From NCBI GenBank assembly GCA_019112785.1, contig DXIQ01000071.1, positions 1-57,197 of the forward strand: a stretch of DNA of 57,197 nt, in the 5' to 3' direction. Shown piece after piece: positions 1-57,197 of the stretch. A program made the position numbers and the translations under genes. Each line of letters opens with the position of its first letter. Position 1 is the first letter of the stretch. The notes beneath the pieces are model-generated. The model was given only the letters and a program-made list of their open reading frames with translations, was not told the origin of the DNA and ran no database searches. The DNA is from Candidatus Blautia stercorigallinarum (GTDB lineage Bacteria; Bacillota; Clostridia; Lachnospirales; Lachnospiraceae).

Positions 1-541
1 TAAAGCAGCAGACAATAAGAAAGTACAGGGGCCTGGTAGAATCTCCCACAGCCCGCAAAATAGCAGAGCCTACATTATAAATGAACACAAAAATAATACC
101 TGCAAAATAAATCCGCAGATAAGTGACAGAATCCGGCATAACATCTGCCGGGGTTTTCATCATTTCCAGAAGGACCGGGGCCAGTGCGATTCCTGCTATT
201 GTGGTAAGAATCCCGCCCACGATGGACAGGGCAGCAGCGGTGTGAAGGGTATCGTTGAGATCCTTCTTATTTTTTGCTCCGTAGTATCGGGCGATGATAA
301 CGGTAGCGCCGGAGGCCAGGGCAACGAAAAAGTTGACGATCAGGTTGGTGATCTGTCCGGTAGAGCCTCCCACTGCCGCCAGGGCCTTCGTCCCCACAAA
401 ACGGCCTACGACTACGGCATCTGCCGTATTATAAAGCTGCTGAAAAAGGGTTCCCAGCATAATGGGAAAGAAAAAGATCAGCAGCTGCTTCCAGATAACC
501 CCTTCCGTAATCTGATTTACGGAGGCGTCTTTCTTTGGCAT
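1..541 (-). CDS. MATE family efflux transporter (N-terminal part, cut by window edge)
   Basis: Read on the minus strand from ATG at 541, the protein begins MPKKDASVNQITEGVIWKQL and continues with the typical MATE first helix (FFFPIMLGTLFQQLYNTADA, then VVGRFVG). MATE proteins export drugs or metabolites using a Na+ or H+ gradient in the cytoplasmic membrane. About 180 residues are visible, roughly the first 40 percent of a usual 450-residue member. A purine-rich GGGGGGA site sits just upstream of the start. It is divergent from the DapF-like gene. The substrate cannot be told. Confidence 0.85.
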   Translation of the reverse strand, partial: MPKKDASVNQITEGVIWKQLLIFFFPIMLGTLFQQLYNTADAVVVGRFVGTKALAAVGGSTGQITNLIVNFFVALASGATVIIARYYGAKNKKDLNDTLHTAAALSIVGGILTTIAGIALAPVLLEMMKTPADVMPDSVTYLRIYFAGIIFVFIYNVGSAILRAVGDSTRPLYFLIVCCF

Positions 542-704
542 AGTAAAATTCCCCCCTATAGCTATTAGTATTTGATATAACAATATATATCATAGCTTAT
601 GCTAATTGTCGATACGGAAATTTCATGATATGATATATCAGAAGGGTTTTACGGATGGATTACAAAAAGCAGCGATATCAGGGAGAACGGGAGGAGGAGA
701 CCCA

Positions 705-1508
705 TTGAGGATTAAAATACGCATAGCTGATCCGGCGGGGAATATTACCGTTTTTGTGACTACTCCTGTGGACAGAGAAAAGTATCCTGCTATAGCCAGA
801 CAGATTCTTGCCAGAAAAGAATTGAAAGGCGAGCAGGTAGGCTTCATAGAAAAAACAGAGCAGGGCAGTTTTCGAATGGAAATGATGGGAGGAGAATTCT
901 GTGGGAATGCGTCCAGAAGCTTTGCATACCTTCTGTGCCAGATGGCCGGAAAAGATAGACAGGAGCTGGAAGTGGAGGTCAGCGGTTCTCCTGTTCCTTT
1001 AAAAGTAATTGCAGACAGGACAGAGGGGACCAGTCAGATCGATATGCCTCTTCCAAAAAGCATAGAATTGGTACAGACCGGATCGAAGGATGTTTTCCAT
1101 ATGGTGATTTTTGATGGAATCTGTCATCTGATCGTGCCTGGAAAGCCCAGAGGAAAGGAATTTGTAGAAAATGCCCTGGCAAGGGCACGGGAAGCCTGCC
1201 CCTGCGGCGCCTGGGGGATTATGTTCCTGGAAGAAGACAGGATGGTTCCGGCAGTTTATGTGGAGAGTACAGATTCCCTGATCTGGGAAAGCAGCTGTGC
1301 CAGCGGCAGTATGGCGGCGGCAGTCTATTTGTCCAGAGAGGAGAAAGAGGGAGTTTTTGCCTATACTCTGTTCCAGCCGGGAGGAAGGATCCGTGGGGAG
1401 GTCCGGAAAAAGGATGGCCGGATTCTCCGGTGTACACTGGGTGGCCCGGTAAAGATATCGGAAGAGATGGAAATAGAATTAGAAAATGGCGGGGTTGACA
1501 TAATATGA
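705..1508 (+). CDS. DapF-like amino-acid racemase/epimerase
   Basis: Two-cysteine, PLP-independent racemase fold. The first active-site segment is GGEFCGNASRS and the second is SSCASGSMAAAV, the positions of the proton-exchanging cysteines in the diaminopimelate epimerase family. I chose TTG at 705 because GGAGGAG lies six bases before it and the protein then starts RIKIRIADPAGN, like family N-termini; an in-frame TTG at 606 would add 33 unrelated residues. Its stop overlaps the next ATG (ATGA), so the two genes are probably co-translated. The second motif departs from the usual CGTG/CGSG, so the substrate may not be diaminopimelate; histidine racemases of opine-metallophore pathways are relatives. 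Confidence 0.7.
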   Translation: MRIKIRIADPAGNITVFVTTPVDREKYPAIARQILARKELKGEQVGFIEKTEQGSFRMEMMGGEFCGNASRSFAYLLCQMAGKDRQELEVEVSGSPVPLKVIADRTEGTSQIDMPLPKSIELVQTGSKDVFHMVIFDGICHLIVPGKPRGKEFVENALARAREACPCGAWGIMFLEEDRMVPAVYVESTDSLIWESSCASGSMAAAVYLSREEKEGVFAYTLFQPGGRIRGEVRKKDGRILRCTLGGPVKISEEMEIELENGGVDII

Positions 1509-2185
1509 AAATAGTTCGTCTGAAATATCCGTATGTGGCAGTGATGAAAGACGGAAGTCTTTCTTATGGAGGAAATCAGGGCTGGTTTTCTGGAAATGTT
1601 CTCAAAAAATATGGCTGTGGAGTAATTGCAGGAACAGATGTCCTGCTGTATTTAAGTTTACATAAAGAATATTGCCGCAGCAAAGAATTCAAAGAGGAAG
1701 AAGACAGCGGTATCTGGGAAGAGGAAAGATACCAGCAATTGGTCAGGACCATGCACCACCGGTATTTTCCTTTGATCCCCGGTTTTGGTATGCCAGTGTG
1801 GTTTCTGGCCGCAGGCATGAACCATTATTTTCGCAAAAACAGGATTCCTCTGAAAGCTTCTTTTGGAGTTCTGGGAAGAAATATCTGGATCCGAATGGCA
1901 GCGATGCTGACTCATGACATTCCGGTGGTCCTGGCTATAGGACCGAATCTGTCTTTATTCCGAAGAAAAAACAAGCTGAATTTTTATGTGAAGAAGGGAG
2001 AGATGTATGTCTGTGCCTGCCAGGCGGCCGCTCACTTTGTTACCGTTACTGCTATGGAAGGAAAATATCTGAAAATATCTTCCTGGGGAAAAGAGTACTT
2101 CCTGGACATCCAGGAATATATGGATTATGTGAAAGAACACAGCAGTTTTCTGATAAGCAATATCTTTTATATCCGAAAACGATAA
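1505..2185 (+). CDS. Papain/C39-like fold protein, function unknown
   Basis: 226 residues. A Gln-rich start (GGNQGWFSGN) followed by KYGCGVIAG gives a cysteine in the position of C39-type cysteine peptidases. A later AAHFVTVTAMEG supplies a histidine, followed by SWGKEYFLDIQEY, which resembles the strand after the catalytic histidine. This is a fold-level inference; I do not recognise a named family. The gene overlaps the DapF-like gene by four bases and so probably acts with it. No signal peptide or membrane segment is evident, so a cytosolic role such as peptide or acyl transfer is possible. Confidence 0.55.
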   Translation: MKIVRLKYPYVAVMKDGSLSYGGNQGWFSGNVLKKYGCGVIAGTDVLLYLSLHKEYCRSKEFKEEEDSGIWEEERYQQLVRTMHHRYFPLIPGFGMPVWFLAAGMNHYFRKNRIPLKASFGVLGRNIWIRMAAMLTHDIPVVLAIGPNLSLFRRKNKLNFYVKKGEMYVCACQAAAHFVTVTAMEGKYLKISSWGKEYFLDIQEYMDYVKEHSSFLISNIFYIRKR

Positions 2186-2201
2186 AAGATATAAATTAAC
2201 A

Positions 2202-2229
2202 TTGACAAAGTTTCTGTAAGTGCTATAAT
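2202..2229 (+). promoter_or_regulatory. Sigma-A promoter for the glycine riboswitch transcript
   Basis: TTGACA at 2202-2207 and TATAAT at 2224-2229, separated by 16 bases: a near-perfect vegetative promoter just before the riboswitch. Confidence 0.85.
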
Positions 2230-2254
2230 GATGACCGTTGTTACAAAGACGGAG

Positions 2255-2460
2255 TGAGTTCCGTCTGTATATCGTGCCAATTGAAGGGTGCAGGAAAGAG
2301 GCCGGAAGGCCCACCGAAGGAGTAATACTCTCAGGGGTTTCCAAAAGGAAACAGGACTGTATCTGGATGGCTCTCTGGAGAATCCCGTTAAGGGTGCCGA
2401 AGGTGTAAGCAGATAAAGATTATCTGTGAATCTCTCAGGCAAAAGGACAGTGAGATCAGA
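2255..2460 (+). promoter_or_regulatory. Tandem glycine riboswitch
   Basis: Two aptamer-like halves. The first carries CCACCGAAGGAG and ACTCTCAGG. The second carries GGTGCCGAAGG and the hallmark CTCTCAGGCAAAAGGACAG. These are the conserved cores of glycine aptamers, joined by a short linker as in tandem glycine riboswitches. A rho-independent terminator follows at 2496 and the next gene is an amino-acid symporter, so glycine probably controls uptake. The exact 5' edge is approximate. Confidence 0.9.
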
Positions 2461-2495
2461 AGACCGGACAAGGGTTCAGGTTAAGAAAGCTTCAG

Positions 2496-2535
2496 AGAGC
2501 TATTGCATTGAGATCATGCAGTAGCTCTTTTTTAT
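2496..2535 (+). terminator. Intrinsic terminator in the riboswitch expression platform
   Basis: The arm AGAGCTATTGCAT (2496-2508) pairs with ATGCAGTAGCTCT (2516-2528) with one G-U pair, followed by a run of T. It lies between the glycine aptamers and the symporter gene, so it is the probable switch element. Confidence 0.85.
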
Positions 2536-2693
2536 TTTACAGAACAGTTCTCTCCGGACTGCTCTGCAGAACAAAAAGCCCTCCTGGCAGGGCGCAAAAT
2601 GTTCAAGTCCCCTAAGATCGAGGGGAAAACACTATTCCCTGTCTTTTCCAGAGAGAAGCATGAAAAAGAATAAGAAAAGAGGGAGACTGTAAC

Positions 2694-4049
2694 ATGGAAA
2701 TTTTATCGCAGATCGTAGAACGGGTGAATTCCTTTTTATGGGACGGAGCCCTGCTGGTATTGCTTCTGGGAACAGGGATTTTTTATACCGTAAACCTGAA
2801 GTTTATCCAGGTGAGAAAATTCGGGGAAGGTATGAAGAGGATGTTCGGAAACTTTTCTCTTCATGGAAAAAGCACAGAAAAGGGTCTGAGTTCTTTTCAG
2901 GCTCTGGCTACGGCCATCGCGGCCCAGGTAGGAACAGGAAACATTGCCGGGGCGGCCACGGCGATTGCCTCAGGCGGTCCGGGGGCTATCTTCTGGATGT
3001 GGGTCAGCGCCTTTTTCGGAATGGCCACAATTTACGGCGAGGCGGTTATGGCCCAGTATACAAGAAAAAAGGAAAACGGCGCTATTGTGGGAGGTCCGGT
3101 ATACTATATACAATATATCTTTAAAGGCAGATTTGGAAAATTCCTCTCCGGATTCTTTTCAGTGGCTATCATCCTGGCCCTGGGATTTATGGGAAATATG
3201 GTCCAGTCTAATTCCATCGGCAGCTCCTTTGATACTGCTTTCGGGATAAAACCCTACATAATGGGAATCATAATTGCTGTGATCTCCGGGGTGATCTTCC
3301 TTGGGGGGATAAACAGGATCGCCAGAGTTACAGAAAAGGTGGTCCCTCTGATGGCTCTGATCTATATTGTAGGATGTGTGATCATTCTGGGCATGAACCT
3401 GGAAGGTCTGGGCAAGGCCTTTCACGATATTTTTGTGGGAGCTTTTGCGCCTTCTTCCGTATTGGGAGGGGCCGCAGGGGTCACAGTACAGAAAGCTATG
3501 CGTTTCGGCGTTGCCAGAGGGCTGTTTTCCAATGAGGCAGGTATGGGTTCTACCCCTCACGCCCATGCCACTGCTGACGTAAAACATCCGGCGGATCAGG
3601 GGATCATTGCCATGATGGGTGTTTTCATCGATACTTTTGTAATATTGACCCTTACGGCCCTGGTGATCCTGTCTACAGGGGCTCTTTCCACAGGTGAGAC
3701 AGGATCGGCCCTTGCGCAGGCGGCTTTTAACTCTTCCTATGGATCTTTTGGAAATGCATTTATTGCCGTCTGTATGCTGTTTTTTGCTTTTACTACGATA
3801 ATCGGATGGTATTATTTCGGAGAAGTAAATGTCCGTCATCTTTTCGGGAAAAAGGCTGTGAGAGTTTATGCTTTTCTGGTGGTGCTCTTTGTCCTGATAG
3901 GTTCTACTCTGAAAGTAGATCTGGTATGGAATATGTCAGATATGTTTAACGGCCTGATGGTGATCCCTAACCTGATCGCTATTCTGGCAGCTGTAGGCAT
4001 AGTGAAAAAACTGAGCCGGGAGCACGAGGATCTGGCTAAGAAAAGTTAG
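2694..4049 (+). CDS. Sodium:alanine/glycine symporter (AGCS family)
   Basis: 451-residue integral membrane protein with about ten hydrophobic helices and the AGCS hallmark VGTGNIAGAATAIASGGPGA in the first third. SNEAGMGSTPHAHATA around residue 280 is the second conserved family segment. It imports alanine or glycine with Na+. The full-length start at 2694 follows a GGGAG site. The tandem glycine riboswitch upstream argues that glycine is the relevant substrate or signal. Confidence 0.92.
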   Translation: MEILSQIVERVNSFLWDGALLVLLLGTGIFYTVNLKFIQVRKFGEGMKRMFGNFSLHGKSTEKGLSSFQALATAIAAQVGTGNIAGAATAIASGGPGAIFWMWVSAFFGMATIYGEAVMAQYTRKKENGAIVGGPVYYIQYIFKGRFGKFLSGFFSVAIILALGFMGNMVQSNSIGSSFDTAFGIKPYIMGIIIAVISGVIFLGGINRIARVTEKVVPLMALIYIVGCVIILGMNLEGLGKAFHDIFVGAFAPSSVLGGAAGVTVQKAMRFGVARGLFSNEAGMGSTPHAHATADVKHPADQGIIAMMGVFIDTFVILTLTALVILSTGALSTGETGSALAQAAFNSSYGSFGNAFIAVCMLFFAFTTIIGWYYFGEVNVRHLFGKKAVRVYAFLVVLFVLIGSTLKVDLVWNMSDMFNGLMVIPNLIAILAAVGIVKKLSREHEDLAKKS

Positions 4050-4069
4050 AAAAAACATAAAAATAGTTG

Positions 4070-4098
4070 TTGAAATTTAGAGAAATTTGTTTTATCCT
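4070..4098 (+). promoter_or_regulatory. Probable sigma-A promoter for the HPr-like gene
   Basis: TTGAAA (4070-4075), 17 bases, then TATCCT (4093-4098), located 55 bases before the start codon. Confidence 0.5.
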
Positions 4099-4152
4099 AA
4101 GGGCTGATAGATTGAAACCCGATTATAAGAAACGACTTAGGAGGAAGTAAAT

Positions 4153-4380
4153 ATGAATGAAAAGAAAGTATGTTTTCATCATATCGAAGAGATGAAAGAG
4201 TTTGTCAGCGCTGCATGCCGCTGCGACTTTGACATTGATATTGTCAGCGATCGTCTTGTAGTTGATGGAAAATCTATTTTAGGCGTTTTAAGCCTGAGCT
4301 GCGATCAGAATCTTCATGTAAGATATGATGGCACAGCACCTCATTTTGAGGAAGTCCTTGGAAAATATGCAGTCGCTTAA
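4153..4380 (+). CDS. HPr-fold phosphocarrier-like protein without the PTS histidine
   Basis: 75 residues, the size of HPr. The C-terminal half KSILGVLSLSCDQNLHVRYDG matches the regulatory-serine segment of HPr/Crh (KSIMGVMSL...), with Ser in the Ser46 position. The usual TGxHARPA active-site loop is missing: this stretch reads VSAACRCDFDI, with no histidine. Like Crh it could not carry phosphate from EI, so a regulatory rather than sugar-transport role is likely. AGGAGGAA lies at an ideal distance from the ATG. It appears monocistronic, before the metG leader. Confidence 0.8.
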   Translation: MNEKKVCFHHIEEMKEFVSAACRCDFDIDIVSDRLVVDGKSILGVLSLSCDQNLHVRYDGTAPHFEEVLGKYAVA

Positions 4381-4397
4381 ACTCACAGAAAAGAGTG

Positions 4398-4426
4398 TTT
4401 ACAAATTTTAGGCTATATGTTAACAT
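4398..4426 (+). promoter_or_regulatory. Candidate promoter of the metG T-box transcript
   Basis: TTTACA (4398-4403), 17 bases, then TAACAT (4421-4426), just before the T-box leader. The -10 is only a moderate match. Confidence 0.4.
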
Positions 4427-4432
4427 AACACA

Positions 4433-4725
4433 TAGAAAACACAGTGACGAAGAGAGTACCTGTATTTTGTGTCCACAGAGAAGTCTCCCTGGGCTGAGAG
4501 GAGACAGACAGGAATATGGGGAAGATGGCTTCCGAGAGGCGCACCGAAGCACAGGATCGTGCCAAGGCTGCGACAGGATCCGCCTGTTACAGCGGTAAGG
4601 TATATCAGAATATAAGAATGTACCTGATGAGGTCTGTGCTGCGAGGCACAGATGAACAGAAGTGGTAACACGGGTTTTAATGGGCTCGTCTTCTTTGGAA
4701 ACAGAGGAGACGGGCTTTTCTTTTG
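4433..4725 (+). promoter_or_regulatory. metG leader: T-box leader (probable tRNA-Met sensor) upstream of metG
   Basis: An AGAGAGTA bulge segment near 4450, then a long stem I region, then the T-box sequence AAGTGGTAACACGGG at 4660-4674, the bases that pair with the uncharged tRNA acceptor end. A strong terminator follows: GGGCTCGTCTTCT pairing with AGAGGAGACGGGC (4683-4716) and T-rich sequence. An ATG triplet at 4516-4518 in the stem I region is a plausible methionine specifier. Uncharged tRNA-Met would favour antitermination and metG expression. Confidence 0.85.
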
Positions 4726-4736
4726 GAGGGGGGTGA

Positions 4737-5025
4737 GGGAATCCTGGTATCTTTTATTCCTGCGAGCAACGAGCCAAGCGGACATGCTTGCATGTCCATT
4801 TGGCGACTGCCGCAGGGGTCTTTGACCGCTCAGTCTGCGCTGGTTTGAGCCTAAGGTCTCAAACCGTGCTCGACAAATTCGCATAAAAGACAGCAGGATT
4901 CCCCTGAACGCTGTGGCCGCTCGAAAAGAAAAAGTCGGCCAGGAGTGCTGGTGTGGGGATGGGCTGGTTTGAGCCCCGGCTCAAACTGCGCTGGGGAAAT
5001 TTGAATAAAAGATACCAGGATTCCC
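4737..5025. repeat. Pair of 20-bp inverted repeats bracketing the metG leader spacer
   Basis: The 20 bases at 4737-4756 (GGGAATCCTGGTATC...) are the exact reverse complement of 5006-5025. Between them lie the palindromic element and part of a tandem repeat. This spacer separates the T-box terminator from metG by over 400 bases. It has no coding signal and looks like inserted non-coding elements. Confidence 0.8.
4754..4816. repeat. Nested palindromic interspersed element, copy 1
   Basis: About 63 bases starting TTATTCCTGCG. Inner arms GGACATGC (4780-4787) and GCATGTCC (4790-4797) have a 2-base loop, flanked by GCCAA/TTGGC and outer arms CCTGCG/CGCAGG. A nearly identical copy lies at 18758-18820. 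It would fold as one long hairpin, REP-like in style. Confidence 0.85.
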
Positions 5026-5080
5026 TTGAACACAGTGGCCGCTCGAAAAGAAAAAGCCGGCAGGGTGCTGGATGTGAAGT
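4839..5080. repeat. Two tandem copies of a ~124-bp repeat
   Basis: Unit 1 (4839-4962) and unit 2 (4963-~5080) both open with GCTGGTTTGAGC, contain a self-complementary GTTTGAG/CTCAAAC hairpin, and share a long block (AGGATTCCC, then GTGGCCGCTCGAAAAGAAAAAG). Period is 124 bases. Non-coding; function unknown. Confidence 0.8.
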
Positions 5081-5145
5081 TGTGTGTTTGAAGGCTAACA
5101 GGGAACTGTAAGTTTATGATGAAGGAAATTAAGGAGGTAAGTGAA

Positions 5146-7110
5146 ATGGATAAGAAGAAGTATTATATTACTACGGCTATTGCCTATACTTCAGGGAAGC
5201 CTCATATTGGGAATACTTATGAGGCGGTTCTGGCGGATAGTATTGCCAGGTTTAAGAGGCAGCAGGGGTATGATGTGTTTTTCCAGACAGGAACGGATGA
5301 GCATGGACAGAAGATCGAGCTGAAGGCGGAGGAAGCCGGGGTCAGCTGCAAGGAGTTTGTGGATAAGGTATCCGGTGAGATCAGGAATATCTGGGATCTG
5401 ATGGAGACTTCTTATGATAAGTTTATCAGGACTACAGATGATTATCATGAAAAACAGGTTCAGAAGATCTTTAAAAAGCTTTATGATCAGGGAGATATTT
5501 ATAAGGGATATTATGAAGGGCTGTATTGCACACCCTGCGAGTCTTTCTTTACCGAGTCTCAGCTGGTAGACGGAAAATGTCCGGACTGCGGCCGTCCGGT
5601 AACTCCTGCGAAGGAAGAGGCTTATTTCTTCAGAATGAGCAAATATGCGCCTAAGCTGATCGAATATATTAATGAACATCCGGAATTTATCCAGCCGGTA
5701 TCCAGGAAGAATGAGATGATGAACAACTTCCTTCTTCCGGGACTTCAGGATCTGTGTGTATCAAGAACCTCCTTTAAATGGGGGATCCCGGTAGACTTTG
5801 ATCCGAAACATGTGGTTTATGTATGGCTGGACGCTTTGACTAACTATATCACCGGGATCGGTTATGACTGTGATGGAAACAGTACAGAACAGTTTGAAAA
5901 ATACTGGCCGGCGGATCTTCACCTGATCGGAAAGGACATCATCCGTTTCCATACGATTTACTGGCCCATCTTCCTGATGGCTCTGGGACTGCCTCTGCCG
6001 AAAAAGGTATTCGGCCACCCCTGGCTGCTTCAGGGAGACGGAAAGATGAGCAAGTCCAAAGGAAATGTTCTCTATGCCGATCAGCTGGTAGACTTCTTCG
6101 GGGTAGACGCTGTCCGCTATTTCGTTCTTCACGAAATGCCTTTTGAAAATGACGGTGTGATCACCTGGGAGCTGATGGTAGAGAGATTAAATTCCGAGCT
6201 TGCCAATACTCTGGGAAATCTGGTAAACAGGACCATCTCCATGTCCAATAAATATTTCGGCGGCGTGGTAAAGAGCACCGGAGTGACAGAGCCGGTAGAT
6301 GAGGAACTGAAAGCTGTTGTCCAGGGAACAAAGGCAAAAGTGGCAGCTAAGATGGAAGACCTTCGGGTGGCTGACGCTATTACTGAGATCTTTACCTTGT
6401 TTAAACGCTGCAATAAGTATATCGACGAAACCATGCCATGGGTGCTGGCAAAAGATGAGGAGAAGAAAGACCGTCTGGCAGAAGTACTGTACAACCTGGT
6501 AGAGGGAATCTGCGTAGGCGCAACTCTTCTGGAATCCTTTATGCCGGGCACTACAGAGAAAATCCTTACCCAGCTCAATGCTCCAAAGAGAACTTATGAA
6601 GAGCTGGATTCTTTCGGACTGTATCCATCTGGAAATAAAGTGACGGAAAAGCCGGAGATCCTCTTCGCCCGTCTGGATATAAAAGAAGTTATGGAAAAGG
6701 TAGAAGCCATGAGAGCCCAGGAGGCAAAAGAGCAGGAGCCAAAAGAGGAGGAGACAGCTCCTGTTGTGGACATTGAGGCAAAACCGGAAGTAACCTTTGA
6801 TGATTTTATGAAAATGCAGTTCCAGGTAGGAGAGATCATTGCTTGTGAAGAAGTGAAAAAATCCAAAAAACTTCTCTGTTCCCAGGTAAAGATCGGAAGC
6901 CAGGTAAAACAGATCGTTTCAGGGATCAAATCCAACTATAAACCGGAAGATATGGTAGGAAAGAAAGTTATGGTACTGGTAAACCTGAAGCCGGCCAAAC
7001 TGGCAGGGGTCCTTTCCGAAGGTATGATCCTGTGCGCGGAAGGCCTTGACGGAGAGCTGGCGCTGATGACTCCTGATAAGGATATGCCTGCGGGAGCGGA
7101 AATCTGCTAA
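5146..7110 (+). CDS. metG: Methionyl-tRNA synthetase with C-terminal tRNA-binding domain
   Basis: Class I aminoacyl-tRNA synthetase charging tRNA-Met. The HIGH-type motif PHIGN is at residues 19-23 and KMSKS near residue 301. A zinc knuckle (CTPC and CPDC) lies around residues 128-149. The last ~110 residues form the EMAP-II/Arc1-like tRNA-binding domain (FQVGEIIACEEVKKSKKLL; VNLKPAKLAG; SEGMIL). I place the start at ATG 5146 because AAGGAGGT precedes it at the right spacing and MDKKKYYITTAIAY is the normal N-terminus; an in-frame ATG at 5116 is less likely. Expression is probably set by the upstream T-box. Confidence 0.97.
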   Translation: MDKKKYYITTAIAYTSGKPHIGNTYEAVLADSIARFKRQQGYDVFFQTGTDEHGQKIELKAEEAGVSCKEFVDKVSGEIRNIWDLMETSYDKFIRTTDDYHEKQVQKIFKKLYDQGDIYKGYYEGLYCTPCESFFTESQLVDGKCPDCGRPVTPAKEEAYFFRMSKYAPKLIEYINEHPEFIQPVSRKNEMMNNFLLPGLQDLCVSRTSFKWGIPVDFDPKHVVYVWLDALTNYITGIGYDCDGNSTEQFEKYWPADLHLIGKDIIRFHTIYWPIFLMALGLPLPKKVFGHPWLLQGDGKMSKSKGNVLYADQLVDFFGVDAVRYFVLHEMPFENDGVITWELMVERLNSELANTLGNLVNRTISMSNKYFGGVVKSTGVTEPVDEELKAVVQGTKAKVAAKMEDLRVADAITEIFTLFKRCNKYIDETMPWVLAKDEEKKDRLAEVLYNLVEGICVGATLLESFMPGTTEKILTQLNAPKRTYEELDSFGLYPSGNKVTEKPEILFARLDIKEVMEKVEAMRAQEAKEQEPKEEETAPVVDIEAKPEVTFDDFMKMQFQVGEIIACEEVKKSKKLLCSQVKIGSQVKQIVSGIKSNYKPEDMVGKKVMVLVNLKPAKLAGVLSEGMILCAEGLDGELALMTPDKDMPAGAEIC

Positions 7111-7176
7111 AAAAACAGCGTGGCCTGCGCCATCTGAAAACCCCCCTTGCTGTGGCAGTTACTGAAAATTTAGGGG

Positions 7177-7205
7177 TTGACAAGGCTTTTTTAATCGTTT
7201 ATTAT
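7177..7205 (+). promoter_or_regulatory. Sigma-A promoter for the manganese riboswitch transcript
   Basis: TTGACA (7177-7182), 17 bases, TATTAT (7200-7205), directly ahead of the riboswitch. Confidence 0.75.
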
Positions 7206-7216
7206 CATTTTTAATG

Positions 7217-7312
7217 AAAGGGAGTAGCTGGCACCTTTACAGGTGTTTGCGGCATCGTCAATCTCGATGAGAAATCTCTCATCCGTGTCGTGATGAAACA
7301 GCGAGACTTTTA
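7217..7312 (+). promoter_or_regulatory. yybP-ykoY family Mn2+ riboswitch
   Basis: Opens AAAGGGAGTAGC, continues with ATCGTCAATCTCGATGAG and ATCTCTCATCCG, and closes with AGCGAGACTTTT. These match the GGGGAGUAG, CGUCA and AGCNAGACC blocks of the yybP-ykoY (Mn2+) aptamer. The 3' strand of its P1 helix is also the 5' arm of the following terminator, so Mn2+ binding should prevent termination and turn on the cation pump. Confidence 0.9.
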
Positions 7313-7350
7313 TTGCATATATCAACTGTGCAGTAAAGGTCTCGCTTTTT
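7300..7350 (+). terminator. Riboswitch-controlled intrinsic terminator
   Basis: AGCGAGACTTTTATTGCAT (7300-7318) pairs with GTGCAGTAAAGGTCTCGCT (7328-7346), followed by T5. It shares its 5' arm with the Mn2+ aptamer P1, giving mutually exclusive structures. Confidence 0.9.
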
Positions 7351-7432
7351 GCATATAAAGACCTTTACGAAACAAACTATCAGTAAAGAGTCCGGGAATG
7401 AGCGGCTCGGAAAAACGAATGGAGGAAGAAGA

Positions 7433-10039
7433 ATGAAAGAGTATTACCAAATGTCCAGGACAGAGGTACAGAAAGCTGTCAACGGCAGCACCCAGCCTCT
7501 GACAGAAGAACAGGTAAAAAAGAATCAGGAAAAATATGGTCCCAATGCTCTGGCTGAAGGCAAGAAAAAGACTGTACCCCAGATTTTCCTGGAACAGTAC
7601 AAAGACTTCCTGGTAATCATCCTGATCATCGCTGCTATTGTATCAGGTATCCTGGGAGAAACAGAGAGTGCTATTGTTATCCTGATCGTTATTACTATTA
7701 ATGCGATCCTGGGAACGGTCCAGACTGTAAAGGCGGAACAGTCTCTGAACAGTCTGAAAGCTATGTCGGCCCCTGAGGCAAAGGTTGTCAGAGGAGGAGA
7801 TGTGATCAAGATCCCTTCTTCTCAGGTTACGATAGGAGATATCGTTATGCTGGAGGCAGGAGATTATGTGCCTGCTGACGGACGTATCCTGGAAAACGCC
7901 AGTCTGAAAGTAGACGAAAGCGCCCTGACAGGAGAAAGCCTTGCAGTGGAAAAAATGGAAGATGCCATTGAGGGAGAAGTTCCTCTGGGGGACAGGACCA
8001 ATATGGTCTTTTCAGGAAGTTTTGTTTCCTATGGAAGGGGTTCCTTCCTGGTAACCGGCATCGGTATGAACACAGAGGTAGGCAAGATTGCCAGTCTGTT
8101 AAAGAGCACTTCTGAAAAGAAGACTCCTCTTCAGATGAACCTGGATAATTTCGGACAGAAACTGTCTATCCTCATCCTGGTATTCTGCGCTATCCTTTTC
8201 GCTATCAGTGTATTCAGAGGAGAGGGAGTGGCAGACGCGTTCCTTTTTGCCGTAGCACTGGCTGTAGCCGCAATTCCTGAGGCACTTAGTTCTATCGTTA
8301 CCATCGTCCTCTCCTTCGGTACGCAGAAGATGGCGAAAGAACACGCTATTATCCGTAAGCTTCAGGCTGTAGAAGGTCTGGGAAGTGTGTCTATCATCTG
8401 TTCCGATAAAACAGGAACTCTTACACAGAATAAGATGACTGTGGAAGACTACTATGTAGAAGGAAAAGAGATCCCGGCAGATTCTATTGATCTGGAAGAC
8501 GAGGCTCAGAAGCAGCTTCTCCGCCACAGTATCCTGTGTAACGACTCCACCAACAAAAACGGAGAAGAGATCGGAGATCCTACAGAGACAGCTCTGATCA
8601 ATCTGGGAGACAAGCTGGGATGCGCAGCAGAAACCATCCGGGAAAAATACCCGAGATGCAGCGAGGTGCCTTTTGACAGTGACAGAAAATTAATGTCCAC
8701 CTTGCATAATCTGAAAAATGGCTGTACCATGGTAACAAAAGGTGCAGTAGACGTTCTTCTGGGAAGGGTTTCCCATATCCAGAAAAACGGTCAGGTCTGT
8801 CCTATCACAGAAGAAGATAAGAAAGCTATTGAAGAACAGAATCAGAAATTTTCCAGAAACGGTCTTCGCGTCCTTGCTTTTGCATATAAGAAATTTGAAG
8901 AGCCCAAGTCCATTTCTGTAGAAGACGAATATGATCTGACCTTCCTGGGACTGATCGCTATGATGGATCCCCCGAGGGAAGAGTCAAAGGCTGCAGTTGC
9001 CGAATGTATCCGTGCAGGTATTAAGCCGATCATGATCACCGGCGACCATAAGGTAACAGCAGCAGCCATCGCCAAGAGGATCGGTATCCTGAAAGACGAG
9101 TCAGAAGCCTGTGAAGGCGCGGTCATTGAAAATATGACAGACGAAGAGCTGCAGGATTTTGTAGAAGGTATTTCTGTTTACGCCCGTGTTTCACCGGAAC
9201 ACAAGATCCGTATTGTGCGGGCATGGCAGGATAAGGGAAATATTGTAGCCATGACCGGTGACGGCGTCAATGACGCTCCGGCTCTGAAACAGGCTAACAT
9301 CGGCGTTGCCATGGGTATTACCGGAACAGAGGTTGCCAAGGACGCCGCCTCTATGGTACTTACCGATGACAACTTTGCTACTATCGTAAAAGCCGTAGAA
9401 AACGGAAGGAATGTATATAAAAACATTAAGAGTTCTATCCAGTTCCTTCTTTCCGGAAACTTTGCAGGTATCCTGGCGGTGCTCTATGCTTCCCTGGCCG
9501 GACTTCCCGTACCTTTCGCGCCGGTACACCTGCTGTTTATCAACCTTCTGACAGACAGTCTTCCGGCTATCGCCCTGGGACTGGAACCTCATAATCCGGA
9601 GGTTATGAACGATAAACCAAGACCTATGAACGAGTCTATCCTTACCAAAGACTTCCTTTCCAAGATCGGAATTGAAGGTCTGGTCATCGGCATTATGACT
9701 ATGATCGGTTTCTATATCGGTTATCAGGAAAATACTACTCTGGCTATGACCCTGGCCTTCGGTACTCTGTGTACTTCCCGTCTGGTTCATGGATTTAACT
9801 GTAAATCAGACAAACCGGTAATATTTACCAAGAGATTTTTCAATAACCGCTCTTTGATAGGAGCCTTTTTGCTGGGACTGGTGCTGATCACCGGCGTGGT
9901 TATGATCCCGGCTCTGGATTCTGTCTTTAAAGTACAGACTTTAAGCTTTACCCAGTTGCTGATCATGTATGGACTGGCTTTAGCTAATCTTCCGGTGATC
10001 CAGCTTATCAAATGGATCCGCATGAAGATAAAGAAATAA
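7433..10039 (+). CDS. P-type cation ATPase (SERCA/PMCA-like, probably Mn2+/Ca2+ export)
   Basis: 868-residue P2-type ATPase. In order: N-terminal cation ATPase domain, actuator loop with LTGES, TM4 with AAIPEAL, phosphorylation site SDKTGTLTQ (Asp about residue 325), hinge TGDGVNDAP near 607, and TM6 NLLTDSLPA with the site-II Asn, Thr and Asp of SERCA pumps. It couples ATP hydrolysis to cation export at the membrane. GGAGGAAG precedes ATG 7433; an in-frame ATG at 7349 falls inside the terminator and is rejected. The Mn2+ riboswitch upstream points to Mn2+ as a physiological substrate. Confidence 0.93.
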   Translation: MKEYYQMSRTEVQKAVNGSTQPLTEEQVKKNQEKYGPNALAEGKKKTVPQIFLEQYKDFLVIILIIAAIVSGILGETESAIVILIVITINAILGTVQTVKAEQSLNSLKAMSAPEAKVVRGGDVIKIPSSQVTIGDIVMLEAGDYVPADGRILENASLKVDESALTGESLAVEKMEDAIEGEVPLGDRTNMVFSGSFVSYGRGSFLVTGIGMNTEVGKIASLLKSTSEKKTPLQMNLDNFGQKLSILILVFCAILFAISVFRGEGVADAFLFAVALAVAAIPEALSSIVTIVLSFGTQKMAKEHAIIRKLQAVEGLGSVSIICSDKTGTLTQNKMTVEDYYVEGKEIPADSIDLEDEAQKQLLRHSILCNDSTNKNGEEIGDPTETALINLGDKLGCAAETIREKYPRCSEVPFDSDRKLMSTLHNLKNGCTMVTKGAVDVLLGRVSHIQKNGQVCPITEEDKKAIEEQNQKFSRNGLRVLAFAYKKFEEPKSISVEDEYDLTFLGLIAMMDPPREESKAAVAECIRAGIKPIMITGDHKVTAAAIAKRIGILKDESEACEGAVIENMTDEELQDFVEGISVYARVSPEHKIRIVRAWQDKGNIVAMTGDGVNDAPALKQANIGVAMGITGTEVAKDAASMVLTDDNFATIVKAVENGRNVYKNIKSSIQFLLSGNFAGILAVLYASLAGLPVPFAPVHLLFINLLTDSLPAIALGLEPHNPEVMNDKPRPMNESILTKDFLSKIGIEGLVIGIMTMIGFYIGYQENTTLAMTLAFGTLCTSRLVHGFNCKSDKPVIFTKRFFNNRSLIGAFLLGLVLITGVVMIPALDSVFKVQTLSFTQLLIMYGLALANLPVIQLIKWIRMKIKK

Positions 10040-10050
10040 GCAATTTTTAA

Positions 10051-10079
10051 TGCGCCTCGCAGACCGTCTGCGGGGCGCA
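10051..10079 (+). terminator. GC-rich hairpin after the cation pump gene
   Basis: TGCGCCTCGCAGA pairs with TCTGCGGGGCGCA around a CCG loop. There is no following T run, so it may be a weak terminator or an RNA-stabilising hairpin before the next gene. Confidence 0.45.
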
Positions 10080-10101
10080 GCCTGAAAAAGGGAGGATGTG
10101 T

Positions 10102-11259
10102 ATGGATTTGAACAAAAAGGATATGAAGAACATTATGCTGCTGATCGTTTTCGCAGTGCTCTTCTATATTTGCGTACAAAAGATCAACAGCGTGGCGGCG
10201 GGAGTGATGTTTGTCTGGCATCTGGTATTCCCCTTTATCCTGGGAGGAGCCATAGCTTTTATCCTGAATGTGCCTATGCATGCCCTGGAAAACAGACTTT
10301 TCGGAAAGCTGAAAGAGAGGGGAAAGGCAAAGAAGATCGCAAGACCTGCCAGTCTGGTGCTTTCTATCCTGTTTGTGATCGTTGTTATCTGGATCGTGCT
10401 GGTGGTCCTGATCCCGGAGATCGGAAGTACCTTTACCAGCTTAAGCAGACAGCTTGAGATTGCCATTCCCAAAATGGAATTATGGCTTACAGAAACTTTC
10501 CAGAATAACGATCTTATTGAGGAGCAGATCAATACCGTATTCAACTCCCTGGAGTTTAACTGGAACAGGATCATAGAAACGGGCATTGATTTCCTGAAAA
10601 ACGGTGCGGGAAATGTGCTGGGCACTACCTTCAGTGTGGCAATGACTCTGATCAATTCAGTGATGAATTTTGTTATTGCTTTTGTTTTTGCATGCTATGT
10701 CCTTCTGCAGAAGGAAAAACTGTCTGTGCAGATCAAGAAAGTCCTCTATGCTTTCTTCCCGGGAAAGGTAGTCCGTCAGGTGTTGAAAGTTGCTTCCTTA
10801 AGCTACAAAACTTTTTCCAATTTTGTTACCGGCCAGTGTCTGGAGGCTGTGATCCTTGGAACCATGTTTTTTGTAGTCATGACTATTTTGAAATTCCCTT
10901 ACGCCCTGCTGGTTGGCGTGGTGATCGCCTGTACGGCTCTGATCCCTATATTTGGAGCATTTATCGGCTGTGTTGTAGGAACTTTTCTGATCCTGGTGGT
11001 AAATCCCATGCGGGCAGTGGCTTTCGTGATCCTTTTCCTGGTGCTCCAGCAGATCGAAGGAAACCTGATCTATCCTCACGTGGTGGGAAATTCGGTGGGA
11101 CTGCCTTCTATCTGGGTTTTGATGGCTGTAACTGTAGGCGGCAACCTTATGGGTGTGGTCGGAATGCTGGTGTTTATCCCGCTGACTTCCATACTTTACG
11201 CCTTGTTCCGCCAGATCGTTCATAAGAGACTGAAGGAGAGAAAGATCCATGATATTTGA
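10102..11259 (+). CDS. AI-2E family transporter-like membrane permease
   Basis: About 385 residues with seven to eight hydrophobic segments and the family signatures ALIPIFGAFIG and QQIEGNLIYPHVVG in the C-terminal third. Members are reported as AI-2 exporters or sodium/proton antiporters; the substrate here is unknown. ATG 10102 is chosen because GGAGG at 10091 is too close to ATG 10096. The gene overlaps tatD by 11 bases, so the two are translationally linked. Confidence 0.85.
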   Translation: MDLNKKDMKNIMLLIVFAVLFYICVQKINSVAAGVMFVWHLVFPFILGGAIAFILNVPMHALENRLFGKLKERGKAKKIARPASLVLSILFVIVVIWIVLVVLIPEIGSTFTSLSRQLEIAIPKMELWLTETFQNNDLIEEQINTVFNSLEFNWNRIIETGIDFLKNGAGNVLGTTFSVAMTLINSVMNFVIAFVFACYVLLQKEKLSVQIKKVLYAFFPGKVVRQVLKVASLSYKTFSNFVTGQCLEAVILGTMFFVVMTILKFPYALLVGVVIACTALIPIFGAFIGCVVGTFLILVVNPMRAVAFVILFLVLQQIEGNLIYPHVVGNSVGLPSIWVLMAVTVGGNLMGVVGMLVFIPLTSILYALFRQIVHKRLKERKIHDI

Positions 11260-12013
11260 GACACATGCTCATTATGATGATGAAGCTTTTGATAAGGACA
11301 GAGAAAAACTTCTTGAGACCATGCATAGCCATGGAATTGAAAAGATCATAAACGTAGGGGCTTCCTTAAAGGGAGTGAGAGATACCGTAGCCCTCACGGA
11401 AAAGTATCCATTTGTTTATGGAGCAGTGGGGATCCATCCGGATGAAGTAGGAAATCTTACGGAAGAGGATATGAAGGAACTGCGGAGTTACTGCGACAGG
11501 GAGAAGATTGCCGCCATAGGGGAGATCGGCCTGGATTACTACTGGGATAAAGAAAACCATGAGATCCAGAAAAAATGGTTTGTCCGGCAGATGGATCTGG
11601 CGAAAGAAACAGGACTTCCCATTATCGTTCACAGCCGGGACGCTGCCAGAGATACTCTGGATATCATGAAAGCCGAGCGGGCGGATAATCTCAGGGGAGT
11701 GATCCACTGCTATTCTTATTCCAAAGAACATGCCCGGGAATACATGAACATGGGTTATTACCTGGGAGTGGGAGGAGTAGTTACTTTTAAGAACGGAAAG
11801 CGTCTGAAGGAAGTAGTAGAATATGCTCCTCTGGATTATCTGCTCCTGGAGACAGACGCCCCCTACCTGGCTCCGGAGCCCTACAGAGGGAAGCGGAACT
11901 GTTCTCTGTATCTTACTTATGTAGCTCAGACCATTGCTCAGATAAAGGGAGTTTCTTATGAGACTGTAGTGGAGACTACCAGAAAGAATGCAGAGAAGCT
12001 TTTTAAGATCTGA
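11249..12013 (+). CDS. tatD: TatD family metal-dependent deoxyribonuclease
   Basis: 254 residues, the standard TatD length. Metal ligands are visible in order: THAHYDD at the N-terminus (HxH), GEIGLDYY near residue 90 (Glu), IIVHSRDA (His), VIHCYS (His) and LLLETDAPYL (Asp). Members act as 3'-5' exonucleases on DNA or RNA. It overlaps the permease gene upstream. A second, diverged TatD is encoded in the mobile island at 49754. Confidence 0.93.
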   Translation: MIFETHAHYDDEAFDKDREKLLETMHSHGIEKIINVGASLKGVRDTVALTEKYPFVYGAVGIHPDEVGNLTEEDMKELRSYCDREKIAAIGEIGLDYYWDKENHEIQKKWFVRQMDLAKETGLPIIVHSRDAARDTLDIMKAERADNLRGVIHCYSYSKEHAREYMNMGYYLGVGGVVTFKNGKRLKEVVEYAPLDYLLLETDAPYLAPEPYRGKRNCSLYLTYVAQTIAQIKGVSYETVVETTRKNAEKLFKI

Positions 12014-12031
12014 TAAGAAGAATTTCTAAGG

Positions 12032-12086
12032 ACTGCAATCCGGATTTATGACTGTGATTTCAAAAGTCAGAATATTGCAGTTTTTA
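12032..12086 (+). terminator. Intrinsic terminator after tatD
   Basis: ACTGCAAT (12032-12039) pairs with ATTGCAGT (12074-12081) enclosing a small inner stem, followed by TTTT. Confidence 0.65.
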
Positions 12087-12163
12087 ATCAAAGAAATGGA
12101 GGAATTCGGGATCTGCCTGTAATAAAATGTTAGACAGAAGATTACAGCAGGAGGAATTTTATT

Positions 12164-13720
12164 ATGCCCAAGTGGTTAGATAACGCAATTTTTTATGAGA
12201 TTTATCCTCAGACTTTTCTGGATACCAACGGGGACGGTATCGGAGACTTTCAGGGGATCATCAGAAAGTTAGACTATATAAAGGAACTGGGATGTAACGC
12301 CATCTGGCTGAACCCGTGTTTTGTTTCCCCATTCTCAGATGCGGGATATGACGTGGCAGATTATTACACGGCTGCCCCCAGATATGGGACTAACGAGGAC
12401 CTAAAGGAGCTTTTCGCTAAGGCCCATGAAAAAGGAATGCATGTGATCCTGGATCTGGTGCCGGGACATACTTCTATTGAACATCCATGGTTTAAGGCTT
12501 CTTTAAGTCCGGAAGAAAATGAATTTACCCACCGTTATATCTGGACAGACAAGGCATGGAAGGGCTTTGAAAATGTAGGCAATATTAAAGGCTGTATCCG
12601 GGGACTTTCAGACAGAGACGGTTCCTGTGCGGCAAATTATTATACTACCCAGCCGGCTCTGAACTACGGATTTTATAAGGTTACAGAATCCTGGCAGAAA
12701 GATATGCACTCTCCAGAGGCTATGGCTACAAGAGAGGCTATTAAAGATATTATGAGGTTCTGGCTGGGAATGGGCTGCGACGGTTTCCGTGTGGATATGG
12801 CAGGTTCCCTGGTGAAAAATGACGAGGACGGCAAGGGAACTATTGAACTGTGGCAGGATTTCCGTAAGTTCTTAGATGAAGAATTTCCAGAAGCTGCAAT
12901 GATCTCTGAATGGGGACAGCCGGACAAGTCCCTGGAAGGAGGATATCATATGGATTTCCTTCTCCACTTCGGTCCTTCCCATTATATGGACCTGTTCCGC
13001 AGCGAACATCCATATTTTAAGAGAGAGGGAAAAGGAAGTATTGGTGACTTTGTAAGAACTTATCAGGAAAATTATGGAAAGACCAACGGAAAGGGACTGA
13101 TCTGTATCCCTTCTGGTGATCATGACATGACCCGTATCAAAGAAAAACTGGATGACGAGGAAGTGAAGATTGCTTTTGCTTTTCTCCTTTCTATGCCTGG
13201 TGCCCCCTTCGTCTACTATGGAGATGAGATCGGCATGAATTACCTGGCAGGTATCCGTTCCGTAGAAGGCGGATATGAGAGGACAGGAGCCAGATCTCCC
13301 ATGCAGTGGGATAAGACTACCAATGCAGGGTTCTCCAGCGCAAAGCCGGAAGACCTGTACATTATGATCGATCCGGACAAAAACCGGCCTACGGTGGAGG
13401 CACAGATGGCAGAAGAAAATTCTCTGTTCCATGAGGTGCAGAAGCTGATCCGGGTACGCCTTGCGCATGAGGCTCTTCAGAGCAACGCGCCTTTGGAGTT
13501 CCTGTATGCGGAAGATAATGCCTATCCTTTGGTTTATAAGAGGACCGGAGCGACAGAGACTATCATAGTGGCGCTGAATCCTTCAGACAGAGAGGTTATC
13601 TGTAAGATTGAAGCTGAGGATGGAAAAGAAGTCCTGTATTCCAACAACGGTGAGGCTGTGCTGAAGGAGGGAACTCTGACAGTTCCTCCAGCAAGCGCAA
13701 GCTTTATCAAAATAGAATAA
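12164..13720 (+). CDS. GH13 alpha-amylase family enzyme (alpha-glucosidase/trehalose synthase-like)
   Basis: 518-residue cytosolic (no signal peptide) GH13 barrel. Conserved regions: LDLVPGHTS, GFRVDMAGS (nucleophile Asp about residue 209), ISEWGQ (acid Glu about 248) and PSGDHDMTR (third Asp about 318). The opening FYEIYPQTFLDTNGDGIGDF resembles alpha-glucosidases and trehalose synthases. It probably cleaves or rearranges alpha-glucans or maltooligosaccharides, in line with its neighbours: a second GH13 and glgB. AGGAGGAA precedes the ATG. Confidence 0.9.
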   Translation: MPKWLDNAIFYEIYPQTFLDTNGDGIGDFQGIIRKLDYIKELGCNAIWLNPCFVSPFSDAGYDVADYYTAAPRYGTNEDLKELFAKAHEKGMHVILDLVPGHTSIEHPWFKASLSPEENEFTHRYIWTDKAWKGFENVGNIKGCIRGLSDRDGSCAANYYTTQPALNYGFYKVTESWQKDMHSPEAMATREAIKDIMRFWLGMGCDGFRVDMAGSLVKNDEDGKGTIELWQDFRKFLDEEFPEAAMISEWGQPDKSLEGGYHMDFLLHFGPSHYMDLFRSEHPYFKREGKGSIGDFVRTYQENYGKTNGKGLICIPSGDHDMTRIKEKLDDEEVKIAFAFLLSMPGAPFVYYGDEIGMNYLAGIRSVEGGYERTGARSPMQWDKTTNAGFSSAKPEDLYIMIDPDKNRPTVEAQMAEENSLFHEVQKLIRVRLAHEALQSNAPLEFLYAEDNAYPLVYKRTGATETIIVALNPSDREVICKIEAEDGKEVLYSNNGEAVLKEGTLTVPPASASFIKIE

Positions 13721-13746
13721 AAGAATAAGCAGGAAAAGCGGCAGGG

Positions 13747-13772
13747 ACAGCTTCGGTAAAAGAGCTGTTTTT
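13747..13772 (+). terminator. Short intrinsic terminator after the first GH13 gene
   Basis: ACAGCT (13747-13752) pairs with AGCTGT (13763-13768), followed by T5. Confidence 0.5.
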
Positions 13773-13823
13773 GCTACTTTTTCCATTTTCATATGTGAAG
13801 CTTTCTTTTTTCAAAAGGAAGTG

Positions 13824-13852
13824 TTGATTTTTTATATACCGATTGGTATAAT
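13824..13852 (+). promoter_or_regulatory. Promoter with an overlapping TetR-type operator
   Basis: TTGATT (13824-13829), 17 bases, TATAAT (13847-13852). The perfect inverted repeat TATACC-GATT-GGTATA (13835-13850) covers the spacer end and the -10, the layout of an autoregulated TetR gene. Confidence 0.75.
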
Positions 13853-13883
13853 AGTCCTATCGTAAACATCATAAGTAAAGGCG

Positions 13884-14474
13884 GTGGTCCTTATAGACAA
13901 CAGAGAATTGCTTCTGGATGCCGCGCTGGATCTGTTTTATGCAAAAGGATATGATGCAGTGGGAGTTCAGGAGATCGTAGACAGGGCAGGGGTCACAAAA
14001 CCTACGCTGTACTACTATTTTGGAAGCAAGATAGGACTTTTACGAAATCTTCTGGAAAGAGGATACAATATTCTGGAGAAAGGTGTTCTGGAAGCGTCCA
14101 GGATGAACGCAAATCTTCCGGAAGTCCTTTATAAAGTGGCCAGGGAATTTTTTGACTACGCCGCGTCCCATGAAAAGTTTTATCTTTTTATGCTGGCGCT
14201 GTTTTATTCCGGAAGAGAAAATGAAGCTTACAAAACAGTTTCCCCTTTCATCGAAAACTATTATAATATTATTGTAGGGATCTTTGAAAACGCAGCTTCT
14301 CAGCTTGGAAATATGCGTGGGAGGCAGAAGCTTTTCGCAGTGGGATTCACAGGAGTTCTGAATCACCATATTATGACAGTAAGCTACGGCCTTTCGGAGA
14401 ATGAAAAATTCGAGATCTCCAATGAGACTACTTATGAGATCGTACATCAGTTTTTATACGGAATATATTCATAA
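13884..14474 (+). CDS. TetR family transcriptional regulator
   Basis: 196 residues. The N-terminal helix-turn-helix is typical of TetR: ALDLFYAKGYDAVGVQEIVD, then AGVTKPTLYYYFGSK. The helical ligand-binding domain follows without recognisable effector residues. The start is the GTG at 13884; the ribosome site is weak. It sits 16 bases before the second GH13 gene and behind a promoter carrying a perfect operator-like palindrome, so it probably represses itself and the GH13 gene(s), with a sugar as a likely inducer (inference). Confidence 0.88.
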   Translation: MVLIDNRELLLDAALDLFYAKGYDAVGVQEIVDRAGVTKPTLYYYFGSKIGLLRNLLERGYNILEKGVLEASRMNANLPEVLYKVAREFFDYAASHEKFYLFMLALFYSGRENEAYKTVSPFIENYYNIIVGIFENAASQLGNMRGRQKLFAVGFTGVLNHHIMTVSYGLSENEKFEISNETTYEIVHQFLYGIYS

Positions 14475-14489
14475 CAGGAGGAAATGAAA

Positions 14490-15848
14490 ATGGCAGCATG
14501 GTATGAAGAGGCAGTATTTTATCACATTTACCCTATTGGCATGACCGGGGCACCCAGAGAGAACCGGGAAGAGCAGGTAGTCCACAGATTTGATCTTCTG
14601 GACGAATGGCTTCCTCATGTGGCAGAACTGGGATGCACGGCGATCTATATAGGACCTCTTTTTGAATCTACTACTCATGGATACGACACCAGAGATTATA
14701 AAATGGTGGACAGAAGACTGGGAGATAATGAGGATTTCGCAGAATTTGTTAAGAAGGCCCATGACCTGGATATCAAGGTGGTGGTAGACGGAGTTTTCAA
14801 TCATACGGGAAGAGAATTTTTCGCTTTCCAGGATATCCAGAAAAACCGGGAAAATTCTCCTTATTGCGGATGGTATAAGGGAATCAACTTCGGCTGGAAC
14901 AATCCTTATAATGACGGCTTTGGCTATGAAGCCTGGAGAAATTGTTTTGAACTGGTGAACCTGAACCTTCAGAATCCGGAGGTAAGGAATTATCTTCTGG
15001 ATGTGATCGATTTCTGGATCGATACTTTTGATATTGACGGCATCCGTCTGGACTGCGCAGACTGCCTGGATTTTTATTTTATGGAGGAGATGCGGCGGCG
15101 GACCGGCGAGAAGAAAAAGGATTTCTGGCTTATGGGCGAGGTGATCCATGGGGATTACAGCCGTTATATCCAGGATGGCCAGAAGATGCTCCACAGCGTT
15201 ACAAACTATGAACTTCACAAAGGACTTTATTCCGGACATAATGATCACAACTATTTTGAAATCGCTCATACCATCCGCCGGGAATTTGATGAGAACGGCG
15301 GTATCTATAAAGGTATGAAACTTTACTCTTTTGTAGATAATCATGATGTAGACAGGATCATGAGCAAGCTGAACCAGAAGGATCATATTTATCCGGTGTA
15401 TACTCTTTTATATACACTTCCGGGAATCCCTTCTCTCTATTACGGATCTGAATGGGGAATCGAAGGGAAAAAAGAGGGAAGCAATGATGACCCGCTGAGA
15501 CCTGCCCTCACCATGGAGGATCTGGAGAAAGAAAAGGATTCTCCTATCATGGAGTGGGTGAAGAAGCTGGGAGAGATCCATAAGAAATTCAGCCAGTGTC
15601 TGGCTTACGGCCGTTACCGGGAACTGCTGCTTACCAACCGGCAGTATGCCTTTGCAAGATTTACAGAGGAGCAGGGGCTTTTGACAGCAGTGAACAATGA
15701 CGAGCAGGAGGCGGAAATGTTTATACCTGTTCCATTTTCAGATAAAACTTATGTGGATCTGGAGACAGGAGAAGAAGCGGCAGTGGAAAACGGAAAGCTT
15801 CATGTATCCGTAAAAGCCGCAGGAAGTCTGTTCCTGGAGATCCGTTAA
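14490..15848 (+). CDS. GH13 alpha-amylase family enzyme, short form
   Basis: 452 residues, catalytic barrel plus a small C-terminal beta domain and no secretion signal. Conserved regions: VVVDGVFNHTG, GIRLDCADCLD (nucleophile Asp about residue 187), LMGEVIHG (acid Glu about 215) and FVDNHDVDRI (about 283). Such compact GH13 proteins act on maltodextrins or cyclodextrins inside the cell. ATG 14490 is preferred over 14484 for ribosome-site spacing. It is cotranscribed with the TetR gene and followed by glgB. Confidence 0.88.
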   Translation: MAAWYEEAVFYHIYPIGMTGAPRENREEQVVHRFDLLDEWLPHVAELGCTAIYIGPLFESTTHGYDTRDYKMVDRRLGDNEDFAEFVKKAHDLDIKVVVDGVFNHTGREFFAFQDIQKNRENSPYCGWYKGINFGWNNPYNDGFGYEAWRNCFELVNLNLQNPEVRNYLLDVIDFWIDTFDIDGIRLDCADCLDFYFMEEMRRRTGEKKKDFWLMGEVIHGDYSRYIQDGQKMLHSVTNYELHKGLYSGHNDHNYFEIAHTIRREFDENGGIYKGMKLYSFVDNHDVDRIMSKLNQKDHIYPVYTLLYTLPGIPSLYYGSEWGIEGKKEGSNDDPLRPALTMEDLEKEKDSPIMEWVKKLGEIHKKFSQCLAYGRYRELLLTNRQYAFARFTEEQGLLTAVNNDEQEAEMFIPVPFSDKTYVDLETGEEAAVENGKLHVSVKAAGSLFLEIR

Positions 15849-15967
15849 GGAACAGACAGGGCCGGGAGATGGCGGTGAGAAGGCCTGACTTGAGACAGAG
15901 GCCGGAACCCGGACCGGGGCAGGAATGAAGGACATTCCTGAATTTAGCAAAGAAGGGGAAGATTTTT

Positions 15968-17872
15968 ATGGGAAACAATATGAAAATAACGGAACTGGAC
16001 AGGTATCTTTTCGGACAGGGAACACATTATGAAATCTATAAGCTTCTGGGAGCCCATCCCGGAACGCAGAGAAAAAAAGAGGGAGTTTTCTTCGCAGTGT
16101 GGGCTCCCCACGCAAAGGGCGTTTCTGTAGTAGGAAATTTTAACGACTGGGATCCGGAAGCAAATGTGATGAGCTGTGACAATGATATGGGGATTTATCA
16201 GCTCTTTATTCCAAAAGTGCGGGTAGGGGATCTCTATAAATTCTGTATCACCACCTATAAAGGAGAAAAGCTTTACAAGGCGGATCCTTATGCCAATTGT
16301 TCTGAACTTCGTCCCGGCACGGCTTCCAAAGTAGTGGATATTACTAACTACAAATGGACCGACGCCACATGGATGAAGAAACGGCAGGAGTTCGACGTGA
16401 AAAAAGACGCCATGGCTATTTACGAGGTTCATCCGGGTTCCTGGAAAAAACATCCCAGGAAAGACGAAGAGGATAAAGGATTCTATAACTATCGGGAACT
16501 GGCCCACGCATTGGCGGACTATGTGAAGGAAATGGGATATACCCATGTGGAACTGATGGGTATCGCAGAACATCCCTTTGACGGTTCCTGGGGATATCAG
16601 GTGACAGGATATTATGCACCCACTTCCCGTTACGGAACTCCTGAAGATTTCCGTTATTTTGTCAACTATATGCACCGCAACAAGATCGGGGTCATCCTGG
16701 ACTGGGTTCCTGCCCATTTCCCGAGAGACGCTCACGGACTGGCAAATTTTGACGGAACCCCCACTTACGAATATGCAGATCCCAGAAAGGGTGAACATCC
16801 GGACTGGGGTACAAAAGTCTTCGATTATGGCAAAAATGAAGTGAAAAATTTCCTTATCGCCAATGCTTTATTCTGGATCCAGGAATACCACGTTGACGGC
16901 TTAAGAGTAGACGCGGTAGCTTCCATGCTGTATCTGGACTATGGACGGCAGCAGGGTCAATGGGTGCCTAATAAATACGGAGAAAATAAGAACCTGGAGG
17001 CCATTGAGTTCTTCCGGCACTTAAATTCCGTGGTCCTTGGAAAGAATAAGGGGGCTGTGATGATCGCTGAAGAATCTACAGCCTGGCCTCTGGTTACCGG
17101 AGATCCTAAGGACGGCGGTCTGGGCTTCAGCCTGAAATGGAATATGGGATGGATGCATGACTTCCTGGAGTACATGAAACTGGATCCTTATTTCAGAAAA
17201 TACAACCATAATAAGATGACTTTCTCCATTACTTACGCTTACAGCGAGAACTTTATCCTGGTCCTTTCTCATGACGAGGTTGTCCATCTGAAATGCTCTA
17301 TGATCAATAAGATGCCTGGTCTTGGACAGGACAAGTTCGAGAACCTGAAGGCAGGCTATTCCTATATGATCGGCCATCCGGGAAAGAAACTGCTGTTTAT
17401 GGGACAGGACTTCGGCCAGTATCAGGAGTGGAGCGAGGAGAGAGAACTGGACTGGTATCTTCTGGGTGAGGCGAGCCATCAGCAGCTCCAGAACTATGTG
17501 AAACAGCTTTTTGCTCTTTATAAGAAATATCCGGCCCTGTACGCCAACGACGCCAATCCCCAGGGCTTTGAATGGATCAATGCCGACGACGCCACCAGAA
17601 GCATTTACAGCTTTATTCGTCTGTCCCCAACAGGAAGAAACAATCTTCTCTTCGTGATCAACTATACCCCTGTGGCCAGAGACGACTACCGGGTAGGCGT
17701 GCCGAAACGGAAACAGTACAAGTTGATCCTGAACAGCCGTGAGCCGGAGTTCGGCGGTCATGAGCATAAGGAACAGCTGGTCTATAAGGCAGTAAAGAAA
17801 GAGTGTGACGGAAGACCATATTCCTTCGCATATCCGCTGCCGGCTTATGGAGTGGCGGTGTTCCTGTTCTAA
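15968..17872 (+). CDS. glgB: 1,4-alpha-glucan branching enzyme
   Basis: 634 residues. The N-terminal CBM48 domain (VFFAVWAPHAKGVSVVGNFN, then DWDP) precedes the GH13 barrel with the GlgB signatures YEVHPGSWKK, DWVPAHF, DGLRVDAVASMLY (nucleophile about residue 312), IAEESTAWP (about 367) and LSHDEVVH (about 434). It makes alpha-1,6 branches in glycogen by transferring cut alpha-1,4 chains. AAGGGGAAG precedes ATG 15968. With the two GH13 enzymes it forms a glycogen/maltodextrin cluster, although glgA, glgC and glgP are not in the window. Confidence 0.96.
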   Translation: MGNNMKITELDRYLFGQGTHYEIYKLLGAHPGTQRKKEGVFFAVWAPHAKGVSVVGNFNDWDPEANVMSCDNDMGIYQLFIPKVRVGDLYKFCITTYKGEKLYKADPYANCSELRPGTASKVVDITNYKWTDATWMKKRQEFDVKKDAMAIYEVHPGSWKKHPRKDEEDKGFYNYRELAHALADYVKEMGYTHVELMGIAEHPFDGSWGYQVTGYYAPTSRYGTPEDFRYFVNYMHRNKIGVILDWVPAHFPRDAHGLANFDGTPTYEYADPRKGEHPDWGTKVFDYGKNEVKNFLIANALFWIQEYHVDGLRVDAVASMLYLDYGRQQGQWVPNKYGENKNLEAIEFFRHLNSVVLGKNKGAVMIAEESTAWPLVTGDPKDGGLGFSLKWNMGWMHDFLEYMKLDPYFRKYNHNKMTFSITYAYSENFILVLSHDEVVHLKCSMINKMPGLGQDKFENLKAGYSYMIGHPGKKLLFMGQDFGQYQEWSEERELDWYLLGEASHQQLQNYVKQLFALYKKYPALYANDANPQGFEWINADDATRSIYSFIRLSPTGRNNLLFVINYTPVARDDYRVGVPKRKQYKLILNSREPEFGGHEHKEQLVYKAVKKECDGRPYSFAYPLPAYGVAVFLF

Positions 17873-17927
17873 AGGAACAAGAGAGAGCAACGGCTCCTGT
17901 TGAAAAGGAATATTGAAAAGATAAGGA

Positions 17928-17997
17928 ATCCCTCAGGATCTCTGGAAGGACCATGGTTATTGATCATGGAGACAGAGCTCCTGAGGGATGCTTTTTT
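17928..17997 (+). terminator. Strong intrinsic terminator after glgB
   Basis: ATCCCTCAGGA (17928-17938) pairs with TCCTGAGGGAT (17979-17989), followed by T6. The loop contains a further CCATGGTTATTGATCATGG hairpin. Confidence 0.8.
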
Positions 17998-18023
17998 AAT
18001 CTGCAAAAAGGAGGTGTCTGACA

Positions 18024-18740
18024 GTGAGAGTACTTGTCATACCAGATGTTCATTTAAAGCCATATCTTTTTTATCAGGCCTTGGAACTTATGGAAAAAGG
18101 AGAAGCCGATCAGGCGGTATGTCTTATGGATATACCGGATGACTGGGACCGGGAATATGATATCGGACTGTATGTACAGACCTATGATGCGGCTATAGAG
18201 TTTGCTAAAAGGTATCCGGATGCTCTCTGGGCATATGGAAATCATGATCTGTGTTATCTGTGGAATGAAAGAGAGAGCGGATACAGCCCTGGGGCGGCTC
18301 GGACAGTACAGGAAAAACTGCTGGAGCTTCATAGAGCTCTGCCGGAAGGAAATGAAATAAGATATATCCAGAAAATTGACAATGTATTGTTCTGCCATGG
18401 CGGTGTGCTGGATTATTTTGTGAAAAGCCTGGTAAGTCCTTCCGAGTATAAGAATGAAAATAAGGCAATCCGGAAGATCAACGAGTTCCATCATGATCTG
18501 ATGTGGAATGATATGTCCCCTATATGGCTCAGACCGCAGTATGAAAGGGGAAAAATGTACAAACCCCGTAAGCTCCTTCAGATAGTGGGGCATACCCCGG
18601 TGGAGAAGATATACAGAGAGGGGAATGTAATATCCTGTGATGTCTTTTCCACATATAGAGACGGCAGGCCTATTGGGACTCAGGAGTTTCCGGTGATCGA
18701 TACGGAAACCTGGGAGTTCTGGGGTATCAGGTGTGAGTGA
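18024..18740 (+). CDS. Metallophosphoesterase
   Basis: 238 residues of the calcineurin-like superfamily. Ordered metal-site motifs: IPDVHLKP at the start, then YGNHDLC, LFCHGG and VGHTPV. These match the serine/threonine phosphatase-like pattern D-x-H, GNH[DE], H, GH. The usual GDxxD is altered (CLMDIPDDWD). Start is GTG 18024, nine bases after AAGGAGG. Substrate (protein phosphate, nucleotide or other) unknown. It stands alone between the glgB terminator and the repeat element. Confidence 0.8.
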   Translation: MRVLVIPDVHLKPYLFYQALELMEKGEADQAVCLMDIPDDWDREYDIGLYVQTYDAAIEFAKRYPDALWAYGNHDLCYLWNERESGYSPGAARTVQEKLLELHRALPEGNEIRYIQKIDNVLFCHGGVLDYFVKSLVSPSEYKNENKAIRKINEFHHDLMWNDMSPIWLRPQYERGKMYKPRKLLQIVGHTPVEKIYREGNVISCDVFSTYRDGRPIGTQEFPVIDTETWEFWGIRCE

Positions 18741-18757
18741 TCATTGATATAGATAGT

Positions 18758-18820
18758 TTATTCCTGCGGGCAACGAGCCAAGCGGACATGCTGGCATGTC
18801 CATTTGGCGACTGCCGCAAG
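18758..18820. repeat. Nested palindromic interspersed element, copy 2
   Basis: About 63 bases nearly identical to 4754-4816; differences include GCGGGCAA for GCGAGCAA and GCTGGC for GCTTGC at the tip. It is followed by a separate hairpin, CCCCGATGC (18830-18838) with GCATCGGGG (18873-18881), that may end transcription from the phosphoesterase gene. Confidence 0.85.
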
Positions 18821-18972
18821 GATCTAATACCCCGATGCTTGTATCGCTGCTAGTTTGATGTCCCGCATGCTTGCATCGGGGTCTTTGATTTGTGTAGATA
18901 AGTGGCTGCTGATATGTTAAAATTTAAAGTGTTTATACAAAAGATGATGCAATATTAGACCGAGGAAAAAGT

Positions 18973-19671
18973 ATGTTTAAGATAACAGAGGGAGATTTTA
19001 AAAAGCAGAAATATGGAAATGAAAACTATTTGTCTAACTGGCCTATGCTTTATATATTAGAAAATGGAAAACAGGCGTATATTGGTCAGTCTAACCATGT
19101 AAAAAACCGCATGTCACAACACTATAGTTCTGTTGATAAACGTATTTTTAACAAAGTATGCACGGATTATAAGAAGGCTGTGCAGATCATCAAGGATGGC
19201 GGCTATGCGACAAGCCTGACTTATGTGGAGAAGCTTTGCTCCATCATCGAGAAGTGGAACCTGACGCAGTATGACGCGAAAGATTCCGGCGGCGGTGAAG
19301 TGATCCGGTGGTACCGCGTCCGCAAGAGCTGGGCTGATAGCAAGAGCCAGAAGGGCGCTTTTAAGATTCTGGACAACGCGAAGAAGTGCGCTGATCAGAA
19401 TCCGGGATATAAGGTGTTCGATGCTGACGGCAATGTGGTGTATGAGCCGAAGGCGGCGGAGCCTGCGGAGAAGGTGCCGTTTCTGGTGAAGGTCAGTATA
19501 TCTGATCTGAATATACGGACGGGTACGGGGACGGATTACGGCAGGGTGCAGTTTTGTCCGGTCGGGGTGTACACGATTGTGGAAGTGAAGTCCGGGAAGG
19601 GTGCTTCTGCATGGGGAAGGCTGAAGAGCGGGATCGGCTGGATCAGTCTGGATTTTGTGAAGAGAGTTTAA
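18973..19671 (+). CDS. Chimeric ORF: GIY-YIG N-terminus of a broken DUF2075 gene joined to a phage endolysin tail
   Basis: Residues 1-~64 carry YLSNWPMLYILENGKQAYIG and QSNHVKNRMSQHY, the GIY-YIG domain that opens DUF2075-type helicases. From about residue 65 the sequence changes abruptly to a phage lysin C-terminus (IIKDGGYATSLTYVEKLC, IIEKWNLTQYD) ending in an SH3-like domain (DLNIRTGTGTDYGRV; GWISLDFVKR). Base composition also shifts from AT-rich to GC-rich at about 19165. The rest of the DUF2075 gene resumes at 53151. I infer that this fusion is an accident of island insertion and probably makes no useful enzyme: the helicase is lost and the lysin lacks its catalytic part. Confidence 0.75.
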   Translation: MFKITEGDFKKQKYGNENYLSNWPMLYILENGKQAYIGQSNHVKNRMSQHYSSVDKRIFNKVCTDYKKAVQIIKDGGYATSLTYVEKLCSIIEKWNLTQYDAKDSGGGEVIRWYRVRKSWADSKSQKGAFKILDNAKKCADQNPGYKVFDADGNVVYEPKAAEPAEKVPFLVKVSISDLNIRTGTGTDYGRVQFCPVGVYTIVEVKSGKGASAWGRLKSGIGWISLDFVKRV

Positions 19672-19693
19672 CTGAATAACGAATCGTTATTGA

Positions 19694-19739
19694 GCCTGCA
19701 AGTGTTGGGAGAAATCCTGATGCTTGCAGGCTTTTTTTT
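19694..19739 (+). terminator. Intrinsic terminator after the chimeric ORF
   Basis: GCCTGCAAG (19694-19702) pairs with CTTGCAGGC (19723-19731) and is followed by T8-9. A perfect 15-base palindrome, ATAACGAATCGTTAT, lies just before it (19676-19690). The remaining stretch to 19970 shows no coding signal beyond the promoter at 19895. Confidence 0.85.
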
Positions 19740-19894
19740 GATAGTATTCAGCAAAATGCTGTGAGTGGAGAAGCGAATGGAGTTTTCAGCAGTTTTCATA
19801 TTGCTGTTGTTGCTTGCTGTTGTTGCACTATGATGTCTGGTAGCAGTTATTATTCTTGAAATAACACCATATCGCATCTGGTTGTGAAAAATGC

Positions 19895-19923
19895 TTGACT
19901 AAAGCAGAGAAAATAATTATACT
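19895..19923 (+). promoter_or_regulatory. Sigma-A promoter of the XRE regulator gene
   Basis: TTGACT (19895-19900), 17 bases, TATACT (19918-19923), 47 bases before the ATG at 19971. It differs from the ECF-type sites used by the rest of the island. Confidence 0.75.
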
Positions 19924-19970
19924 GTAAAATGTAGGCGTTTAACATGTGTTTATGATGGATAGGTGGATAA

Positions 19971-20204
19971 ATGGCTATTTCATACAATAAATTATGGAAG
20001 CAACTAATTGACAAAAAAATAAGTGCTGCCGAACTCAGGAAGAAGGCGGATATAGCACCTAATACATTGACGAGGATGAAGAAAGATCAGGAGGTTACGA
20101 TGCAAGTGTTAGAGAGAATTTGCAAAGTTCTTGATAGTGACTTCGGTGAGATCGTTGAATACATCCCAGACGAAAGAGATGATGGAACAATAAAAAGAAA
20201 ATAG
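19971..20204 (+). CDS. XRE (Cro/C1-type) helix-turn-helix regulator
   Basis: 77 residues. The helix-turn-helix is KKISAAELRKKADIAPNTLT followed by RMKKDQEVTMQVLERICKVL, the small YozG/HTH_26-like form that binds DNA as a dimer. It is the first cargo gene and has its own vegetative promoter, so it may keep the island silent or govern the switch to the sigma-driven program (inference). Confidence 0.85.
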   Translation: MAISYNKLWKQLIDKKISAAELRKKADIAPNTLTRMKKDQEVTMQVLERICKVLDSDFGEIVEYIPDERDDGTIKRK

Positions 20205-20208
20205 AAAT

Positions 20209-20233
20209 GGATTTTTTATAGAGACCTCCGTTA
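20209..20233 (+). promoter_or_regulatory. ECF-type island promoter, site 1
   Basis: GGATTTTTT at 20209 and CGTTAG at 20229, spacing 20 from GGA to CGTT. Starts the 20267 gene. Confidence 0.7.
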
Positions 20234-20266
20234 GAAGTACTATCAACGATAAAGGAGGTGCCCATT

Positions 20267-20965
20267 ATGGCAGATAAGACAAACAGAGAAAAGCTAAGAG
20301 TTATTGTTTCGCATGCACAGACAGATGTGAATTTGTGTGCAGTAGCTTACAAGATGATAAAGGCATGCGAAGACGAGGATCGTACGCAGATCTTTGAGGA
20401 ATTCATTAAGAGCGTGAGACGTGATGAATCTGATGAATCTATGAAGTTACCGGTTGTAATTACCAAGCGTGAGGAAGCAAATCTCATGAGCAGGTATGGC
20501 TCTTATGTTGATCAGAAACTTGAGCAGCTTTTGGCAGAGAATCCGGAAGAAAGGGATTTCTACGCAAAACTTGCGGATTTTATTTTCAACGATGAAATGC
20601 TTCAAGATGGTAAAGCAGGAACGATTGCAATCTTTGATTGTGTTATTGATAGAAGACTCCCTTATCATAGGATAGATACTACAAAGGCTATCTCGATGGA
20701 TGAGGATCAACTTCAAGAAATAATGAACACTGTTGGAGAAGAAACGCTTGAAACGATTGATAGGATTATGCAGTTCGATTTTAAACAGAAAACCGAGATG
20801 GCGGGTGTTCTGCTTGATATGATTGAGGAAAGAGGTAGTAGAGAAGAGAAAGCAGTTCTCCTAATCAAAGCATTCAATTATTATGAAAGGATCATTATGA
20901 CACTTAAGAGACATGAGGAGGAATTAAAGAAAATGCTGTTTCGAGGTTTGATGGAGGATGATTAA
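20267..20965 (+). CDS. Island protein of unknown function (232 residues)
   Basis: Acidic, mostly helical, soluble protein. No membrane segment, signal peptide or recognisable catalytic motif. It has an IVSHAQTDVNLCAVAYKMIK N-terminal stretch and a charged helical C-terminus ending LKKMLFRGLMEDD. The start is ATG 20267, eight bases after AGGAGG; an in-frame GTG at 20258 overlaps the ribosome site. It is transcribed alone from a copy of the island promoter and converges on the sigma gene. A partner or regulator of the sigma factor is one possibility, but nothing in the sequence shows it. Confidence 0.7.
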   Translation: MADKTNREKLRVIVSHAQTDVNLCAVAYKMIKACEDEDRTQIFEEFIKSVRRDESDESMKLPVVITKREEANLMSRYGSYVDQKLEQLLAENPEERDFYAKLADFIFNDEMLQDGKAGTIAIFDCVIDRRLPYHRIDTTKAISMDEDQLQEIMNTVGEETLETIDRIMQFDFKQKTEMAGVLLDMIEERGSREEKAVLLIKAFNYYERIIMTLKRHEEELKKMLFRGLMEDD

Positions 20966-20974
20966 TATGAATAT

Positions 20975-21005
20975 AGCAGCCATGCCCGAAAGGGGTATGG
21001 CTGCT
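20975..21005. terminator. Hairpin between convergent genes, probable bidirectional terminator
   Basis: AGCAGCCATGCCC, GAAA loop, GGGGTATGGCTGCT: 13-base stem lying between the stop codons of the 20267 (+) and 21015 (-) genes. T runs are short on both sides. Confidence 0.65.
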
Positions 21006-21014
21006 TAATAAGAA

Positions 21015-21791
21015 TTACTTTACACGGTTAATGATATTGGAGATTTTTGATGAAACTGTTTTGGCTTCCGTATCTTTGTTGGAGAGGATTTTTGATAACC
21101 CTGTTTTCTTTACGGGGGCAACAATCGGAAACTCATCCGGTTCGATTCTGTAGATGCTGGAAAGTTCATCTTTATACAGAGCTATTGCCTTTGATACGGA
21201 GCCGGTGGAAAGAAGAACCTGGGCAATTTCTCTCGGGGTGTCATTAAGTACTTTTGTCGCAATCATGCAGAGAAGAGCATCGGCATTACCGCAGTACTTT
21301 TCAAAAAGAGCAAGAACCTCTTCCTTTGCAATTAACCGCGTTTCGGCTGAGGCGCTTTTGTCAGAAAGATAATCCTCGAGAGTTTTAGTTCTCTTGGAGT
21401 CATCGTCACCATCATGGCGATCAAGGGTTTCATCCAGGGAAATGACCATGTTATGTTCCTTGATGGTGCTACGGTATGTATCGATTACCTTATTGTTTAC
21501 GATTGTATAGAGATACGGGATCATCTGATTAAGATCGTTAGCAAGAACGAGATCGAGTTTATCGATACATCTTTCGAGTACATCATAGTGTACATCTTCA
21601 GTGTCGACACCAAGGTCCTTAAGTTCGAGAAGACGATTGATGTTAGCGTGACTTCTGAATGCCGTGCCAATGATAAAATTGTCGATGGCGAGAAAAACTT
21701 CTGCGTACAGGTCTTCATACTGTGAGAGCTGTTCACGAGTTTTGATACCTAAAGCGTTAACCTTTGAAAATAAGTGAAATAATTTTTTCAT
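21015..21791 (-). CDS. Divergent RNA polymerase sigma-70/ECF-like factor
   Basis: 258 residues. The middle carries YLYTIVNNKVIDTYRSTIK followed by ISLDETLD, which matches the sigma region 2 pattern (W/Y-L-x-x-I-x-x-N-x-x-I-D-x-x-R, then SLDE). The segment from RLIAKEEVLALFEKY through NDTPREIAQVL to SVSKAIALYKDEL has the layout of the region 4 helix-turn-helix (REIA, then a recognition helix). The N-terminal ~90 and C-terminal ~60 residues are extra. It is the only sigma-like gene in the island, and eleven ECF-style promoters lie around it, so it is the natural candidate to read them. A structure prediction would settle the fold. Confidence 0.65.
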   Translation of the reverse strand: MKKLFHLFSKVNALGIKTREQLSQYEDLYAEVFLAIDNFIIGTAFRSHANINRLLELKDLGVDTEDVHYDVLERCIDKLDLVLANDLNQMIPYLYTIVNNKVIDTYRSTIKEHNMVISLDETLDRHDGDDDSKRTKTLEDYLSDKSASAETRLIAKEEVLALFEKYCGNADALLCMIATKVLNDTPREIAQVLLSTGSVSKAIALYKDELSSIYRIEPDEFPIVAPVKKTGLSKILSNKDTEAKTVSSKISNIINRVK

Positions 21792-21971
21792 AGCGACTAC
21801 CTCCGTATTATTGGAATTTCAAGGGCTGTTCCCTATGCTTTTATTAGGCCAGATAGGAAATGGTAGTTATACGGGGGTTCGCAATAAATGAAAATAGAAA
21901 TGTTATAATAGCGATAACCTTTAATAGTAGGTAATAGTGAATAATAGTAATAAGCGAAAGGAGGGTGAAAA

Positions 21972-23369
21972 GTGGATAGATCGGCAACTGAGAGCCTGTT
22001 GAATGCCCTCTTAGAGTGTTTTGAAAAACTAGATATTGACTTTTTAGAAAAAGTGACAATAGATGGAGAAGATGGATATCGTAAAATCACAAACTCAGAT
22101 GTTGTGACTGTATGGGAAACTTATTTTTGCAGCGCCGTAGTAAAACTATCAGTATCTCCGCGCCGAAATGATGCTAGCCCTAATCCTGATGCTTTACGAG
22201 CTTGGCGCAGGGGAGAGGTCAATGATAAGACAAAAAGTACTTTGAGAAAGAAATATATACCTAATATTTCTGCAAAAAATGGCTATACATATATTGACGC
22301 CCAGAAAGAACACATCATCCATTTTCTGGAACTTGCAATTTGTGCTGAAGAAAGTACGTGGGATATAGATAAGAAGTCAATCTATAATGAAAAATATTTA
22401 TTTAAGAAAAAACTTATAGAAAGAGAAAACATATTACCTTATATATATTCAAAGTTTGCAGTGCTTAAAGAATTATTTGAAGGCACTCCAATACAGATAA
22501 TTGATAGCAGAGATGATATAAGATGGTTTTCCGATACTGTCGCTAACAAGATACCTGTGATAGATAATGACGAGAACGAGCGTAAGTTTGCTGCGGTATT
22601 TGCAGCTGCTATGCTTCTAAGCTTAAATATCAAAGATGAAAAAGAAATTCCTACAACGGAGAGCATAAGCGTTGATGAAAGGATAAAAGAATACCTGAAT
22701 AGATTATTCGGTGATGAACCAAAGAACCCTAAAGGATTGCTGCAGGGTGGATCACCAGCACCCAAGGAATCAAAATTCTCTATTTCGCGGAATTCAAAAA
22801 GTGAGAATGAAGATGCCGAAAACAAGAAATCGGAATTGATCGGAGCATTTGATTCATTAAAACTTGCAAAGAATGAAAATGGAATTTTAGAATCAATGAT
22901 TCGAATTAAGCGATCAATAGACAAATGTTTTCTTTCAGCAGAAGACTTAATTAGAATACTTCCAGATGATGATTCGGAAGAATTGAGTAGAGGCTGGATT
23001 GAGTGTGCGTATCGTCTGAAGGATATGATTACAGAAATGGTGGCATACTATAGAGTCGTATTAGAGAGAGATTTGCTGACACAGGATTCGCATGACCAAG
23101 AATTGACATCCTTAAAGATAGATATTCTTGATACTTCTGTTGAGATTTACATTATTCTAGGCTTTCTGGAAGCACAGTTAAAAAATGAGTTTGAGGAATT
23201 GAATCGCTCTGCAGGCAAAATTGAAAAAGAGCAGATACGTTTCAGAATCAGGAAGACAAAAATGGATCTTACAGATATTAGAAGGCAATATGATTCTGCA
23301 GAAATAGATATCACCAATTCGATTGCGGAACATAAGGTTATGTCCAATTATGATATGGGGACGATTTAG
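21972..23369 (+). CDS. Island protein of unknown function (465 residues)
   Basis: Starts at GTG 21972, eight bases after AAAGGAGGG. The N-terminal half is mixed alpha/beta with a basic stretch (SPRRNDASPNPDALRAWRRG); the middle (about residues 240-290) is low complexity and charged; the C-terminal ~170 residues are predicted long helices or coiled coil (ELNRSAGKIEKEQIRFRIRK). No catalytic motif recognised. It leads a four-gene operon with the VirD4-like ATPase and two solenoid proteins. This operon is clearly more AT-rich than the following island genes, which suggests a separate origin. A TATAAT at 21904 may be its -10; the -35 is unclear. Confidence 0.7.
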   Translation: MDRSATESLLNALLECFEKLDIDFLEKVTIDGEDGYRKITNSDVVTVWETYFCSAVVKLSVSPRRNDASPNPDALRAWRRGEVNDKTKSTLRKKYIPNISAKNGYTYIDAQKEHIIHFLELAICAEESTWDIDKKSIYNEKYLFKKKLIERENILPYIYSKFAVLKELFEGTPIQIIDSRDDIRWFSDTVANKIPVIDNDENERKFAAVFAAAMLLSLNIKDEKEIPTTESISVDERIKEYLNRLFGDEPKNPKGLLQGGSPAPKESKFSISRNSKSENEDAENKKSELIGAFDSLKLAKNENGILESMIRIKRSIDKCFLSAEDLIRILPDDDSEELSRGWIECAYRLKDMITEMVAYYRVVLERDLLTQDSHDQELTSLKIDILDTSVEIYIILGFLEAQLKNEFEELNRSAGKIEKEQIRFRIRKTKMDLTDIRRQYDSAEIDITNSIAEHKVMSNYDMGTI

Positions 23370-23380
23370 GAGGCTGAAAA

Positions 23381-25036
23381 ATGACGAATATTCCCGGATT
23401 TGAAAACATAGATAAAATAAGGAAAGAATATCCCTATTTTGACTTGAACACTCGATCATTTTCTGGAAAAAAATCAACAGGGTATTTAGGTGGCATTCCC
23501 TTGATGTTTGATTTTGAGTCCAGAAGACTATATATAGACTCAAGCGATACCCATAGCTTGGTGTATGGTTCAACGGGATCTTTAAAAACACGAACGATTG
23601 TATCTCCTGGTATAAAAGTTTTAGGGTATGCAGGAGAATCCATGATTATCAATGATCCTAAAGGAGAATTGTTTTCAAGGCATGCAGGAGACCTAAAAAA
23701 ACAAGGATATAATATTGTTGAAATCAATTTCCGAGATCCAAGTCTAGGCAATTCATGGAATCCATTATATATTCCGTATCAGTTTTATATAAATGGAGAT
23801 TTGGATAAGTCAGCGGAATTTGTTAATGACATAGCCAATAATTTAATGGTAAGTGATAGGTCTACAGATGACCCGTTTTGGGATTTTTCTGCATCGGATT
23901 TGCTATATGGTTTAATACAACTGTTATTTAGGTATTGCAAGGATCATTCTGCACCAATCAATGCAGTAAATATTGGAAATTTGCTTACGCTTAGAAGAAC
24001 TTTGTTTTCAAGCAAACAGCAGGCTCAGAATACAATCTTGTGGAAATATGCTTCAGAGGATGAACTTGTTGCAGCTAGCTTGTCTGGAAGCGTTTATGCC
24101 CCTAAGGACACAATGAATAGTATTTTAAGTGTATTTGATCAAAAGATGCGTTCGTTTACAATTCAACCAACATTGCTTGAAATGTTAGCAAATAATGACT
24201 TTGATATTGCCGATATCGGAAAAAAGAAAACGGCTGTGTTCCTGATAACTCCGGATGAAAAAACAAGTTATCATCGTCTTGTATCGATGTTTGTTAAGGA
24301 AAGCTATGAGTATCTGATTTTTTTGGCTACACAAACAGAAGAAAACAAGGTCGAAAACCGAATAAATTATATTCTAGATGAATTTTCTTCTCTGCCTAAA
24401 ATTGCTGATATGCCTTCTATGATAAGTGCTGCGAGAAGTAGAGATATTAGATTTCTGCTTGTTGTTCAAAGTCAGTCATCATTAAAGCAAAGGTATGCAG
24501 ACGAAGCTGAAACTATCATATCTAATTGTACTAATTGGATTTTCTTTACGAGTAGAGAATTAGGATTGCTTAGGGAACTGTCGGAATTATGTGGAACTCA
24601 AAAGAATCACATGCCAAACATAAGTGTTTATGATTTGCAGCACCTAAGTAAGGAAAGAAGAGAAGCTCTTGTTCTTGCGGGACGTTTGAAACCTTGCAAA
24701 GTATCTATGTTAGATATAGACCGTTTTGGCGATCGAAGTTATACCTTGCTTGAACATGAGAAAAGGGAAAGAATGGAAAGAAATCACTTGACATTTGAGT
24801 TAAGAGAGGACATTAAGAAGAAATACATCCCACAATTGCCAAGCAATCCGTTTGAAAGATCACCATTCACTATTCCTGGAAATCGACCGGGAGAACCTTT
24901 TGATATCGATGCAACCATACAGGCCATTGATAAGAAAATTGCAGAGCTTGAGGCGGAAGAAAAGAGGGAAAAAGAAGCGCGTGATCAAAAGGCTGCGGAG
25001 AGAATTGATGCAGATAAGAAAGGAGATAACCAATGA
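23381..25036 (+). CDS. VirD4/TraG-like ATPase with non-canonical Walker A
   Basis: 551 residues of the type IV coupling-protein family. The P-loop reads YGSTGSLKTRT around residue 66: the Gly before Lys is Leu, an unusual change. Further family landmarks are INDPKGELFSRHAG, NSWNPLYIPYQF, Walker B YILDEFSSLPKI, and the conserved SAARSRDIRFLLVVQSQSSL. No N-terminal membrane helices are seen, unlike conjugative TraG. The C-terminus has a coiled-coil tail (IDKKIAELEAEE) shared with the second VirD4-like protein at 28721. It probably moves a protein or DNA substrate; the target is unknown. Confidence 0.85.
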   Translation: MTNIPGFENIDKIRKEYPYFDLNTRSFSGKKSTGYLGGIPLMFDFESRRLYIDSSDTHSLVYGSTGSLKTRTIVSPGIKVLGYAGESMIINDPKGELFSRHAGDLKKQGYNIVEINFRDPSLGNSWNPLYIPYQFYINGDLDKSAEFVNDIANNLMVSDRSTDDPFWDFSASDLLYGLIQLLFRYCKDHSAPINAVNIGNLLTLRRTLFSSKQQAQNTILWKYASEDELVAASLSGSVYAPKDTMNSILSVFDQKMRSFTIQPTLLEMLANNDFDIADIGKKKTAVFLITPDEKTSYHRLVSMFVKESYEYLIFLATQTEENKVENRINYILDEFSSLPKIADMPSMISAARSRDIRFLLVVQSQSSLKQRYADEAETIISNCTNWIFFTSRELGLLRELSELCGTQKNHMPNISVYDLQHLSKERREALVLAGRLKPCKVSMLDIDRFGDRSYTLLEHEKRERMERNHLTFELREDIKKKYIPQLPSNPFERSPFTIPGNRPGEPFDIDATIQAIDKKIAELEAEEKREKEARDQKAAERIDADKKGDNQ

Positions 25037-26073
25037 GTACGAATAGTGAGAGAGAGATTATTATTGAACAGAGTGCGGATAACATTTCTGAGGAGTCTGT
25101 ACAGTCGAAAAGAAATGATTTGCTTATGCCTGTAAGTAATGTAAATACAAAAGCACAGGTTTTTCTCGAATATATATACAGCATGGATGATGATGCTGCA
25201 CGAGAGGATCTATATGATTTGATAGATCAATTCTTGGCTCAGGATCAGCAGTCAGGCGATGCAGATGATTTTCATAATTTCGCTGTGGAGTTAGCTAGAA
25301 AAGACGAATATATTTTGGCTTGTAAAGTCGTGGATTGCGGATTGAAGCTGTTTCCAAAGAATGTTGATTTACTTGCAGATTACTTACAGTATGGCGTGAA
25401 TTGTAACAAAATCGAAGAGTGTAAAAAGGTATATAAGACATTAATCAAAATCCCGAAAAGAAGATGGACATGGAGAGGTTTTGCCTTTTTAGTCGATTAC
25501 TTACAGTTTTTGATTGATAGGAGTGATTCAGATAAAGAGATTGATGCAAAAGAAAAAGAAATGATAGAGGTGGCATCTGATTTTAGAAATAGATTTCCAT
25601 ATAGCGAAGAGTCATATAGAGTTGAAGCTTCAGTTTATCATATTCTGGATCCGGAAAAGGAAACAAATATTTTGAAAAAGGCTCTTGATAATGTTAAGGT
25701 TGCCCCTAAGTGTGCTCTTCGATATGCTGATATTATGTTTGAAAGAGGATTTTATGAAGAGGCTGCCGAAGCGATAGGCAGAGGCATCAGCGATGCAACT
25801 CAAACACAAAGTAGCGTTAATGAAGGCTATATTTACTATCTTTCTGCGCTTTGTAAGATCGCTGTTATTCAGAAGAAAAATAAGGACTTTATCATTACTA
25901 AGGAAGAAGCTGAAGATATTTATTCTGATTTCAACATTGCCTTGTCAAAGTTTCAAGGAACGAAGAATAGCTATACCGATGTGATTATTACTAAGACAAA
26001 CACAATAGTGAATAAGTCTGGTGAAACTGTGGATCCAAAGTTCGATTTGCTTTACGATAGTGTGACTCAATGA
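25033..26073 (+). CDS. TPR-like helical solenoid protein
   Basis: 346 residues, mostly paired helices of TPR character (LARKDEYILACKVVDCGLKL, then LYADIMFERGFYEEAAEAI-like units). This suggests a scaffold or adaptor. The start overlaps the stop of the VirD4-like gene (ATGA), so the two products are made together and probably interact. No enzymatic motif is visible. Confidence 0.65.
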   Translation: MSTNSEREIIIEQSADNISEESVQSKRNDLLMPVSNVNTKAQVFLEYIYSMDDDAAREDLYDLIDQFLAQDQQSGDADDFHNFAVELARKDEYILACKVVDCGLKLFPKNVDLLADYLQYGVNCNKIEECKKVYKTLIKIPKRRWTWRGFAFLVDYLQFLIDRSDSDKEIDAKEKEMIEVASDFRNRFPYSEESYRVEASVYHILDPEKETNILKKALDNVKVAPKCALRYADIMFERGFYEEAAEAIGRGISDATQTQSSVNEGYIYYLSALCKIAVIQKKNKDFIITKEEAEDIYSDFNIALSKFQGTKNSYTDVIITKTNTIVNKSGETVDPKFDLLYDSVTQ

Positions 26074-26119
26074 TTTTATTGTGTTTAGGATTTTCTGGAC
26101 GAACAATTAGGATAAAATA

Positions 26120-26995
26120 ATGGTAGGTGTTATGAGTAAAAAGAATATGCCGGATAGTAATGCCGATATTGAAAAAAATGAAGAAATACATCAGATCGAG
26201 AATTGGCTTGAAGAATTGCCAGAATTTGATGAACACGGACATACACCTCTTTCATATGAGGCTCTATTAAGCTTTGTGGGAAATGCAAAAAAAGATAATG
26301 AATCTGCCGATGATAGAGTAATCATCGGCAAAGTGACGGATGTATTGTCGCATGAAACTGATTTGGAACGCATTGATACTCTTTTTGCGTTATTAAAAGA
26401 TCATAATGCAGATAGTTCGGACTATTCAATGATAGGTATGTCCTCATATGAGGTAAAGAACTTTGTTGTATCAGAAAGAGCCTATCGGATGGCTATTGAG
26501 CAATGCACAGAAGACTATCTGATGACTGGATATAAGAATAATTTGGCGTATCTGATAAGAAGAAAGGAACTCGCGAATCCTGAAAATCGAATCAAAAAGG
26601 AAGCTCCAATACTCCTCAGGGACGGCGTAGCTAATAAGGACACGTTCTCTCTTATTAATATGGCTTTATTTTGGACTTTGGAGTGCGGTAGTGAAGAAAA
26701 CTGGGATCTTGCTGATAAGCTTATAAGCTATGTAGATAAAAATGATGTGACGGGTGCACTTGAGTGGTGGAAAGGTGTGGCGTTAGCTGATGAGGCTGAA
26801 GGATACCTCGTTCATCTGTTATTATTTCGTCACGGAAAGATAGGTAGTAGCCCTTTGGGAAGTATCGGGGAATTGTTTGATAGAGTAAAAAAAGACTACC
26901 CAGGGATTCCTGACAAAATGAAGGAAATAGTTACCCCGTTTGATGGTGGTGAGTTTGACAAGTTTCCTACTTTCCCGCCTGTTGATTGGGACTGA
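26120..26995 (+). CDS. Helical-repeat (TPR-like) island protein, function unknown
   Basis: 291 residues. The middle holds TPR-like pairs (FVVSERAYRMAIEQCTEDYL, GYKNNLAYLIRRKELANPEN). ATG 26120 has AGGA seven bases before it; ATG 26132 (MSKKNMPDSN) is an alternative start. Last gene of the 21972 operon. An AGGATTTTCTGG stretch at 26087 imitates the island -35, but no CGTT follows at the right distance, so it is not listed as a promoter. Confidence 0.65.
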   Translation: MVGVMSKKNMPDSNADIEKNEEIHQIENWLEELPEFDEHGHTPLSYEALLSFVGNAKKDNESADDRVIIGKVTDVLSHETDLERIDTLFALLKDHNADSSDYSMIGMSSYEVKNFVVSERAYRMAIEQCTEDYLMTGYKNNLAYLIRRKELANPENRIKKEAPILLRDGVANKDTFSLINMALFWTLECGSEENWDLADKLISYVDKNDVTGALEWWKGVALADEAEGYLVHLLLFRHGKIGSSPLGSIGELFDRVKKDYPGIPDKMKEIVTPFDGGEFDKFPTFPPVDWD

Positions 26996-27034
26996 TAATA
27001 TAAACAAGTATTAAACATGGTTATGAGTGTGATA

Positions 27035-27066
27035 AGACATGAGAATTAATCTCGTGTCTTTTTTTT
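27035..27066 (+). terminator. Intrinsic terminator after the 21972-26995 operon
   Basis: AGACATGAG (27035-27043) pairs with CTCGTGTCT (27051-27059), followed by T8. The next island promoter begins one base after the T run. Confidence 0.9.
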
Positions 27067-27091
27067 GGATTTTTTTCGACCCCATCCGTTA
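27067..27091 (+). promoter_or_regulatory. ECF-type island promoter, site 2
   Basis: GGATTTTTTT at 27067 and CGTTAG at 27087, spacing 20. Drives the ClpP/AAA/VirD4 operon. Confidence 0.75.
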
Positions 27092-27129
27092 GTAATACTA
27101 CAAAACAGATTGAAAGGATGGTGGCACAT

Positions 27130-27342
27130 ATGACAGCACAAGACTATATGGTCAGGGAAAACATTGAACTTACCAATATTGCAGGGAGCAATCTTGTCAT
27201 AGGAAACAAGAAGATAATTCTTCAGGAAAAAGTGGATATTTTTGTGCCCCCAATTGTTAAGAGCAATACAGGCATAATCATTGCTGATGCGAGTACTGAT
27301 TTGAATCGCATTTATGCAGAAGTTTCAGGAAGAATCAGATAA
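27130..27342 (+). CDS. Small island protein of unknown function (70 residues)
   Basis: MTAQDYMVRENIELTNIAGS start; alternating hydrophobic residues suggest a small beta-rich domain (NLVIGNKKIILQEKVDIFV). ATG 27130 is preferred over ATG 27118, which overlaps the AAAGGATGGTGG ribosome site. It is the first gene after island promoter 2 and lies 14 bases before the ClpP-like gene. No family recognised. Being small and beta-rich, it is one candidate for the missing modifier or adaptor of the island conjugation system, but it has no C-terminal GG. Confidence 0.65.
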   Translation: MTAQDYMVRENIELTNIAGSNLVIGNKKIILQEKVDIFVPPIVKSNTGIIIADASTDLNRIYAEVSGRIR

Positions 27343-27356
27343 GGGAGGAAATGAAA

Positions 27357-27944
27357 ATGGCTTTTTTACCGCATATTATTACATCAACAGATGGAAATGA
27401 TCATAGTACTGATTTGATCAGCTATGACATGATTAAGAATCGCATTATCTATTGTAATGGTGAAGTGAATGGTGATAGTGCGATCTCTATCATAACCCAG
27501 CTTAGGTATCTTGCGATGAAATCGGACAAGGATATCTATATGTTTATTAACAGTCCGGGCGGATCAGTAAGCGATGGATTGGCAATTTATGATGTCATGA
27601 ATGAGATTCCTTGTGATGTTGTGACGATTGCGAACGGTATGGCAGCCAGCATGGGATCTTTTCTTCTGGCTGCAGGAGCAAAAGGGAAAAGGTATGTTAC
27701 GCCAAGTACTGAGGTTATGATTCATCAGCCTTTAGGCGGGGTCCAGGGACAGGCAACAGATATATCGCTTGTTGCAGATCATATTCAGAAGATTAAAACA
27801 AAGCTGGCAACCATAATGGCGAATAATTGTGGAAAAGAACTTGCTGAAGTGATTAATGATATGGAACGTGATCATTGGATGTCCGGTGATCAGGCTAAAA
27901 AATATGGAATTGCTGATCATGTCGGTTTTCCGGAAATCGTTTGA
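27357..27944 (+). CDS. ClpP-like serine protease
   Basis: 195 residues, the ClpP length. A full catalytic triad is visible: Ser in NGMAASMGSF (about residue 98), His in VMIHQPLGG (about 122) and Asp in DMERDHWMSG (about 170). The substrate strand segment FINSPGGSVSDGLAIYD is well conserved. ClpP forms barrels that degrade unfolded chains fed by an AAA+ unfoldase; no ClpX or ClpA lies nearby, only an AAA-like protein without a P-loop. ATG 27357 is taken over 27351 for spacing from GGGAGG. A specialised island protease, distinct from the housekeeping ClpP, is likely. Confidence 0.92.
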   Translation: MAFLPHIITSTDGNDHSTDLISYDMIKNRIIYCNGEVNGDSAISIITQLRYLAMKSDKDIYMFINSPGGSVSDGLAIYDVMNEIPCDVVTIANGMAASMGSFLLAAGAKGKRYVTPSTEVMIHQPLGGVQGQATDISLVADHIQKIKTKLATIMANNCGKELAEVINDMERDHWMSGDQAKKYGIADHVGFPEIV

Positions 27945-27961
27945 GATAGGAGGATGGAACA

Positions 27962-28708
27962 ATGAAGCTTGTAGGTTTAGAAGGTCTTAAGACAACGATG
28001 TCTGAAATCGTTAGCAAGGCAGATGCATACAGAAAGGGTGGTGCACAGGTTCCGCATGTAGTAATGAACCTGACGCATGATAACGGGCAGAGCATAGTGG
28101 CGGATTATATTACATCTGTGCTCTATGAAAACAACCTCAGAAAATTCTGTGGGCTGGACATTCTCTTAGAGTATAGGGTTGATGGAAGCCTTAGACAGAT
28201 GAAGCAGATTTTTGAGGATATTGCAAGTAATGCCGTATACACAAATGAATATGAAGGTGTTGTAGCTGTAGATATTTCTGCACTGTCTGAGTTCATAAAC
28301 GAATTTCAGGTTGATTACTTTGTGGAGCATATCGGGTTTGTTGCCCAAAATGCTACGGTGATTATCTATTATGATGCTTCGCTTGGTAAGAGAATGCAGA
28401 TCATTAAGGAGAGAGTGGTTAATGCTATCGGAAACTGTATTGATGTACCTGTGACTCCTTATTCGCAGAAGGAATACTCAGAGATAGTTGTCCAGAATAT
28501 TCTTGATCGAGGGATTGAGGTTGATACTGGGGATGATCTGGAAAACATTTTATGCCGACTTGTGGATACATATCATGTGACAAGTGCTAAACAGGCAGTT
28601 GCAGTCGCAGAGGATCTTGTGTTCTGTGCAGACTATAGCAGCTTTACCCCGAGGATTGATTCCAAGATGGTCAGTGAGCACTTCGGCAATGGCAAAGTAT
28701 GCTTTTAA
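27962..28708 (+). CDS. AAA+-like protein without a P-loop (CbxX/EccA-like remnant, inferred)
   Basis: 248 residues. The opening LVGLEGLKTTMSEIVSKADA, then VPHVVMNLTHDNGQSIVADY mirrors the start of CbxX/CfqX-type AAA ATPases (GL.. VKxxI, then PHxVFxGxPGTGKTTVAR), but the GxPGTGKT loop is replaced by LTHDNGQS. A C-terminal lid-like helix set (VTSAKQAVAVAEDLVF; SKMVSEHF) is present. I infer an AAA fold that no longer hydrolyses ATP and may serve as an adaptor for the neighbouring ClpP or FtsK/EssC-like ATPase. Confidence is limited to fold level. Confidence 0.55.
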   Translation: MKLVGLEGLKTTMSEIVSKADAYRKGGAQVPHVVMNLTHDNGQSIVADYITSVLYENNLRKFCGLDILLEYRVDGSLRQMKQIFEDIASNAVYTNEYEGVVAVDISALSEFINEFQVDYFVEHIGFVAQNATVIIYYDASLGKRMQIIKERVVNAIGNCIDVPVTPYSQKEYSEIVVQNILDRGIEVDTGDDLENILCRLVDTYHVTSAKQAVAVAEDLVFCADYSSFTPRIDSKMVSEHFGNGKVCF

Positions 28709-28720
28709 GGAGGGATAATC

Positions 28721-30553
28721 ATGAGAAGTGAAAGATGGACCACATCAATCGAGAGAGCGAAAACACTGAAGGCAGAAGCGGCCGGACCAGTGCTCGCATA
28801 TGACAATGGAAAGATTCTCAGTCATGACGGTGAAGGACATGTGATGATTCTGGGTGTAAGCGGTTCTGGAAAAAGCAGAAGAGGAACCATTCCCATGACT
28901 ATGTCATTCATAAGGAACAGGCAGAGTGCTGTAATTGCAGATGCTAAAGGAGAAATCTATGCAAATACAAAGGATATGATTCCTTCTGATTATGATGTTC
29001 ATGTTATAGATTTCCGTAATCTTTATGAGGAAGGCGCTGAAGGATGGAACCCTCTTCACGCTCCATATGTTCTTTGGAAGGCCGGAACTCCAGAAAACAG
29101 GCATATTGCAGAACAAATGATAGAGGGACTTGCTCATACCATGTATCCGGAAGCCAAGGGCACAGATCCTTTCTGGATTAAAGAAGCAAGGAATGTATTT
29201 TTGGCTGCTGTATATGCCTTGTTCGAATTTGCGGAGGCTGATCAGATTAATTTGGCAAGTGTCTATTATTTGATATCGAAAGGTGAGGAACGATTCGGAC
29301 CATCAACATACCTTAAGGCGTTTGTAGAAATGTCTGAGAGCAATGAGAATGTTGCGATGCAGCTTCAGAGCTACGTTACAACAGCTAACGATACCCGTGC
29401 TGGCATTCGTTCAACATTTCTTGACGGTTTGTCAATAGCGACCAAAAGCGTAAGTGTTAGGAACTTCCTCAGTCACGATGAACTTTGCATCAATGAACTG
29501 AGTGGTGATAAGCCAACATTGATCTATATCATAGTTCCTGATGAAACTCCAATTTATGATGAACTGACCGGAGTATTGGTAAGCCAGCTGATGAATCACT
29601 ATGTAAGAATTGCAGAACAGAAATATGCTGGGAAGCTGCCGATCAGAGTAAATGTCCTCCTGGAGGAGCTGGGAAATATCGGTCGGGCTATTACAAATCT
29701 TCCTCATCTTATGAGTGCCGGCAGATCAAGAAATATCCGCGTTGAGTTTGTTCTCCAATCTATTTCTCAGCTCGTTGATATTTATGGGGAGAGCAATGCG
29801 ACGACCATAATGAGTAACTGTGATGTGCGAATTGCTTTCAGAGTCAATCATTGGGATACACTCACTGAATTATCGCGCATTTGCGGCGAAAGGGAAATAA
29901 ACTGTGAGGGGCATGTTTCGAGGGAACCACTTATCACTCAGAGTCAGCTTGCTGCTATGGAGACCGGTCAGGCGCTTGTGATAGTGTCAGGCAGAATCAA
30001 GTTTATTACTTGGATTCCCGACTTTACAGAAATGAATATTTCAAGAAAGACGACTACGACCAGAAAAAAAGAGAAGAAGAGAACAGCAAAAAAGGTTTCG
30101 TATTTTGATATTCAAAAATATGTGAAGGAGAAGAAGAAGGAGGCAATGGCAGAACACCCTTTTGGAATTAGAGGAGAGGATAGTTCACCGTCCTTTCCGT
30201 TCATAACACCTGGTGAGCCAGATAAATCCGGAATCGATGTTGATGATTTGATTAGCAGGATCGATAAAAAGATAGCAGAACTGGAAGCCGAAGAGGAGAA
30301 GGAAAAGAATCCTAAAACAGATAAATGTGATGTGACTATTGTAACGATTGGGGATGCAAGGAAAACTGCCGGCATATTGAGCCGCAGATGTGGGCTGAAA
30401 GACGAATCCTTGAAGAAGGCAATGGCTGAAGCAAGAAGAGGAACATATACGATTGAACACATGGATAGACAGAAAGCTACGGAGTTCATTGAAAAGCTTC
30501 AGGAAGTTGGAACAATAGCGATTGCAAGTGAATCTGATCCTGATGATGAGTAA
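28721..30553 (+). CDS. VirD4/TraG-like ATPase with C-terminal L7/L12-like domain
   Basis: 610 residues. Walker A is canonical, LGVSGSGKSRR (about residues 42-50); ADAKGEIYANTK and EGWNPLHAPYV follow; the Walker B acid pair is EE (VLLEELGNIGRA) rather than DE. SAGRSRNIRVEFVLQSISQL is the typical TraG sensor segment. A linker (IDKKIAELEAEEEKEK) leads to about 65 residues (VTIVTIGDARKTAGILSRRC, then KAMAEARRG...) resembling the ribosomal L7/L12 C-terminal fold, a protein-binding platform. No transmembrane helices. It is a paralogue of the 23381 protein; each has a different Walker motif altered. Confidence 0.82.
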   Translation: MRSERWTTSIERAKTLKAEAAGPVLAYDNGKILSHDGEGHVMILGVSGSGKSRRGTIPMTMSFIRNRQSAVIADAKGEIYANTKDMIPSDYDVHVIDFRNLYEEGAEGWNPLHAPYVLWKAGTPENRHIAEQMIEGLAHTMYPEAKGTDPFWIKEARNVFLAAVYALFEFAEADQINLASVYYLISKGEERFGPSTYLKAFVEMSESNENVAMQLQSYVTTANDTRAGIRSTFLDGLSIATKSVSVRNFLSHDELCINELSGDKPTLIYIIVPDETPIYDELTGVLVSQLMNHYVRIAEQKYAGKLPIRVNVLLEELGNIGRAITNLPHLMSAGRSRNIRVEFVLQSISQLVDIYGESNATTIMSNCDVRIAFRVNHWDTLTELSRICGEREINCEGHVSREPLITQSQLAAMETGQALVIVSGRIKFITWIPDFTEMNISRKTTTTRKKEKKRTAKKVSYFDIQKYVKEKKKEAMAEHPFGIRGEDSSPSFPFITPGEPDKSGIDVDDLISRIDKKIAELEAEEEKEKNPKTDKCDVTIVTIGDARKTAGILSRRCGLKDESLKKAMAEARRGTYTIEHMDRQKATEFIEKLQEVGTIAIASESDPDDE

Positions 30554-30557
30554 AAAT

Positions 30558-30582
30558 GGATTTTTTCTGGATTGCTCCGTTT
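30558..30582 (+). promoter_or_regulatory. ECF-type island promoter, site 3
   Basis: GGATTTTTT at 30558 and CGTTTA at 30578, spacing 20. Precedes the membrane protein/EssC-like operon. Confidence 0.7.
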
Positions 30583-30594
30583 AAATAAGCAAGA

Positions 30595-30635
30595 GGAATG
30601 AAATATCGATTGCAACGTAATTGATATTTCATTCC
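30595..30635 (+). promoter_or_regulatory. Leader hairpin before the EssC-like operon
   Basis: GGAATGAAATATC (30595-30607) is the exact reverse complement of GATATTTCATTCC (30623-30635). No T run follows and the ribosome site AAGGAGG lies 13 bases on, so it is more likely an mRNA-stabilising or regulatory hairpin than a terminator. Confidence 0.6.
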
Positions 30636-30660
30636 CATCAAATACAAGGAGGTAACGGCT

Positions 30661-31179
30661 ATGGCAAGTGAATTTTATGTAGCTGAGGATGGTTCTATCC
30701 ATCGTCATCCGGTGACAGTGGTAAACAATACAGGGAATCGTACAAACACTTATGCTCCGGCGCCTGCTGTGAATACACAGGCGAGAACCGCGTACAGACC
30801 GATTCATCAGGTGAGTGAAGGGCGAAAGGTATGGTTCTGGATTATTTCTATCATCATGTCGCTTCTGATTGCGGTAGGTGTAACCCAGGGATTTGGTGCA
30901 GAAGTATATGGCAGTGATGGCGGATTCGCTGCAACGATCGGACCGTTTGTTGTCTTTATCGGGGCACTTGCAGGAAGTATTCTTTACGGAATATTCTGTG
31001 CTAAGTCTGTTGATTACAACCTCTGGGCATACATACTTTCGGCATTGTCTTCGGTAGGTGGAATTATTGCTACCGGAATCGCTGTGGCAATCGTGTGTTT
31101 TGTTGTGATGATACTGTTTTACATCCTGATCATCGGGTTTGTAATTGCAGTAATATGCGGAATCGCGGGAGGGTCATGA
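30661..31179 (+). CDS. Four-helix membrane protein
   Basis: 172 residues. The first ~55 are polar (VAEDGSIHRHPVTVVNN), then four hydrophobic helices begin at WFWIISIIMSLLIAVGV; the last is the long CFVVMILFYILIIGFVIAVI. Its stop lies one base before the FtsK/EssC-like ATPase ATG, so it is very likely the membrane partner of that soluble ATPase, comparable to the membrane subunits that anchor EssC/EccC in type VII secretion (inference). No homologous family recognised. Confidence 0.75.
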   Translation: MASEFYVAEDGSIHRHPVTVVNNTGNRTNTYAPAPAVNTQARTAYRPIHQVSEGRKVWFWIISIIMSLLIAVGVTQGFGAEVYGSDGGFAATIGPFVVFIGALAGSILYGIFCAKSVDYNLWAYILSALSSVGGIIATGIAVAIVCFVVMILFYILIIGFVIAVICGIAGGS

Positions 31180-31180
31180 T

Positions 31181-34100
31181 ATGCAGAATAAGGGATATAC
31201 AGAAGCATATGCTGATGCAAGACTTTTTGTTGATTTCATGGGTTCAACGATTGATAAGGTTGAACAGGTTGTCAGAAAATCAAATGTAAAACGACAGCGT
31301 ATAAATGGTGAGTACCAGCAACTCGAGAGACAGCTTCAGAGTACTAAGAGTGATGCTGACAGGATGTGTTCGGCTGAGAAGCGCAGAAGAGAGAATACTG
31401 CAAGACATGCGATAGAACATATGAAAACTGCATTATCTGATATCAAGGATCCGCATTTTCACAGAATGGAATCCAAGTATATCAGGAAGTGCGGCAGAGG
31501 AACCTATGTTTTGGATACGGACAATCCTCATACTGTCAAAAGGAAGCTGAAAGAAGCAGTAGATCGTTTTGACGACCTTGTTGCTGACCTTAACCAGGCT
31601 TTTATTCCGCCTGCAATCAGTAATGTCGTGGGTGGAGTAGTAAGACCCTATCGGAAGAACAGTTATGTAAGAATAATCAAAGCAAGGGATGAAATCCTGG
31701 CTTTGGCGGAAGCATTGATCAGCTTCTCTGATCTGGATTCTCAGCAGAGAGAGTGCGGTGAGGTTTTTAACACACGTATTGAGCGTGAGAAGGCTGGCAG
31801 GGATGCAAAACTGCAGGTTATTCCGAATGAGATGAATTCAGGTATTTCGAGAACCTTTGAGCTTTTTTCTCAGGGATTGGAAAGGCTTCATGAGGAAACT
31901 GAAGTTCTTAATGAAGTTGATAAATCCATAGTAATAGGTCAGTGCTGGTTCTTCAACAATAATGCTTCTATTCTTGCCGAGGCAGGGCTTTCAGATGAGA
32001 ATGTTGCGCTCTATGAAGATAAGGTTGGATTCCGTCTGAAGATGGATACCATCAAGGAAAACATGCTGTTTGCCTACGATGGCGGAGAAGGAGTATCGCA
32101 GACGTTATGTTCTCTTGCTGCGGATATTGTTTACTCATGTGATCATATTGATCTTGTTCTTATTGATGTTAAGGGGCTTGGAAGCACGTACAGATTGCTT
32201 CAGTCGCTTAACGAATACGATACTCTGACACTCCTTAATACTGACAATCAGGTTTCTGAAGGGCTTGAGAGACTTGAGAAATGGATTGCCGATACCTATG
32301 AAAAGTGTCTGGGAGAGCGTTACGACTCTATCGAAGATTATAACAGGGTATCGTTGTCAAAGCGAAATAGAAAATGTCTTATCATCGATGACCTGATTGG
32401 AAATGTTGAGCCGAAATATTATGATCAGATTCTTCGTATCATGAATAACGGTGTGAAAGCAGGGGTTTATGTACTTTGTTCAATCGAAAACCGGGATTTT
32501 GGCAATAACAGGGCCTTAACGGAGTTTGCCGCAAGCGTGCGTGAAGTCGCAACCGTCATCCCGGTGCGCGACAACGGTTGTTTCTACATTAACAATAGTA
32601 CGGCAGTATTCCTCAAGACTGATACAGACCAGGAGCGCATTGCATCTGTAAGGTGTAAGTTAGGGGCTCACGAGGAACAGTCTGCGATTATTCCTATTGG
32701 GAAAGTATTACCTGCAGATGGAAGTTGGCAGAAGAAGAGTTCTGCTAACGGATTGAAGGTTGATTTCGGTGTGGATGAGAATGGAAGGAAGGCTTCCTTT
32801 GAGATCTCATCCGAGAGACCGTATGGCCTCATTATTGGCGATGTACGAGTAGGAAAGAGCAGTCTGCTTCATACAATTATCTTCCAGCTTCTTTCAAATT
32901 ATTCTCCGGAAGAAGTCAGAATTGCAGTAGGTGATTTCAAAGATGGGGCAGATTTTAATGTATATGCGAAGGGTAATCTTAAGTCGGTAGACACAGTTGT
33001 TAACGATGAGGATCCGGATGCAATGCTTTCATTCCTCAAATACTATGTCCAGGAAATGCAGGCAAGGCAGAGAGCATTTGAACAGATGGAGGATATAACG
33101 GGAGTTATAGTTCAGAAATACGAAGACTTCAGACGTTTGTATGATGCTCACAGAAGCGAGATTCAGCCCATGCCGAGAATTGTGATCCTTATTGACGAGT
33201 TTCAGTCGCTTTTCGATGGGGCATCCTGTGCTGCATATATGACAGAACTTGTAAGAAAGGGTGCGACATACGGGATTCATGTGATCCTTTCATCACAGAG
33301 GGCGGTTAGTGATAATCCGAGAAATGGATTTACGGCTTCTTTAAAGGATTACTTTACATCGAGATTTGTGTTCAAGACACCGCAGAATGCAGCCAGAAGC
33401 ATGCTTGCAGAACGGTGTGCCGATACCGGAAGAGAGAATACCGGGATTCAGAGGGCATCGCTTCTGAAGAAGGGGCATACGGTATATAACTCGTACATGG
33501 GACAGAATGAAGCCGATAACGCAGTAGTTCAGTGCTACTTTGCTTCCTCAGATGTTATCGCAACATTTATCCAGGTCATTGCAGCTATGAACGGCAGCGG
33601 AAATAGTATTCTTCTGAAGCGCAATGCAAAATCTCAGCCGCAGCCGTCGGCAGGTGAATTGATCAGAATTGGCAGATCGGTCGCATTCCATAAGGATGAG
33701 TCTGCGGTTGACATTGATACTATCCTGGACGACACAGAGGTATCAATCAATCCGCAGAGAATCAAGAATATGATCCTTACGGGGGCGGATGAGAGAATAC
33801 TGAATTCAATGGTATCTTCAGTCATTAACTGGCGCAAGGGAGTTAAGGATAAGCAGACGCAGATTCATTTCTTTGGTGAATATGATGCCGTACATAGAAA
33901 TCATGATGGATCTGTCAGCTACCATTATCACAGGTCGATTCAGGAACAGCTTGATGAGCTGGAGAGGCAAATAAACAATCCGGGTCAGGATTATACCGTA
34001 AATGTATTTGTTCAGCCGGATAAGTACACTGAATTAACGCAGTCTGCAGGTTCAATCAGAAGCAATCAGGGCGTTGAAAGCATGAAGCAGCTTCTGGAGA

Positions 34101-34360
34101 TGAGTGGAAGCGACAGAGGATTTGCTCTTGTATACTCAAAATCTTTCAAGAATCTCAGAAGCATTATGTCATATTTGCTTAATGCCGCTCCTATACATAT
34201 CACTTCAGTCGGAGATATGGAAAACCTTAAGTACGCAATGTCTGATAATGTACGTCTGGTTAGCTGCGACTTTGATGTTCCGAACAAGGATGCAATTAAG
34301 GCCTACTACTATAACAAGGATACAGAGAAAGCAGGGAAGGTGATTATGTACAGACCTTAA
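31181..34360 (+). CDS. FtsK/SpoIIIE-type multi-ATPase protein, EssC/EccC-like
   Basis: 1059 residues without membrane helices. Residues 1-~260 are helical/coiled coil. A degenerate ATPase module (about 270-440) keeps the strand order VLIDVKGLG and CLIIDDLIG but has no P-loop. The central module is active-looking: Walker A LIIGDVRVGKSS (about 551-562) and Walker B IVILIDEFQSLFDG (about 666), followed by the FtsK-type segment GIHVILSSQR. A third, degenerate module fills ~850-1059. This three-module arrangement is that of type VII secretion motor EccC/EssC. Here the membrane part seems to be the separate 30661 protein. It probably powers export of the WXG-type proteins encoded at 39632-40887. 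Confidence 0.8.
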   Translation: MQNKGYTEAYADARLFVDFMGSTIDKVEQVVRKSNVKRQRINGEYQQLERQLQSTKSDADRMCSAEKRRRENTARHAIEHMKTALSDIKDPHFHRMESKYIRKCGRGTYVLDTDNPHTVKRKLKEAVDRFDDLVADLNQAFIPPAISNVVGGVVRPYRKNSYVRIIKARDEILALAEALISFSDLDSQQRECGEVFNTRIEREKAGRDAKLQVIPNEMNSGISRTFELFSQGLERLHEETEVLNEVDKSIVIGQCWFFNNNASILAEAGLSDENVALYEDKVGFRLKMDTIKENMLFAYDGGEGVSQTLCSLAADIVYSCDHIDLVLIDVKGLGSTYRLLQSLNEYDTLTLLNTDNQVSEGLERLEKWIADTYEKCLGERYDSIEDYNRVSLSKRNRKCLIIDDLIGNVEPKYYDQILRIMNNGVKAGVYVLCSIENRDFGNNRALTEFAASVREVATVIPVRDNGCFYINNSTAVFLKTDTDQERIASVRCKLGAHEEQSAIIPIGKVLPADGSWQKKSSANGLKVDFGVDENGRKASFEISSERPYGLIIGDVRVGKSSLLHTIIFQLLSNYSPEEVRIAVGDFKDGADFNVYAKGNLKSVDTVVNDEDPDAMLSFLKYYVQEMQARQRAFEQMEDITGVIVQKYEDFRRLYDAHRSEIQPMPRIVILIDEFQSLFDGASCAAYMTELVRKGATYGIHVILSSQRAVSDNPRNGFTASLKDYFTSRFVFKTPQNAARSMLAERCADTGRENTGIQRASLLKKGHTVYNSYMGQNEADNAVVQCYFASSDVIATFIQVIAAMNGSGNSILLKRNAKSQPQPSAGELIRIGRSVAFHKDESAVDIDTILDDTEVSINPQRIKNMILTGADERILNSMVSSVINWRKGVKDKQTQIHFFGEYDAVHRNHDGSVSYHYHRSIQEQLDELERQINNPGQDYTVNVFVQPDKYTELTQSAGSIRSNQGVESMKQLLEMSGSDRGFALVYSKSFKNLRSIMSYLLNAAPIHITSVGDMENLKYAMSDNVRLVSCDFDVPNKDAIKAYYYNKDTEKAGKVIMYRP

Positions 34361-34386
34361 CAAGCAAAGCGGGATATGGATTTTGG

Positions 34387-34415
34387 AAAGCGGGTCAAGG
34401 AGCCCGCTTTTCTTT
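34387..34415 (+). terminator. Intrinsic terminator after the EssC-like gene
   Basis: AAAGCGGG (34387-34394) pairs with CCCGCTTT (34403-34410), followed by a T-rich TCTTTC stretch. Confidence 0.75.
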
Positions 34416-34433
34416 CAAAGTGGAGCTAAATAT

Positions 34434-34458
34434 GGAGATTTTCTTCTGAATATCGTTA
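34434..34458 (+). promoter_or_regulatory. ECF-type island promoter, site 4
   Basis: GGAGATTTT at 34434 and CGTTAA at 34454, spacing 20. Drives the SprT-like gene. Confidence 0.75.
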
Positions 34459-34534
34459 ACAACAATAGAAACATGCAGCTGGTCGTTGATCAATAAAGGG
34501 TTTGTTTGAATGCGTTAACGATCGGAGGGGTCTG

Positions 34535-35272
34535 ATGTCTAAGCTTTTTGGCAAATGGAGTGTTGAGGATATTAGAGAGGTAATTCGCAGTCTGGATTCG
34601 AGAACCGGAATGAATGGAGCGTCTATTTCTATCCATCTCAGCAAATCTCTGGGCGACGGTTCTACGCTTGGAACGTATCGTCCCAGCAAAGATAATTGCT
34701 GGCGTTCTTTTTCCTTTTCCCTGAAATACTTCAATGACAGTAATTTTAATGATCTGGCTGCTATTGACGTCATTAGGCATGAATACTGTCATTACCTTGT
34801 GGATGCTCTGGGGCTTAAGGAATTGTTCAATGATGAAAGCGATCATGGAATTGCATGGAAGACGGCCTGCGGTCTTCTCAATACTGATCAGCACGGAACA
34901 TATCGCGCATGGTATTTTCCGAGAGCAACAGACGATTCATTTATGAATGCTTATATGTCTGAGGATATTCAGTCGGTTGATATTCTCGAACAGGTGGATC
35001 GCTGGGGGCTTTCCCTTCCGTCGCTGAATAGACGCAGATATCTTGAAAAAGCCTTGATTAAGAAATATACAAAGCTTCGTGTGTTTTCGACAGGGGACTA
35101 TGTTTTTCATGACAAGTTTGGTTATGGGAAGGTCTTGGATACGCTTCCAGCTGTCAATAAGCAGTATCTCTACGTGCAGTTTGAACAGGAGGAAACGCGT
35201 ATTGTCCAGAACCGTAAGGTATACAAGGTTGTCAATGGCGAAGTGAAGAAACCGATGTCTAAAGCAGTGTAA
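34535..35272 (+). CDS. SprT-like zinc metalloprotease domain protein
   Basis: 245 residues. The active site VIRHEYCHYLVDALG (about residue 80-90) has the HExxH motif, and SDHGIAWKTACG supplies the third histidine with the SprT spacing (HGxxW). SprT/Spartan proteins cleave DNA-bound proteins. The C-terminal ~70 residues form a beta-rich CarD/Tudor-like or SH3-like module (STGDYVFHDKFGYGKVLDTL, EETRIVQ), also common next to SprT or helicase domains. ATG 34535 follows GGAGGGG; upstream TTG/ATG codons lack ribosome sites. Confidence 0.8.
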   Translation: MSKLFGKWSVEDIREVIRSLDSRTGMNGASISIHLSKSLGDGSTLGTYRPSKDNCWRSFSFSLKYFNDSNFNDLAAIDVIRHEYCHYLVDALGLKELFNDESDHGIAWKTACGLLNTDQHGTYRAWYFPRATDDSFMNAYMSEDIQSVDILEQVDRWGLSLPSLNRRRYLEKALIKKYTKLRVFSTGDYVFHDKFGYGKVLDTLPAVNKQYLYVQFEQEETRIVQNRKVYKVVNGEVKKPMSKAV

Positions 35273-35285
35273 AGGAGATGGTTAC

Positions 35286-35444
35286 ATGGAAGAGGAAACA
35301 AAACGGTGGTATGAAGAGAATCCGGAACTTATGGAAGTGGACAGGGCAACAACGGAAGATTTGGAAATTGAGAGAATGAGAAAACTGCTTTCATCTGGAA
35401 TAGCGGAGCCGGATTTTGACAAGGGAACCATTGAAAGACCGTGA
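35286..35444 (+). CDS. Small protein resembling pieces of the neighbouring E2-like protein
   Basis: 52 residues starting MEEETKRWYEENPELMEVD, eight bases after AAAGGAGATGG. RWYEENPELM resembles QWYEKNPDLL of the downstream E2-like protein, and LEIERMRKLLSSG resembles PEIQRMRDMLTSG of its N-terminal repeats, so this looks like a shortened relative made of two of its segments. Coupled to the SprT-like gene. Real translation is likely given the ribosome site; function unknown. Confidence 0.55.
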   Translation: MEEETKRWYEENPELMEVDRATTEDLEIERMRKLLSSGIAEPDFDKGTIERP

Positions 35445-35467
35445 AAAGGATTTGTCTATCAAAAAGT

Positions 35468-35492
35468 GGATAAAGCGGTGATGGAATCGTTA
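35468..35492 (+). promoter_or_regulatory. ECF-type island promoter, site 5
   Basis: GGATAAAGC at 35468 and CGTTAA at 35488, spacing 20. Lies 62 bases before ATG 35550 and would exclude an earlier GTG start at 35466. Confidence 0.65.
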
Positions 35493-35519
35493 ACAGTTAT
35501 AGAACCACAGAAGTGGTCA

Positions 35520-35930
35520 TTAAATTATAAGGCAAAGGAGATAAAAACCATGAAGAGACATGTACCTTTTACAAGAGTATCAGTTGATCCTGAAATCCAG
35601 AGAATGAGAGATATCCTTGCCAATGGCGGATATGTTGATGACGATGGAAGCCTTTACAATGATAGGGAGGCTGCTGCAATGAATATGGATTCTGGAGTTA
35701 AGGCAAAGGCGGTACCTAAGACAGTGGTGTCAATCTTTGATTATAAGAATGACGAAAAGAAAATCGGTGTTTTTTATGGAGATTCTGAGGAACCTATCGT
35801 TAATAGTAATAGAACCACAGAAGTGGGCAAAGAATATAAAGAAAAGGAGAACAAAGCCATGAAGAAGATGTATGTACCTTTTACAAGCGTATCAGTTGAC
35901 CCGGAGATCCAGAGAATGAGAGACATGCTC
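35520..35930 (+). repeat. Direct duplication covering promoter, ribosome site and first codons of the E2-like gene
   Basis: The stretch around 35487-35615 recurs at 35798-35926, offset about 310 bases: ATCGTTAAnAGTnATAGAAC, then ACCACAGAAGTGG, AAAGGAGA and an ATG, then coding sequence for VPFT-VSVDPEIQRMRD. The second copy remains in frame with the first, giving a protein with two N-terminal repeats. Confidence 0.85.
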
Positions 35931-36866
35931 ACATCAGGAGAAAATCTTGTTATCGATGATGATGGGACTATCGGAAGAGCTGGAGATCCTCAGTTTGAAG
36001 ATGCGGGCAATGGAACGAAAGCAAAGACTGTACCAAAGGCAATCGTGTCTATTCCGGAGAATGGCGGCAGTGTACGTGATCTTATCAATGAGATTCGCGG
36101 CGAGGACGCTGAGGAAGATGGTGCAGAACCGGAAGCCGCTGCAGAGCATGAGGAAGCTACGAGTCCGAAGAAGCCCGGTGCGGTGCCTAAGAGTATTCTG
36201 TCCACAAGAAGTGTAAGCGACCTTATCAATGAGATGAGGGGCGGTGAAGACTCTGAGAGCGAAGAGGAAGACAATGATGACGTTGAGTCATACATTGATG
36301 AACCTCAGGCATCAGCCAATCCTAAGCTTGTTCCGAAGACGGTTGTTTCTGCCGATCAGTGGTATGAGAAGAATCCGGATCTCCTTACAGCCGAAAAGGC
36401 GGCAATGTATGATTTTCAGGGAAAGAAGGCCAGATTCTGTATCCTGAAGGACGGAAGAGCATGTTGGATGGTCCATTGTCAGCCTTCTATTGCAGGAAGA
36501 GATAAGCGTTACTGCAGGGCATATGATATTGCCCTCATCTATGACAATGATCATCCGCAGGCAAGGTACGGGAGTTCGGTTAAAGCTTATCTGCTTAATC
36601 CGACGGTAGACCAGCTTCAGGATATTGTTAACAGAACCAGCGGTGTATCACCCAAGAACATTCCTCATCTTCTCAGGGACGGCAACGGAGAACTTTATCT
36701 TTGCTCTGCAGATACCCGTGATGTATCTACAAGCCTGGATTCTAAAGGCGGTATCACATCAGCGGCAACGTCTCTCAGATTTGCTCTTCGCTGGATCAAT
36801 ATCTTTGAACTTGGACTGATTGATCCTGTAACCTGGGGCAAATTCCAGAGATATGGTGAAATCTAA
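35550..36866 (+). CDS. E2-like (ubiquitin-conjugating fold) protein with duplicated N-terminal repeats
   Basis: 438 residues from ATG 35550 (GGAG upstream); a shorter 335-residue form can start at ATG 35859, which has its own ribosome site and promoter. The N-terminal part repeats VPFT-VSVDPEIQRMRD, KAKxVPKxVVSI and DLINEMRG elements with acidic linkers, suggesting repeated binding motifs. The C-terminal ~170 residues have an E2-like order: YDIALIYDNDHP, VKAYLLNPTVDQL, then IPHLLRDGNGELYLCSADT with the presumed catalytic Cys at residue 385, then a closing helix (SLRFALRWINIFELGL). The assignment rests on motif order and on the JAMM and E1-like genes directly downstream; a structure comparison is needed to confirm it. 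Confidence 0.55.
   Translation: MKRHVPFTRVSVDPEIQRMRDILANGGYVDDDGSLYNDREAAAMNMDSGVKAKAVPKTVVSIFDYKNDEKKIGVFYGDSEEPIVNSNRTTEVGKEYKEKENKAMKKMYVPFTSVSVDPEIQRMRDMLTSGENLVIDDDGTIGRAGDPQFEDAGNGTKAKTVPKAIVSIPENGGSVRDLINEIRGEDAEEDGAEPEAAAEHEEATSPKKPGAVPKSILSTRSVSDLINEMRGGEDSESEEEDNDDVESYIDEPQASANPKLVPKTVVSADQWYEKNPDLLTAEKAAMYDFQGKKARFCILKDGRACWMVHCQPSIAGRDKRYCRAYDIALIYDNDHPQARYGSSVKAYLLNPTVDQLQDIVNRTSGVSPKNIPHLLRDGNGELYLCSADTRDVSTSLDSKGGITSAATSLRFALRWINIFELGLIDPVTWGKFQRYGEI
35778..35802 (+). promoter_or_regulatory. ECF-type island promoter, site 6 (inside the E2-like gene)
   Basis: GGAGATTCT at 35778 and CGTTAA at 35798, spacing 20. It is the duplicated copy of site 5 and lies 61 bases before the internal start ATG 35859. 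Confidence 0.7.
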
Positions 36867-36881
36867 AAGGAGGGCTGGATT

Positions 36882-38144
36882 ATGGCAATGAATGCTTATG
36901 AAGCCTACAAGATGCAGAGTAACTGCAAAAAGGTGATCGTAGAAGCGCCCGGTCATGCAGTTGGGACGGTAGTTGACATTATGGTGGATGGTTTCGACAA
37001 GGTGGAACGCATCACGGAAAATGTCTGCGAGTCAATCAAGAAAGAGACAGATACAGCTATTGTCCCTGATTCTGTTGTTACGCCATCGAAGGTACAGACG
37101 TTGGCTGATCTCTTTGGAGAGGAGTTGGATGAGAAATTCCGCCGCACAGAATCTGGTGACGGAATGTACTCAGGCATCAGCATGGAAGCAGAGGGAATGA
37201 AGCAGCAGTACCTTGTTTTTATCTCGACAGCGGATAATGCAGCAGTGCCGATTAAGGTAATTCCGGTAGTTCCTTCAGGGTTTGAACTTTTCGGCTATTC
37301 AAAAAAGAAGCCATTTAAGAAGGCTTCTACCGTTGATGTAAAACCTGACAAGGATAATCCCGGTGAAGTCTACCTGGAAACCATGCGGATGAAGAGGATC
37401 ATTCAGAAATATAAGCCCGGTGAGGTTTGGAGCAGAAGTGATATCAAGGAGTATATCCAGGAGATTGGTGACTGGACGCAGAAAATGTCACCGCAGAGAA
37501 AGGAAGCTCTGGAAAAGAAAAGTCTGCATAAGAGAACTGAACTCATAGGAAGATCGAGGACCAGATTCGATTATCTTAAAGGTTCATGCAAAAAATGCAG
37601 GAAGATCGTAATCAGTGACAGGGCATATACATCGATCATCGCAGAGGCATTATCCAGAGATCCGGACGAGACGGGCGGAATCCTTCTGGGGATTATTGAT
37701 AAGGATACATGGTATGTGGTTGAGGCTACAGACCCTGGACTTTCAACATTCCACAATCGTGTTCACCATGAGATGGATGAGAAGTATCACAATCATATTT
37801 ATCCGGTGATATCAAGACTTTATGAGAAAGATCTGTGCCTGCTTGGGTTATGGCACAGGCATCCCGGAACCTTGAATACATTTTCTGGTGATGATAACAG
37901 AACCAATACAAGCTATTCGGAAGCAATCGGTAACGGAACCCTTTCTTTTCTCTTGAATTTTGTCCCTGATGCGCAGCTCACATGCTATTACCTGGATGAT
38001 AAGGGAACAGGTTCGTATTACAAGCCGGAAGTAAAGATAGGTGACAAATATTTCAAGGGAACGGATTATCTGGTTCTGGCAGATGAGAAAACACTGATTG
38101 CAAGGAAGCGGCAGATGCAGCGAGAGATAAAGGAAGTTGGATGA
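36882..38144 (+). CDS. JAMM/MPN+ metalloprotease (deubiquitinase-like)
   Basis: 420 residues. The C-terminal domain has the complete JAMM zinc site: Glu in DETGGILLG (about residue 262) and HRHPGTLNTFSGDDN (about 324-338), i.e. HxH, seven residues, SxxD. Such enzymes cut isopeptide bonds or trim Ub-like modifiers. The N-terminal ~230 residues are a separate domain with MAMNAYEAYKMQSNCKKVIV and a helical middle; a CKKC pair lies at about residue 230. It sits 15 bases after the E2-like gene and just before the E1-like gene, the typical trio of bacterial Ub-like pathways. Confidence 0.88.
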   Translation: MAMNAYEAYKMQSNCKKVIVEAPGHAVGTVVDIMVDGFDKVERITENVCESIKKETDTAIVPDSVVTPSKVQTLADLFGEELDEKFRRTESGDGMYSGISMEAEGMKQQYLVFISTADNAAVPIKVIPVVPSGFELFGYSKKKPFKKASTVDVKPDKDNPGEVYLETMRMKRIIQKYKPGEVWSRSDIKEYIQEIGDWTQKMSPQRKEALEKKSLHKRTELIGRSRTRFDYLKGSCKKCRKIVISDRAYTSIIAEALSRDPDETGGILLGIIDKDTWYVVEATDPGLSTFHNRVHHEMDEKYHNHIYPVISRLYEKDLCLLGLWHRHPGTLNTFSGDDNRTNTSYSEAIGNGTLSFLLNFVPDAQLTCYYLDDKGTGSYYKPEVKIGDKYFKGTDYLVLADEKTLIARKRQMQREIKEVG

Positions 38145-38153
38145 AGAGGGATG

Positions 38154-38187
38154 CTCCACAAATCAGTCAGCAGATTGATTTGTGGAG
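38154..38187 (+). terminator. Hairpin after the JAMM gene overlapping the next promoter
   Basis: CTCCACAAATCA (38154-38165) is the exact reverse complement of TGATTTGTGGAG (38176-38187). There is no T run. The 3' arm contains the GGA of island promoter 7. Confidence 0.55.
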
Positions 38188-38208
38188 AATTCATAAGAAG
38201 CATCGTTA
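38184..38208 (+). promoter_or_regulatory. ECF-type island promoter, site 7
   Basis: GGAGAATTC at 38184 and CGTTAA at 38204, spacing 20. Drives the E1-like/WXG/toxin operon. Confidence 0.75.
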
Positions 38209-38236
38209 ACATAGATATAAAAGGGAGGTTTCAATC

Positions 38237-39631
38237 ATGATTAGCAGGACTGAGATTAACAATAAGATGAACAGTAATTCAGAGGGTCATATCACTTTGA
38301 CAGAGGTGTTGACTGATCTGCTCACCGATGTCGAATCCGTGGAGTTTAATACGGAGGTAGCTGCCGATGCCAATGATGAAGCGATTGAAGCGGCAAGAAA
38401 TGAGCTTACAGAGGGCGGCTTTGGAGATGATGAGACAGAAGAGACCTTTGAAGTGGATACAAATCTTCTAGAAGGATTCTTCTCTGGCAGAGTTAAGAAG
38501 AACTATCAGATGCTTGCAAATGCCGATATCCTGAAGACGGATGGGACGGAATACGAAGCGTTCGGCATTTACAGAGACGAGACGGAAAAGTACTACCTTC
38601 TGTCTGATGGCGTCAGCTTTAATGAGGCGGTAGACCAGTTTAATGCGGTTGGGCTGATTGTTTCGAATGATCATTTCACGAAGCTTCTGAATAAGGAAGT
38701 TGATATTGAGGGATACGATTTCTTCGGGAGCTTTATCAATGATGGATGGGTATTCTTCAGGACAGATGAGAAACGGTCGCATATCACGCTGAACTTCTTT
38801 GATATGGTTACACGACTCTTTTCCAGAAATACAGGTCTTCTTGAATCCTCAGTAATGAACGCTAAATCAGCCCTGATCGTGGGATGCGGCAGCGTTGGAT
38901 CGTTTATCGCACTCGAACTTGCCAGAGCCGGTGTCGGCAGTTTTATTCTGGTTGACAGTGATACGCTTGAAATCCATAACATCTGCCGTCATCAGCTTGG
39001 ATTCAGAGACCTTGGGCGCTATAAGGTGGATGCTGTTGCGGATGCAATCCGAAATATCAATCCGTCTGCCAGGATTACCAAGTACAGGGGTATTCTTCAG
39101 GATATGCCAACTGAGTACCTTGATGGATTTGAGGACGGAATTGTTATTGGAACCGGCGATAATCGTGAGTCCAGTGCATTTGGTAATGATCTTGCAAAAG
39201 CACTGCAGGTGCCTTTCGTATCGACAGGATGTTGGCAGCGTGCACACGCCGGAGAGTGCTTCTACTGGTATCCGAACGCAGGTCTTCCTTTGTACAGGGA
39301 GGCATTTGCAAATCTGATTTCAGATGAGAGGCCGACTGCGCATCAGAATTATTTCGCTGATGATAATGATGAAGAGACATTAAACTTTGAACCCGGTGTA
39401 TCTACTGACATTGAGTTTGTAACTCTCGTTGCGGTAAAGATTATCTATGATCTGCTGAACAGAGATACTGACAATTACACTAAGCGTGTAATCGGATACC
39501 TCAAGAATTATACACTCGTCTGCAATACGAATGAGACTGTCATTGGCGGAAAGAATGCAGAGATCTTCCCTCATCCGCTCTATATCAGCAATACAATTAC
39601 TGCCGGAAAGATGAGGAAGGAGGCTGTATGA
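38237..39631 (+). CDS. E1/ThiF-like adenylating enzyme
   Basis: 464 residues. The Rossmann ATP-binding loop ALIVGCGSVGSFIALELARA begins near residue 212 and is followed by VDSDTLEIHNICRHQLGFRD, LGRYKVDAVADAIRNINP and GTGDNRESS, the ordered landmarks of the ThiF/MoeB/E1 family (D for ATP contact, R finger, KxxA helix). A Cys in VSTGCWQRAHAGE is a candidate thioester residue. The N-terminal ~200 residues are an extra domain with an acidic stretch. It probably activates a modifier C-terminus for the E2-like protein encoded upstream. It starts a separate operon with the WXG and toxin genes. Confidence 0.88.
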   Translation: MISRTEINNKMNSNSEGHITLTEVLTDLLTDVESVEFNTEVAADANDEAIEAARNELTEGGFGDDETEETFEVDTNLLEGFFSGRVKKNYQMLANADILKTDGTEYEAFGIYRDETEKYYLLSDGVSFNEAVDQFNAVGLIVSNDHFTKLLNKEVDIEGYDFFGSFINDGWVFFRTDEKRSHITLNFFDMVTRLFSRNTGLLESSVMNAKSALIVGCGSVGSFIALELARAGVGSFILVDSDTLEIHNICRHQLGFRDLGRYKVDAVADAIRNINPSARITKYRGILQDMPTEYLDGFEDGIVIGTGDNRESSAFGNDLAKALQVPFVSTGCWQRAHAGECFYWYPNAGLPLYREAFANLISDERPTAHQNYFADDNDEETLNFEPGVSTDIEFVTLVAVKIIYDLLNRDTDNYTKRVIGYLKNYTLVCNTNETVIGGKNAEIFPHPLYISNTITAGKMRKEAV

Positions 39632-39853
39632 ATGAGAAAGACATGTTTAGAGGCTCATAATCAGCTTCAGAGATGGAATTCTATTCGCAGCGAGTGGGAA
39701 GATAAAAAGAGCCGTGAGATAGAAGCTGATTATATCGGACCAATGCAGAACGTTTTGACTCATATGAGCGAAAAGCTTTTCGAGATTAACAGCTTTATAG
39801 ATGAGACAGAAGAGAGAATAAACGATATTAAGGAGGAAAACTGTTATGGCTAA
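39632..39853 (+). CDS. Small WXG100-like helical protein A
   Basis: 73 residues, two predicted helices separated by SEWEDKKSREIEADYIGPMQ. The Trp-x-Asp turn followed by an F/Y-x-x-P helix start is the WXG100 pattern (W-x-G/D, then y-x-x-P). It starts immediately after the E1-like stop and overlaps the next WXG-like gene by eight bases. It ends in ...CYG. WXG100 proteins are small substrates or partners in type VII secretion; this pair may form a heterodimer. Confidence 0.6.
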   Translation: MRKTCLEAHNQLQRWNSIRSEWEDKKSREIEADYIGPMQNVLTHMSEKLFEINSFIDETEERINDIKEENCYG

Positions 39854-40115
39854 TGGAAGTGTTGTTGTTCATGATATTGATTCGCTGGAAACCTATATGG
39901 GTGTTTTACAGGCTAAAAGAGATGAACTTGAAGGGCTGTATGGTGTTCTTAGCGCTGAAACGAGTAACCAGGGCGGGAACTGGCAGGATCCCCAGTATGA
40001 TTACCTGAAAGAACTGGTTGATAACTATTCTTCTTCGGCGCAGGGACAGCTTAGTGAACTGGATGATTCTATCAACTATATAAGCGGACTGATAGCTAAG
40101 CTTAGGGATCTGTAG
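39846..40115 (+). CDS. WXG100-like protein B
   Basis: 89 residues, the size of ESAT-6-like proteins, all helical. The central turn GGNWQDPQYDYLKELV is WXG-like (Trp-Gln-Asp) between two amphipathic helices (MGVLQAKRDELEGLYGVLSA and LSELDDSINYISGLIAKL). GGAGGAAAA lies before the ATG. With the upstream small helical gene and the EssC-like ATPase at 31181 it argues for a type VII-like export system. Confidence 0.7.
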   Translation: MANGSVVVHDIDSLETYMGVLQAKRDELEGLYGVLSAETSNQGGNWQDPQYDYLKELVDNYSSSAQGQLSELDDSINYISGLIAKLRDL

Positions 40116-40128
40116 AGGAGGTGTCGGC

Positions 40129-40887
40129 ATGAGCGATGTCAATGTCATTATTACAGCCGTTGACAAGGGGATGGATATTATAGACGGCTATGAAAGAGAA
40201 GTCGAGGATCTCCGCGCTCATGTCGTCTTTGATATTCATTCTGTGATTGCAGCTGTAGAACGTGAAAAATCCTTTGTTGAACAGAAAATGGATGATTTGT
40301 GTTATTCATCGTATGAAGATACAGGGGACGATTCCGGGGATAAGGCTGATATGTTGAGCAGACAGAGGGAATTGTATGATAGCTTGCTATATCAGACAAG
40401 CGCCAGGGGAGAAGAACTGGAATCAGAGTGGAGAGGTCTCTGCGGACAAACTTTTGATCTTGCCGCGGACAGTAAAAGATTGATGGCGGATTACATAAGA
40501 AAACTCAACCGGATAAACTATTCCGGCGGAGCAACAGGCTATTCAAGCAGTGGGCATGGACCTGAATACTATGTGGTAATTGTGGATTCTCAAAAATACC
40601 CGCAAACTGCTGAGCATATCAAAATGGCGCAGACAATGGGCTTTCCTGAATTCGTGACTTTAGGCAGGGCGGATGCGGCAGAACGGCGCAAGGCCTCTTT
40701 GGCAGACGTGAAAGCCAGTCCGATCTACGATCGAGATGAGTGGCCTATGGCTGTATTTGAAGAAGGTGGACAGGGAGCCGATGTGGCGTATATTGAAGGC
40801 TGTGATAATAGAGGTGCAGGCTCGTCGATCGGATGGCAGATGAGAGGATTTCCTGACGGATCCAAAGTTAGAGTCAGAGTGATATAA
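40129..40887 (+). CDS. WXG/LXG-type toxin with C-terminal NucA/NucB nuclease domain
   Basis: 252 residues. The N-terminal ~140 are helical with SEWRGLCGQTFDLA, a WXG turn, fitting a secretion domain. The C-terminal ~105 match NucB/NucA DNases: YPQTAEHIKMAQTMG, DRDEWPMAVFEEGGQGADV (metal/catalytic segment) and YIEGCDNRGAGSSIGWQM, then FPDGSKVRVRV. NucB-type enzymes degrade DNA, so this is a secreted antibacterial toxin candidate. The next gene is the likely immunity gene, 11 bases away. Confidence 0.88.
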   Translation: MSDVNVIITAVDKGMDIIDGYEREVEDLRAHVVFDIHSVIAAVEREKSFVEQKMDDLCYSSYEDTGDDSGDKADMLSRQRELYDSLLYQTSARGEELESEWRGLCGQTFDLAADSKRLMADYIRKLNRINYSGGATGYSSSGHGPEYYVVIVDSQKYPQTAEHIKMAQTMGFPEFVTLGRADAAERRKASLADVKASPIYDRDEWPMAVFEEGGQGADVAYIEGCDNRGAGSSIGWQMRGFPDGSKVRVRVI

Positions 40888-40898
40888 GGAGGACGGCT

Positions 40899-41462
40899 AT
40901 GTCGGAACATACTAATGCAGAATTTCAGATAAATGAATGGTTTAATAATACACCGGAAGCGATTGAGTTTGAAAGGAATACCGAAAGAGATTCTTATTCT
41001 ATGACTAAACTTCATGTGTATGCTGGTTCGTATCTTGGAGAGGTCGTAGGGAACTATTCTAAGGTAACATTGTGTGCTGGATATTTCGGACTCCTTTGTG
41101 GTATGGGCGAGAACTCGATTGTTGACATTAATGCGCTTAATAAAAATGGAATGCCGGAACTGTTTCCCGGAGCGTTGATTATTGCTTATGACATGAACGG
41201 AAATATCTTTGCACTTAATTCCGGGGCATGTAAGGAAGCAGGTATAGGCAGGGTACTTTATCTTCCTAAGGAAAGCTTTGCGTGGGAGAATTTAGACTTA
41301 AGTTACGCTCAGTTTTTGAAATGGTTATCCGGGCTTACAGAAAGCGAGCTTATCATTAACGGCTGGAAGCCCGATGCTGAGTATAAACCGATAGACAATA
41401 TCGCAGAGTATTTAATGGGAAAGGCCGCGGCATATAACATGTTCCTAAGGCAAAGGGGATGA
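40899..41462 (+). CDS. DUF2625-like protein, probable immunity protein to the NucB toxin
   Basis: 187 residues, soluble and acidic. FPGALIIAYDMNGNIFALNS, YLPKESFAWENLDLSYAQFL and KWLSG follow the DUF2625 pattern (G.l.iA.D..G..FA.N.G..., LxW..L..sYs.Fl.W). This fold family is often found next to polymorphic toxins. It directly follows the WXG-NucB toxin gene, where immunity genes sit. Binding to NucB is inferred from position only. Confidence 0.6.
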   Translation: MSEHTNAEFQINEWFNNTPEAIEFERNTERDSYSMTKLHVYAGSYLGEVVGNYSKVTLCAGYFGLLCGMGENSIVDINALNKNGMPELFPGALIIAYDMNGNIFALNSGACKEAGIGRVLYLPKESFAWENLDLSYAQFLKWLSGLTESELIINGWKPDAEYKPIDNIAEYLMGKAAAYNMFLRQRG

Positions 41463-41466
41463 TACG

Positions 41467-42570
41467 ATGAATCAGATAATAGAAATGAATGTATCTACAC
41501 CTGAACAGTTCATCAGAGCAGTCAGATTATCACGGAATGTCTTTGAAAACCAGACAGTTATCAATGTGATAAACAGAGGAGAAAGCTTTGCCAGAGCATC
41601 TGAGCTGACATCTGATATACAGTATGGGGTTACTTCACTTTATAAGAATACCGTTGGTTCTTTTGCCGGAGCACAATTATCTCAATTCTCCATTCAAATG
41701 GTATCTGATCCGTTTGGGAGATTCTCGAAATTGCTTATAAATGCCAGATATTTCAGCAGCCCCAAAGAACTTAATGACCTGATATGTGTATCAGCTGAAA
41801 TAGCCGGTCTGCTTAATAAGAAAGTAAGAAACCGCAGTGATGATCTCGAAAAAATATACATCTTTGATCGGTGGGTGAGAAAAAACTTTGAGTACAAGAG
41901 CACAAGCCAGATGGAGGATCATACGGCAATAAATCTCCTGAAGAGTCGGAGCGGTGTCTGCCAGGCGATAGCGGCGATAGCAGTGTTGGTATTATCATAC
42001 ATGGGGGTTAAAGTCCTTTATGTATCAGGCGAAGGAAAAGGAAACAGAGGATGGGGGCCGCATGCATGGAATTCAGCATATATTAACGGACAATGGATAC
42101 ATATGGATTTTACATTTTCCATGAATTCCTTAAGATTGCCATGCACAAAATCCGGAATAGAAGAGAAATTCTTTGTTAAAACACATCGGTGGGACAAAAA
42201 AGAGTATAGCAGCCGATCGATGGATTCTAAGTGGAAGAGTATCTGTTGGAATAAAGAGAAAGGGGTAAATATTATTGTTAATGCTGAAAGCTGCCGCATC
42301 AATGGAGTTGAGGTAAAGTTTTCTTCTAAATTGCTCGTAAAAGATGGAAACAGGATTCTTGTTGATCTTGCCAGCATAATAAGGCTTATGGGCGGGGGCA
42401 TAGAGTTGATTCCCAATACGGGCACTATAAATGTTTGTGTTTGCAACAAAAGGATTATTCTTAAAGGCGCTCTGAAGCATTTTCATGATGGTTTTTTTGA
42501 TCAGATTGTGCTCAATCATATCTGGAAGAACGAATGCATCAATGATTCTGAACTTAGAATCGCAATTTAA
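41467..42570 (+). CDS. Transglutaminase-like protein with copper amine oxidase-type N1 repeat
   Basis: 367 residues. Transglutaminase-like site: Cys in KSRSGVCQAIAAIAVLVLS (about residue 163), His in GPHAWNSAYING (about 199) and Asp in WIHMDFTFS (about 214), the Cys-His-Asp order of the family. The C-terminal ~100 residues read like a copper amine oxidase N-terminal domain (CRINGVEVKFSSKLLVKDGN, then VDLASIIRLMGG). No signal peptide is apparent at the N-terminus. It could crosslink, cleave or modify the island substrates. Part of the E1/WXG/toxin operon. Confidence 0.75.
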   Translation: MNQIIEMNVSTPEQFIRAVRLSRNVFENQTVINVINRGESFARASELTSDIQYGVTSLYKNTVGSFAGAQLSQFSIQMVSDPFGRFSKLLINARYFSSPKELNDLICVSAEIAGLLNKKVRNRSDDLEKIYIFDRWVRKNFEYKSTSQMEDHTAINLLKSRSGVCQAIAAIAVLVLSYMGVKVLYVSGEGKGNRGWGPHAWNSAYINGQWIHMDFTFSMNSLRLPCTKSGIEEKFFVKTHRWDKKEYSSRSMDSKWKSICWNKEKGVNIIVNAESCRINGVEVKFSSKLLVKDGNRILVDLASIIRLMGGGIELIPNTGTINVCVCNKRIILKGALKHFHDGFFDQIVLNHIWKNECINDSELRIAI

Positions 42571-42582
42571 GGTGGTGATGTT

Positions 42583-42927
42583 ATGGTCAATGTGGTGTCA
42601 GCGGGAAGGTTTAAGGGAAAAAGAATAAAAGCTGACTGTGAAGGGGTGTTTATTCCGTTTGGAAGAGAGCATCTTGATATAACGCCAGAGATTGTTGACC
42701 ATATTAGGATGATGAGTATGACACAAAACAGGAGCTTTCTCAGCGGATTTCTTAGAGGCTTTTTTTCTAAATGGCTTGGCAGCACGGCATGGTTATCGGC
42801 GATTCAGAGTGCGCAGGGCAAAAGCCAATTCCGAATAAGAATAGCCTATAGAGATGGGACGGCGAGTGTTTGTGTTATTGATGATTGTGTACTTGATCAG
42901 CTGGCGGTAACATTCGACTTAATCTGA
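42583..42927 (+). CDS. Island protein of unknown function (114 residues)
   Basis: Beta-rich ends (MVNVVSAGRFKGKRIKADCE; FRIRIAYRDGTASVCVIDD) flank a central amphipathic or partly hydrophobic helix (SFLSGFLRGFFSKWLGSTAW). Last gene of the E1/WXG/toxin operon, before a terminator. No family recognised. Confidence 0.6.
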   Translation: MVNVVSAGRFKGKRIKADCEGVFIPFGREHLDITPEIVDHIRMMSMTQNRSFLSGFLRGFFSKWLGSTAWLSAIQSAQGKSQFRIRIAYRDGTASVCVIDDCVLDQLAVTFDLI

Positions 42928-42928
42928 G

Positions 42929-42957
42929 ACCTTCACTTTGAAAAGTGGAGGTTTTCT
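42929..42957 (+). terminator. Intrinsic terminator merging into the next island promoter
   Basis: ACCTTCACTTT pairs with AAAGTGGAGGT around a short loop, followed by TTTC. The 3' arm and T run contain the GGAGGTTTT of promoter 8. Confidence 0.75.
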
Positions 42958-42971
42958 TATCTGTATCGTTA
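42947..42971 (+). promoter_or_regulatory. ECF-type island promoter, site 8
   Basis: GGAGGTTTT at 42947 and CGTTAA at 42967, spacing 20. Drives the phosphoesterase-to-PcfJ operon. Confidence 0.75.
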
Positions 42972-43003
42972 ATATAAATAAACGGATGGAGGAGGTGCCG
43001 GGA

Positions 43004-43723
43004 ATGATATATGTTACGGGAGATACACATGGAGATCAGATCCTTTGGGATGCATGTATAGGTAATTTCCTAAAGGAAGGGGATACCATAATTGTTCTCG
43101 GAGACTTTGGAATTGGTTTCTTCGATGGCAGATACTGGCCTGAGGAAATGTTTTATGATTACCTGTCAGAACAGAAATATACGGTTCTGTTTATCGATGG
43201 CAATCATGAGAACTTTGAAAAATTAAATTCTTTTCCGGTGGATCAATGGAATGGCGGGCGTGTCCGGTTTATACGGGATAACGTGATTCACCTTATGAGA
43301 GGTGAAATATATGACATTGACGGGAAAAAGGTTTTCTGCTTTGGCGGCGGGTACTCATTGGACAAAGATTATCGTGTTCCGGGGAGAACGTGGTGGCCAC
43401 AGGAGATGCCGAACGATGGAGAATACAGGAATGCAACAAAGAATTTGGAAGAGTGCGGATTTAAGGTTGACTATATCCTGACTCATACCGCTCCGGCAGA
43501 TACAGTGGAATATATGTCCAGATTAAGTCTTGGAATTAAAAATACTGTTGTTGAAGAACTTCCTCTGACCAGTTATCTTCAGTGGATTGTTGAGAAGGCG
43601 CAATACGACAAGTGGTTTTTCGGTCACTTTCATATAGATGCTGAGCTTTGGAAAAATCAGTATGCAGTACTTGACGGTATAAGAGAATTGCATACAGGTA
43701 ACTTGATCAAAATTAGATGTTAA
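43004..43723 (+). CDS. Metallophosphoesterase of the island
   Basis: 239 residues. Motifs in order: YVTGDTHGDQ, VLGDFGIGFFDG, FIDGNHENFE, ILTHTAPAD and FFGHFHIDAE, the full dimetal calcineurin-like set. ATG 43004 follows GGAGGAGG. This resembles small phage/island phosphoesterases acting on nucleic acid or nucleotide phosphates; a role in removing a signal or modifying secreted material is possible. It is not closely similar to the chromosomal enzyme at 18024. Confidence 0.88.
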   Translation: MIYVTGDTHGDQILWDACIGNFLKEGDTIIVLGDFGIGFFDGRYWPEEMFYDYLSEQKYTVLFIDGNHENFEKLNSFPVDQWNGGRVRFIRDNVIHLMRGEIYDIDGKKVFCFGGGYSLDKDYRVPGRTWWPQEMPNDGEYRNATKNLEECGFKVDYILTHTAPADTVEYMSRLSLGIKNTVVEELPLTSYLQWIVEKAQYDKWFFGHFHIDAELWKNQYAVLDGIRELHTGNLIKIRC

Positions 43724-43740
43724 AGGAAGGAGATGATTCT

Positions 43741-44238
43741 ATGCCGATTATTTTTATTGCAGAAAACAATGAGTACAATCCATTGGAACTCGAACCATAC
43801 AAATCGTTCAATAAAAAGTTCGAGGACAGAGAGGATGATCTCGAAGGGGCGCTGATAAAAATTAGTATTCCCAATCATAGAAAAGGGTTTGTTGATGGAT
43901 TCAGTATTGACCGATATTACTGTGATGATATCACCCTAAAGTTCATGTTCTCGCATATCCATGGATCCAGCAGCGAGAACAGTATCTTAATACATCATAC
44001 GATTGAATATGATTTTGATACATCGTTTGTAGAGATTCAGCAGGACATGGCAGAAGAGTTTAAATCAAGAGCGGAACATATTTATATTCCGGGTGTCAAG
44101 CAGCTTGAATTGTCATATCGCCTGACATCAAAAAGCGTTCAGCTGATATTTGATGTAGTGACGGAAGAAAAAAGTCTTCAAACAATCTGTAATCAGCTGA
44201 TCAGCCATGATGTAGCGATATTTTCGAGAGGGTGGTAG
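43741..44238 (+). CDS. Island protein of unknown function (165 residues)
   Basis: Soluble, mixed alpha/beta: MPIIFIAENNEYNPLELEPY start and beta-rich middle (LIKISIPNHRKGFVDGFSID; TLKFMFSHIHGSS). AAGGAAGGAG lies before ATG 43741. Lies 18 bases after the phosphoesterase and 5 bases before the ASCH gene. No family recognised. Confidence 0.6.
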   Translation: MPIIFIAENNEYNPLELEPYKSFNKKFEDREDDLEGALIKISIPNHRKGFVDGFSIDRYYCDDITLKFMFSHIHGSSSENSILIHHTIEYDFDTSFVEIQQDMAEEFKSRAEHIYIPGVKQLELSYRLTSKSVQLIFDVVTEEKSLQTICNQLISHDVAIFSRGW

Positions 44239-44242
44239 GAAC

Positions 44243-44665
44243 ATGATTTATGAGATGAATCTTAATGCGTCGCCATTTGAAAAGATTGCTTCTGGGAGCA
44301 AGACCTTTGAACTAAGGCTTTTTGATGCGAAGCGCAGAAGAATCGATATAGGAGACAGGATAGTTTTTACGAATCTTGATAATCCTATGAAGAAGATTGC
44401 TGTTACCGTGAGATCTTTACATAGGTATGCGTCTTTTGAGGATCTGTTTGCAGATATTCCTATTGAAAAGTGCGGCAATAGCAGTACAGATACTCCGGAT
44501 ATGGCTGCCGCAGGGATGAGTAAATACTATACAGCTGATCAGATTCGGAAATATGGGGTACTTGGTATCGAGATAGTAATTACGGATACGTCGAAGGTAC
44601 TGAAACAACTGGAAGAACAAAAAGAGGCTGAATTCGATAGGCTTTTTCCAGATGGAATGAAGTAA
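44243..44665 (+). CDS. ASCH domain protein
   Basis: 140 residues. LNASPFEKIASGSKTFELRL, then DAKRRRIDIGDRIVFTN fits the ASCH fold pattern (PFxxIxxGxKTxExR, GDxIxF), a PUA-like RNA-binding or nuclease-like domain. A C-terminal helix (LKQLEEQKEAEFDRLF) follows. ASCH proteins can bind RNA or act on modified cytidine. The local role is unknown. Confidence 0.8.
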   Translation: MIYEMNLNASPFEKIASGSKTFELRLFDAKRRRIDIGDRIVFTNLDNPMKKIAVTVRSLHRYASFEDLFADIPIEKCGNSSTDTPDMAAAGMSKYYTADQIRKYGVLGIEIVITDTSKVLKQLEEQKEAEFDRLFPDGMK

Positions 44666-44700
44666 AAAGTACAAAATATGAAATGGAAGGAGGGTAGCAT

Positions 44701-46161
44701 ATGATTTCGATGACAGAGCTTGAAAGGATGCTTTTCCGCTGCCCTGAAGTAAACATTTCAAAATATCCTCAGGCTTCGTATGAGGAATTCCTGCTGATGG
44801 ATCATGATTTTTCCGGAGAGTATGTATGTGTCTACCCTTTTGTCAAAATGGATGAATCAGGAACACCGTATGTAGAAATATATGTTTGGGATTCGATGCT
44901 TTATCCGGACATATATGAGAGCTTTATTATTTGCGAGGGAATGAGGCTTACAGACGTATTGGAAGAAAAGCTGCTTAATTATTGCAGAGAACCTCTTCTC
45001 CGTATTGGTTATCAGCGCATGGACAGTTTTAATTCTGCTTTGCTTGAGTGCTTCCCGCGATGGCATTGTATAGAATATTCTGCCGAGAACATTGGAAGAT
45101 GTATTGAACACATCTATTATGCAAGCCACCATTCCGGTCCCAGGGAGATATTATACAAAGCCGGGCTCGGAAACATCGCATATAACATAAAACAACTGCC
45201 TATGGTTAATCTTGTTGGATCGACTGTATCAGCAATAGTAGGTCATAATCTGCCGATAAAACTTCTGCGCATTTTGGATAAGCCGGAATTAATCGATGTC
45301 CTGTATGAAGAAGATAGTACTGAACATGCACTTGGCGTATATAGGGCATATTCAAGTCATATTGGAAAGGCTATTCCTTCAGCTAATCAGTGGAGATATC
45401 TGGATGAATTGTATTCCAATGGCGGAAAGTTCGCAGGTATGGTTTTCAATCGTTCTTTATATAAACGTTTGAGTCATACTGATAACGAATATATCCTCGA
45501 ACGTTACAAGAGATATTTTGAATTGTATGAAGAGTTAAAAATTAACAGGCGCATTAGAATACCAAAAGCTGATGAGTTGTGGGAAGCTACTGAGCGGCTT
45601 GAGTACCTTCAAGAATACAGCGACGAAAGAGAAGCTATAGACGCACAGTTTAGAAGCAGAAAGCACTGTGGACGTCCGGTATATGAGTATTCTGATAACT
45701 CCTATCTGGTGATTTTGCCAGAATCGTGTGCTGATATATGCAGAGAAGCAATTTCCCAAGAGAATTGTCTTATGGATTATATCTGCAGGCATGCATCGGG
45801 GGAAACAACTATATTGTTTTTAAGGAAAAAAGATAAACCGGACGAATCTTTTGTGACAATGGAAGTGAAGGACTGGCAGATCAAACAGGTATACGGATGT
45901 TGCAATACAATACCGGGAAAAGATGTTTTTCAGTTCCTTGTTGAAAAGTATTCAAGGAAGAAAGCTTTATTCATGGATTTGGATTCAATGGTAGATAACT
46001 GTCTGGATCAAGAGTATGAACCGGATGATGAGTTAATGGAATACTTAAGTGGTCTTCTGAGAAGCAACAATGCAAATAGCATGGCGGCATGCAATCAAGA
46101 TGAGAATGAATACATACAGCTTACATTGGCAGATATGTTTCCTGATGTTTTTGATGGTTGA
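44701..46161 (+). CDS. PcfJ-like protein
   Basis: 486 residues. The C-terminal third carries the PcfJ-type signature: YLVILPESCADICREAISQE, a spaced Cys, then TTILFLRKKDKPDESFVTME and WQIKQVYGCCN. PcfJ-like proteins occur on plasmids and mobile elements; their biochemical function is unknown. The N-terminal part is rich in aromatic residues with no known domain. It ends the operon begun at 43004. GGAAGGAGGG precedes the ATG. Confidence 0.75.
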   Translation: MISMTELERMLFRCPEVNISKYPQASYEEFLLMDHDFSGEYVCVYPFVKMDESGTPYVEIYVWDSMLYPDIYESFIICEGMRLTDVLEEKLLNYCREPLLRIGYQRMDSFNSALLECFPRWHCIEYSAENIGRCIEHIYYASHHSGPREILYKAGLGNIAYNIKQLPMVNLVGSTVSAIVGHNLPIKLLRILDKPELIDVLYEEDSTEHALGVYRAYSSHIGKAIPSANQWRYLDELYSNGGKFAGMVFNRSLYKRLSHTDNEYILERYKRYFELYEELKINRRIRIPKADELWEATERLEYLQEYSDEREAIDAQFRSRKHCGRPVYEYSDNSYLVILPESCADICREAISQENCLMDYICRHASGETTILFLRKKDKPDESFVTMEVKDWQIKQVYGCCNTIPGKDVFQFLVEKYSRKKALFMDLDSMVDNCLDQEYEPDDELMEYLSGLLRSNNANSMAACNQDENEYIQLTLADMFPDVFDG

Positions 46162-46165
46162 AAAT

Positions 46166-46190
46166 GGATATCGTGGCAGTCTCATCGTTT
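46166..46190 (+). promoter_or_regulatory. ECF-type island promoter, site 9
   Basis: GGATATCGT at 46166 and CGTTTG at 46186, spacing 20. Precedes the 46222 gene. Confidence 0.65.
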
Positions 46191-46221
46191 GTAAGAGTAT
46201 AGATATAAGGAGGAGCAGAGC

Positions 46222-46635
46222 ATGGGGTATTTTTCTGAACTGGATATAAATAATGCCTGTTATGAGGATCACAGTTATCCATCTCCTGAAATGGAATTGA
46301 GATGGAGAATAGAAGATCTGAGAAGCAGATTAGATGAAATAACAAACGGCGAGTATGGAATTACTGCACACTATTTTATGGGATGTCAATTTTCTAAAGA
46401 TGATCTTGCATTTACTCCGCCTGAATACTTTTCCAGAGTATCAGATATATTAGATGCTATTGCTATTGCAGAGGAAGAATTAGCCATGTCTGATTGCGAA
46501 GAGCCTGAAAACGCAATTAAGGATACTTCAATCGAGATTGGCATTGAAGAGATTCCAGGGCAGCTAACTATTTGGGATATTCCTATAGATGACCTTATAG
46601 ATTGTCCTGAAGAGAGAATGGAAGCTGCTGCGTAG
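46222..46635 (+). CDS. Acidic island protein of unknown function (137 residues)
   Basis: Highly acidic; helical middle (MELRWRIEDLRSRLDEITNG, DILDAIAIAEEELAMS). The C-terminus reads EIPGQLTIWDIPIDDLIDCP. AGGAGGAG before ATG 46222. Transcribed alone from its own island promoter and followed at once by another. No family recognised. An acidic inhibitor or adaptor role would fit but is not shown. Confidence 0.65.
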   Translation: MGYFSELDINNACYEDHSYPSPEMELRWRIEDLRSRLDEITNGEYGITAHYFMGCQFSKDDLAFTPPEYFSRVSDILDAIAIAEEELAMSDCEEPENAIKDTSIEIGIEEIPGQLTIWDIPIDDLIDCPEERMEAAA

Positions 46636-46682
46636 AGAAATTTAGGGATTCCGCTGAAATAAAATGTTTCTTGTGCAAAAAT

Positions 46683-46707
46683 GGAGATTCGGCTTGGCTT
46701 ATCGTTT
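46683..46707 (+). promoter_or_regulatory. ECF-type island promoter, site 10
   Basis: GGAGATTCG at 46683 and CGTTTA at 46703, spacing 20. Drives the membrane protease operon. Confidence 0.7.
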
Positions 46708-46745
46708 ATATACATAGAAATCCAAAAGAAACGGAGGGCGAAGCC

Positions 46746-47837
46746 ATGAAGAGAAATACATTGTGTAGAAGAGATTATGTTTTGGAGACTGTATTCTGGG
46801 GCATCATTGCATTCATTTGGTATCAGAATTTGTTCTTTATTAACATTCCGGGGAAGACGGTGCCGGAATCCAACCTGATTCTAATCGCAATGGTTGGGGT
46901 AAGCGTTACCGTTAATCTTGTCTTCACAATCCGATGGAGCAGAAATACGGTTTCTGCAATTACAGCAACCCTGCTTCCGTATGGTGCTTATGCATATATT
47001 ACATATGCAAAATACATGGCTAAAACCTATAGAATTACCTATAGAATTGTCTTGTGGGCGGCGATTGGAATCTGCGTGCTGACAGCGCTTTATATTGCTG
47101 TTGTAAAAATGAATGCGAGGAGTAAGCGCAGACTTGTCTTTAGAAAAGTAAGAATGACATACTCAGCCGTCAGATTTGTAGGAGCCGCTGCAAGTGTCAC
47201 CCTTATAATCTGCCTGTTTTGCAGATCATATATAGGAGGGGCGTTGATTACACCGGGTGAAAAAGCAGCATCTTCGTATGGAGAGCAATATACAATAGCG
47301 GCAAATATCGATACAGTTCTCTTACTTCAGGAAGAAGAGTGGGAAAAACTCAATCTTGATGAACGCATGGATGTTCTGCAATGTATATGCAATATCGAAG
47401 GGAATTATCTCGGGCTGGATCGCGGAGTACATATATATGCTTCCAAATTAGATGATAATCTTTTGGGCTATTACAATGACTCGGCATCATCTATACAGAT
47501 TTCAATTGATTTAGTTGAGTCAGGAGATCCATATGAAACCCTTGATTGCGTCTGCCATGAAATGTTTCATGCCGGGCAGGCCAGATATGTTGAGATATAT
47601 GAAGGGTTAGATGATGAGGCTAAGAGGTCGTACTTCCTTTATAACGCCTCCGTTTATGCAGAAGAGTTCCATGATTACAAGAATGCAAGAATGAGTGATG
47701 ACGTGTCAGATTATCTTGAGTATTATGGCCAGTGGTGCGAACAGGATGCCAGAGAGTACGCTTACAAAGCAGTCTTGGACTATTACGAAAGAATAGATGA
47801 GTATCTCGAACAACACGGTAATAGTTTGGATGAGTAG
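46746..47837 (+). CDS. Membrane protein with C-terminal HExxH metalloprotease domain
   Basis: 363 residues. Five hydrophobic helices occupy roughly residues 15-175 (ETVFWGIIAFIWYQNLFF through AAASVTLIICLFCRSYI). The rest is a soluble domain with CVCHEMFHAGQA (HExxH about residue 270) and a downstream Glu-rich helix, consistent with a gluzincin-type protease. ATG 46746 follows GGAGGGCGAAG. With the S2P-like protease encoded next it could process exported proteins at the membrane. No named family recognised. Confidence 0.7.
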   Translation: MKRNTLCRRDYVLETVFWGIIAFIWYQNLFFINIPGKTVPESNLILIAMVGVSVTVNLVFTIRWSRNTVSAITATLLPYGAYAYITYAKYMAKTYRITYRIVLWAAIGICVLTALYIAVVKMNARSKRRLVFRKVRMTYSAVRFVGAAASVTLIICLFCRSYIGGALITPGEKAASSYGEQYTIAANIDTVLLLQEEEWEKLNLDERMDVLQCICNIEGNYLGLDRGVHIYASKLDDNLLGYYNDSASSIQISIDLVESGDPYETLDCVCHEMFHAGQARYVEIYEGLDDEAKRSYFLYNASVYAEEFHDYKNARMSDDVSDYLEYYGQWCEQDAREYAYKAVLDYYERIDEYLEQHGNSLDE

Positions 47838-47847
47838 AGGTGAGAGC

Positions 47848-48867
47848 ATGAAATATCCCTTTTTTTCAAATTGGATAGCCTATAAAAGAATACCAGGTCA
47901 GGATGCGTATTACGTCAAGGATTTTGTTCTGGATACGGAAAGCATTATTACGTCAGAAATGATGGCGTTTGCAAAAAAGCTGGATGGAAAAACGGATCCT
48001 TATTCTATCAGAGGTAAGAGAAGTTTATCAGAGACTAGGAAGCTGATTGATGAACTTGCTTATATGGGTGTTATCAGAAAGGATCATGGCATTGTCTCAG
48101 ATGGTGAAGGGTTCTATATGAGGACGCTGATCAGAACGAGGAATACAAAAGCCAAAAGGGTTTTATCGAAAATCCTAAATGTTGCGCTGATGTTTGCATT
48201 CATACCGATTCTGGTTTCAGGGATACTTGTTTATTTGAATGCTGATGAATTTGGATATCTTGAACAGAGCATACTGGGAAGAATTGTGTATGACCATCCT
48301 GTATTGTGCGTATGGTTTTTTAACATCTTTTCCCTGCTTCTTGGAGCCGTGATTCATGAAATATGCCACGGTATTGCGTGCAGAGCTTATGGCGGGCGCG
48401 TTTTCGAGTATGGAGCCATGATTAATATACTTCCAGGATTTTATACATTGATGGATGAATCAAAAGTACGATCAAGGTTAAAGAAGATTCAAGTTCTGGC
48501 GGTTGGCGTAGAAGGAAATCTGTTATTGGCAGGCTGTCTGCTGCTCCTTACAGGTGTTCTCCCGGAACTGAAATATGTTTTTTCTGTAGGGGCACTTATA
48601 AACATCATAATGACATTCATCAACATGCTGGCAATTGACGGGACAGATGGTATGAAAATACTTCTTCTTTTGATAGGTATGGAAGAGAAGGATATAGATG
48701 ATATCAAATGTATGACAAAGGGGAAAAATAAGAGGGAGATGCTTGCAAACGATGGTTATTATGGTGTGGCGAAGCTGACAGCATGTCATATAATCATCTG
48801 GCTTCAGCGGATATATCCGATAGTTATTTTGTTAGATGTCATAGCAGTGATAGGAGCCTTTTTATGA
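47848..48867 (+). CDS. M50/site-2-protease-like membrane metalloprotease
   Basis: 339 residues. An N-terminal ~90-residue cytosolic region is followed by several membrane helices. The active-site helix reads AVIHEICHGIACRAYGGRVF (HExxH) and the second site lies in LAIDGTDGMKILL, matching the N/D-x-x-DG element of M50 proteases. Related proteins process or export peptides. ATG 47848 is chosen by its GAGGTGAG site; it lies 11 bases after the previous gene. It overlaps the next gene by four bases (ATGA). Confidence 0.78.
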   Translation: MKYPFFSNWIAYKRIPGQDAYYVKDFVLDTESIITSEMMAFAKKLDGKTDPYSIRGKRSLSETRKLIDELAYMGVIRKDHGIVSDGEGFYMRTLIRTRNTKAKRVLSKILNVALMFAFIPILVSGILVYLNADEFGYLEQSILGRIVYDHPVLCVWFFNIFSLLLGAVIHEICHGIACRAYGGRVFEYGAMINILPGFYTLMDESKVRSRLKKIQVLAVGVEGNLLLAGCLLLLTGVLPELKYVFSVGALINIIMTFINMLAIDGTDGMKILLLLIGMEEKDIDDIKCMTKGKNKREMLANDGYYGVAKLTACHIIIWLQRIYPIVILLDVIAVIGAFL

Positions 48868-49244
48868 AAGATGGAATCAAGACAAAACTGATATTGTTAA
48901 GTCCCGTAATAACAACTATGTTTTCATGGTGTGCGAACAGGTTTCTGTTGACATTTCTATCAGTTGTTGCAGTTTTCTTCTGTATAAGTATATGTCCTCC
49001 ATGCAGAAAACATGAAAATCTTTGGCTGTTTGTTCTTGCTGGTATTTCAACAATCCCTGCCAATATAGAAATAAGCATATTTGCTTGCGGCTGCTTTTCT
49101 TATCTGTGGGGAGAATCCCCGGTGCTTAGGATAATATACTTTCCGTTGGCATACGCCATTTTGCTCTGCATAGAAGAAATAATACTTGGCATTATCGGAA
49201 GGTTTATCTGGAAAAATCAAGATCCTATATTCGATGAAGAGTGA
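48864..49244 (+). CDS. Small membrane protein of the protease operon
   Basis: 126 residues with four predicted helices (LILLSPVITTMFSW; FLLTFLSVVAVFFCISI; LWLFVLAGISTIPANIEISI; FPLAYAILLCIEEIILGIIG). Cys-rich between helices. ATG 48864 overlaps the M50 stop, so it is coupled to it. It resembles a CPBP-like or SagE-like fragment only in general character; no family assigned. Confidence 0.65.
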   Translation: MKDGIKTKLILLSPVITTMFSWCANRFLLTFLSVVAVFFCISICPPCRKHENLWLFVLAGISTIPANIEISIFACGCFSYLWGESPVLRIIYFPLAYAILLCIEEIILGIIGRFIWKNQDPIFDEE

Positions 49245-49255
49245 GGATTTTTTAT

Positions 49256-49280
49256 GGAGAAATATTACTGGGATTCATTA
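49256..49280 (+). promoter_or_regulatory. ECF-type island promoter, site 11 (variant -10)
   Basis: GGAGAAATA at 49256 and CATTAA at 49276, spacing 20. The -10 has CATT instead of CGTT, so it may be weaker. A 115-base leader follows before 49391. Confidence 0.5.
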
Positions 49281-49390
49281 ATATAATCAAGAAGAAAACC
49301 TACCTGATGAGTGTCGTTTGGTAATCGATCGAAACAGTATTGAGCGTACTGTCGTGGGAAACCGCAAATATAATTAAGGAGGTAACGAGT

Positions 49391-49630
49391 ATGGGTTTCT
49401 TTGATCCAAGAAGCAGATCAGATGAGGATTATCAGAAGGATGTGGACAGCGGGAAGTATGATGCTTTTCGTCGATTCGATGTCGGTGGCGTTTATACCTA
49501 TCAGACAACATCAGACGGAGCCACATTGATTAAGGATGTCGAACCTGCAGATAATGACAAAGGGCATCAGCAGACAGATTTCTTGGTTGAAAATGGCTAT
49601 ATTACATCTATTCATTCTCATAATGATTGA
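49391..49630 (+). CDS. Small island protein of unknown function (79 residues)
   Basis: MGFFDPRSRSDEDYQKDVDS start, then a beta-rich stretch with aromatic residues (FDVGGVYTYQTTSDG). AGGAGGTAACG before ATG 49391. The start-proximal region is polar and the protein is soluble. No family recognised. It precedes the island TatD gene. Confidence 0.65.
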   Translation: MGFFDPRSRSDEDYQKDVDSGKYDAFRRFDVGGVYTYQTTSDGATLIKDVEPADNDKGHQQTDFLVENGYITSIHSHND

Positions 49631-49753
49631 GATGGCATCAGCAGAACAAGAATCTGAACAGCATCCGGTGGCTGCTAGAGACGAAGCTCCGAGTGGTCAC
49701 TGGATTATATGCTTTTGTTCGATAGTAAGCAGATGAGGGAAGGCGGTGATAAT

Positions 49754-50674
49754 ATGATTGATTCACATATCCATTTGTCTTGTAAATGCTATAACCAGAC
49801 TTTTCCGTATATTGGCTATGATGGGACAAAATTCACAATAGTTGCAGATGGGCGGCGTGATGCATTGATTGACGAGATGAAAAGCCGAGGCATTTCATGC
49901 TGTATAGAGCCTGCGATTGATGTTGATTCGAACGAGCTGCTCCTTAAACTGAGTAAAGAATGCGATGGCTTCATTTATCCGGCGGTAGGCAATCATCCTA
50001 CTCGCTGTATTAACTCAAAGCTTATGGATTTCAAAAGGGTAAGGAAATTCTCTGAAGGAGATGGAATCATAGCAATCGGTGAAACGGGACTTGATTATCA
50101 CTATGAAAGAAAAGATCAGCATCGCTTAAAGCAGAAGATCTGGTTTCAATGGCAAATCAATCTGGCAGATAAACTGGGTTTTCCGCTGATTCTGCATATC
50201 AGGCAGGCTGATGAAGATGCTGTTAAAATTCTTCGCAAAAACCAGAAAAAACTGCATGGTGGTGTTTGCCATTGCTTCTGCGGCGGAGCGGATATCGCCA
50301 AGATATACACGGAAGAGTTTGGACTGTGTCTGGGTATCGGCGGAACATTGCTTATGAAGCCTGAGTATATGAGACAGTTGGAAGAAGCGGTAATTGCAAC
50401 TCCAATAGAATACCTGCTTCTTGAGACTGACGGTCCGTATGTTAAACCGGAAAGACCGGATGATGTCACGGGAAAAAGGTGGACAAAGGCTCGCAATACA
50501 AGTCTGATTCTTCCGGCTGTTGCTGAGAAGATAGCATACCTGAAAGGGATTCCTGTTGAAGAAGTTTTGAGGATAACAGAAGAGAATACAAAGAGAGTAT
50601 TTAAAATTGAATGCGTCGGATGTGGAAGCTGCTGTGTATGCGGTCATTCAAGAACAGCTGAAGCAGGCGGCTGA
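49754..50674 (+). CDS. TatD-like hydrolase, C-terminus run on into recombinase remnant
   Basis: 306 residues. Metal-site motifs: DSHIHLS, AIGETGLDYHYE, LILHIRQAD, VCHCFCGGA and LLLETDGPYVKP. Unlike the chromosomal TatD at 11249, it has an insertion after the first HxH (YNQTFPYIGYDGTKF). Normal TatD proteins end near RVFKI; here the frame continues ~20 residues (ECVGCGSCCVCGHSRTAEAG) through sequence that, in another frame, encodes a serine recombinase remnant. This marks a DNA junction at about 50600. It has ATG 49754 after AAGGCGG. Confidence 0.85.
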   Translation: MIDSHIHLSCKCYNQTFPYIGYDGTKFTIVADGRRDALIDEMKSRGISCCIEPAIDVDSNELLLKLSKECDGFIYPAVGNHPTRCINSKLMDFKRVRKFSEGDGIIAIGETGLDYHYERKDQHRLKQKIWFQWQINLADKLGFPLILHIRQADEDAVKILRKNQKKLHGGVCHCFCGGADIAKIYTEEFGLCLGIGGTLLMKPEYMRQLEEAVIATPIEYLLLETDGPYVKPERPDDVTGKRWTKARNTSLILPAVAEKIAYLKGIPVEEVLRITEENTKRVFKIECVGCGSCCVCGHSRTAEAGG

Positions 50675-51140
50675 CATGGAAGAGGTCATGGAGCGGCTGA
50701 AGGGCGGCAGCGGTGAACGGAATCGTCTGGAACCCTTCAATGCACGGATCAGTAATATCATGCAGGAAATCACAAAGACGAATACCAGACGGCAGGGGTT
50801 ATATGAGAATTTCGTTTCCGGGATGCTGGATGAATCGGAATACCAGTATGCGAAGAAGGAATATGATGACCGAATCGGAAAGCTGAACAGGGAGCTTGAT
50901 GAAGCGCGGAAGGAAAAGGAACAGTTTGAATCTGTGTTTTCCAAAGATAACGGCTGGCTTCAGTGGATCCATATGGCGGACGATGCGCAGGAACTTACGG
51001 ATGATATGATTGGCAGGCTTGTCGAAGTTGTGAAGATCTATGAGGATTGCCGCGTGGAGGTTGTGCTGAATTATTCGGATGACAGGGACAGGCAGGCAAC
51101 GCTTTTGAAGGAGATGGAGGCAGATCATGGTAATTGCTAA
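50607..51140 (+). pseudogene. C-terminal remnant of a large serine recombinase
   Basis: 177 residues matching the helical/coiled-coil C-terminus of large serine recombinases: NASDVEAAVYAVIQEQLKQA, IMQEITKTNTRRQGLYENFV, then LTDDMIGRLVEVVKIYEDCR and RVEVVLNYSDDR. The resolvase catalytic domain and zinc ribbon are absent. It overlaps the intact recombinase downstream by 14 bases, as in tandem recombinase pairs. Its N-terminal part was probably replaced when the cargo region was joined on. Confidence 0.8.
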
Positions 51141-52737
51141 ATATATCCGTCTGTCGCAGGCAGACCAGGACGTGATGAAAAAAGAGAACAAGACGGAGAG
51201 TGAGAGCATTGCACACCAGAGGGATCTGATCCAGCGGTACATCAATTCGCATTCCGACCTGAAGGGCTGTGAGGTCAGGGAGTTTTATGATGACGGGTAC
51301 AGCGGAACTAATTTTAAGCGGCCTTCATTTGAAAGACTCCTGGAGCAGATCAAAAAGGGTGAGATTGGCTGTGTAATCGTGAAGGACTTCTCACGCTTTG
51401 GACGTGATTATATTGAACTGGGCGACTATCTGGAACGAATCTTTCCGTTTCTGGGCGTACGGTTTATCTCCGTCAATGACAGTTATGACAGCAACGATTA
51501 TAAGGGAACCACGGGTGGGCTGGATGTGGTGTTGAAGAATATCGTTTATGATTTCTACAGTAAAGATCTGTCCGTGAAGGTGACAACGGCGAAACGGGCT
51601 AAAATGAAGCGTGGAGAATATATTGGTGGCCATGTACCATATGGATTGCTCAGGGATCCTGCGGATAAACACAAGCTGATCATCGATCCAGAGGCTGCTC
51701 CTGTTGTCAGAGAGATATTTGAGTGCGCTATCAGCGGAATGAGACTGATTGATATTGCAAGGCAGCTCAATGAGAAGGGATATGAGACACCGGCCAGATA
51801 CTTCCAGCGGAAGCATCCTGATAAGAACATTTACAAAAATACTTCCAGAATGGATTGTTGGAATGATAATTCTGTAAGAAGGCTGCTGAAGCAGGAAATG
51901 TATTATGGGGCTGTGGTTCAGCACAAGCGTGAAGGCATTGGTGTTGGATGGAAACATTCCGTGGCGGTTCCGAAGGAAGACCAGATGATCGTGGAAGGAA
52001 AGCATCCGGGGATTGTTACAAAGGAAGAGTTCCTGCGGGCACAGAAGATTTTCAGAAAGCGCAGAGAGACAAAGCGTGTGGTGGAAAAGACGTATCCTCT
52101 GTGGAGAAAGGTCAAGTGCGGAACCTGCGGACGGGCTATGCCGATGAAGAGCGGCGTGGTCAGAGGGGTGGATTACCGGTATTTCTATTGTCCTCATGCT
52201 ACGGTCCAGACGGGGGAAGGCGGATGCACGAAAGAGTTTATGCGTGAGGATGTCCTGAATGATGTGGTCTGGGGTTCCGTAAAGGGGTTGCTTTCGGCAG
52301 CAGGTGACGCAAAGAAGAGGATTGGAAAGAAGCAGACTGCGGCAGAGAAGAACAACGCCGGCATGGTGAAAAAGCTGGCTGACCTGCAGAAGAAAAAGGC
52401 AAAGTGCGAAGCGGAACGGTTCACGAATATGGATCAGTTCATGGCGGGCAATCTGGATAAGGAAGTGTACCAGAAAAAGCGCAGTGAGTTGACGCAGGAA
52501 GCGGAGCGCCTGGATGGAATGATCGCTGATTTGGAAGCCAAGCTTCAGGAAATGGAGATTGTCCGGGATGACGGGACAAAAGCCCTGATGGAGACCGTGG
52601 AACACTTTTCCGAGGCAACGGAGCTTGACCAGAAGATTGTCGATGCACTGATTGAAAAGGTGATGGTATATGACCTTGAGCATGTGGAGATTCAGTGGAA
52701 GTTCTCGGATGATGTGCGGAAGCTTTTGAAGGGCTGA
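51127..52737 (+). CDS. Large serine recombinase (site-specific integrase)
   Basis: 536 residues. The resolvase domain begins AKYIRLSQADQD with the nucleophile Ser10, followed by FYDDGYSGTNFKRPSFERLL and VIVKDFSRFGRDYIELG, the catalytic Arg segment. The recombinase domain (GGHVPYGLLRD; NDNSVRRLLKQEMYYGAVV) and zinc ribbon (KCGTCGRAM, FYCPH, GCTKE) follow. The C-terminus ends with a coiled coil and DALIEKVMVYDLEHVEIQW. It likely integrates or excises the element. GGAGATGGAGG lies before the ATG. Confidence 0.95.
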   Translation: MVIAKYIRLSQADQDVMKKENKTESESIAHQRDLIQRYINSHSDLKGCEVREFYDDGYSGTNFKRPSFERLLEQIKKGEIGCVIVKDFSRFGRDYIELGDYLERIFPFLGVRFISVNDSYDSNDYKGTTGGLDVVLKNIVYDFYSKDLSVKVTTAKRAKMKRGEYIGGHVPYGLLRDPADKHKLIIDPEAAPVVREIFECAISGMRLIDIARQLNEKGYETPARYFQRKHPDKNIYKNTSRMDCWNDNSVRRLLKQEMYYGAVVQHKREGIGVGWKHSVAVPKEDQMIVEGKHPGIVTKEEFLRAQKIFRKRRETKRVVEKTYPLWRKVKCGTCGRAMPMKSGVVRGVDYRYFYCPHATVQTGEGGCTKEFMREDVLNDVVWGSVKGLLSAAGDAKKRIGKKQTAAEKNNAGMVKKLADLQKKKAKCEAERFTNMDQFMAGNLDKEVYQKKRSELTQEAERLDGMIADLEAKLQEMEIVRDDGTKALMETVEHFSEATELDQKIVDALIEKVMVYDLEHVEIQWKFSDDVRKLLKG

Positions 52738-52745
52738 TGATATGG

Positions 52746-52780
52746 AGCCGGTTGGAGAAATCTGACCGGCTTCTTTTTTT
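52746..52780 (+). terminator. Intrinsic terminator after the recombinase
   Basis: AGCCGGT (52746-52752) pairs with ACCGGCT (52765-52771), followed by TCTTTTTTT. Confidence 0.85.
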
Positions 52781-52866
52781 AATTTCCGGCTGTTCAGACC
52801 GATGATTCTGTGCTATACTGAATTGAGTTATAAGTCAAGTAATTGAGATAAGCGGCGAGGAAGAAT

Positions 52867-53079
52867 ATGCTGAAGAATAATATTGAAATGGATGTGAAGA
52901 TGCGGTGCATAGAGAAATCGACCACTCAGGCGAAGATAGCGGAGAACATCGGCACATCACCGTCGTATGTGAATAAGATCGTTCGCAGTAAAGAGCAGAT
53001 CATGAACAAGACCTTCCTGGCCATGATGGAGGATCTGGGCTTTGATGTGGAACTGCATTATGTGGAGAGGGAGGAATGA
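52867..53079 (+). CDS. Small helix-turn-helix protein at the island right end
   Basis: 70 residues. HTH segment STTQAKIAENIGTSPSYVNK followed by IVRSKEQIMNKTFLAMMEDL: XRE-like fold without the usual C-terminal dimer helix. It lies beside the recombinase, where small regulators or excision-directionality proteins are often found; its exact job is not shown. A short coupled reading frame (53076-53150, 24 residues) overlaps its stop but ends at the junction with the helicase remnant and looks truncated. Confidence 0.75.
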   Translation: MLKNNIEMDVKMRCIEKSTTQAKIAENIGTSPSYVNKIVRSKEQIMNKTFLAMMEDLGFDVELHYVEREE

Positions 53080-53150
53080 GAGAAACGCTGAATCAGAGAC
53101 GGGCTAGAAGAATTGCGAACAAACTGCAAACTTTTTATTGTCCCTATTGA

Positions 53151-53996
53151 CAATACGCTGATGAGGCACACCGATTGCACCAGTACAAGAACATTTCATA
53201 TATGGGAGCATTTAAAAAGAGCTGTGAACGGATCGGATTAACTACAGAAAACGATGAGCTGGATTGGATCCTGCATCAATGTAAATGTCCGGTACTGTTT
53301 TATGATGAAATGCAAGTAGTCGGTCCATCTGGTATTGATGTAAAAAGATTTCAAAATAAAATGCGAAGAGAACAGTCAAAAAGGATACTATCTTATTACA
53401 ATCTTCTTACACAAATGCGGGTAAAAGGCGGAAACGATTATATAACCTATGTGAAAGATCTTTTAAAAGGGTGTGTGAAAGAGAAAAAAACTTTTGTAGA
53501 TTATGAGCTGAAATTAGTGACAGATTTCGAAAAGTTTAATAACCTGATGTACCGAAAAGAAAAAGAAGTTCAATTGGTAAGAATGGCGGCCGGATATGCA
53601 TGGGACTGGATCAGTAAAAAGAACAAATCTTTGTACGATATCGAAATCCAGGGAATAAAAAAACAGTGGAATCATTGTACTGAAGGCTGGGTGCTTTCTG
53701 AAGGGGCAATTGATGAAGTAGGCTGTATCCATTCTGTTCAGGGCTATGACTTAAATTATGGATTTATTATTATAGGCAACGAGATTGGATATGATGCTGT
53801 TAAGAAAAAAATAATAATTAGACCTGAAAACTATTTTGACCAAAACGGAAAAAGAACAGCAGAATATGAAGAACTTAGGGAATATGTCCAGCATATTTAC
53901 TATGTACTGATGACCAGAGGCATCCACGGCACATACCTTTATGTGTGCGATCCTGCTTTAAAAGAATATATTTCACAATATGTAGATACAGAGTAA
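53151..53996 (+). pseudogene. C-terminal fragment of the interrupted DUF2075 helicase
   Basis: Directly after a TGA at 53148 the frame reads QYADEAHRLHQYKNISYMG, the Walker B/DEAH motif II of DUF2075 helicases. It continues LDWILHQCKCPVLFYDEMQ, then VVGPSGIDVKRF, through to MTRGIHGTYLYVCDPALKEY, the conserved C-terminal motif. Walker A and everything before motif II are missing. The GIY-YIG N-terminus of the same kind of protein is at 18973, on the other side of the island. A TTG at 53175 could start a shortened product, but without the P-loop it would not be a helicase. Confidence 0.85.
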
Positions 53997-54017
53997 CCGG
54001 GAAAGGGGACAAAAATC

Positions 54018-54356
54018 ATGAAACAGGAAACAATTCACGAAGTATTGAAGTTTCGGGATGAACGGAACTGGAAACAGTTTCATAATCCGAAAGACCTGGC
54101 AATTTCTATCAGTTTGGAGGCGGCAGAACTGCTAGAAATCTTTCAGTGGAGCGCAGATGATGTCTGGTGCAAGGACAAAATGGAAAAAATCAGGGAAGAG
54201 CTGGCAGACGTATTAAATTATTGTATTCTAATGGCGGATACATGCGGACTGGATATGGATGAGATCATTCAGGAAAAAGTCAGAAAAAACGGAGAAAAAT
54301 ATCCGGTGGAAAAAGCATACGGGCATAAAGAAAAGTATACAGAGTTGGGAAAGTAG
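54018..54356 (+). CDS. MazG-like nucleotide pyrophosphohydrolase
   Basis: 112 residues. The motif LEAAELLEIFQW, then EKIREELADVLNYCILMAD fits the MazG/RS21-C6 EAAE...ExxD metal site that hydrolyses (d)NTPs to monophosphates. Size equals single-domain MazG-like enzymes. GGGGAC lies before the ATG. The gene lies 21 bases after the DUF2075 fragment, a common neighbour pair, and so marks the original chromosomal context of the insertion target. Confidence 0.9.
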   Translation: MKQETIHEVLKFRDERNWKQFHNPKDLAISISLEAAELLEIFQWSADDVWCKDKMEKIREELADVLNYCILMADTCGLDMDEIIQEKVRKNGEKYPVEKAYGHKEKYTELGK

Positions 54357-54364
54357 ATATTACA

Positions 54365-54463
54365 ATGGGAGAGACTAGGGCGAATATGACATGGGATGAA
54401 AATAAGATTGCAACAGTGAGTGAGTATGATTTTCTGCTGAAAGACAATAGCCTGGAATTGTAG
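54365..54463 (+). pseudogene. Possible 32-residue small ORF or gene remnant
   Basis: Reads MGETRANMTWDENKIATVSE and on to a stop, ending KDNSLEL. There is no good ribosome site, and the abrupt end suggests a remnant of a larger gene. Uncertain. Confidence 0.25.
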
Positions 54464-54494
54464 TATGTATTTGCTTACACCGGAGGAAATTTTT

Positions 54495-56174
54495 ATGAGT
54501 GACTGGAAAGACTTGTTTCAGGAGCATATTCTTGATCGTGGAGAGTCGTATTACTTTGATGGCGCAGTTCTGGAACTCCATAAAACAGAACATGGATATC
54601 ATGGGGTTGTAGAGGGGACGGAGGATTACGAAGTCGATATTGAGATGGAAGGGGGACGGATCTGTGAGATGTACTGCTCCTGCCCCTACGCAGAAGGTGG
54701 AAATAATTGTAAGCATATGGCAGCCGTTCTCTTTGAGATTGAGGAACAGAGTGAAGAGGATATTCTGACAGAAGAGACTTGTCAGGATGATCAGGAACAA
54801 GAAGTGGAAGAAATTATTGAAAGGATTCCGGAAGAGGAATTACGCTCCTTTGTAAAGGAGATTGCTGCGCAGAATAGTGAGATACGGAATATACTTATGA
54901 CCAGATATGCGGTAAAGATAGATGAGAAACAGATGGATCTGTTGAAACAGGGCGTAAACCAGCACGTATGGGAGTACGGCGACAGGAGCGGTTATATTGA
55001 TTACCGGAATGCCTGGGATTTTTGCTGGGCGCTGGAGAATTATCTGGAAGATAAAGTAGATACATTGATTGATCGAAAATGCTATCGGCAGGCATTTGAA
55101 CTGACAAACTATGTTTTCAGAACCATCGGAAATATAGATATCGATGATTCCGACGGCGGCACATCCCAGGTCGCAAATGCATGTTATGATAAATGGAAAG
55201 AAATACTGGAGAATTGCAGTGAAGAAGAAAAAAACGAAATGTTTTCCTGGTTTATGAGCCATCTGTCATGCAATTACGTGATAGATTACCTGGAAGATTA
55301 TATGGAAGATTTCCTGACTCATGAATTTCAGAACAGGGAAATGTTAGAAAAAATGCTGAAGGATCTGGATGAAAGGATAGAAATGCAGGCGTTGTCCACG
55401 GACTGTGGAAGTACATGGAGCGTTCGCCACGGCTATGAAAATAATATTATAAAGCGGTTGGAACTCATGGAACGGCTGGATTTTCCGGAGGAAGAAATCA
55501 GAGAATACCGCAGGCGACATTGGAGATTTTCGGCGGTAAGAGAGCTGGAAATACAGGAGAACCTTGACAATGGCAATCTGGATGAGGCAATCCGGATATT
55601 GCAGGAAAGTAAAACTCTGGATAAAGAGTATCCGGGGCTGGTTGCCCGGTACAGCGAGCAATTGATTTCTATATATGAAACACAGCCGGATAAAGAAGGG
55701 TACAAAAAAGAACTGCTGTATTATGTCTTTGAGTGTCCGCAAAATAATCTGGTACATATTTATAAACTCAAAGAGGTCTGCACAGATAAGGAGTGGGAGG
55801 ATTATAGGGAACAGATTCTGAAAAATCCTAAAAATTATAATATCCTGTATCCATTTATGGAGAAAGAAGGAATGTACGAATCCATGCTGGAGTGTATTAG
55901 AAAAGAAACGTTCATTTATAATCTGGATAAATATGAAAAAGTGCTGAAAGAGAAATTTCCGGATCAGGTACGGGATATCTATATTTCTTATCTGCGCCAT
56001 GAAGCGGAAAGGGCAGGTAATCGAAAACGGTACAGAGAATTAATGAAATATTTGAAAAAGATCCGAAGATATCCGGGTGGGAAAGAAAAAGCGTCTGAGA
56101 TTGCAGAGAACTGGCGGGGAATGTATTACCGAAGGACGGCTATGATGGATGAAATGCGGAAAGCGGGGTTTTAA
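54495..56174 (+). CDS. SWIM zinc-finger protein with helical-repeat C-terminus
   Basis: 559 residues from ATG 54495, nine bases after GGAGG. The N-terminal SWIM finger CSCPYAEGGNNCKHMAAV (CxC...CxH, about residues 61-75) binds zinc and usually contacts DNA or protein. An acidic linker with EEVEEII-like helices follows; the rest is a long alpha-helical, TPR-like solenoid (NLDEAIRILQESKTLDKEYP). Such SWIM proteins are common in Firmicutes, often of unknown role. No partner gene is evident nearby. Confidence 0.85.
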   Translation: MSDWKDLFQEHILDRGESYYFDGAVLELHKTEHGYHGVVEGTEDYEVDIEMEGGRICEMYCSCPYAEGGNNCKHMAAVLFEIEEQSEEDILTEETCQDDQEQEVEEIIERIPEEELRSFVKEIAAQNSEIRNILMTRYAVKIDEKQMDLLKQGVNQHVWEYGDRSGYIDYRNAWDFCWALENYLEDKVDTLIDRKCYRQAFELTNYVFRTIGNIDIDDSDGGTSQVANACYDKWKEILENCSEEEKNEMFSWFMSHLSCNYVIDYLEDYMEDFLTHEFQNREMLEKMLKDLDERIEMQALSTDCGSTWSVRHGYENNIIKRLELMERLDFPEEEIREYRRRHWRFSAVRELEIQENLDNGNLDEAIRILQESKTLDKEYPGLVARYSEQLISIYETQPDKEGYKKELLYYVFECPQNNLVHIYKLKEVCTDKEWEDYREQILKNPKNYNILYPFMEKEGMYESMLECIRKETFIYNLDKYEKVLKEKFPDQVRDIYISYLRHEAERAGNRKRYRELMKYLKKIRRYPGGKEKASEIAENWRGMYYRRTAMMDEMRKAGF

Positions 56175-56294
56175 GAATAGAGATACGGGAGTCCTGGAAG
56201 GGAAAAATTGTAGTTAGAGACATTATCACTGATCTGCAGACAGGACTTGTGAGTAAGTCTTGAAATGAGAAGGATTACGAAAAGGGGAATGAAA

Positions 56295-56804
56295 ATGATC
56301 GCACCTAGAAAGATAAGGTATGAAGCGAAGAAAAAAAGAGATGAAAATTATGAATTCCGCATTTACCTGAAAGGGAATGCTGATGAAAGGGAATTAGACG
56401 AACAGTTTCACAGGCTGCATAAAGAGTTATTTGACGTATATGACTGCAGCAGATGTAGAAACTGCTGCAAGATGTACCATGGGAGTATCCCGGAAGAAGA
56501 TCTTGCTAGAGATGCGGAATATATGAAACTTACAAAAGAGCAATTTATGGAAAAATATTTGATGGAAGGTGACAGTGAAGACGGATATCAGACAAAAAAC
56601 GTACCCTGTGATTTCCTGGAAGAGAATGGAAATTGTCGTTTGGGTGATTGCAGGCCGGAAAGCTGCAAAAAATATCCGTATACGGATCAGCCGGACAGGT
56701 GGGCGAGTCTTTACAGCGTGCTGGATGTGATCGAGGTCTGTCCGGTGGCATTTGAGATATATGAGAGGCTGAAAAAAGAATATAACTGGATGTATAGAAG
56801 ATGA
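56295..56804 (+). CDS. YkgJ-type cysteine cluster protein
   Basis: 169 residues. CSRCRNCCKMYHGSIPEEDL, then PCDFLEENGNCRLGDCRPES and CKKYPY form the conserved CxxCxxCC...C..C...C.xxP metal-binding pattern of the YkgJ/YcgN family, thought to bind zinc or an iron-sulfur centre. ATG 56295 is preferred over 56265 and 56289 because AAGGGGA then lies at a normal distance. Function unknown; monocistronic, just before spoIIID. Confidence 0.82.
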   Translation: MIAPRKIRYEAKKKRDENYEFRIYLKGNADERELDEQFHRLHKELFDVYDCSRCRNCCKMYHGSIPEEDLARDAEYMKLTKEQFMEKYLMEGDSEDGYQTKNVPCDFLEENGNCRLGDCRPESCKKYPYTDQPDRWASLYSVLDVIEVCPVAFEIYERLKKEYNWMYRR

Positions 56805-56886
56805 AGTAATGCCTTCGAAGTATAGGGGCATGACCCGGAACTATTTTGCATAGATTGTAAAAAGTAGAGATTTCGGGGGATTTTCC

Positions 56887-57141
56887 TTGAAAGATTATAT
56901 CGAAGAGCGTGCTATAGAGATTGCAAATTTCATTATTGAGGAGAAAGCTACGGTAAGGCAGACGGCGAAGAAATTTGGAGTGTCGAAATCTACGGTACAT
57001 AAGGATGTTACTGAGCGCCTTCTCCAGATCAATCCTTCCTTGGCTGCCCGTGCCCGTATAGTATTAGACGTGAATAAATCGGAACGGCATATCCGGGGAG
57101 GACTGGCTACCAGGGAGAAGTATCTGCATCAGCATGGATAA
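56887..57141 (+). CDS. spoIIID: Stage III sporulation transcriptional regulator SpoIIID
   Basis: 84 residues starting at TTG 56887. The helix-turn-helix ATVRQTAKKFGVSKSTVHKD with following VTERLLQINPSLA, and the basic C-terminal stretch HIRGGLATREKYL, are the SpoIIID signature. It controls mother-cell genes together with sigma-E and sigma-K, so this bacterium very likely forms endospores. The ribosome site is a GGGGG stretch six to seven bases upstream. Confidence 0.96.
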   Translation: MKDYIEERAIEIANFIIEEKATVRQTAKKFGVSKSTVHKDVTERLLQINPSLAARARIVLDVNKSERHIRGGLATREKYLHQHG

Positions 57142-57157
57142 AACAGGAAAATGTAAA

Positions 57158-57197
57158 GCGGAAGCAGACTGTACACGGGATGTGCAGCTGCTTTCGC
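57158..57197 (+). terminator. Intrinsic terminator of spoIIID, cut by the window end
   Basis: GCGGAAGCAGACTGTACAC pairs imperfectly with GTGCAGCTGCTTTCGC around GGGAT. The T run, if present, lies beyond the window. Confidence 0.6.

Follow-up and report, generated by a model that had tools for sequence, protein, structure and literature searches.

A GGA/CGTT promoter-like motif confined to one island of Candidatus Blautia stercorigallinarum, and a candidate sigma factor encoded within that island

The island and its insertion site

The window considered here, a stretch of 57,197 nucleotides on contig DXIQ01000071.1, carries an island that interrupts a helicase-type gene. The loci of two congeners (L071 and L072) align with the window until 19159/19158 and resume at 53160, and both lack the island at this locus. 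Pieces of the interrupted gene flank the island and match PF01541 and PF09848. The G+C content is 0.417 in the island versus 0.461 in the background. The features that frame the following sections are these:

19160-53159: island of 34.0 kb, inserted in a GIY-YIG and Schlafen-group-3-helicase gene and replacing about 560 bp of it
19971-20204, plus strand: XRE/Cro-type regulator (PF13443, E 3.8e-19), without an ECF-like site
21015-21791, minus strand: divergent sigma-70 family protein of ECF-like layout, 258 aa, likely reader of the promoters
51127-52737, plus strand: large serine recombinase (PF07508 and PF00239), near the right end of the island

A second small XRE-type gene occurs at 52867, and a sigma-A-like sequence, TTGACT-N17-TATACT, lies at 19895-19923 near the first. 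The only Rfam match, a glycine riboswitch, is positioned outside the island. An earlier sequence-only reading of this DNA had called the regulon mobile. The insertion polymorphism relative to two congeners and a fragment found in another assembly favor that description.

Promoter-like sites and the units that follow them

At each of eleven coordinates proposed in that reading, a GGA is followed 20 bases on by CGTT (ten sites) or CATT (the site at 49256), always on the plus strand, so that the proposed fixed phase held at every coordinate. The sites are listed below with the units that they would head. The scores are leave-one-out weight-matrix scores, each followed by the number of 798,320 background positions that reach it.

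20203-20245, plus strand: P1, GGA at 20209; would drive 20267-20965 (protein adjoining the sigma gene); score 22.3, 0 of 798,320
27061-27103, plus strand: P2, GGA at 27067; unit 27130-30553 (70-aa ORF, ClpP-like protein, 248-aa ORF, TraG/VirD4-like ATPase); score 16.5, 0
30552-30594, plus strand: P3, GGA at 30558; unit 30661-34360 (protein hydrophobic by eye, FtsK/EccC-like ATPase); score 26.4, 0
34428-34470, plus strand: P4, GGA at 34434; unit 34535-35272 (SprT-like, Pfam score below cut-off); score 31.7, 0
35462-35504, plus strand: P5, GGA at 35468; unit 35550-38144 (438-aa protein and JAB-domain protein); score 23.4 without both duplicates, 0
35772-35814, plus strand: P5' (duplicate), GGA at 35778; followed by an in-frame ATG at 35859; score 30.3, 0
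38178-38220, plus strand: P6, GGA at 38184; unit 38237-42927 (ThiF/E1-like protein, small ORF, WXG100-like protein by eye, NucA/NucB-type DNase-like protein below cut-off, DUF2625, transglutaminase-like protein, 114-aa ORF); score 27.0, 0
40284-40326, plus strand: GGA at 40290, followed by N17 and CGTA; a twelfth, candidate site that falls within a toxin-like gene and is of doubtful function
42941-42983, plus strand: P7, GGA at 42947; unit 43004-46161 (metallophosphoesterase-like protein, 173-aa ORF, ASCH, PcfJ-like protein); score 29.6, 0
46160-46202, plus strand: P8, GGA at 46166; unit 46222-46635; score 13.5, 1 background position equal; one of the two weakest sites
46677-46719, plus strand: P9, GGA at 46683; unit 46746-49244 (membrane-like protein by eye, M50-like protease, 153-aa ORF); score 25.9, 0
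49250-49292, plus strand: P10, GGA at 49256, CATT; unit 49391-49630; score 13.4, 0; the other of the two weakest sites

Since the FtsK/EccC-like ATPase reached 85.5 bits on the type VII profile EccCa (equivalog cut-off 509) and the WXG-like 89-aa protein had no Pfam match, the cargo can be called only type-VII-like. A PADLOC search of ten island proteins gave weak FtsK-type, JAB and E1-E2 family matches, from which no system was inferred.

Beyond the two boxes, the eleven sites share T at -1, C or T at +19, A or T at +24, and A at both +27 and +33, along with T at +32 in nine of them (numbering from the GGA). The promoter consensus can thus be written TGGA(G/T)(A/T)TT ... (T/C)CGTT(A/T)..A.....A. 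Between the end of CGTT and a start codon preceded by a Shine-Dalgarno sequence there are 29–111 nt, taking the ATG at 27130 and 43004, not GTG, for the sites at 27067 and 42947. The sequence-only reading had put this distance to gene starts at 33–115. Noncoding DNA makes up 7.4% of 19700-49700 when Shine-Dalgarno-supported starts are used and holds 10 of 11 sites (binomial p 5e-11); with the longest frames taken as genes, it makes up 5.6% and holds 7 of 11 (p 5e-7). The site at 35778 lies within the preceding reading frame, and under the longest-frame convention those at 35468, 42947 and 46683 also fall inside.

Strength and specificity of the motif

On the plus strand of 19700-49700, GGA-N17-CGTT occurs 13 times, whereas the 15 remaining spacings between N10 and N25 occur 0–3 times each. 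The 13 matches are ten of the sites above plus 30178, 38539 and 43785, the last three all within genes and none scoring above 5.4 with the weight matrix. Across the window the same pattern occurs 19 times against a shuffle mean of 4.35 (sd 2.04; 100 shuffles, largest 10), and an unbiased ranking of 183,720 dyads placed the GGA/CGTT motif first. GGA-N17-CGTT by itself was rejected as genome-wide evidence, with 310 occurrences versus 384 for the reversed pattern and hence no enrichment.

Leave-one-out scores exceeded all background positions at 10 of 11 sites. A composition-matched control (G+C 0.417), simulated for one strand of 3.4 Mb, gave 15 positions of at least 13.4 and a maximum of 19.5. 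Because this control reaches the scores of 46166 and 49256, those two sites deserve less confidence than the remaining nine, all of which score at least 16.5. The candidate twelfth site at 40290, which was not in the training set, scores 20.2, compared with maxima of 13.8 in the background and 19.5 in the composition-matched control.

A tandem duplication of 135 nt, 83.7% identical, links 35468 and 35778 from the -10 box onward, so these two sites are not independent. They were omitted jointly in their leave-one-out tests, and 35778 was left out of the information count. The duplication, along with a sequence common to three sites (GGATTTTTT), raises the question of whether all of the sites could be chance matches or copies of one duplicated leader. 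Scores stay high with the pair jointly omitted, however, and the spacers between the boxes differ from site to site, which makes common descent or chance the least credible of the explanations considered.

It is only slightly more conceivable that GGA and its T-run are remnants of upstream terminators, with CGTT a second conserved element lacking a joint role. The -35 of P7 (42947) does belong to the right arm of a hairpin that looks like a terminator, the GGA at 38184 is similarly placed, and another such hairpin lies directly 5′ of P2 (27067). Yet whole-stretch scans give hairpins at just 2 of 11 sites, and folding of four sites adds one (38184), while 34434 and 49256 fold little better than shuffles (z -0.9 and -1.4). 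Neither the fixed spacing nor A27 and A33 would follow from terminators. Moreover, the -35 parts of 35468 and 35778 fall outside the duplicated block and are not copies of one another, but the pair keeps TGGA at the exact spacing; all told, a terminator origin is very improbable.

Alternatively, the motif may not be a core promoter at all but the operator of an island regulator, such as an XRE protein, placed next to ordinary sigma-A promoters. The small XRE-type genes at 19971 and 52867 would supply candidates. Sigma-A promoters may also be present, since a sigma-A-like scan gives as many sites in total as shuffles do, and no more. Against this, the motif is asymmetric, with two boxes, a single fixed spacing and fixed downstream A's. 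At 6 of the 11 sites its end lies 29–39 nt ahead of the start codon, the best place for a core promoter; also at 6 of 11, just 20–30 nt separate A33 from the start codon, and such short leaders leave little space downstream for a separate sigma-A promoter. An operator function is accordingly quite unlikely.

Confinement to the island

The extended pattern has 14 matches in the 3.33-Mb genome, with ten in the 34.0-kb island and four in the other 3.29 Mb. Those four lie inside open frames, score below 8 and look like chance. Equal density inside and outside the island, which the sequence-only reading had named as the outcome that would count against it, was thus not what was found. A stricter pattern run on 397 family genomes gave 11 matches in the genome of origin, 7 and 6 in the next two, and 0–2 in most. 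In IMG/VR, the pattern scan yielded three loci (L051, L052 and L053) with exact matches scoring below 11; by matrix, L052 has none above 11 and L053 has two at 11. Matrix hits of up to 18.2 in L051 (31% G+C) fall on both strands, the best within a 4,197-codon frame, and were set aside as composition effects.

Within the island, the motif was not found before the sigma gene, the operon 21972-26995, the 5′ XRE gene, TatD at 49709 or the recombinase. The proposal of one regulon heading nearly all cargo operons is consequently well founded as regards an island-confined, promoter-like motif, which the leave-one-out, dyad and genome scans strongly support, but some units carry no site.

ECF regulons can take in acquired genes, and of the 13 matches to Sigma70_r2 in the host genome, several are ECF-sized. 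The sites could then be promoters that an ECF sigma factor of the host reads, with the island's sigma-like gene serving another role. Such a factor, however, would be left without a comparable target elsewhere in the 91%-complete host assembly, given that the four outside matches lie in open frames and score so low. In a second assembly (G397, described below), the single match again adjoins a relative of the island's sigma gene. Reading by a host factor is improbable, if less so than the alternatives above.

The sigma-like gene and its relatives

The protein encoded at 21015-21791 scores 14.5 of 24 bits on Sigma70_r2 and 15.7 of 42.9 on TIGR02937. It does not reach these curated cut-offs, which are a naming rule and not a defining property. 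Sigma factors make up 12 of the 13 families that match it at E<=1, and its predicted fold resembles region 2, the domain through which sigma factors contact RNA polymerase and the -10. ECF (group 4) factors have regions 2 and 4 but lack region 3; between residue 119 and four predicted helices at 149-214 there would be space for a linker alone, in a part predicted with pLDDT below 50. Alignment by hhalign to host ECFs gave nothing, and a sequence search of solved structures gave a single irrelevant match (E 0.45). The weak but one-sided profile hits and the predicted fold support, but do not prove, its identity as a sigma factor.

Only one of 61 candidate stretches from genome contigs bears a relative of this gene (L005, in assembly G397), and it is 91% identical. 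There the relative adjoins a conserved copy of the promoter at 20209, which is the single pattern match in the 1.5 Mb of that assembly, and the counterpart of 20267-20965 adjoins the sigma gene too. The two copies of P1 differ at 3 of 62 promoter bases, and nearby aligned noncoding bases are identical at 117 of 148. This promoter alone can be compared, because the L005 assembly has none of window positions 29000-48900. The sigma gene is under purifying selection (dN 0.047, dS 0.284).

Elsewhere, no sigma relatives were found in plasmids or phages or among 18 candidate stretches in IMG/VR, and 299 family genomes gave one weak match with stops besides the gene itself. Two further weak matches in 391 class genomes were rejected, one being a ribosome GTPase (a chance match) and the other a SigI-like sigma factor, both labeled by eye.

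A proposed mechanism

The reading favored here, to which we give a probability of about three in four, is that the island encodes an ECF-like sigma factor of its own and that this factor controls ten transcription units through promoters private to the island. Self-containment, as claimed for the regulon earlier, holds in that a candidate sigma gene lies inside the island; we infer that its product reads the GGA/CGTT promoters, and likewise infer the start sites and the inducing signals. The minus-strand gene at 21015-21791 would yield a divergent ECF-like sigma factor that, together with the host RNA polymerase core, would recognize the consensus given above, and RNA would begin about 7–10 bases past CGTT. 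Most of the island would be switched in this way, as ten units encoding TraG-like and FtsK/EccC-like ATPases, ClpP, SprT-like, JAB and E1/ThiF proteins, as well as the WXG-like protein, a DNase-like toxin, an immunity-like protein and proteases. Since the motif is absent from the sigma gene and the divergent operon 21972-26995, the amount of sigma would depend on other signals, in which the XRE regulator at 19971 may take part, and through that amount the whole island would be switched on together.

Comparison with known systems

HrpL of Pseudomonas syringae is an ECF sigma factor that coordinates a type III secretion system and its effectors (PMC5263251, PMC3879358), much as an ECF-like sigma would be paired with secretion-like cargo here. 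The second box of HrpL promoters is CCAC (PMC3879358), however, versus a -10 of CGTT in the island, and HrpL is a recognized ECF, whereas the island protein is far more divergent and has no convincing target outside the island. A clostridial parallel is TcdR, an alternative sigma factor inside the pathogenicity locus of Clostridioides difficile that drives the genes of that locus (PMC7438776). TcdR is assigned to group 5 and also drives the gene that encodes it (PMC7438776), in contrast to the ECF-like boxes of the island and its motif-free sigma gene.

Alphaproteobacterial EcfG promoters have the form GGAAC-N16-CGTT, of which CATT is a variant of lower activity (PMC7083833), so the -10 box and its variant are identical to those of the island. 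The sequence-only reading had spoken of the known geometry of ECF promoters, and this applies in part. The constant spacing and the CGT(T)-type -10 (10 CGTT and one CATT) are classic ECF traits, but CGTT starts one base nearer to GGA than in EcfG promoters. The AAC of the -35, typical of ECF promoters if not universal, is missing at all eleven sites, as opposed to being mismatched in only 3 of 79 EcfG -35 boxes (PMC7083833). An own promoter and an adjacent anti-sigma gene are common among ECF factors; in the island no copy of the motif precedes the sigma gene, and 20267-20965 is the neighbor retained in L005.

An island with its own sigma factor is, in our judgment, a kind already known, and this one, with a CGTT -10 but an AAC-less -35, a new form of it. 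No description of a GGA-N17-CGTT island promoter code was found in the open-access literature, which is not proof of absence. It is an even bet that the island's sigma is the first representative of a separate class, with an ECF-type -10 and a -35 of TGGA followed by an A/T-run. Its orthogonal regulon would travel complete and give a secretion-like, ubiquitin-pathway-like and toxin-bearing island a channel of its own. Elements of the Tn916/Tn1549/Tn5397 type carry sigma-like genes that might transcribe element genes, and their promoter consensus in C. difficile is reported as still to be identified (PMC7438776). Here, about ten promoters and a candidate sigma gene occur in one island, and the promoter code is thereby writable and testable. 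If the proposal is true, it illustrates how a sizable cargo might be kept silent as long as its own sigma factor is missing, and it provides a sigma/promoter pair with only four further, chance-like pattern matches in the host assembly.

Relatives of the cargo

Apart from the genome of origin, 7 of 397 genomes matched the FtsK-like query, with scores no higher than about 105 bits; its 356 plasmid records were all under 60% identity, with none covering 80%. The TraG-like query matched 34 phage records, again all under 60% identity, and scans of IMG/VR with the FtsK-like and JAB queries gave no relatives. Among 391 class genomes, the JAB query found one distant cluster (L036) with JAB, ThiF and FtsK/EccC-type genes; this cluster has no sigma match at E<=1, and its best matrix score, 13.6, is not above the background maximum. 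The JAB query also matched two Gloeothece plasmids.

A shared promoter-like motif

The promoter-like motif is carried by eleven sites on the island, and all eleven are present where the sequence-only reading had placed them, on the strand claimed. They are named here by the GGA coordinate: 20209, 27067, 30558, 34434, 35468, 35778, 38184, 42947, 46166, 46683 and 49256. GGA-N17-CGTT occurs 13 times on the plus strand of 19700-49700, against 0-3 occurrences for each of the other 15 spacings from N10 to N25, and 19 times in the window (4.35 expected). Counting from GGA, the 11 sites all share T before GGA, C/T before CGTT, A/T after CGTT, and A at +27 and +33, while T at +32 occurs in nine. With the duplicated site 35778 excluded, the motif carries about 30 bits of information over 48 columns.

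So that no site helped to define the motif that scored it, leave-one-out matrices of 43 positions were used, with a background of 798,320 positions drawn from 400 kb of this genome read on both strands (G+C 0.461, island 0.417). The sites scored 13.4 to 31.7, nine of them at least 16.5 and eight of those at least 22; for 10 of the 11, no background position scored as high, and for site 46166 a single one equalled or exceeded it. As a composition control, the full matrix was run over 3.4 Mb of a single simulated strand that reproduced the dinucleotide make-up of the island; the maximum was 19.5 and 15 positions scored 13.4 or more, hence about 0.15 expected per island strand. An unbiased search of every trinucleotide-spacer-tetranucleotide combination occurring in 19700-49700, 183,720 in total, led to the same motif: the top four on the plus strand are shifted views of it, the top one on the minus strand is its reverse reading, and the best combination in a control stretch (1-19000) was weaker (log10 p -5.7 versus -8.3).

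The weight-matrix scan also gave a twelfth candidate at 40290, within a toxin-like gene. Sites 35468 and 35778 share a 135-nt duplication that begins just upstream of the -10; their -35 parts lie outside it and are unlike each other, yet both have TGGA at the exact spacing. The tandem duplication (35486-35929) comprises the leader and first codons of a 438-aa gene, fused in frame, with 83.7% identity over 135 nt.

Confinement to the island

The motif had been proposed to define a regulon of the island. In a scan of the 3.33 Mb genome the extended pattern TGGA-N15-(A/T)(C/T)CGTT(A/T)-NN-A-N5-A matches 14 times, ten in the island (all plus strand) and four elsewhere, and the reversed pattern gives 0 matches. 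The four outside matches all lie within open frames of at least 90 codons and score below 8 on the full matrix; the lowest of the eleven sites scores 26, itself a member of the training set. Among 397 family genomes searched with a slightly stricter pattern, its own genome has 11 matches (9 in the island), the next have 7 and 6, and most have 0-2. One of these, G054, has its 6 matches on six contigs, and in G321, among the four matches listed, three are identical copies, far apart.

Placement before genes

With start codons picked by Shine-Dalgarno sequence (ATG 27130 and ATG 43004 by the author), a choice that favours this result, 10 of the 11 sites lie wholly within noncoding DNA, which makes up 7.4% of 19700-49700 (binomial p 5e-11); taking the longest frames as genes, 7 of 11 lie in the noncoding 5.6% (p 5e-7). 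That the sites head nearly all cargo operons was borne out: between 26996 and 49390, the one noncoding gap of at least 50 nt that lacks a site is 39632-39845, which contains another small open frame. Site-free gaps of that size lie before the XRE gene (with a sigma-A-like TTGACT-N17-TATACT), in the interval separating the sigma gene from the divergent operon at 21972-26995, and ahead of TatD (49709). Of the eleven sites, six end 29-39 nt before a start codon, so that a second promoter would hardly fit between.

Candidate sigma factor and proposed mechanism

The simplest account would be that an island-encoded ECF-like sigma factor (21015-21791, minus strand, 258 aa) switches on ten units at once, its own gene being under different control. 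The proposed ECF geometry stands for the -10, which is the ECF box CGTT, but fails for the -35, which lacks AAC. In the EcfG case treated in PMC7083833, CATT is less active than CGTT as a -10, and AAC is described in nearly all EcfG-type -35 boxes, unlike the island sites. A divergent region 4 in the putative sigma factor would fit an AAC-less -35.

The sole close sigma relative found, 91% identical, lies on a 3.1-kb contig (L005) of an uncultured Clostridia assembly. Beside it promoter 20209 is kept, with 3 of 62 bases different and none in TGGA, CGTT, A27 or A33; nearby noncoding DNA has 117 of 148 aligned bases identical and many gaps. The extended pattern has one match in that 1.5-Mb assembly, at this promoter, and the reversed pattern also has one. 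This ties sigma to promoter in a second genome, through a single promoter. Comparison with L005 indicates purifying selection on the sigma gene, and dS is 0.035 in the last 42 codons versus 0.455 in the first 144, which suggests recombination or a hidden element at the 3' end.

Sigma factors for secretion regulons are already known (HrpL; PMC5263251, PMC3879358), as are TcdR, the sigma of a toxin locus, and the sigma-like genes that conjugative transposons carry (PMC7438776); for those of C. difficile, PMC7438776 reports the promoter motifs as unidentified. The island is a variation on such sigma-bearing loci.

Boundaries and cargo of the island

A GIY-YIG/Schlafen-helicase gene is uninterrupted in two congeners, and the window's alignment to it breaks off after 19158/19159 and resumes at 53160. 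Since the congener gene is continuous and a 560-561 bp piece is absent between the alignments, the 34.0 kb occupy the place of that piece. The island carries:

small XRE-type regulators towards the left (19971-20204) and right (52867-53079) ends
39846-40115, WXG100-like protein, labelled by eye only, with no Pfam matches
40129-41462, after the WXG-like gene, a protein whose C-terminal part weakly matches NucA/NucB-like DNases (below cut-off), then a DUF2625 protein
close to the right end, a large serine recombinase
ATPases, two TraG/VirD4-like and one FtsK/EccC-like
ClpP, JAB, ThiF/E1-like, transglutaminase-like, metallophosphoesterase-like, ASCH, PcfJ-like and M50-like proteins
an SprT-like protein, match below cut-off

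The NucA/NucB-like and DUF2625 proteins look like a toxin and immunity pair. In a member of another family of the same class (L036, 7862-15154), homologues of JAB, ThiF and the C-terminal part of 35550 adjoin an FtsK/EccC-type ATPase; the putative E1/JAB module recurs together with type-VII-like ATPases in both loci.

Hairpins and other elements

Just 3' of promoter 30558, a 19-pair hairpin (30595-30635, z -3.7) falls within what would be the leader of the FtsK/EccC-like operon and could be a leader control element. A 15-pair inverted repeat with one G-U (38154-38187, z -6.5) contains the -35 of promoter 38184 in its right arm; no T-run follows, so it is perhaps no terminator. At 42926-42955 a terminator-like hairpin overlaps promoter 42947, its right arm and T-run forming the -35 region. 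Finally, an ordinary glycine riboswitch (2365-2460, Rfam RF00504) lies upstream of a 451-aa gene (2694-4049) whose product is, by eye, amino-acid/sodium symporter-like.
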